In this document: positions 1 to 24,004 of the stretch, piece after piece
Numbering within the stretch: the first letter of the stretch is position 1
Layout of the letters: every line of letters begins with the position of its first letter
Source of the DNA: a virus
Length of the DNA stretch: 24,004 nucleotides
Reading direction: 5' to 3' (one strand)
IMG/VR virus record: IMGVR_UViG_3300018025_000024
Span: 1 to 24,004 of that record
Translations under genes and position numbers: made by a program
Notes under the pieces: generated by a model
Told to the model about the DNA's origin: nothing
Seen by the model: only the letters and a program-made list of their open reading frames with translations
Databases searched by the model: none

Positions 1-186
1 GATGCCGACCCCCGCAGATCCCACGACGACCGATTCCTCACCCCCAAGGACGCGGACCCCGACGATTACCCCCAGCGTCTCGCCCTGGCCGAGTACCGCC
101 GCGGGTTATCCCCGGCCGACCGCAAGCTTCTGGACCGACGGGACCCGGAGGCTATCGCTAAGGCGCGGGGGGCATTATGTCGTTAG
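1..186 (+). CDS. 3' end of an unidentified gene upstream of the large terminase
   Basis: Frame 1 is open from the window edge to a TAG at 184-186, giving 61 residues of a protein whose start lies outside the window. The visible part is charged and rich in Asp and Arg (for example RLALAEYRRGLSPADRKLL), with a probable helical end and no motif I recognise. Its stop overlaps the terminase ATG at 177 by 10 nt, so the two genes are probably translationally coupled. Its position directly before the large terminase would suit a small terminase subunit, but nothing in the residues proves that. The competing frame opening at base 2 looks like a shadow because it runs on into the terminase gene in the wrong frame. 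Confidence 0.6.
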   Translation, partial: DADPRRSHDDRFLTPKDADPDDYPQRLALAEYRRGLSPADRKLLDRRDPEAIAKARGALCR

Positions 187-1622
187 AATCCGACATCATC
201 GCTTGCGAAAGAGAGATTGGACTCACCGGGTCTCTCTACGATTTCGTAAAGTTGGCCTGGAATCAGGTGTACGCCTCTTCCCCATATCAGGACAACTGGC
301 ACATTCCCCTTATGTGCGAACACTATGCTGCGGCTGTTAGGGGTGAGATCGACAAGCTTGTCGTCAACATACCTCCGAACTCATCAAAATCCTGTATTAC
401 TTGCGTGCTTTTTCCGGTGTGGTGTTGGATCCAGGATCCTCATCTGAGTTTCATCATGTCGGCCTACGGTACGCAGCCGATCAATAGGGACTCGTATGCC
501 TCCCAGGATTTGATTCGTTCGCCGTGGTTCCAAGCAAGGTGGGGTGACCGGTTCACGATCCCCAATGTGACTGCTGTCGAGCTCGTCAAAAACGACAAAG
601 GCGGGTTCCGCTTAGGGACGACCCCAGGTGCCGGAAACGCTACCGGTTGGCATGCGAATCTGCAAATTTTCGACGACCCGAACAAGCCCGAGGAGTGTAC
701 GACCGTTGGGCTCACGGGGACGCGCGATTGGTACGCCCGGACGATGTCGACGCGGTGGCGCAAGCCCCCGGAGAAGAACGCGCTGATTTGCATCATGCAG
801 CGGCTTCACTGCGACGACCTGGCGCAGATGTTCCTCGACCAGGGGGCGACGCATATCATGCTCCCCGCTGAGTTTGACCCGACGCGCCGGATGCGCACGG
901 CGTACGGGTATGACCCGCGCCGGGAGAAGGGAGAACTCCTCGACCCGGTACGGCTCCCGACGAAGCTCATCGGGGAATTGCGCCGGAACCTCGGACCGAT
1001 CAACGCGTCGGCCCAGCTCGACCAGAATCCGGTGCCTGAAGGCGGCGCCGTCTTCAAAAAGGATTGGATCAAACGGTACACGCCCGCCGAGAAGCCGGAG
1101 CATTTCGATCAGATCATCACGTCGTGGGATACGGCCTACAAGGACGAGGACGGCTCCGACTTCGTGTGTGGCCAGGCATGGGGCAAGGTCGGTGTCGACT
1201 TCTACCTACTCGACCAAGTGTGGGATCGGCTTGACTTCCCGTCGACGCTCATCCAGGTTACGCGCATGGCCAAGAAGTGGGGTGGCCATGTGCTCATCGA
1301 GGCCAAGGCGAATGGGGATGCGGTTCTGTCCGTACTGGCGTCGAAGGTGTCGGGGCTCATCGCCGTCGACCCCCAAGGCGGGAAGTTCTCTCGCGCGTCG
1401 GCCATCGCGGGACTCTTCGAAGCCGGGAACGTGTACTTGCCGGCGAACCTGGCGTGGGTCGACGAGTTCATCACCGACGAATTGCTTCGGTTCCCCCGAT
1501 GCTCGCACGATGATCGCGTGGACGCGATGACGCAAGCGCTTACGTACCTACATCAGAATACGAATTACCTACAGGCGGCGATGCGAGAAGTTCGGAAGTA
1601 CCTCGGGCGTGTAGACTTGTAG
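177..1622 (+). CDS. terL: Phage terminase large subunit (ATPase and nuclease)
   Basis: 481 residues. This is the packaging motor that drives DNA into the prohead through the portal and cuts the concatemer. The N-terminal ATPase domain has a Walker A-like loop PPNSSKS (about 66-72), a Walker B strand LQIFDDP (about 162-168) and a likely coupling segment around IMQRLHCDD (207-214). The C-terminal RNase H-like nuclease domain shows the expected acidic residues in SWDTAYKDEDGSD (D318), VLIEAKANGD (E375) and HDDRVDA (D446, D449). Length and motif order are normal for the family. The Walker A loop is odd because Ser replaces the Gly normally found before Lys-Ser. The ATG at 177 overlaps the upstream gene by 10 nt; no strong ribosome-binding site is visible, which fits coupling. 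Confidence 0.95.
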   Translation: MSLESDIIACEREIGLTGSLYDFVKLAWNQVYASSPYQDNWHIPLMCEHYAAAVRGEIDKLVVNIPPNSSKSCITCVLFPVWCWIQDPHLSFIMSAYGTQPINRDSYASQDLIRSPWFQARWGDRFTIPNVTAVELVKNDKGGFRLGTTPGAGNATGWHANLQIFDDPNKPEECTTVGLTGTRDWYARTMSTRWRKPPEKNALICIMQRLHCDDLAQMFLDQGATHIMLPAEFDPTRRMRTAYGYDPRREKGELLDPVRLPTKLIGELRRNLGPINASAQLDQNPVPEGGAVFKKDWIKRYTPAEKPEHFDQIITSWDTAYKDEDGSDFVCGQAWGKVGVDFYLLDQVWDRLDFPSTLIQVTRMAKKWGGHVLIEAKANGDAVLSVLASKVSGLIAVDPQGGKFSRASAIAGLFEAGNVYLPANLAWVDEFITDELLRFPRCSHDDRVDAMTQALTYLHQNTNYLQAAMREVRKYLGRVDL

Positions 1623-1647
1623 GTCTTGTCCATTACTAATGGACGAC

Positions 1648-1675
1648 TTGACACCGGCCGGGCCGTGCGCATGAT
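1648..1675 (+). promoter_or_regulatory. Promoter with perfect -35, for a leaderless small gene
   Basis: TTGACA (1648-1653), a 16-nt spacer and CATGAT (1670-1675), which matches the -10 consensus at 4 of 6 positions. Only six bases (GGGGTC) separate the -10 from the ATG at 1682, so transcription would start at or next to the start codon. It lies in the only gap between the terminase and the small genes that follow. Confidence 0.6.
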
Positions 1676-1681
1676 GGGGTC

Positions 1682-1750
1682 ATGCTGCTCATCCTATTGA
1701 TTGCCCTGGGTATCTGCATACTCTTGGCCGTGGAGCCCGACGACACATGA
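1682..1750 (+). CDS. Tiny single-pass membrane peptide
   Basis: 22 residues that are almost entirely one hydrophobic helix (MLLILLIALGICILLAVE) with an acidic tail (EPDDT). It is too short to assign to a family; a membrane insertion role, for instance in lysis, is possible but unproven. It follows a good promoter, has six bases between the -10 box and ATG, and ends in an ATGA overlap with the next gene, which supports real translation. Confidence 0.5.
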   Translation: MLLILLIALGICILLAVEPDDT

Positions 1751-1899
1751 CCCCCGAACCCATAATCACGGCCGAAGACCTCGACATCAACCGCGACCCG
1801 CTCGCCGCCGCCCCGCCGCCCCCGATGAACCGCCGCATGCGCCGGGCGTTCGCATCGATCATGCGCAAGGTGAAGAAGCCGGGGCGGAGGCGTTCGTAG
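1747..1899 (+). CDS. Small basic protein, unknown function
   Basis: 50 residues. An acidic N-terminus (MTPEPIITAEDLDINRD) is followed by an Ala/Pro linker and a strongly basic C-terminal half (NRRMRRAFASIMRKVKKPGRRRS) that could bind nucleic acid or a membrane surface. The start overlaps the preceding stop as ATGA, typical of coupled genes. No family recognised. It ends three bases before the next ATG. Confidence 0.55.
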   Translation: MTPEPIITAEDLDINRDPLAAAPPPPMNRRMRRAFASIMRKVKKPGRRRS

Positions 1900-1902
1900 G
1901 CC

Positions 1903-2151
1903 ATGGCTTTCCAGAACCTACACGAGGACGTCGCCGAACTCTTCGCCGATTTCACTCCGGGGTTCGATGACGCCGATTGGGGTAGGTTCTGCTTCGGGAA
2001 TATCACCAGAGCGCCTAGGTGTCGAAAGCGCCGAGTGAGGCATGCTTCGGTTAGGCGCGCGCCGATAGCCTATCGTCTGGTCTCCCGAGCTTCCGAGATG
2101 CAACATCCGTGGGCTCAGCCCTGGCCAAGAAACGCGCCAGCCTTACAATAG
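1903..2151 (+). CDS. Small hypothetical protein with an MAFxxL N-terminal module
   Basis: 82 residues. The first 17 or so (MAFQNLHEDVAELFADF) resemble the start of the next gene product (MAFADLQRGVLEAFVDA), so the two look like diverged copies or share an N-terminal module. The rest is rich in Arg (TRAPRCRKRRVRHASVRRAP) with a Pro/Trp-rich end. Short phage proteins with this kind of helical start and basic tail are common next to terminase genes, but their function is not known to me. The C-terminal part reads less naturally, and a frameshift after about residue 35 cannot be excluded. Confidence 0.5.
   Translation: MAFQNLHEDVAELFADFTPGFDDADWGRFCFGNITRAPRCRKRRVRHASVRRAPIAYRLVSRASEMQHPWAQPWPRNAPALQ
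2144..2149 (+). promoter_or_regulatory. -10 box TACAAT, leaderless spacing
   Basis: TACAAT ends six bases (AGGGGC) before the ATG at 2156. There is no clear -35 (CTGGCC at 17-nt spacing). The arrangement matches the other TAnnAT boxes in the window. Confidence 0.45.
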
Positions 2152-2155
2152 GGGC

Positions 2156-2344
2156 ATGGCTTTCGCAGACCTGCAACGCGGCGTTCTCGAGGCGTTCGTC
2201 GACGCCGCACACATCGCCCCGGTCACTTTTATCCCCGGATTGGAGACAGATCTTGAACAACGTAGAGCAAGATGGCGCACGTATTCTCGCGATCGTCGGG
2301 CCGCAAATCGCGCGCTTCGCCGTGCCGCCGCCCAGAAAGCATGA
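2156..2344 (+). CDS. Small basic helical protein, paralogue of the preceding gene
   Basis: 62 residues. It opens with MAFADLQRGVLEAFVDA, like its upstream neighbour, and ends in a long Arg/Ala helix (RRARWRTYSRDRRAANRALRRAAAQKA). A W-x-x-Y core within repeated Arg is typical of small phage proteins suspected of binding DNA. A TACAAT box sits six bases before the ATG. An overlapping frame opening at 2109 and running to 2474 was judged a shadow because it lacks this natural composition. Function unknown. Confidence 0.6.
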   Translation: MAFADLQRGVLEAFVDAAHIAPVTFIPGLETDLEQRRARWRTYSRDRRAANRALRRAAAQKA

Positions 2345-2649
2345 CATCGAGCCGGATGATGGGGTAGTCGTTGCGTACCGGCCGTGGGGACGCAAGGCTG
2401 TTCGGGCCGTAGGGGCTCGACGCCGCCACGAGATTCAACCGTTGAATGTTGCGGTGTGCGCCCACCGGGCCTAAACTGTAACTCGACTCATCAAGCCCAC
2501 CACGACGACCGGTCCCAAGCCGGTAGGGCCATCCGCCGCCGTTCCAACGGTCGCGGTGTCGAGAGGCCGACCGGGTGCACCGGCAACTCCCTCAAAGACC
2601 GCGGATGTTGTCGCCAGCCCTCGGCGCCCCTAAAAAGGCCCCGGGGGCT
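2345..2649. other. About 300 bases without a supported gene
   Basis: The stretch lies between the end of the rightward small genes and the leftward portal region. Both strands have short frames, but none has convincing composition, a start signal or a family resemblance. It contains a 15-nt inverted repeat (2433-2447) and, at its right end, a GC-rich palindrome followed on the - strand by five T. The transcripts converge here, so termination signals are expected. Confidence 0.5.
2433..2447. repeat. Perfect 7-bp inverted repeat with 1-nt centre
   Basis: ATTCAAC-C-GTTGAAT. It is AT-richer than its surroundings and has no loop long enough for a terminator, so a protein-binding site is more likely than a hairpin. 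No gene start is nearby, so its purpose is unknown. Confidence 0.4.
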
Positions 2650-2650
2650 T
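2632..2650 (-). terminator. Possible weak terminator for portal-strand transcripts
   Basis: Read on the - strand it is AAGCCCCCGGGGCCTTTTT: a GC palindrome with a very short loop followed by five T, beginning at the last base of the TGA stop at 2650-2652. The stem has a mismatch and an awkward loop, so it may be weak. Its position right after the leftward reading frame is the main support. Confidence 0.35.
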
Positions 2651-2874
2651 CACTTTGGTGGCCATGGGGCTCTGCGCTTCGTCCCGCATGCATTCCTATA
2701 CTCGTCAGCCGTCACCGGGTAAGCGGTACGAACGTACCACGTGCAGGCGGTGCCCTTGTCTGGAACGATGACGACGGCGTATCGCGCAGCGTAAGGAACG
2801 TGTCCAGGAGGCGCTCCTACGCGTTCTGAGCACCCCCGGCGAGCTGTTCCGACGTCTCGCCGGGTGAATCCCAC
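2650..2874 (-). CDS. Possible BECR-type nuclease domain in the -1 frame of the portal end
   Basis: A 74-residue frame from GTG 2874 to TGA 2650, of which 55 codons lie beyond the portal stop. The distal half looks like folded protein: strands YAVVIVPD and TWYVRTAYPV, then TADEYRNACGTKRR. The TAYP strand and the order of strands recall the phage barnase/EndoU/colicin/RelE-like (PBECR) domains that often ride on phage portal or MuF proteins; this is resemblance by eye only. It could be made from its own GTG start, or as a portal extension by a -1 frameshift near the G run at 2833-2837. A terminator-like element follows its stop. Codon third positions are roughly 70% GC by hand count over the distal part, which fits coding sequence. 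Confidence 0.4.
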   Translation of the reverse strand: MGFTRRDVGTARRGCSERVGAPPGHVPYAARYAVVIVPDKGTACTWYVRTAYPVTADEYRNACGTKRRAPWPPK

Positions 2875-4976
2875 CCCGCGTCGATAGCATCCGTGTCGAC
2901 CGTGTCCCGACGTGTCGGCCCCGCCGCGGGCTTCCTCGCCGCGCCCGGTTTGCCTGCCGCGGGCGCCCCCTTGGCCTTCAGCATCGCCTTGTTGAGCTCG
3001 TGATCGCGGCCCGCTTGGTCGGACTGCATCTGCATCTGCTTCTCGGCGTTCGCCTGTTGGGTCTTTGCGTCGTCGGCCGCGTTCGGTGGTAGCTCGGCGG
3101 TCTCAAGTTTTTCTGACCGGAGCTTCGTATCGATCTCCGTGTCGAGATGCAGCTCCCCGTTCCGGAACCGAGACTTCGCGACTTCCTCGGGGAGAAGAAT
3201 CTTGTTCGCGACATACGCCGCGTCGGTTTGGGCCATGTTCCAACGGATCGTCGACTGCTCGACCTCGGACGGCTCGTAGAGCTTCGGCCAAATGAACTGC
3301 ACCCCACCGGCCGGCATGACACCCCCCGTGGGACCATCCTTGGCCATGAGGATGAGCGAATACAATCTCCGAAGGCGGGGCTCGAGGTCGCTCTTGATCT
3401 CGCCGGCCACGACATCGTAGAAGCGTCGGAAGTCCGCGTCTCCCGTGGCGTTCAACCCGCTTGGCTCACGACCGAAGAGTAGCGCGACGGGCATATTCGC
3501 CGCGGCAGCCACTCGGAGCATCAACATGTGGATCGTGTCGGCTACGCCCGTGAGCGGTGTCGCTGTCCGCTCAAACTTCTCATTCTCCGCGTCGATGTAG
3601 AGCATCCGCCCGGACGACCGTGATTGGTCGACGAGGGACATACGCGTCTGGAGGGTTTGCGGGTCGTTCGAGATCAATTGCGCCAAGCCGTTGATCGACA
3701 TGACCGCCTGCGCGAGGTCGGACATGAGGTTTGCCACCGACTGGAACGACATATCGAACTGTCGCATCGTGTCGTAGGGTGCCTGGTATTTCGAAAGCCC
3801 CCACCCGAGCAGTTGCCGTCGCTTCAAGAAATCGACCGCGGCTCCGTCGAATCGAATACAGCGAGACTCGTGGACGCGGGTGTTCGCCGATCCGCCGAAG
3901 GGGTTGATAATCTCCCAGGTCTCGACCTCGCCGAATTTGGGGCCGATGTCGGCATACCACGTCGACGCGAAGATGAATCGGCGATCCATCCACGAGAGGT
4001 ACCGGATGGTCTTGATCTTGGTCTCGTCGAGGGGGAGGGCCATGTCCTGACCGTCGTCGGCGCCGACGATGATCAAGCCCCCGCCGAGCACGCCGCCCCA
4101 CACGGAAGCCTCGTACGCCCGCGCGATGAGACCGAGCCGACCGGCGTAGACTTCCGTGGCCTTGGCGATATCGGCGCCCGCGTCTTGGTCTATGGCCCCG
4201 TTCGCGGCCGGTTTACGGTTAGACTTCGCGGTGATCGGCGTCGTGACGCCCTTGGCCGTCTTCTCGCCGTAGGGGTCGGGTGCCGACGCGGTGATCGATG
4301 CGGATGGCCTGTTGGCCGTGGCGTTGTTCTTAGGGTCGGCCGAACCCGCGATGGGTTGCCGTTGGCCCTTGTCGAGCTGGTCGGGCGCTGCCGCGTTGAT
4401 GCCCTTGATCGATGCGCTGCCCGTGGCGTTGTCGGGAGATGCCCCGAGCGGATCGACGAGAGGAGACCCCGGCGCCGCTGGGCCGGATTCACCGCCTCGC
4501 GGTTGTTCCATCGGATTGCGCGACTGGTCCTTCAGTGTATCGGTGTCCGGGTCCTGGGGGATGACGAGCTTCCACCCACGGCGGAACATCTCGTTTGGTC
4601 GGGCGGTGGCAATCCGTTGGGCGATGTCATTGTTGTTGAACAGAGCCACGCATTGGGGATCGTCAAGGCGCGGGGGTTCGATGAACCGGCCGTACATCAC
4701 CTTGTCTCGGCCATAGACGCCAAGGCCGGTTACCGGGTTTACCCACCCGCCGCCGTTCATGGGGGGGCCCCCGCCGATGAGGCCATCCAGGAGATTGTCG
4801 TTGCGCCACGCGCGGGCGTAGGATTCCTGGGCCGTGATAGGGCCTTCGACGGGTGCCGGAGCGAGGAGCGGCTCTCCGCACGCCACGGTCATGCAAAGGG
4901 CCTCGGCATAACGCCGCTTCTCCTCGGGGGGCGTGTGTGCGATGAGCAGGCCGGCGTCGTTACGGGTTGTTTCCAC
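2817..4976 (-). CDS. Phage portal protein, DUF1073 type, with a low-complexity insertion
   Basis: 719 residues. This is the dodecameric channel at one head vertex, which docks the terminase and the neck. Family-like segments are the N-terminal FNNNDIAQRIATARPNEMFRRGWKL (113-137), then YAGRLGLIARAYEASVWGGVLGGGLIIVGADDG (277-309), PLDETK, WEIINPFGG and the C-terminal VALLFGREPSGLNATGDADFRRFYD segment. DUF1073 portals share this domain with the N-terminal part of Acb1-like proteins. Between about residues 146 and 268 lies a Pro/Ala/Asn/Gly/Ser-rich insert not expected in the family, and the last 90 residues are a Gln/Lys/Ala/Pro-rich tail. The GTG start at 4976 follows a CGCTAAAAT box by five bases with no Shine-Dalgarno. 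The gene stands apart from both terminase and capsid genes. Confidence 0.88.
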   Translation of the reverse strand: METTRNDAGLLIAHTPPEEKRRYAEALCMTVACGEPLLAPAPVEGPITAQESYARAWRNDNLLDGLIGGGPPMNGGGWVNPVTGLGVYGRDKVMYGRFIEPPRLDDPQCVALFNNNDIAQRIATARPNEMFRRGWKLVIPQDPDTDTLKDQSRNPMEQPRGGESGPAAPGSPLVDPLGASPDNATGSASIKGINAAAPDQLDKGQRQPIAGSADPKNNATANRPSASITASAPDPYGEKTAKGVTTPITAKSNRKPAANGAIDQDAGADIAKATEVYAGRLGLIARAYEASVWGGVLGGGLIIVGADDGQDMALPLDETKIKTIRYLSWMDRRFIFASTWYADIGPKFGEVETWEIINPFGGSANTRVHESRCIRFDGAAVDFLKRRQLLGWGLSKYQAPYDTMRQFDMSFQSVANLMSDLAQAVMSINGLAQLISNDPQTLQTRMSLVDQSRSSGRMLYIDAENEKFERTATPLTGVADTIHMLMLRVAAAANMPVALLFGREPSGLNATGDADFRRFYDVVAGEIKSDLEPRLRRLYSLILMAKDGPTGGVMPAGGVQFIWPKLYEPSEVEQSTIRWNMAQTDAAYVANKILLPEEVAKSRFRNGELHLDTEIDTKLRSEKLETAELPPNAADDAKTQQANAEKQMQMQSDQAGRDHELNKAMLKAKGAPAAGKPGAARKPAAGPTRRDTVDTDAIDAGWDSPGETSEQLAGGAQNA

Positions 4977-5031
4977 GGCCTATTTTAGCGCCGGTTCTTG
5001 CGCGACGGGTCTCGACACGCTAAAATCGCAT
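4977..5031. promoter_or_regulatory. Divergent promoter region with inverted CGCTAAAAT boxes
   Basis: 55 bases separate the portal GTG (4976, -) and the His-rich gene ATG (5032, +). A perfect inverted pair fills it: CGCTAAAAT on the - strand (4982-4990) and CGCTAAAAT on the + strand (5018-5026). Each TAAAAT lies exactly five bases from its start codon. The + copy has TTGCGC (4998-5003) at 17-nt spacing as a possible -35. Both mRNAs would be leaderless or nearly so. Confidence 0.65.
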
Positions 5032-5445
5032 ATGACCGATCGTTGGATACCCCCCGCCGAACGCCCCGCCGCGAAGAAAAAGGCCGCCCTTGACGAGACC
5101 CGCGCTATCGTCGCGATCGTAGAAACCGACGCCGCCCTGGCTCGCGCGCAGCAAGCGAAGGACCTTGTAGAAATCCAAAGCGACGCTTTAGCTTTGGTAC
5201 GCGCCGAGGTCAAGAAATGGCTCCGATTGTCCGAATCGCCGGACTTTGCGAACGCGATCGGTCCGGTAGAGCCCGCGATCTTGTTGAAGCTCGCAGAGCT
5301 CATCATGAAGTACGCGCGCGTGGACGCCGGCATGGCCACGGAGAATCACGCCCATGCGCACGCGCACACCGACGTCGACTTCTCGAAGCTCACCCAGGAC
5401 GAGCGCAACGCGTGGCTGGCCATGGCGGCGAAGATGAAACGGTAG
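5032..5445 (+). CDS. Helical protein with His-rich segment, possibly packaging related
   Basis: 137 residues. There is a basic N-terminus (PAAKKKAALDETRA), a long helical middle (AALARAQQAKDLVEIQ, then LALVRAEVKKWLRL), a helix LKLAELIMKYARVDAGMA, a His-rich stretch HAHAHAH (106-112), and a C-terminal helix KLTQDERNAWLAMAAKMKR. The His stretch followed by a short acidic and helical end reminds me of some small terminase subunits, but the resemblance is weak and no helix-turn-helix is obvious. The ATG at 5032 is preferred over an upstream in-frame ATG at 4933 because it sits five bases after TAAAAT. First gene of the + strand island. Confidence 0.7.
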   Translation: MTDRWIPPAERPAAKKKAALDETRAIVAIVETDAALARAQQAKDLVEIQSDALALVRAEVKKWLRLSESPDFANAIGPVEPAILLKLAELIMKYARVDAGMATENHAHAHAHTDVDFSKLTQDERNAWLAMAAKMKR

Positions 5446-5452
5446 GGTGGGG

Positions 5453-5480
5453 TTGACGGCTGCCGGGGGCGGGTTACGTT
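5453..5480 (+). promoter_or_regulatory. Promoter before the RuvC-like gene
   Basis: TTGACG (5453-5458), a 16-nt spacer and TACGTT (5475-5480), with the same spacing as the promoter at 1648. Ten bases (GGGGGGCGGC) lie between the -10 and the ATG at 5491, leaving a leader of only about three or four bases. An in-frame TTG at 5479 overlaps the -10 and is unlikely to be used. Confidence 0.45.
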
Positions 5481-5490
5481 GGGGGGCGGC

Positions 5491-5919
5491 ATGAGAATCC
5501 TAGCCCTAGATCCCGGCAACACGACCGGATACGCGTTCTTCGATGGCCCCGCGCTCATCTTCGCCGGCACCATGGCCCCCGATGACCGGCCTTTCGGCAT
5601 CCTACCGGTAGACACCTTGGTCGTGATCGAATGCCCAACCCGAGTCTTCAGGCAGGCCACGGTAACCAGCATTCTGCACCTGTCCCGGTGCGTGGGTCGG
5701 TATCAGGAACGATTCCGCGAACATCGGCAGAAGCTTGTCGCGCCCCACGAATGGAAGGGTAGCATCGACGGGGACATCATGACCAAGCGCATCGAGGCTC
5801 AACTGACCCCGGCGGAGCGGTCACTTTTACCGACCAAACCGCGAGGGGGTCTAGACCACAATATGCTCGACGCAATTGGCCTGGCCCGCTGGAGCCTCAG
5901 ACAACCGTGGGCAAAGTAA
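5491..5919 (+). CDS. RuvC-like Holliday junction resolvase (RNase H fold)
   Basis: 142 residues. Such enzymes resolve branched DNA, which in a phage helps clear junctions before packaging or supports recombination. The opening strand MRILALDPGNTTGYAFF is the classic RuvC/RNase H signature with the first catalytic Asp (D7). A second acidic residue is in VVIECPTR (E47), and the C-terminal DHNMLDAIGLA supplies Asp residues (D122, D127) in the usual DxxxxDA arrangement. The family is normally 140-170 residues, so it is complete. The ATG at 5491 starts exactly at the signature strand; the frame extends upstream only to a TTG at 5479. Its end overlaps the next gene by 13 nt. Confidence 0.8.
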   Translation: MRILALDPGNTTGYAFFDGPALIFAGTMAPDDRPFGILPVDTLVVIECPTRVFRQATVTSILHLSRCVGRYQERFREHRQKLVAPHEWKGSIDGDIMTKRIEAQLTPAERSLLPTKPRGGLDHNMLDAIGLARWSLRQPWAK

Positions 5920-6443
5920 TCCTCGCCCTCTTTTACGCGCTACTCGTCTCTTGCCACGGATACACGCGCGTCGCCGCAGGTCCGTACAAGACTGTCGTCA
6001 CCCCCATATACGTCGATCCCGAGCTCCCCCCGGAAACAGTCTACGCTATTCGCGCGTGGAACCTGGCCATGAACGGGGCCTATTATCTCGACGCTCGCGC
6101 ATGGGGGCCAGCCCCGGAACCCCCTGCTGTCGTTCTGTATGCCGCGCATAAAGGCAACCCCATGCTACGACGGGGCGGGGAGTTAGCTGTCGGCGTCACT
6201 TTCCCGTGGGATGGTACCTACCCGTCGGCGCTCATCTACATCGACATCGACTACGCTCGGGCGCACCCGACGCAACTAGTGCCCATAATCGCGCATGAGC
6301 TAGGACACGCCTTCGGGGCTGAGCACATACCGGGCACTTTGATGTCACCGACAATCATCGATACGGCCTGCATAGACCTGCCGACGATCACGGCCGTGGC
6401 CAAACGCCTACACTTGAACCCGGCGTGGCTGAATCATTGCTAG
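5907..6443 (+). CDS. Exported lipoprotein metalloprotease of metzincin type
   Basis: 178 residues from a GTG. Residues 1-16 form a lipoprotein signal (MGKVILALFYALLVSC) with a lipobox ending at C16, so the mature protein should be lipid-anchored outside the cytoplasm. The zinc site HELGHAFGAEH (130-140) is the full HExxHxxGxxH metzincin motif with Glu131 as catalytic base, and TLMSP (M146) is a suitable Met-turn. Upstream strands (TVVTPIYVDPEL, SALIYIDIDYA) fit a small matrixin-like catalytic domain without propeptide. The gene overlaps the RuvC-like gene and ends exactly where the converging fibre gene ends. Possible roles include cleaving host surface proteins, superinfection exclusion or, in a prophage, altering the host envelope. 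Confidence 0.8.
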   Translation: MGKVILALFYALLVSCHGYTRVAAGPYKTVVTPIYVDPELPPETVYAIRAWNLAMNGAYYLDARAWGPAPEPPAVVLYAAHKGNPMLRRGGELAVGVTFPWDGTYPSALIYIDIDYARAHPTQLVPIIAHELGHAFGAEHIPGTLMSPTIIDTACIDLPTITAVAKRLHLNPAWLNHC

Positions 6444-7655
6444 TTACAGCGTAAGGGCCGGCACGAACGCCGCATGCGAGAACCTCTGCCAGGCGTTTAT
6501 TCCGCTGATTCCCGGGGCCGCGGCTAGAACAGCGTCACCAGCCCATAGTCGAGATCCGACATTGGCGTTAGGGAGCGAGGCGTTGGTCATGTGGAAATTT
6601 TGCCCCCCATCGGCCGACAGAATGATTTTGGCCATGGTCGAATCTGGCTGGCCCGTAGTAGCTACGGAGTCGCAGATACCCACAATGAACCGGCCGTAGC
6701 AGCGCAGATCATTCACGATACGCCCGATATTTGTGAATAGGGTCGTGAGAGACGCCGTCTGCGTCCAGCTGATCCCGTCCGATGATACCCAGACTTTCGT
6801 TCCGATTGCCGATGCTCCGGCCGTGAGCACCCAGAAAGAGCCCATGATCGAAGAGTGCCAGTCGATGCCCGTGACAGCCAGCGTACCGATTTGCATGCCC
6901 GACGGGAAGCTTTGGGCCACCCATGTGGCACCTCCATTGGATGATGTATAGTAGGTCGAATCCAAGTCCCCGATGGCGATAAGCTGCGTCCCCGAGTTAC
7001 GGATGAATGTCTGAATCGCTCCGACAGCGCGAGTCTCCTGAATGGCCGATGGCGCGCCACCGAAGATGACCCATTGTGTTCCGGAGCCTAGCGCCGCCTG
7101 CACGTAGCCCGTTGTCGGAGCGACCAGCATATCTCCGCAGGTATACGCGCCGGATATCGCAGTCCACGTGCCCAACCCGCCAGCCGGCGTAAAAGAGCCG
7201 TAAGCCATTGTCGATCCAGACAGAAACATGATGGCCACGTCTACCTGCGTATTCGACAAGAACGGCGACATCGCAATAACTGTACCGTATGATAGAGTGG
7301 CCGAAGTAACCCAATCGGCCGGATTATCCCCCGAGTGCCCGATACGGATATTGGTCCCGCCGCCAGATGTAGCCGCCGGCACCGCTAGCGCCCATAAACC
7401 CACACTAGGGCAGTAGACCGCTGCCTGGGCGCTACAAGCCGTATTCGCCGCGTCCTGGAACGCCGGCCCCCACCCGAGCGATCTCTGCTGAGAATCGACG
7501 TCCCGCTCGTTCAACAGGAAATTGATGGCCTGCGCCCCGACCGGGACGAGATTCACCATCGTATTATACCCCGGATCGGTCTTCGTCGGGGTGCCGGTGT
7601 CGGGGCCGGACGAGTAATTCGCCGCAGACGACCAGGGGAACGTATCAGCAGCCAT
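6444..7655 (-). CDS. Tail fibre or receptor-binding protein with Asp-box beta-propeller
   Basis: 403 residues. The N-terminal 50 (FPWSSAANYSSGPDTGTPTK to GAQAINFLLNERD) look like an attachment module. The rest is beta-rich with Asp-box (BNR) motifs typical of sialidase-like propellers: GHSGDNPADW (106-115), SSNGGATW (238-245), SSDGISW (291-297) and SADGGQNF (347-354). These mark blade turns and suggest a carbohydrate-binding or surface-recognition propeller; no sialidase catalytic set is visible. It starts as TAATG on the preceding stop, with AGGAG six bases before ATG. It is last in the leftward tail run, the normal place for a fibre, and converges on the metalloprotease gene with no bases between the stops. 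Confidence 0.72.
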   Translation of the reverse strand: MAADTFPWSSAANYSSGPDTGTPTKTDPGYNTMVNLVPVGAQAINFLLNERDVDSQQRSLGWGPAFQDAANTACSAQAAVYCPSVGLWALAVPAATSGGGTNIRIGHSGDNPADWVTSATLSYGTVIAMSPFLSNTQVDVAIMFLSGSTMAYGSFTPAGGLGTWTAISGAYTCGDMLVAPTTGYVQAALGSGTQWVIFGGAPSAIQETRAVGAIQTFIRNSGTQLIAIGDLDSTYYTSSNGGATWVAQSFPSGMQIGTLAVTGIDWHSSIMGSFWVLTAGASAIGTKVWVSSDGISWTQTASLTTLFTNIGRIVNDLRCYGRFIVGICDSVATTGQPDSTMAKIILSADGGQNFHMTNASLPNANVGSRLWAGDAVLAAAPGISGINAWQRFSHAAFVPALTL

Positions 7656-8479
7656 TATGAACTCCTGTTAGATGCGAAAGAGGCCCCGCCACCGAAGCCG
7701 ACAGACCCCCACGTAATAGTCTCAGCAATAGATGCCGAAGACGACACGAGCATGCCCTGATAGCCACCTGCGCGGGCCTCAGGAAGAAAGCTGAGTAAAG
7801 CATTCAGGGTCGTAGTGGCCAGCGGTACGATGTCGAACTCGAACTCTCCCGGGGCCGGCTCCCAATATGAGAGCAGTATCGGCAACGTGCCGAGGGCCGA
7901 AAGAGCATTACGGACGATGGCGATGATATCGGATGTAGACCCCGTCGACTTGTTCACAAGGATGCGCAGAAGTATCGCCGGAAGATACGCCGGATCCGTG
8001 CGCCCTTGACGGGCCTCCCCGACGATTGCCCCCAGGTTATCGAGCGCCACCCAATTATTGGTCAGGTAGAATATATCGTTCACCCGGACCGATCCGGATC
8101 CGGATACCGTATTCGACCCGCCAATAGCCGGGAGAGTAAAAGAAGCCGACGTCGTAAACTTGTCCCCGGTCGACGAACATTGAAGCACGGACCCGGCGGG
8201 TATTACTGCCCCGGGCGGCCAAGCCCCGGCCCCGCCCAAGTATTGAAGCGTAGGGCCACCGCTACCTAGCGCCGTTACTAGCCATGTCGTATATGACCCC
8301 GTTTGCGGGAAATTGGCCAAGATGTAGGCGTTGATGACGGACCAGATCTGCTGCTCGAGAAGCTGAAAACGATTGGCCAGCGACGTAAGCACGCCCTGTA
8401 TCGCGGGCTTGCCCGAATACACGGACGTGAGCAACCCGAGAGCGGTCGCGACCTTCGTGTTGTCGATGCTAGGTACCAT
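7655..8479 (-). CDS. Distal baseplate protein (DUF2612-like, gpI position)
   Basis: 274 residues. Helical N-terminus (KVATALGLLTSVYSGKPAIQGVLTSLANRFQLLEQQIW) and a middle segment ILLRILVNKSTGSTSDIIAIVRNALSALG resembling the DUF2612 phage tail proteins, followed by a Ser/Gly/Ala-rich beta end. It sits between baseplate J and the tail fibre, where P2 gpI or Mu gp48 proteins sit, so it probably links the baseplate rim to the fibre. Its ATG lies 11 nt inside the J gene end, and its stop shares one base with the fibre start (TAATG). Confidence 0.65.
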   Translation of the reverse strand: MVPSIDNTKVATALGLLTSVYSGKPAIQGVLTSLANRFQLLEQQIWSVINAYILANFPQTGSYTTWLVTALGSGGPTLQYLGGAGAWPPGAVIPAGSVLQCSSTGDKFTTSASFTLPAIGGSNTVSGSGSVRVNDIFYLTNNWVALDNLGAIVGEARQGRTDPAYLPAILLRILVNKSTGSTSDIIAIVRNALSALGTLPILLSYWEPAPGEFEFDIVPLATTTLNALLSFLPEARAGGYQGMLVSSSASIAETITWGSVGFGGGASFASNRSS

Positions 8480-9689
8480 TGATTTGAAAACCGGCTAGAA
8501 CGGGGATCTGCGACGGTAGGATAGCGATATTCGCCGTATGCGAAGGCGGGTTCGTGATGTCGATCTGCCAGTGGGGTATGTCCGTGATCCCATTGCCCGG
8601 CGCGGCCATGGCCGCAGACACGATCGGGATGATATTCGCCTGCGTGCCGAAGTTCCAGTTCGCCTGGACATAGGCCACCACTGCGCTCTCGATGGCTGCG
8701 TATTGTGTCGTATTTCCGGAGAACGTTATCGCCGGAGTCGTGACGAGATTGATGTAGATATTGACGGAAGCCCCCTGGTCGAAATAGACGGTATGTGTCC
8801 CGCCTAAGGCGTCCGTGGCCGTGCCTGAGAGCGCCCCATAGGTCCCTACACCGTCGGCCTTCGCATCGAATATAGCTTGGGCGATGGTATTCGCAGGGGT
8901 TAGATGCGCGGTGCCGTCCCAATAGACGACATGGATCGAATGTCCCGGCACGCCATTCGCATCGATAGTCCCCGTCGTGTTTTCACCGACCCAAACCGTC
9001 GCCGAGTTCCCCGAATAGAAGGGTTCGATGGCCGCGGCTACGGCAGCCCGAACAGCATCGATGTTGCCAGCCCCGCTTGTCGTGACCTCTTCATTACGCC
9101 GAATCCGCAAGGTCGTATCGGTGTCGCCCGCATGTCCCGGGGTCGCCGCGGCGGGGTTCGTTACAGCAACCCATCCTGCTATCGGCGAACCTATTCCGGT
9201 CACGGTGCCTGCCAGGGCATTGATGGCGCCCGTTTGCGTGCAAGTAAAGGTCACCGGGGGGGACGGCCAGGAATCCGTACCGTCACCCGCATAGGTAACC
9301 GCCGTGTCGAGAGACCAGGCGATAGCGGGTTGCCCCGCGACATAGACGACAGATCCCGCCGGCACCGTAGTCCCCGGATTCAATGTAAGTTCGCAGAGGA
9401 CATTGCCATACGAAGCGATTTCCGGCGAAGTCCCCGTAAGGGCGCACACGTTCGCGAGGAGGATCCCCTCGGCCGCGTTCGGGTTGACCATGTTGAACGC
9501 CGTGGCCAAGAGCTCCGTTGCCTGCTGGAACTCCTTGGCGAAGATGCCTATAATCTGTCCGAAAGGCTGATCGGGGTCGACATCGAGGTCGGCATCTATG
9601 TTAGCCTGGAACTGCCCGTTCAGATAGGTGACCTCGTCGTCCTCCGTCGTGGGCGTGAATCCGGATGCTGTCGCGAAGGTGATCGGCAT
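8469..9689 (-). CDS. Baseplate J-like protein (Mu gp47/P2 gpJ family)
   Basis: 406 residues. This is a wedge component joining baseplate spokes. The N-terminal half has the usual DLDVDPDQPFGQIIGIFAKEFQQATELLATAFN helix region and the beta segment AGSVVYVAGQPAIAW. The central ATPGHAGDTDTTLRIRRNEEV is the conserved (E/D)xDxxLRxR signature of the J family, followed by a helix NIDAVRAAVAAAI and beta strands such as HSIHVVYWDG. Complete for the family. The ATG follows the stop of the gp25-like gene by two bases. Downstream it overlaps the distal baseplate gene. Confidence 0.88.
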   Translation of the reverse strand: MPITFATASGFTPTTEDDEVTYLNGQFQANIDADLDVDPDQPFGQIIGIFAKEFQQATELLATAFNMVNPNAAEGILLANVCALTGTSPEIASYGNVLCELTLNPGTTVPAGSVVYVAGQPAIAWSLDTAVTYAGDGTDSWPSPPVTFTCTQTGAINALAGTVTGIGSPIAGWVAVTNPAAATPGHAGDTDTTLRIRRNEEVTTSGAGNIDAVRAAVAAAIEPFYSGNSATVWVGENTTGTIDANGVPGHSIHVVYWDGTAHLTPANTIAQAIFDAKADGVGTYGALSGTATDALGGTHTVYFDQGASVNIYINLVTTPAITFSGNTTQYAAIESAVVAYVQANWNFGTQANIIPIVSAAMAAPGNGITDIPHWQIDITNPPSHTANIAILPSQIPVLAGFQINGT

Positions 9690-9691
9690 GA

Positions 9692-10075
9692 CTATTGCCC
9701 CCGTGCGGTGACGATGAAGGGTTTGCCCAGACCCCCGACGAGGACGACCCCGTCATTGGTGGTCATGGAGACGTCCACGGAGATTTTTCTCGCACTGGTG
9801 TTGAAGTCGATGTTCACGTAATTTACGGTCGAAACCCCGGGGCACTCTTGACAGACCTGCGTGATGAGCGAGGAGATTGTCGACAGGTTCGGGTTTTTCA
9901 CGTAAACGTACGTGAAGTACGGGAAGCCGAGTCGGCCATCCCGGAACCATTCCCCCTGAAACATCGAGAACAGCGCCGTTAGCTTCGCCGCCGTAATAGC
10001 GGCGTTCGACGTAACTAGGGCGAGATTTCCCGAGTCGTAGTCGAGATCACCGTCTTTTAGGAGGAAGGAAGACAC
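9692..10075 (-). CDS. Baseplate wedge protein, gp25/W-like (Mu gp46 type)
   Basis: 127 residues from a GTG. Segments AITAAKLTALFSMFQGEWFRDGRLGFPYF and the ferredoxin-like alternation STISSLITQVCQECPGVSTVNYVNIDFN then ISVDVSMTTNDG are typical of gp25-like wedge proteins, which nucleate sheath assembly at the baseplate. It lies directly before baseplate J, as in Mu-like clusters. The GTG at 10075 is six bases after a TAAAAT box (10082-10087), although the start is also inside the end of a small overlapping gene, so it may be translated from two mRNAs. Confidence 0.82.
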   Translation of the reverse strand: MSSFLLKDGDLDYDSGNLALVTSNAAITAAKLTALFSMFQGEWFRDGRLGFPYFTYVYVKNPNLSTISSLITQVCQECPGVSTVNYVNIDFNTSARKISVDVSMTTNDGVVLVGGLGKPFIVTARGQ

Positions 10076-10221
10076 GCGAGCATTTTAGCGCATTCGAGGA
10101 CGCTCGGGTCGGTGCTCGTGAGCAGCCACGCTATAATCCTTTTCCGTTCCGCCCACGCCCCTGCGTTTACCGCGTTGCGCAAAGCGACGGTCACGGGTCC
10201 GAGGGGCGCGTATTCGGTCAT
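10057..10221 (-). CDS. Small helical protein between spike and gp25-like genes
   Basis: 54 residues: MTEYAPLGPVTVALRNAVNA, then GAWAERKRIIAWLLT and a C-terminal VLECAKMLACLPSS. The ATG overlaps the spike stop as ATGA (10218-10221) and its own stop lies 19 nt inside the gp25-like gene in a different frame. These overlaps and the natural helix pattern argue that it is real. I do not recognise a family; its place suggests a baseplate accessory or chaperone. Confidence 0.6.
   Translation of the reverse strand: MTEYAPLGPVTVALRNAVNAGAWAERKRIIAWLLTSTDPSVLECAKMLACLPSS
10082..10090 (-). promoter_or_regulatory. CGCTAAAAT box before the gp25-like gene
   Basis: A perfect copy of the recurring box on the - strand; its TAAAAT ends six bases (GCTCGC) before the GTG at 10075. 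It is embedded in the coding sequence of the small upstream gene, which could give the last baseplate genes and fibre their own transcript. Confidence 0.5.
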
Positions 10222-10934
10222 GCGCATTGCACCAGGGTAGACGCCGCAGATGGAATGGTGCCGCTAACGCCGTTAGTGGTCGCCGTAGCCGTGGTCGAAG
10301 AAGGTCCCGACGTAACCCCCGCCACCACATGCGTGTGCGTATTGATGGCGGCCGTCAGGGTTGCTACGGCCGAGTCTACCTTTGATGCTAGCGCCACATG
10401 ATCCGCGGCAGGGGACGCGCCCCGAAGCTCGATACTGCCCGTGCCGATCTTGATCTCCGGTCCGCCATCCTGCCCGATGATGATCTTCTGCGGGTCACCC
10501 GCCGGATCCGAGAACACGTACGCGTCGGGGGCGAACATGGGGATCGCGAAGCACGAATCGAACGTATGCTTGCCGACGAAGAAAGGGTCGTTCGGTTGGG
10601 GTCCGGTCGATGTCTTCGGCGACGTGCGCCACGTGTCCGTCGAAACGTCCGACATGAGGAGCAGGACCGAATCGCCGACGGCCACGGGGAGCCACACGAA
10701 GAACTTGCCGCCGCGCATGGTGCCGAGGGGCACGTCGCAGATCGACACGGCGTCCTCGGAGAAAACTTGACCAATGGGATCGGTGTGCGGCGTGTTGATG
10801 GCCACCTGGACGTCGACGGTCATCTTGGCCGGATACACGGCCGTCACCGTCGCGGGGATGCACTTCTTCATCGACGTGAAGATGTCGTCCTTCTGCTGAC
10901 CAATGATTTCGGCGTGGGATCGGGGGAGGGGCAT
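10218..10934 (-). CDS. Baseplate spike protein (Gp138 N-terminal/gpV-like)
   Basis: 238 residues. This would be the central spike that pierces the host envelope. The N-terminal half is an OB-fold like the Gp138 N-terminal domain: IPATVTAVYPAKMTVDVQVAI, ICDVPLGTMRGGKFFVWLPVAVGDSVLLLMSD, then PNDPFFVGKHTFDSCFAIPMF. The middle (PQKIIIGQDGGPEIKIGTGSIEL) looks like short beta-helix turns. The end has THTHVV, a His-x-His pattern that in spike tips often binds iron. One base separates its ATG from the hub stop. Confidence 0.78.
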   Translation of the reverse strand: MPLPRSHAEIIGQQKDDIFTSMKKCIPATVTAVYPAKMTVDVQVAINTPHTDPIGQVFSEDAVSICDVPLGTMRGGKFFVWLPVAVGDSVLLLMSDVSTDTWRTSPKTSTGPQPNDPFFVGKHTFDSCFAIPMFAPDAYVFSDPAGDPQKIIIGQDGGPEIKIGTGSIELRGASPAADHVALASKVDSAVATLTAAINTHTHVVAGVTSGPSSTTATATTNGVSGTIPSAASTLVQCA

Positions 10935-10935
10935 G

Positions 10936-11880
10936 TTAGTATTTCACGCACGTCATCTCGACGTAAAATTCCTTCTTGTAGGTACTACCATCGTATCGGC
11001 ACTTGTCCACACGATAGCCACCTTGGACGAACAAGCAAGGGGCCAACCCCGAGGGGTCTCCGGGGCCGATGAAGTTCACGAGCGTTCCCGGAGATATCTC
11101 GGGGATGAGCAGACACTTGGCCTGCGCGACGCCCTGGGTGTCGACCTGGGGGGAGTCGACCAATCCCGTGTCCGGCGAAATCTGCACGGCCTGGGACGTC
11201 TGAAGGGGCTGTCCGACGGCGAGGAGTTGAATCTGCCCGTTCTGCACGGACCATTCGAGCCCCGCCGATCGGCAGATGTCAGTCATCCGCTGCCGCGCGT
11301 CCCCGAGGATACAGGACCCGTTGACCTGGAAAGTCGCGAGCGACCCCGGAATCTTCGACGGGGCTTGTTTGCCGAGCGCCGTGGCCAGCGCGTTGATGGC
11401 GTTCTGCACCGTCATCTTGGGGCCGGTCGGGATTTGTATCGCGGCCTGCCCCAAGATGAGCTTCTTGGTCCCCCCGATGCCCGTCAGCCGAGCCGTCGTG
11501 TCCTCGGACGAGATCTTCGTCACGAAGTCGGCCATGCCCGTGCCGGATCGCTCCGATCGGGCCGAGCGCACGGAGCCGTAGTACAGCATCGCCGTGTCGC
11601 CTAGATAGCCGGCCTGCAAAGACACCGTGAGCGCTTTCGCACCGCCGAGGGCTTTGCGATGATCCGACGTCAGATTGTAGATCTCGATCTCGCACTTGTT
11701 CGGTTCGGTCGCCTTCAAGGACTTCTCGATGCGGAAGTCGATGTCCAAGCCGTCGACCGTGAGCCCCGTTGCGTCGGACGTGTTGAACGTCGCATCGACC
11801 AGCGGCGTCGCCCCGCCCGACGCGCCGAGAGTCAGATGAACCTCCCGACAGAAGAGCTTGGATCCGACGGCGTTAGGCAT
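10936..11880 (-). CDS. Baseplate hub protein (gp27/gpD-like)
   Basis: 314 residues from the ATG at 11880. The hub connects the tail tube to the spike. It has beta-rich segments such as VDGLDIDFRIEKSLKATEPNKCEIEIYNLTSDHRKAL, which resembles the first barrel of XkdQ/gp27-like hubs, followed by LTVSLQAGY and MLYYGSVRSARSERSG. The middle MTVQNAINALATALG and later MTDICRSAGLEWSVQNGQIQLL fit the same family. The 11880 start is chosen over 11913 because GGAG lies five bases upstream and it overlaps the plug gene by only eight bases. It sits between the plug and spike genes, the expected order. Confidence 0.75.
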   Translation of the reverse strand: MPNAVGSKLFCREVHLTLGASGGATPLVDATFNTSDATGLTVDGLDIDFRIEKSLKATEPNKCEIEIYNLTSDHRKALGGAKALTVSLQAGYLGDTAMLYYGSVRSARSERSGTGMADFVTKISSEDTTARLTGIGGTKKLILGQAAIQIPTGPKMTVQNAINALATALGKQAPSKIPGSLATFQVNGSCILGDARQRMTDICRSAGLEWSVQNGQIQLLAVGQPLQTSQAVQISPDTGLVDSPQVDTQGVAQAKCLLIPEISPGTLVNFIGPGDPSGLAPCLFVQGGYRVDKCRYDGSTYKKEFYVEMTCVKY

Positions 11881-12226
11881 AGGGGCTCCGAGTTGGATCG
11901 GCCCCGGCGGCAATCATCTCGGCCTGCGGTTCGTACAGCAGTGTCGCCCGCACGCCCCAATCCCCGATGCGCGGTGGGGAATCGTCGGAACCCGTAACCC
12001 TAACGACCAACTCCCCGGGAGGCGTCGCATACGCCCGAAGGAGCAAGACGTTCGGCACCAGCTTCAGCCCCGCGACGTAAGTCGTGAGCCCGTCCGTCGA
12101 TGAAATGGTGAGGTAGTAGACCTGTTCACGGTTGTTGTACCGGAAGGATAGGACGTATGCCGAGCCGTCGAGGATCGTCGTTTGATCCCAATATGGCAGA
12201 GATGCTTCGGTAGGGATGACGTCCAT
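11873..12226 (-). CDS. Baseplate plug protein, DUF6983/Pam3 gp18-like
   Basis: 117 residues. It has the small beta fold of the Pam3 gp18 type: LPYWDQTTILDGSAYVLSFRYNNREQVYYLTISSTDG, then TYVAGLKLVPNVLLLR and PPGELVVRVTG. The pattern of an aromatic start, LDG, a YN-R strand and a GxxLxxxxxLL strand is what I associate with this family. It is thought to plug or line the tube-hub junction. Start codon three bases after the Dit-like stop. It lies between Dit-like and hub genes as in related cyanophage-type tails. Confidence 0.7.
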   Translation of the reverse strand: MDVIPTEASLPYWDQTTILDGSAYVLSFRYNNREQVYYLTISSTDGLTTYVAGLKLVPNVLLLRAYATPPGELVVRVTGSDDSPPRIGDWGVRATLLYEPQAEMIAAGADPTRSPYA

Positions 12227-12229
12227 GGG

Positions 12230-13036
12230 TTATCCGTTGGGGTGCGCAAGTTTCCAGGCCACGCTCGATTGGTCGCCGGAGGAATCCGGGGTCGTGTTCT
12301 TCGCACCGACGTTTTGCGTGGGGGATGCCGAGACGACCGTAGGGGCCGGGGCCGCGCCGATCGACGAAGACACGACGCGGATCTGCCGGAGCTGCAACCG
12401 GAACTTCGCCGCCCCTGCACCGATGGCCGTCGAGCGCGTCATCGTGATCCCCTTCAGGACCATGCTCGTGTACATGGCGCGCGGGGTGTGGGCCGTAATC
12501 AGAATGGCCTGGTCGCGTACGGAGGTCAGCGTCGCATACGCGTTGGCCACGTAGTCCGTGAAGGACGTGAACTGCGTGATCTGCGGAAGGACGAGCTTGT
12601 CTGGGAACTTCGGCGCGAGACCGACCGCCTGCGCCGCGAGGTCGAGCAGCAGGCTTTCCGAGATTTGAAGCTTCGGGGGTGGAATATTGATTGTGACCTG
12701 CGTGACCTGCGCGTCGGGGGATTCGATCGGGTGATTGGTGACGATGCCCTCGAGCGTGAGCTCATCCGGTTGCGGACGGACGTGGTCGACGATATTGACG
12801 CCGGTCTCGACCGTGTGCTCGCAGATCAGGGCGTCCCGGACGTGTGACTCCTCCTTGACGCAGTCGAAGAAAAAGAACGCCTGCGCCTGCGACGCCGGGT
12901 CTGTCCACACGAGCCACGCCGGCCGGTAGGTCGTATCCCGCCCCCCTTGCGCGGGTTGGGTGGAATCGAGCTGCGATTGGGTCGGCACACCTTGCGTGGC
13001 GCCGAAGCCGTCGAGGGGGTTCGAAAGGGTCGTCAT
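12230..13036 (-). CDS. Dit-like tail/baseplate protein
   Basis: 268 residues. The central part, ICEHTVETGVNIVDHVRPQPDELTLEGIVTNHPIE, matches the pattern of Dit-like phage tail proteins (an ET..DHV..P..L.LEG strand set), which join tube to baseplate. The helix YVANAYATLTSVRDQAILITAHTPRAMYTSMVLKGI and FRLQLRQIRVV follow as expected. Both ends are Ser/Thr/Pro/Gln-rich and probably flexible. It follows the tape measure stop by three bases. Confidence 0.7.
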   Translation of the reverse strand: MTTLSNPLDGFGATQGVPTQSQLDSTQPAQGGRDTTYRPAWLVWTDPASQAQAFFFFDCVKEESHVRDALICEHTVETGVNIVDHVRPQPDELTLEGIVTNHPIESPDAQVTQVTINIPPPKLQISESLLLDLAAQAVGLAPKFPDKLVLPQITQFTSFTDYVANAYATLTSVRDQAILITAHTPRAMYTSMVLKGITMTRSTAIGAGAAKFRLQLRQIRVVSSSIGAAPAPTVVSASPTQNVGAKNTTPDSSGDQSSVAWKLAHPNG

Positions 13037-13039
13037 AGG

Positions 13040-14863
13040 CTATTGCCCCAACGGTAGCGACAACGGGTCGGGCATCGATGGGTTCGCCTGATTGAATGTC
13101 GATTGATTGGCCTCTTGCATGGCGCTGAGCACGCCGCGCCGTATCTGCTCTGCGAGCTCTTGCTGCGAGGGGGCCGTGACCTGAACGGTGATCTGCTGCT
13201 GAACGTGATTGGTCGTCTGCGGAGCCGCCGGAGCGCCACCCGTGACGTAGGGGCCGTAACCCGGGCCTACCACTCCACCGCCCATGGCCTCCCGCTGGTC
13301 CTGCGCACCCGGGTTGTCCCACTCCCCCGTACCCGGCGAGCCGAACGGAATGCCTCCGTTACTGTACATCGTCGGGGTGGTGAAGTCCACTGCCCGGGCC
13401 AGGCGGTCAAGCATCTTGCCCCACTTGTCGGTTTCGGAATCGGTACGCTCCTTATCCGCGTCGAGCGCCGCCGATCGGGCGTCCAGATTTTCCGACGTGC
13501 TCCCGCCGATGGCCGTCGGGACAACCCGGTCGATGGCGATCGACAGCCGTTGGTACCATCGGACGACGTCCTGAATCAATGCCCGAACGGATACGAGCCC
13601 GCGACAGATGCCGACCAGGGCGTAGAGCGTGTACTGCACCGCCGCCGGGATGGTCGACGCGAAGAAACCGATGACCTCCTGAGCGAAGGACTTGTTCTGC
13701 CCCTTCGCACCGAATATCGCCGTCGTCACGGCCTCGAAGGCCACCTTGAGATTCTTGACCCATGCCGCCGAGGCGCCGACACCGGAAATCGAGTCGATGA
13801 AGTCCCCGATGATCGATCGCTTGCCATGAAGGAGTGCGTAAAAGTCGTCGAAGGCCAAGTAGATGTATCCGACCGCGGCGGCGATCGCCAGCAGCAATAC
13901 GGCAGCCGGCCCGAAGTTCGCGAGCGCGAACGCCGTTTTGATTGCCCGTGTGAGCACGACCAAGGCCCCGATGACGCCCGCACCGCCCAAGAACATGAGG
14001 GCTGTCTGAACGCCTGTCGTGTGCTTGACGTAGTCGACCATGACGCGGGTGTTCTGAAGCGCGCGGTCCTGCCATTTCAGCATCGTCGGCAACACCGTTT
14101 CCATGACCGACGAGGCCAACGCCTTCCACCCGAGCTTTTGCAAGGCCAGCTGATCGTTGAACTCCTTCGACGCCCGAATCATTCGCTCGGATGGCCCCCC
14201 GGTGAACTCCTTGTACAGCGCGAACTGCTTTCGGAGCTCGGCGGACCCGTGCTGCAAGATCGGCAGCAGCGCGGAACCGCCGCGACCGAGCGCGCGCATG
14301 GCGTAAGCCGTCCGGGTCGCCTGATCGGGGATGACGGCCAGCCTGTCGGAGAACTCGAACAGGAGCTCTTCCGTCGGCTTCATACGCCCGTGTGCGTCCC
14401 GGACGGACAAACCCATCTGATTGAAAATCTTGGTCGTGCCCTTCGTCCCGAGACCGACCTCGCCCGCCGCGCGGTTGAAGAACCGGAACGCCGTAGTCAA
14501 CTCGACGAACGAGATTTTCGACTTGTCGGCGATGAACTGGTACATCTTCAGCTCACGGGCCGACACCCCCAGCTTTTCCGCCATGACGTCGAGCCGCACC
14601 GCCGCGTCGATCTGTTGCCTGACGAAGTCGGAGATTCCCCGCCCGAGCCGCATGATGCCGTAGATCGTGGCGACCGATGCCAGTTGCCCCAGGAACCCGC
14701 CTCCGACCCCCACCGACCTCGTGGCGCGCCCGGCGGCGTCGGCGGCGCGCGATACCCCACGCAACGCCCCGACCGCAGCATTCGCCTTCCCGGCGACGGC
14801 GTTCAAACCCTCGGCGCCTTCGATTTTGATGCCGAGGCGAATGAAGAGATCGCGGAGTGCCAC
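13040..14863 (-). CDS. Tail tape measure protein
   Basis: 607 residues from a GTG. It sets tail length and leaves through the tube at infection. A helical N-terminal half (LNAVAGKANAAVGALRGVSRAADAAGRATRS) leads into a glide region with two hydrophobic stretches, about 287-307 and 313-338, that may insert in the host membrane. The C-terminal third is Gly/Pro/Gln-rich and ends with a helix SQQELAEQIRRGVLSAMQEANQ. At roughly 1.5 angstrom per residue it would set a tail near 90 nm. It directly follows the frameshifted chaperone genes, the standard order. AGG lies seven bases before the GTG. Confidence 0.85.
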   Translation of the reverse strand: MALRDLFIRLGIKIEGAEGLNAVAGKANAAVGALRGVSRAADAAGRATRSVGVGGGFLGQLASVATIYGIMRLGRGISDFVRQQIDAAVRLDVMAEKLGVSARELKMYQFIADKSKISFVELTTAFRFFNRAAGEVGLGTKGTTKIFNQMGLSVRDAHGRMKPTEELLFEFSDRLAVIPDQATRTAYAMRALGRGGSALLPILQHGSAELRKQFALYKEFTGGPSERMIRASKEFNDQLALQKLGWKALASSVMETVLPTMLKWQDRALQNTRVMVDYVKHTTGVQTALMFLGGAGVIGALVVLTRAIKTAFALANFGPAAVLLLAIAAAVGYIYLAFDDFYALLHGKRSIIGDFIDSISGVGASAAWVKNLKVAFEAVTTAIFGAKGQNKSFAQEVIGFFASTIPAAVQYTLYALVGICRGLVSVRALIQDVVRWYQRLSIAIDRVVPTAIGGSTSENLDARSAALDADKERTDSETDKWGKMLDRLARAVDFTTPTMYSNGGIPFGSPGTGEWDNPGAQDQREAMGGGVVGPGYGPYVTGGAPAAPQTTNHVQQQITVQVTAPSQQELAEQIRRGVLSAMQEANQSTFNQANPSMPDPLSLPLGQ

Positions 14864-14869
14864 CTTTAC

Positions 14870-14905
14870 CTACATTGCCTCGGGGTTGCGGTCGATACGC
14901 GGCAT
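14870..14905 (-). CDS. 11-codon frame between chaperone and tape measure
   Basis: MPRIDRNPEAM, starting inside the chaperone stop (TAAAATG) and stopping seven bases before the tape measure GTG. It may simply bridge ribosomes from the chaperone stop to the tape measure start, or be chance. Listed because it fills the only gap here and overlaps a CGCTAAAAT box (14904-14912). Confidence 0.2.
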   Translation of the reverse strand: MPRIDRNPEAM

Positions 14906-14912
14906 TTTAGCG
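14904..14912 (-). promoter_or_regulatory. CGCTAAAAT box upstream of the tape measure gene
   Basis: Perfect copy of the recurring box on the - strand at the end of the chaperone extension frame. Unlike the others it is 40 bases from the next large gene start (14863), so if active it would make a short leader with an AGG ribosome-binding site rather than a leaderless message. Confidence 0.35.
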
Positions 14913-15487
14913 GGTCGCGTCGGCCATGGCTTTATCGTGCGCCGCGCGCTCGGCGTCGACCAATTGCTTCGCCGCGTCGTGATATTCGGCCAAGTCCTCG
15001 AGCGACCACTCTTCTTCGATCTCTCGAAGCGTGGCCGCACCTCGGATGATAGGGAGCCAGACTACGAGGTCGGCGCGGACGGGGGTGTCGTCATCGCCGC
15101 CATCGCCTTCTTCTGGAGGTCTTCGATTGCGGCTGGGTTTATCCCCAGCTCGGACAAAAAACTGCCGAACGAGACCTCCAAGCAGGCCCAGAGCCAACGG
15201 ATCATCGTGCCGTATTTCCCAGCGAAGAACTCATCGAAGACCTTGCCGAGCTCGTACGTGTGAACCCCGCCGTCCTCGGAATAGTCGGTCGACGCCGCGA
15301 AGGTGTCGCAAAGGAAGTCCACGTCCGCATCCGTGAGCGCCACCATGGCCGCCGCGAAGGATTCCCCCGCGAAGCCGGAGCCGACGACCTTGGTCAATCG
15401 GGTAAGCACCCGGCGGCCTTCCTTGGCGCCGAGCTGACGGATGGTGAACGTGACGCCGTCGATCTCTTTCTGTACGCTTTTCCTCAT
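14907..15487 (-). CDS. Tail assembly chaperone, -1 frameshift extended form
   Basis: The long form is made when ribosomes slip back one base on T-TTT-TTG (15161 to 15155) in the short chaperone gene. It has 111 residues of the short frame, then 82 from the -1 frame, about 193 in all. The extension begins VRAGDKPSRNRRPPEEGDGG (a flexible linker) and continues with VVWLPIIRGAATLREIEEEWSLEDLAEYHDAA. The W-S-L-E-D-L-A-EY segment is typical of gpGT-type extensions that bind the tape measure protein. The extension frame is open from the slip site to TAA at 14907 and has no good start of its own, so frameshifting is the natural explanation. Confidence 0.8.
15062..15487 (-). CDS. Tail assembly chaperone, short form
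   Basis: 141 residues, read without frameshift. Sequence such as VTFTIRQLGAKEGRRVLTRLTKVVG, the region VDFLCDTFAASTDYSED and FDEFFAGKYGTMIRWLWACLEVSFGSFL resemble tail chaperones of contractile phages (gpG-like). With the extended form it should coat the tape measure protein during tail assembly. It begins one base after the small upstream gene (TAGTATG). Its last 30 codons overlap the extension frame, the usual pattern for this gene pair. Confidence 0.82.
   Translation of the reverse strand: MRKSVQKEIDGVTFTIRQLGAKEGRRVLTRLTKVVGSGFAGESFAAAMVALTDADVDFLCDTFAASTDYSEDGGVHTYELGKVFDEFFAGKYGTMIRWLWACLEVSFGSFLSELGINPAAIEDLQKKAMAAMTTPPSAPTS
15155..15161 (-). other. Programmed -1 frameshift site T-TTT-TTG
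   Basis: A canonical X-XXY-YYZ heptamer in the correct phase of the short chaperone frame (codons TTT at 15160-15158 and TTG at 15157-15155). After slippage the next codon is GTC and the -1 frame stays open for 82 codons. Confidence 0.82.
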
Positions 15488-15488
15488 A

Positions 15489-15638
15489 CTACCAGGAGAC
15501 GGTCACGGCCGCCGACGGCGCGCGCCCCCGGACCGCGAGATCGATCTCGACGGTGACGTTCTCGTGCTTGTACACGACTACCGACGACGCCGGGGCCCGG
15601 CCGAGCAGGTGCAAGGCTAGGAGCGCGACGGTGGCCAT
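15489..15638 (-). CDS. Small hypothetical protein between tube and chaperone genes
   Basis: 49 residues (MATVALLALHLLGRAPASSV, then VVYKHENVTVEIDLAVRGRAP). It has a short hydrophobic start and a beta-like body, possibly a tail tube or chaperone accessory. The ATG at 15638 is preferred to a longer frame because it follows the tube stop by one base (TAACATG), and its own stop is one base before the chaperone start. No family recognised. Confidence 0.55.
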   Translation of the reverse strand: MATVALLALHLLGRAPASSVVVYKHENVTVEIDLAVRGRAPSAAVTVSW

Positions 15639-15639
15639 G

Positions 15640-16077
15640 TTAGCCTGCGGCATCGAACCTATCGAGGTCTGCTGCGAACAGCGTCCATTCACGCGGCGTG
15701 GTCTTCGAGGACAGATTCACAACGGGCGGCTTCTGGATAAAGCAATGCGCGGCCGTGTAAACCGTCGTGCCCGACCGACGCGACCGGACCAACATCGGCC
15801 CGATGCCAGCACCGTTCGTCGCCGCAGCCTTGTCCAGGTTGTTCAGCGCGGTCAGGAAGGTATTCCCCGACGAGGTCTGCATGAGCTTCAGCTTGATCAC
15901 GGCCGTCGAATTATTGGTCCGGGCGCGGGCGACCTCGCCATCGGCACCAACTTCGGTCGTGAAGTCGTCGGCAGCCTGTTCGATCGAAAGGAAGTCTTCC
16001 TCCTCGAGACCGGAATCGATGAGGATGCCCATGAAGACCATGGTGTAATCCGCCGAATTGTAGTTCTGTAAGGCCAT
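15640..16077 (-). CDS. Tail tube protein, DUF3277 type
   Basis: 145 residues. Stacked rings of this protein form the inner tube. The segment FTTEVGADGEVARARTNNSTAVIKLKLMQTSSGNTFLTALNNLDKAA matches the DUF3277 pattern (VGADGEVxRxxxN, then TLxLxQTSxxNxxLxAL), and the end FIQKPPVVNLSSKTTPREWTLFAADLDRFDAAG fits too. Complete length. It is downstream of the sheath gene, as usual. AGGA lies nine bases before the ATG. Confidence 0.88.
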   Translation of the reverse strand: MALQNYNSADYTMVFMGILIDSGLEEEDFLSIEQAADDFTTEVGADGEVARARTNNSTAVIKLKLMQTSSGNTFLTALNNLDKAAATNGAGIGPMLVRSRRSGTTVYTAAHCFIQKPPVVNLSSKTTPREWTLFAADLDRFDAAG

Positions 16078-16096
16078 GTCGGAATATCCTGCGGGG

Positions 16097-17494
16097 TTAC
16101 GAGGTCAACTGAACGGCCAAGGAGGCGTAGACGATGGCGCCTGCGAGCTGGGCATTGATGAAGGCGTACCCGGCCGGGATGGTCCGAGCCGCACGGGCCG
16201 TCGCGGGAAGCTGGGAGACCGACGGAAGGGTGATGACCGGGGCCGGCGAGGTCGCCAAGAAGCCGGAGTCCTGGAACTGCGTAATGACGCCATTGAAGAC
16301 CGCGCGGTACATGTCCATACCCGCGTCGGTGAACGGCACCTTCTTGTTGCCGAGCTGCATCGCGAAGGCCTGGATTTGCAGGGTGTTCACGCACGCGTCG
16401 GTCCCGCGGATGATATCGATCCATTCGCCGTTGGGCACATTGCCGAACTGCGTGACCGAAACACCTGCGATGGCCGTGTAGACCGAACCGTTCTTGGCGT
16501 TGATGTTGGCGACCTGACCAACCGTCAGGGTATCCGTGGGTACGCCGACGAGCGTCTTGTACGCCCATTGTTCGGAGCCCGCAACGGTCGGGAAGAGGTT
16601 ACCCATCCAAGCAGCGCCCGTGTACGCCAGCAAAGACGTGTGCGCGTGGATACCGGGTGACCGCGCATAGTTCAGGTTCTTGGTGTGGTAAAACGCACTG
16701 GTCGTATCCGACGTCGGTGCGGCGACATTGATGTCGTCCGAGTTATTCCAGACGAAGATACTGCCGGCGTTTCCTGCGGCATTCGCTTCGGTCCAAGCCG
16801 CCGCGGCAGCAATTTCGGCCGCGGACTGCGAATCGAGCGCCAACCCATACCAAGCCGGGTCGAAGGCGTAGATCGCGGCGAGGTCCGTCGCTGTATTCGT
16901 CGAAGAGCCGAGCGTGCCGTCGACCGTCGTATCGGCGAAAGTCGTGTGCGCGCGGTCGAACTGGATGTCGATGAGCTTGCCTGCTGTAGCCGCAGTGATC
17001 GTGATGACCGCACCCACGTGTGCAGCGGTGTGCGTCGACCCAATGGCCGTCAGAGTCGCATTGATGGCCGTCGTGAGCGAAGCCGCATCCGTTGCCGGGA
17101 CGCCCGTAGAGGCCATGCCGGGAACGCCCGAGACGCCGGGACCCGTGATCGTGAAGGAGGCCGCGCCGGGGAGGCGCAGCCCGATAACGTAGATGTCGGT
17201 GGCCGACGTCGACGTGCAGGTGATTTGCAAGGTCTGGGTGTTCGGGTGCTGGCGCCGACCGATCTTCCACTTGGGCACGCACGGCGATTGCGAAGCAACC
17301 ACTTCGGCCATGAGGTAAGCCGCATCGGTCGTCTTGAACCCGTCCGAGACCATCCCCGCGAGAGTAGAATACTCACGCACGAGGTCGGTGTAGTAGGTGT
17401 GGTAAGCTACCAGAAGGGGCTCACCGAAGCCAGCGGCCGACGGATTTGCCGATGAAATCGACGCCGAAACGTTCAGAACCGAGGAAAGGGGCAT
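16097..17494 (-). CDS. Tail sheath protein, DUF3383 type
   Basis: 465 residues. This is the contractile outer tube. The N-terminus (LSSVLNVSASISSANPSAAGFGEPLLV), the aspartate and tyrosine patterns (FDPAWYGLALDS, SIFVWNNSDD, TSAFYHTKNLNYARSPG) and the C-terminal handshake region (VSVTQFGNVPNGEWIDIIRGTDACVNTLQIQAFAMQLGN) fit the DUF3383 sheath family. A beta insertion near residues 85-205 is rich in Thr, Ala and Gly and probably forms a surface domain. GGAG lies eight bases before the ATG, with a CGCTAACAT box just upstream. Neighbours are the tube gene downstream and unknown tail genes upstream. Confidence 0.88.
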   Translation of the reverse strand: MPLSSVLNVSASISSANPSAAGFGEPLLVAYHTYYTDLVREYSTLAGMVSDGFKTTDAAYLMAEVVASQSPCVPKWKIGRRQHPNTQTLQITCTSTSATDIYVIGLRLPGAASFTITGPGVSGVPGMASTGVPATDAASLTTAINATLTAIGSTHTAAHVGAVITITAATAGKLIDIQFDRAHTTFADTTVDGTLGSSTNTATDLAAIYAFDPAWYGLALDSQSAAEIAAAAAWTEANAAGNAGSIFVWNNSDDINVAAPTSDTTSAFYHTKNLNYARSPGIHAHTSLLAYTGAAWMGNLFPTVAGSEQWAYKTLVGVPTDTLTVGQVANINAKNGSVYTAIAGVSVTQFGNVPNGEWIDIIRGTDACVNTLQIQAFAMQLGNKKVPFTDAGMDMYRAVFNGVITQFQDSGFLATSPAPVITLPSVSQLPATARAARTIPAGYAFINAQLAGAIVYASLAVQLTS

Positions 17495-17512
17495 CGAGAA
17501 ATCTCCGTCGAT

Positions 17513-17521
17513 ATGTTAGCG
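17513..17521 (-). promoter_or_regulatory. CGCTAACAT box before the sheath gene
   Basis: Variant of the recurring box on the - strand in the 30-base gap before the sheath gene. Its TAACAT is 18 bases from the ATG, and a GGAG ribosome-binding site lies between, so any transcript from it would have a very short leader. Sheath and tube are needed in large amounts, which would justify a separate promoter. Confidence 0.35.
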
Positions 17522-17524
17522 GGG

Positions 17525-17944
17525 CTAAGACCCGCAGATTCGCCAAATCTCTTCGGCAAGGCCCCGCTGTAGCATCGTCCAGGGAAGCTTCGTCCCGTAG
17601 GCTACGAACGTGCCGTTGGCCGTCTTCGAGTACGTGATCGTCGTGCCCGTAGCGTCGGCGGATATGCGCCAATGGCTGTAGGTCGACGTGCCGACGAAGC
17701 GGAAAATCTGCTCGGCGAGTTCCCGCGCATGCGCCACGGGGATGACGGGATTGGTCGAGTCGAAGAGCGAATAGGGCGCCGCAGAAGTCGCCGAGTACCA
17801 GATCGTCACACCCGGCGTAGAGCATTCGACCTGGAAATGCGCTTGATTCGACGTGCCCCCAGAGCCCTCGATGATGTTGGTCGGGGTCGCCGTAGTCGTC
17901 ACGACCCCCGAAGCGGCCGAAGTTCCTAGGGATTTGTTGGCCAT
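17525..17944 (-). CDS. Unknown tail or neck protein
   Basis: 139 residues: a Thr/Ala/Gly-rich start (GTSAASGVVTTTATPTNIIEGSGG), beta segments (HFQVECSTPGVTIWYSATS, WRISADATGTTITYSKTANGTFVAYG) and two short helices (HARELAEQIFRFVG, MLQRGLAEEIWRICGS) that resemble each other. No family recognised. Located between capsid and sheath genes, where neck and tail completion proteins usually are, it may be one of these, but that is only position. Coupled to its upstream gene (TAACATG). Confidence 0.7.
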   Translation of the reverse strand: MANKSLGTSAASGVVTTTATPTNIIEGSGGTSNQAHFQVECSTPGVTIWYSATSAAPYSLFDSTNPVIPVAHARELAEQIFRFVGTSTYSHWRISADATGTTITYSKTANGTFVAYGTKLPWTMLQRGLAEEIWRICGS

Positions 17945-17945
17945 G

Positions 17946-18377
17946 TTACTGGGCCGATACGGTCAAATTGCCTGCGGTGAAATCAGGTGTGTCTGTTGCG
18001 GCGAAGGAAACCGACGCGATCGGACCGTAAAGCCAGAGGTTGCCGGCCGAAGCCGCATCGTAGAGCCCCCAACCGACGACCGTAATCGAGGCCGAGTTCC
18101 CCATCGCGGCCATGATGACGTTGACGCCGTTCGCGATGGTCGACACCCCGGCCGCTACCGACGGTGCCCCGAAGTTCGTCGTGTTCGGCACGATGGCCAG
18201 GCGCGCGTAGGTCGGCGCCGCTGCCGCGGTGACCTCGGTGCCGGCCGCGCCGTTGCCGGGGGCGGTCGTGAACAGCGCGAGGTAGAAGTTCGCCGGAACG
18301 GCCGGGAAAGTCGTGCCTCGGAAGTAATTCAGCAACGCCGCCTGCGCGTAGGTCGAGAGACCGGAGGTTGTAGCCAT
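17946..18377 (-). CDS. Phage fibre-like/decoration beta protein, paralogue of the gene at 21810
   Basis: 143 residues. Start STYAQAALLNYFRGTTFPAVPANFYLALFTTAPGNGAAGTE, then YARL, ANGVNVIMAAMGNSASITVVGWGLYDAASAGNLWLYGPI and DTPDFTAGNLTVS. This pattern (NFYLALFTTAP, GTE, GxGxYDxAxxGNLxxYG, DTPxFxxG) defines a common small phage family usually labelled tail fibre protein; its exact virion location is unknown. The same pattern recurs in the rightward gene at 21810. The ATG lies six bases after TATAAT and just after the capsid terminator, so this gene probably starts a new transcript. Confidence 0.75.
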   Translation of the reverse strand: MATTSGLSTYAQAALLNYFRGTTFPAVPANFYLALFTTAPGNGAAGTEVTAAAAPTYARLAIVPNTTNFGAPSVAAGVSTIANGVNVIMAAMGNSASITVVGWGLYDAASAGNLWLYGPIASVSFAATDTPDFTAGNLTVSAQ

Positions 18378-18383
18378 TGCGTT

Positions 18384-18392
18384 ATTATAGCG
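18384..18392 (-). promoter_or_regulatory. CGCTATAAT promoter box for the tail genes
   Basis: A consensus TATAAT on the - strand (18389 to 18384), six bases (AACGCA) before the ATG at 18377, immediately downstream of the capsid-gene terminator. No -35 match is visible. It probably starts the tail transcript as a leaderless message. Confidence 0.65.
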
Positions 18393-18393
18393 G

Positions 18394-18426
18394 AAAACCC
18401 CGGCTACCTTTCGGCCACCGGGGTTT
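18394..18426 (-). terminator. Rho-independent terminator after the capsid gene
   Basis: On the - strand AAACCCCGG pairs with CCGGGGTTT across a middle that itself folds on a GAAA tetraloop, followed by four T. The stem ends AAAACCCC/GGGGTTT, so it could also work in the + direction. It separates the head operon from the tail genes. Confidence 0.85.
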
Positions 18427-18449
18427 ACTTATTTTCCGTTCACTTGTCG

Positions 18450-19571
18450 TTAGCCCGCAGCGCCATCCCACCGAACGAAGGCGCCGGGGTACGAAACTCG
18501 CAGGCCGCCGATCCTCATGTGGCAGGGGACCTTGACCACGTAATTCACCAACTGCGGGGGGAGCTGCTCGAACTCCAAGGGGATAACGAGCTGCGCGTTC
18601 TCTTCGTTGCGCTCGAACGCCAGGATGGAGGGGCCGATGGTCGATCCGTCCTGCTTGTAGCCCGCGGTCTCGAGCATGTTCGAGAAGAACACGTTCTTGA
18701 TGAAAGGCGAGATACCGACCATGTAGTTCAACAGCGTGTCGCTCGTGAAAGTCAACGACCGGGGCTGCTGAGCGAGCACGGCCCACAAGGACAGCGGGAA
18801 GACTACGGTGTCGGGGCGGTGGATACCCTTGGTCGTCACGAAGATCGCGTTCTGCATCGCGGTCCAATCCGCCATAATCGCCGAAAGCGGCGTGTTCGGA
18901 TTGGTCCAGTTATTCGTACCCACCTGGATGTTCAGGTTCGGGAAGTTCGTGAGGCCGTAGGCGGCCAGCGGGTCGGTCGCGCCCGAGGGGGTCTTCTGGA
19001 GCGCGGCGAGAACCGGCGCGTACTTCAAGGACTGCGAACCGCCACCGGGGATCGAACGGACGCCGAAGTAGGCGATCTGCTCGACAGCGTTCTCGATGGC
19101 GCGGCGGGCCGAGAGAGCTTTGGTCGTCTCGAGGGGAATCCCGGTGAGGCGCGAGCGGCGCACATCCTGGGTCGAGTACTGGTAGGACGTTCCGAGCGAG
19201 AAGAGGCGGCTCGAAAACTCCTGGGTCACGACTTCGGGGGTCGGCATGTCGGCCGCGTAGTCGTCGATGACCTTGGCCGCCGTGTTGAAGTTCCTCTGTT
19301 GCCAGGCGTAGAGCTCGGCACCGGGATCGACCGACGTCATGATCGGGATGATCTTGCGCGCGGTGAGCTCAGGGAACTTGACGTCGTAGGTGCGGGCCAG
19401 GACTTCCGTGAGCGACCGCATGATGAAGGCGGTGCCCGCGGCGTCGACGCGGTTCGCGTCTTCTGGCCGGGCCTCGAGACCGCGGAGGGCTGCCTCCGTG
19501 ATCACGTCGGCCATATCGCAACGCTGGCCAGCGTTACCGGGCAGCTCCGGCGAGATGAATTCGAGACCCAT
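18450..19571 (-). CDS. Major capsid protein, DUF2184 type (HK97 fold expected)
   Basis: 373 residues. It forms the head shell. The segments ELTARKIIPIMTSVDPGAELYAWQQRNFNTAAKVIDDYAADMP, FSSRLFSLGTSYQYSTQDVRRSRLTGIPLETTKALSARRAIENAVEQIAYFG and the late VVFPLSLWAVLAQQPRSLTFTSDTLLNYM and LVIPLEFEQLPPQLVNYVVKVPCHMRIGGLRVSYPGAFVRWDG are those of DUF2184 capsids. It follows the cement gene by one base (TAACATG) with GGGAG eight bases upstream. A strong terminator follows its stop. It completes the protease, cement, capsid order of this phage group. Confidence 0.9.
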   Translation of the reverse strand: MGLEFISPELPGNAGQRCDMADVITEAALRGLEARPEDANRVDAAGTAFIMRSLTEVLARTYDVKFPELTARKIIPIMTSVDPGAELYAWQQRNFNTAAKVIDDYAADMPTPEVVTQEFSSRLFSLGTSYQYSTQDVRRSRLTGIPLETTKALSARRAIENAVEQIAYFGVRSIPGGGSQSLKYAPVLAALQKTPSGATDPLAAYGLTNFPNLNIQVGTNNWTNPNTPLSAIMADWTAMQNAIFVTTKGIHRPDTVVFPLSLWAVLAQQPRSLTFTSDTLLNYMVGISPFIKNVFFSNMLETAGYKQDGSTIGPSILAFERNEENAQLVIPLEFEQLPPQLVNYVVKVPCHMRIGGLRVSYPGAFVRWDGAAG

Positions 19572-19572
19572 G

Positions 19573-20136
19573 TTAGACGCTCCCTGGGATGTTGACGTCG
19601 AGAAGGATGTAGGGGCTCGTGTTTGCCTCGGCCTGACGACCGCGGAACACGTTGGGGCAAGTCACGATTTCGCTCCCTGCGGTGGTCTGAGCCGACTTCG
19701 ACGTGAACACACCCTGAAGGGCCGTGTTAGTCGAAGAGGCGTAGATGCCCGCGGGGGCTGCGAAGACCGGCTGCGCGCCATCACCGGCCCACGAGGCGTA
19801 GATGCGACCGCGCAGAAGCACGGGGACTGTCTCGCCAACCTGATAGGCCAGACCGCCGATGCCGTACGCGTTCACGCCGTAGGAGCCCGAAGACTCGCGA
19901 GCGCTCCGGAGTGTCGCGATCCCGAGGGTGCCGGCGGGGTAGGTGTCCGTCCCGGAGGCGACGGTAAGCTGCTGCGCCTGAAGGCCCGTCGAATCGACGA
20001 TGCACACGCAACCGGGATTGATAACGGATGAGGCCGTGAAGGACACGCTCTCATTGTAAGTGCTATCCGCGAGCTGACCCGGCTCTGCGTTGTCCGGGAA
20101 AAGATTCCAAGTCGTCTGACCAATCGAGAGAGTCAT
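19573..20136 (-). CDS. Capsid structural cement protein
   Basis: 187 residues. The start WNLFPDNAEPGQLADSTYNESVSFTASSVINPGCVCIVD and the later AYQVGETVPVLLRGRIYASWAG fit the cement family (Gp24-like): a beta protein that stabilises the shell at capsomer junctions. It lies between protease/scaffold and capsid genes, the usual place. The ATG immediately follows the protease stop (TAAATG), so translation is probably by re-initiation. Confidence 0.78.
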   Translation of the reverse strand: MTLSIGQTTWNLFPDNAEPGQLADSTYNESVSFTASSVINPGCVCIVDSTGLQAQQLTVASGTDTYPAGTLGIATLRSARESSGSYGVNAYGIGGLAYQVGETVPVLLRGRIYASWAGDGAQPVFAAPAGIYASSTNTALQGVFTSKSAQTTAGSEIVTCPNVFRGRQAEANTSPYILLDVNIPGSV

Positions 20137-21303
20137 TTACGCACCCACCGTCTGAGAGAGGTTGGCAAGCTGGCCGGACTTCAGTCCGCCGTTGAGCAAA
20201 GTACCGGGGGCGACCGCCACGAAAGTACCGGGGGACTGCCATTCCTTGGCCATGTCTGCCTGGAACTTCTCGCGGGCCGAGATGACCCTATTGGTCGAAG
20301 AATCCGTCCGGGTAACCGGCGCGACGAGCGGGGCAACCGCCGACGTCATCGAGGGGTGCGGGCCTTCCTTATACGTCGCCAGCGCAACGTCGAGGGATTG
20401 CTCCGTCAGGGAGTCGATGCGGTCCGCGAGGGCCGGCGTGCGCTTCGCAACGATGGCGCGCTTGACCGCGAGGGTCTTCAAACCCTGGGTCTCAACGCCG
20501 TTCGCCTTCGCTAGGGCAACAATTTCCGCACGCTCTTCGACCAGTGCGTCGAGACGTTCGGCGGGAACCTCCGCGGGGGTCGCGACGACCGCTTTAGCGG
20601 TGGCGAGCTCACCCTGTAGGACGGTGATTTGGGTTTTCAGGGGCTCGACGGCCGTCTTCAGAACCGCATTCTCGGCGACGAGGGAGTCGCACCGGGTTTG
20701 AAGGGCTTTGATCTCTTCAGGTGTCATGCTGTTGATATTGTAGTCCTCGACGATCTCATTATCTTCGGAGTCGAGACGCAAAGAACAGGATTCCCCGCCC
20801 CTAGGGCGTTCAGAACGGGGAAGTATGGCCACGTGGTTCCCGACGAGATTTCGCTGGACCCCATCGTATTTCTGGCCGTCGGGAGTCACGCCGGGGGTGG
20901 AATCGTAATCGACCCGATACCCGCAAGAGATATTGTGGAGGTCGCCCGAACGCACCCGAGAGATGGCGCCCGCGTCACGTATAAGGAGGTCGCCGACCAT
21001 GTTCTCGCCGTCCTGCCTCGGAGCGCCGGAAAGATGGCCGATGGCGTCGCGGCGCCAGGTGGTCGCATCGACGCGGCGCTCGGCGGGATGGGAAATCGTG
21101 ACCGGGACGTCGGCGAAGGAAGCGATGGCGTCGGCCCGGAAGACTTCCTCGGCCGGGCGATACTCGCGGCGAATCGACCCATCGGGATTGCGGTACGGAA
21201 AAATGCCCGTATGGGTCAGGACCGCGGGGACACGAATCGACCCGTCCGGAAGCTCCTTCACGCGCGAAGCATCGAGACGAACCTCGGAATATCGAATGGC
21301 CAC
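20137..21303 (-). CDS. Prohead protease (DUF2213 type) fused to a scaffold-like C-terminus
   Basis: 388 residues from the GTG at 21303. The protease half has MAIRYSEVRLDASRVKELPD, GIFPYRNPDGSIRREYRPAEEVF, a likely catalytic His in VPVTISHPAE (H72) and Ser in LHNISCGYRVDY (S126), then GNHVAILP (H157). After residue 193 comes a coiled coil (PEEIKALQTRCDSLVAENAVLK to LQGELATAKAV) and a flexible end, typical of a scaffold that is cleaved during maturation. A longer frame to 21504 exists, but the GTG lies five bases after CGCTAAAAT and starts the conserved domain. An internal ATG (20727, residue 193) could give a separate scaffold. Confidence 0.85.
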   Translation of the reverse strand: MAIRYSEVRLDASRVKELPDGSIRVPAVLTHTGIFPYRNPDGSIRREYRPAEEVFRADAIASFADVPVTISHPAERRVDATTWRRDAIGHLSGAPRQDGENMVGDLLIRDAGAISRVRSGDLHNISCGYRVDYDSTPGVTPDGQKYDGVQRNLVGNHVAILPRSERPRGGESCSLRLDSEDNEIVEDYNINSMTPEEIKALQTRCDSLVAENAVLKTAVEPLKTQITVLQGELATAKAVVATPAEVPAERLDALVEERAEIVALAKANGVETQGLKTLAVKRAIVAKRTPALADRIDSLTEQSLDVALATYKEGPHPSMTSAVAPLVAPVTRTDSSTNRVISAREKFQADMAKEWQSPGTFVAVAPGTLLNGGLKSGQLANLSQTVGA

Positions 21304-21334
21304 GGGAAATTTTAGCGCATCGCTACCATATAAC
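21304..21334. promoter_or_regulatory. Divergent promoter region with back-to-back CGCTAnnAT boxes
   Basis: 31 bases separate the protease GTG (21303, -) and the small + gene GTG (21335). CGCTAAAAT on the - strand (21309-21317) and CGCTACCAT on the + strand (21321-21329) stand back to back, three bases apart, each exactly five bases from its GTG. No Shine-Dalgarno is present on either side. Confidence 0.6.
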
Positions 21335-21511
21335 GTGGCGGATGTCCCCCTAGGCGTGTCGACGGCCGAGATAATCACGACGGGGAATGCTTTCATTTTC
21401 GTGGTCGATACCGCGAACATAGCCCCGCCGATTATCGTCCAAGACAACCCCGCCGACGATGAGCTCATCGCCGCCATGGGCGCCGAGACCGGCCTACTCA
21501 TCACGGACTAA
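21335..21511 (+). CDS. Small acidic protein, unknown function
   Basis: 58 residues from GTG: VADVPLGVSTAEIITTGNAF, then IFVVDTANIAPPIIVQ and an acidic end NPADDELIAAMGAETG. The GTG is five bases after TACCAT. Two short hydrophobic beta strands and an acidic C-terminus are visible; no family recognised. Its stop codon lies within the -10 box of the next gene. A longer frame upstream (from 20933) overlaps the protease gene and is rejected. Confidence 0.6.
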   Translation: MADVPLGVSTAEIITTGNAFIFVVDTANIAPPIIVQDNPADDELIAAMGAETGLLITD

Positions 21512-21514
21512 GAT
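21509..21514 (+). promoter_or_regulatory. -10 box TAAGAT, leaderless spacing
   Basis: TAAGAT overlaps the TAA stop of the preceding gene and ends six bases (CTCCCG) before the ATG at 21521. No -35 match seen. Confidence 0.4.
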
Positions 21515-21520
21515 CTCCCG

Positions 21521-21808
21521 ATGGCGACAATCCAGCTTGAGTGTCACGCGCGCGGCGTAGGCCACATTGCTCTGACCCCGGAGCCCGATGAAGAGCTCGC
21601 GATCCGAATCGCCCCGGTAACGCACGAGCTTCCGGAAGAACTGCGGAGTCAACTTCCCGCCGGTACGACGTGGGTATGGGCTATCGTTCAGGGTGACCGC
21701 GCGCTCGTCGGCGGACCCGCAGAATCCGTTACGGAAGCCGCCGCCCGCGGGGAAGTGGCCCTGAAAGTAATGACACGGCGGCAAATGGTCGCGGAAAAGG
21801 TAGGATAA
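21521..21808 (+). CDS. Small hypothetical protein
   Basis: 95 residues: MATIQLECHARGVGHIALTP, DEELAIRIAPVTHELPEELRSQLPAGTTWVWAIVQGDRALVG, then a helical end. Mixed alpha/beta and probably soluble. The ATG follows TAAGAT by six bases; one base (TAATATG) separates its stop from the next start. No family recognised. It may be a virion accessory gene, given the neighbours. Confidence 0.6.
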   Translation: MATIQLECHARGVGHIALTPEPDEELAIRIAPVTHELPEELRSQLPAGTTWVWAIVQGDRALVGGPAESVTEAAARGEVALKVMTRRQMVAEKVG

Positions 21809-21809
21809 T

Positions 21810-22253
21810 ATGGCCTCCGGTAAGTATCAGTACTGTTCGGCGAAAATCCTGAACTTCATGTTCTGCGGGGCCACCTACGCCTGGACGCAGCCGACGAATT
21901 TCTACATCGGGCTGTTCCACACGGCGCCGTCGCTCCCGTCGACCAACACCGGGACCGAAACCCCCACGGGCGGCGGATACACGGCCCGGCTCACGGTCGC
22001 ATGCGGGACTACCAACTGGACGGCCGTTACGGCAACCACGTTGGCGAATGCTGCGGCCTTCACATATCCCGTAGCAACTACCCCCGGGTACGACTCGGGC
22101 ACGAATAATATCGTGGGGGCTGGCGTGTGGGATTCGGCGACCATCGGCGCGGGAAACCTCTACTACTACGGCGACCTGACCGTGGCCAAACAGGTAAACA
22201 CGGGCGACACGCCGAGCTTCGCCGTCGGGGCGTTTACGATCCAAGAGACCTAG
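21810..22253 (+). CDS. Phage fibre-like beta protein, paralogue of the gene at 17946
   Basis: 147 residues: YQYCSAKILNFMFCGATYAWTQPTNFYIGLFHTAP, GTETPTGGGYTARL, NNIVGAGVWDSATIGAGNLYYYGDL, DTPSFAVGAFTIQET. The order of motifs (NFYxxLFxTAP, GTE, GxGxxD, GNLxxYG, DTPxF) is that of the leftward protein at 17946, so the genome carries two diverged members on opposite strands. AGGA lies four bases before the ATG. It sits directly before the large adhesin-like gene, so it may be an adaptor or decoration for that fibre. Confidence 0.72.
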   Translation: MASGKYQYCSAKILNFMFCGATYAWTQPTNFYIGLFHTAPSLPSTNTGTETPTGGGYTARLTVACGTTNWTAVTATTLANAAAFTYPVATTPGYDSGTNNIVGAGVWDSATIGAGNLYYYGDLTVAKQVNTGDTPSFAVGAFTIQET

Positions 22254-22268
22254 TCGAGGGGTGTCGCC

Positions 22269-24004
22269 GTGACTACGGCCGCAATCCTCATACCGGCGAC
22301 AGGCGCCGGTGTAGTCTCTTCTACGTCCATACTCCCGGCCGTCACGGGCTCGGCCACGATCGCGGGATTCATATACTCCTACCAAGGGCAGCAGTTTACA
22401 TATGTCTCTGGTGTGGGTAAATATCCGAGCATAGATTGTACGGCCCTGGGCACGACCGTCCATGTGTTTTTCAACTACGCCGGGACCGGGTACTCGATAA
22501 CGGTCCCGACAATAGCCGAGAATACGTGGTACTTTTTCGCCGTGACCGCCGTCTCGGGGGGTAGCGTGTACCTCTATTGGGGGCCGGCGGGGTCTACGCC
22601 GACGCAGTACTTATGCACGTCATCCGGATCAACAGCATCCGGCACGGACAAGGTCACCCTCACTCAGGCTACTACCGGAGCCGCGTTGGGGATGTCCTTC
22701 CGCTATTGGACAACGGGGGCCCTCACGCAGGCGCAGGTGAACGCCGAGGCGGCTTCGCTGACCCCCGTGCTCACAACGGGCCTGACCTATCATTTCTTCG
22801 CACCCGGATCGACCACCATCACCGGACTTCTCACGGATACCGTAGGGGGTTCGATCGTTCTGACGAACACCGCGTCCTGCTCGTACACGACCGGAGGGCC
22901 GCCGAATATAACAAATCCGCCGCCCTCGGCCCTGTATTGTTGGGAAGAGGAGTCGTACGCGGTATCCGCAAACGCTATTCTTCCGCCAGGAACTACGCAA
23001 TCTATGGCCGGGTTTGTCTATATTGTAGCGGGGGGCGCCGGTATTACGTTGGGCGGCTATGATGGCTACTATCCCACTATACTGGAACCAAATACCACCG
23101 CCGACACTGTAGACATCGATGTCAATCGAATTGCTTCCCCATATCAGGTAAATACCCCCTCGGTTGTGAACACTTGGTATTTCTACGCTGTCGTCTTGAA
23201 TGGCAGTAATCTGTACTTATATTGGGGGCCGGCCGGCTCGACACCCGCACAATACTTAGTCACTAGTTCGGCCCCCGCAAATTCTACCGCTGACTATGTT
23301 TACGCCGGTATGTCCCAAGATATCGCCGGGGATTGCTATGTGTCCTCGATGCGCTTCTGGACGACTACGGCATTGACGCCCGCACAAGTATACGCGGAGG
23401 CATTTTCTAGGTTGCCTGTCCTGACCTCGGGGCTGACTTATCATTTTTTCTCGCCTGCATCCACGAATACGACACAATTACTTACGGACACCGTGGGTGG
23501 GACAATCGTCTTGGTGACCACCAACTCCCCCGAATTCTCGACGATGTCTCCGTGGGTGCCTAAATTATTTCAAGACACCGTCACTGCCAAGGCTACGGTC
23601 GTAGATCCGCTGAATCTCAAGCGTGCGTTCGCCGACACCGTCACTGCCAAGGCTACGGTCGTAGATCCGCTGAGCCGAGCACGCCCGTTCGCCGACACCG
23701 TCACTGCCAAGGCTACGGTCGTCGACGCATTGAACCGCACACGAGGTTTCACCGACACCGTCACCGCTAAAGCCGCCGTCGCAGATCCGTTGAACCTCGC
23801 CCGTGCGCTCACCGACACCGTCACCGCTAAAGCCGCCGTCGCAGATCCGTTGAACCTCAAGCGTGCGCTCACCGACACCGTCACCGCTAAAGCCGCCGTC
23901 GCAGATCCGTTGAACCTCGCCCGTGCGCTCACCGACACCGTCACCGCTAAAGCCGCCGTCGCAGATCCGTTGAACCTCGCCCGTGCGCTCACCGACACCG
24001 TCAC
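22269..24004 (+). CDS. Large fibre/adhesin with two lectin-like domains and tandem repeats (3' end outside window)
   Basis: Open for 578 codons from GTG 22269 to the window edge; GAGGGG lies seven bases upstream. Residues 1 to about 215 and 216 to about 420 are two copies of one beta domain: shared blocks are NTWYF(F/Y)AV, YLYWGPAGSTP(T/A)QYL, S(F/M)R(Y/F)WTT, ALT(Q/P)AQV, GLTYHFF and LLTDTVGG(S/T)IVL. NTWYFFAV followed by a strand and a gap resembles LamG or concanavalin A-like lectin folds. From residue 436 the protein becomes 20-residue repeats (DTVTAKATVVDPLNLKRAFA type). It is probably a virion fibre or adhesin whose lectin-like end binds a host glycan, with the repeats as a stalk. Other frames and the opposite strand are also open over the repeats but lack these domains. 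Confidence 0.8.
   Translation, partial: MTTAAILIPATGAGVVSSTSILPAVTGSATIAGFIYSYQGQQFTYVSGVGKYPSIDCTALGTTVHVFFNYAGTGYSITVPTIAENTWYFFAVTAVSGGSVYLYWGPAGSTPTQYLCTSSGSTASGTDKVTLTQATTGAALGMSFRYWTTGALTQAQVNAEAASLTPVLTTGLTYHFFAPGSTTITGLLTDTVGGSIVLTNTASCSYTTGGPPNITNPPPSALYCWEEESYAVSANAILPPGTTQSMAGFVYIVAGGAGITLGGYDGYYPTILEPNTTADTVDIDVNRIASPYQVNTPSVVNTWYFYAVVLNGSNLYLYWGPAGSTPAQYLVTSSAPANSTADYVYAGMSQDIAGDCYVSSMRFWTTTALTPAQVYAEAFSRLPVLTSGLTYHFFSPASTNTTQLLTDTVGGTIVLVTTNSPEFSTMSPWVPKLFQDTVTAKATVVDPLNLKRAFADTVTAKATVVDPLSRARPFADTVTAKATVVDALNRTRGFTDTVTAKAAVADPLNLARALTDTVTAKAAVADPLNLKRALTDTVTAKAAVADPLNLARALTDTVTAKAAVADPLNLARALTDTV
23574..24004 (+). repeat. 60-nt tandem repeats, at least seven copies, continuing past the window
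   Basis: Exact 60-base period (20 codons) from GACACCGTCAC at 23574. Copies 1-3 vary at many positions. Copies 4, 6 and 7 are identical over the part visible in full, and copy 5 differs only in two codon positions (AAG for GCC). The gradient points to recent expansion at the 3' side. An eighth copy begins at the window edge. Confidence 0.95.

Follow-up and report, generated by a model that had tools for sequence, protein, structure and literature searches.

A recurring -10-like box at leaderless spacing before virion genes in a family of uncultured myophages that encode a sigma factor

The virion module and the sigma-factor gene beside terminase

The stretch of DNA analysed here (the window, labelled G000) is a 24-kb IMG/VR fragment carrying a myophage virion module with genes for the terminase large subunit (TerL), portal, protease, capsid, tail sheath, tape measure and baseplate. 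Proteins matched in its close relatives (L006, L007, L010-L013 and L044) are 94-100% identical, G003 is 72-83% identical to the window at many genes, and L045/L046 are ~70% identical at one baseplate gene. In the wider family (G009 and G089-G097) 50-60% of the capsid sequence is common with the window, and capsid identity to isolate phages is only ~28%. The family thus delimited comprises uncultured tailed phages, myophages of roughly 45-50 kb. The left end of the window holds the following two features.

1..186 (+): C-terminus of a sigma-factor gene, 61 codons and stop; the full gene lies at L010:2633-3352
177..1622 (+): TerL gene (phrog_38, E 2e-82), overlapping the end of the sigma gene

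A phage sigma factor had been suspected from the promoter-like sequences of the window, and a sigma gene is indeed present in the phage, with its C-terminus at positions 1-186. The L010 protein is 239 aa long and its gene lies immediately upstream of TerL; its residues 179-239 are specified, without a single change over the 61 aa, by the first 183 bases of the window. The L010 protein matches phrog_351 'RNA polymerase sigma factor' (E 6e-12), and Sigma70_r2 (Pfam PF04542) scores above cut-off in L010, L012, G003, G091, G093 and G095. For the phage of the window, this region 2 falls outside the window and is seen only in near-identical contigs. A search for Sigma70_r4 in six family members gave no match, and L014, a more distant homologue beside TerL, contains both Sigma70_r2 and Sigma70_r4. 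The missing region 4 is a feature of the subtype, and the kinship with sigma-70 stands. Among the PDB matches listed for the L010 sigma profile, all are sigma factors. The AlphaFold2 model is of moderate quality (pLDDT 69, with residues 143-184 unreliable), so that the C-terminal half is read here only as being without a sequence match to region 4; the Foldseek and VIA-align matches of this model are mostly sigma factors, and a region-3-like helix is probably present.

Orthologues of the sigma gene are located upstream of TerL in L011, L012, G003, G091, G093 and G095 (the last with a gap of ~1.2 kb), which, with L010 included, places the gene near TerL in seven contigs. Neither phrog_351 nor the family HMM detected a sigma in G097 or in the distant contigs, apart from a weak match in the distant G106; since G097 is without the TerL region, it is not a counter-example to the pairing of sigma and box described below. 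Isolate phages searched for this sigma yielded none, and the only matches, weak ones, were to unannotated gut phage contigs. A sheath homologue sought in the genome collection was not found.

Position and conservation of the box

Short AT-rich words resembling a -10 element recur in the window close to start codons. The nine hexamers that the sequence-only reading placed 5 or 6 nt before start codons were all recovered by direct reading, as were the five perfect copies of CGCTAAAAT. This is the most over-represented 9-mer of the window (5 copies vs 0.03 expected). The core CGCTANNAT occurs 11 times vs 1.6 expected, a count reached in none of the shuffles. The comparison with randomised sequence proposed in that reading likewise revealed enrichment at gene starts: TANNAT ends 5-6 nt before the start in 8 of the 31 window genes vs 0.17 expected (0/2000 simulations reached 8), whereas among the NTG codons of the window as a whole only 0.6% have it at this spacing. 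In the window's clade, TANNAT is also compatible with a housekeeping sigma. The sites and associated features are as follows.

1648..1675 (+): TTGACA, 16 nt, CATGAT, before ATG 1682; kept in L039
2122..2149 (+): TGGCCA (relatives have TGGACA), a 16-nt spacer and TACAAT, ending 6 nt before ATG 2156
4982..4990 (-): CGCTAAAAT, 5 nt before the portal GTG 4976; kept in L039 and G003, flanks diverged
5018..5026 (+): CGCTAAAAT, 5 nt before ATG 5032 and pointing away from the putative portal promoter; kept in L039 and G003
10082..10090 (-): CGCTAAAAT, 6 nt before the baseplate GTG 10075, overlapping the end of the upstream gene
14904..14912 (-): CGCTAAAAT, ~40 nt before the tape-measure GTG 14863, a leadered arrangement; same place in G003
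17513..17521 (-): CGCTAACAT, 18 nt before the sheath ATG 17494; a GGAG Shine-Dalgarno lies in the gap
18384..18392 (-): CGCTATAAT, 6 nt before ATG 18377; in G003 and L009 the box is GGCTACAAT, at 5 nt
18398..18423 (-): terminator-type hairpin (-16.7 kcal/mol) and then TTTT, 5 nt ahead of the 18377 box
20737..20743 (-): CTACAAT, 9 nt before a nested in-frame ATG 20727 within the protease gene, scaffold-type
21309..21317 (-): CGCTAAAAT, 5 nt before the protease GTG 21303
21321..21329 (+): CGCTACCAT, 5 nt before GTG 21335, divergent and 3 bp from the protease box; direct reading
21508..21514 (+): CTAAGAT, 6 nt before ATG 21521; direct reading, uncovered by relatives, the weakest site

The intergenic DNA between the portal gene and 5032 has strongly diverged in L039 and G003, while both boxes have stayed in place, and diverged flanks around an unmoved box are also seen at 18377, 21303, 2156 and 10075 in the relatives compared. 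The box at 10075 is kept in L044, L045 and G003, and G097 and G009 have a box there too; some of the conservation at this site may stem from the overlapping gene and its coding sequence. The protease gene carries a box at 5-8 nt in nine family contigs, and the arrangement of a terminator followed by a box at 18377 is also present in G003 and G009. At the sheath gene, the distance from box to start is 9 nt in G003, where the box reads CGCTAAAAT, compared to 18 nt in the window. The box thus shifts relative to the sheath start and is accompanied by a Shine-Dalgarno sequence where room allows, behaviour that favours a promoter over a ribosome site.

Leaderless spacing, as claimed in the sequence-only reading, is found at many starts and does not extend to the copies at 17513(-), 14904(-), 10129(+), 10385(-) and 23022(-), the last three of which are intragenic and without a start at that spacing. 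The antisense CGCTATAAT at 10129(+) was considered as a promoter and rejected: it is kept in relatives, but the Ile-Ile-Ala-Trp encoded on the other strand explains at least part of this. A further box overlooked earlier, CTACAAT at 20743-20737(-), precedes the nested start at 20727. This nested start is preceded by a box in 10 of 12 family contigs, with none seen in G092 and G095. A nested in-frame start within the protease gene is the usual location of the scaffold protein, as in lambda C/Nu3 and Mu I/Z.

The nine starts had been treated as one class, but 1682 and 2156 look like a second class bearing a -35. Both have -35-like hexamers and are without CGC, and judged by these elements they are more likely promoters of the host-sigma type. 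The 2156 promoter is strongly conserved in L010, L039, L012 and G003, and its spacing, too, is leaderless.

The part of the box conserved across the family is CTAAA[AC]T, and in the window's own clade CTA..AT. CTAAA[AC]T occurs 60 times in nine family contigs. For 24 of these copies an ORF start follows at exactly 5 nt, whereas any other spacing accounts for about one copy, and a comparable peak was not seen with the scrambled words that were tried. Among all 7-mers located 5 nt before ORF starts in the family contigs, CTAAAAT ranks first (18/38, p=8e-22), CTAAACT third and CTAAACC sixth. With the window left out, 25 of 73 boxes lie at 5 nt vs 1.3 expected, and 14 more distant contigs show no box signal (1/24 at 5 nt vs 0.4 expected). 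The start codons at 31 leaderless sites are GTG (20) and ATG (11), with no TTG, and few of these genes have a Shine-Dalgarno sequence. Positions upstream of the same 31 sites, where a -35 was sought, are without strong conservation and give no indication of one. Several of the boxes lying 9-40 nt from starts have a Shine-Dalgarno sequence in between.

The form of the box depends on the lineage: CTAAAAT in G097, G089 and G090, CTAAACT in G091 and G093, CTAAACC in G009 and CTAGANT in G094 and G096. These variants occupy the same genes and are uniform within most lineages; G095 mixes CTAAAAT and CTAAACT. In the sigma factors, the region 2.4-3 signature reads RHATPxSRPK in both CTAAACT lineages and LRDSRGIAIPRRSM in the CGCTANNAT clade, a comparison that covers only three groups. 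CGC as an essential part of the box was rejected, since the family as a whole does not conserve it. A promoter for a T7/T3-like RNA polymerase was also considered, as CACTAAA in G009 resembles that of T3, and was rejected because no longer upstream element is conserved.

A phage sigma as probable reader of the box, and alternative explanations

We consider it probable that the box serves as the -10 element in promoters belonging to the phage itself, which are read by the region-4-less phage sigma and often placed for leaderless expression. The phage-encoded sigma, in which region 2 but not region 4 can be recognised, would join the host RNA polymerase core and direct it to one short -10 box, dispensing with a -35; when region 4 is missing, the usual way of reading a -35 is closed to a sigma, hence the expectation of a single short element. 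That this sigma reads the box is inferred from such structure-function logic and from the fact that sigma and box are confined to a single family and have diverged in parallel. Transcription would start 6-8 bp past the box, so that for a box ending 5 nt before a codon, a start 6 bp downstream would coincide with the first base of the codon. A spacing of 5-6 nt would then yield a leaderless mRNA, 7-9 nt a leader of a few nt, and larger distances a longer leader, several of these with a Shine-Dalgarno sequence. The promoters would serve head and tail genes, probably late in infection. These RNA start sites, the late timing and leaderless translation are predictions from the arrangement of boxes and genes. 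Leaderless expression as a main strategy, as proposed from the window, agrees with -10-only boxes at leaderless spacing family-wide, but the same box also drives leadered genes with Shine-Dalgarno sequences. A more far-reaching version, slightly less likely than not, is that of a one-protein late switch, apparently without a clamp, in which box specificity drifts together with all promoters and most primary late transcripts, including that of the nested scaffold, are leaderless.

The main alternative takes the boxes to be strong promoters of the extended -10 type, used by the housekeeping or another sigma of a host that itself often uses leaderless mRNAs, with the phage sigma serving other promoters. 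TANNAT does fit the -10 of sigma70, a G at -14 is reminiscent of an extended -10, and many leaderless genes with TANNNT are known in Actinobacteria, Deinococcus-Thermus and Acidobacteria (PMC3160421, PMC12340547). However, the same genes carry a box set that switches as a whole from one lineage to the next, the CTAAACC of G009 is without a T at -7, and the box signal is limited to the family that carries the sigma. Furthermore, 60 Acidobacteriota genomes show no excess of CGCTANNAT-N5-ATG, and the genome-wide scan for CGCTAAAATN5ATGACNGA gave 90 scattered matches, near chance and with no single phylum enriched. Taken together, these observations make a host sigma a rather unlikely reader of the box.

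The tight 5-nt spacing to the start and the rarity of Shine-Dalgarno sequences at those genes would also suit an mRNA element that aids translation in place of a Shine-Dalgarno sequence, with transcription coming from further upstream. We regard this as very improbable: boxes also lie 9-40 nt away, several with an intervening Shine-Dalgarno sequence, and one follows directly after a terminator, both of which point to a promoter and not a ribosome site, and for the divergent pair 3 bp apart (21309-21329) an upstream promoter would fall in the neighbouring gene. The recurrence of a short conserved word at many genes could also describe the operator of a phage transcription regulator acting on ordinary promoters, but the box is directional and non-palindromic, stands at an exact distance from starts on either strand, and has no conserved separate -10 or -35 beside it, which leaves this the least plausible of the explanations. 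The reading of the box as a -10 element for the phage sigma is preferred.

Comparison with known single-element promoters

If the mRNAs are leaderless, the Shine-Dalgarno step would be bypassed for head and tail genes, which would be informative on the ribosomes of the host. The natural box variants at the same genes, beside sequenced sigmas, form a set for studying how residues of regions 2 and 3 determine -10 specificity. In addition, the promoter word is an aid to annotating these metagenomic phages, as it helps to call nested genes and the starts of genes.

A close functional parallel is gp36 of phiEco32, in which region 4 is absent and which recognises single-element promoters (tAATGTAtA) of middle and late genes, with starts 6-8 bp downstream; the absence of region 4 is the published reason for this single element (PMC8948821). 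The present sigma is likewise a region-4-less phage sigma paired with one short element near -10, but no sequence relation to gp36 was detected (BLASTP E 0.58, hhalign probability 0.2%) and the box differs. The box matches seen in phiEco32 lie tens of nt from the next start, compared to 5 nt here, and phiEco32 is a 77-kb kuravirus, whereas the present family consists of smaller myophages.

T4 gp55 is a minimal sigma-70 relative with region 2 and without region 4, and it reads an 8-bp -10-like late box with no conserved -35 (PMC2988020, PMC7892883). The present system resembles it in all these respects, apart from the box itself. Late transcription in T4 also requires gp33 and the sliding clamp gp45; a bacterial-type clamp (PF00712) was not found in six family contigs, none of which is known to be complete. 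The absence of T4 gp55 among the sequence and structure matches listed carries no weight either way.

In the leaderless TANNNT genes of Deinococcus-Thermus, Actinobacteria and Acidobacteria, the -10 box also adjoins the start codon (PMC3160421, PMC12340547). The reported TANNNT begins ~12 nt upstream (PMC3160421), while CTAAA[AC]T ends 5 nt before the start, and unlike the bacterial motif it is confined to a phage family with its own sigma. The type of mechanism is thus already known; the family, the box, the sigma and the frequent leaderless placement appear to be new within the searches made. Unrelated uncultured myophages seem to use the logic known from T4-like and phiEco32-like phages, and to fuse promoter and translation start at many genes.

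Box copies within genes

The box, a short promoter-like word often found 5-6 nt before start codons, also occurs inside coding sequence.

20137-20727 (-): scaffold-type gene nested in frame within the protease gene (20137-21303) and preceded by a box of its own
10129-10137 (+): antisense box copy, CGCTATAAT

The nested start is preceded by a box in 10 of the 12 family contigs, related uncultured myophages. The antisense CGCTATAAT is kept in the close relative L044 and in L045, L046 and G003, and places ATA, the rarest isoleucine codon (17/222 in structural genes), on the coding strand. Its conservation may reflect either coding constraint or an antisense promoter.

Other features of the window

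14907-15487 (-): tail assembly chaperone, then an overlapping ORF in a different frame
17946-18377 (-) and 21810-22253 (+): a homologous pair of phrog_240 'head protein' genes, one on each strand
5907-6443 (+): small protein resembling a lipoprotein, with the zinc motif HELGHAFGAEH of matrixin/reprolysin type (weak Pfam matches)
23574-24004: 60-bp tandem repeat, 7.2 copies, at the contig end

The chaperone/ORF overlap has the layout expected of a putative programmed frameshift. The phrog_240 copies share ~33-35% identity in cross-matches, and the tandem repeat probably lies in or close to a tail-fibre-like gene. The lipoprotein-like protein is an unusual cargo, sited between portal and baseplate genes.

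The sigma gene and its neighbourhood

L010:1279-2055 and L200:10906-11676: metallophosphoesterase gene

This gene lies upstream of the phage sigma gene in the close relatives L010 and L012, in G003, and in G093 and G095 of the wider family. In the more distant relative L014 (1948-2733), the TerL-adjoining sigma factor retains region 4, which suggests that this region was lost in the window's family, or else gained in L014.
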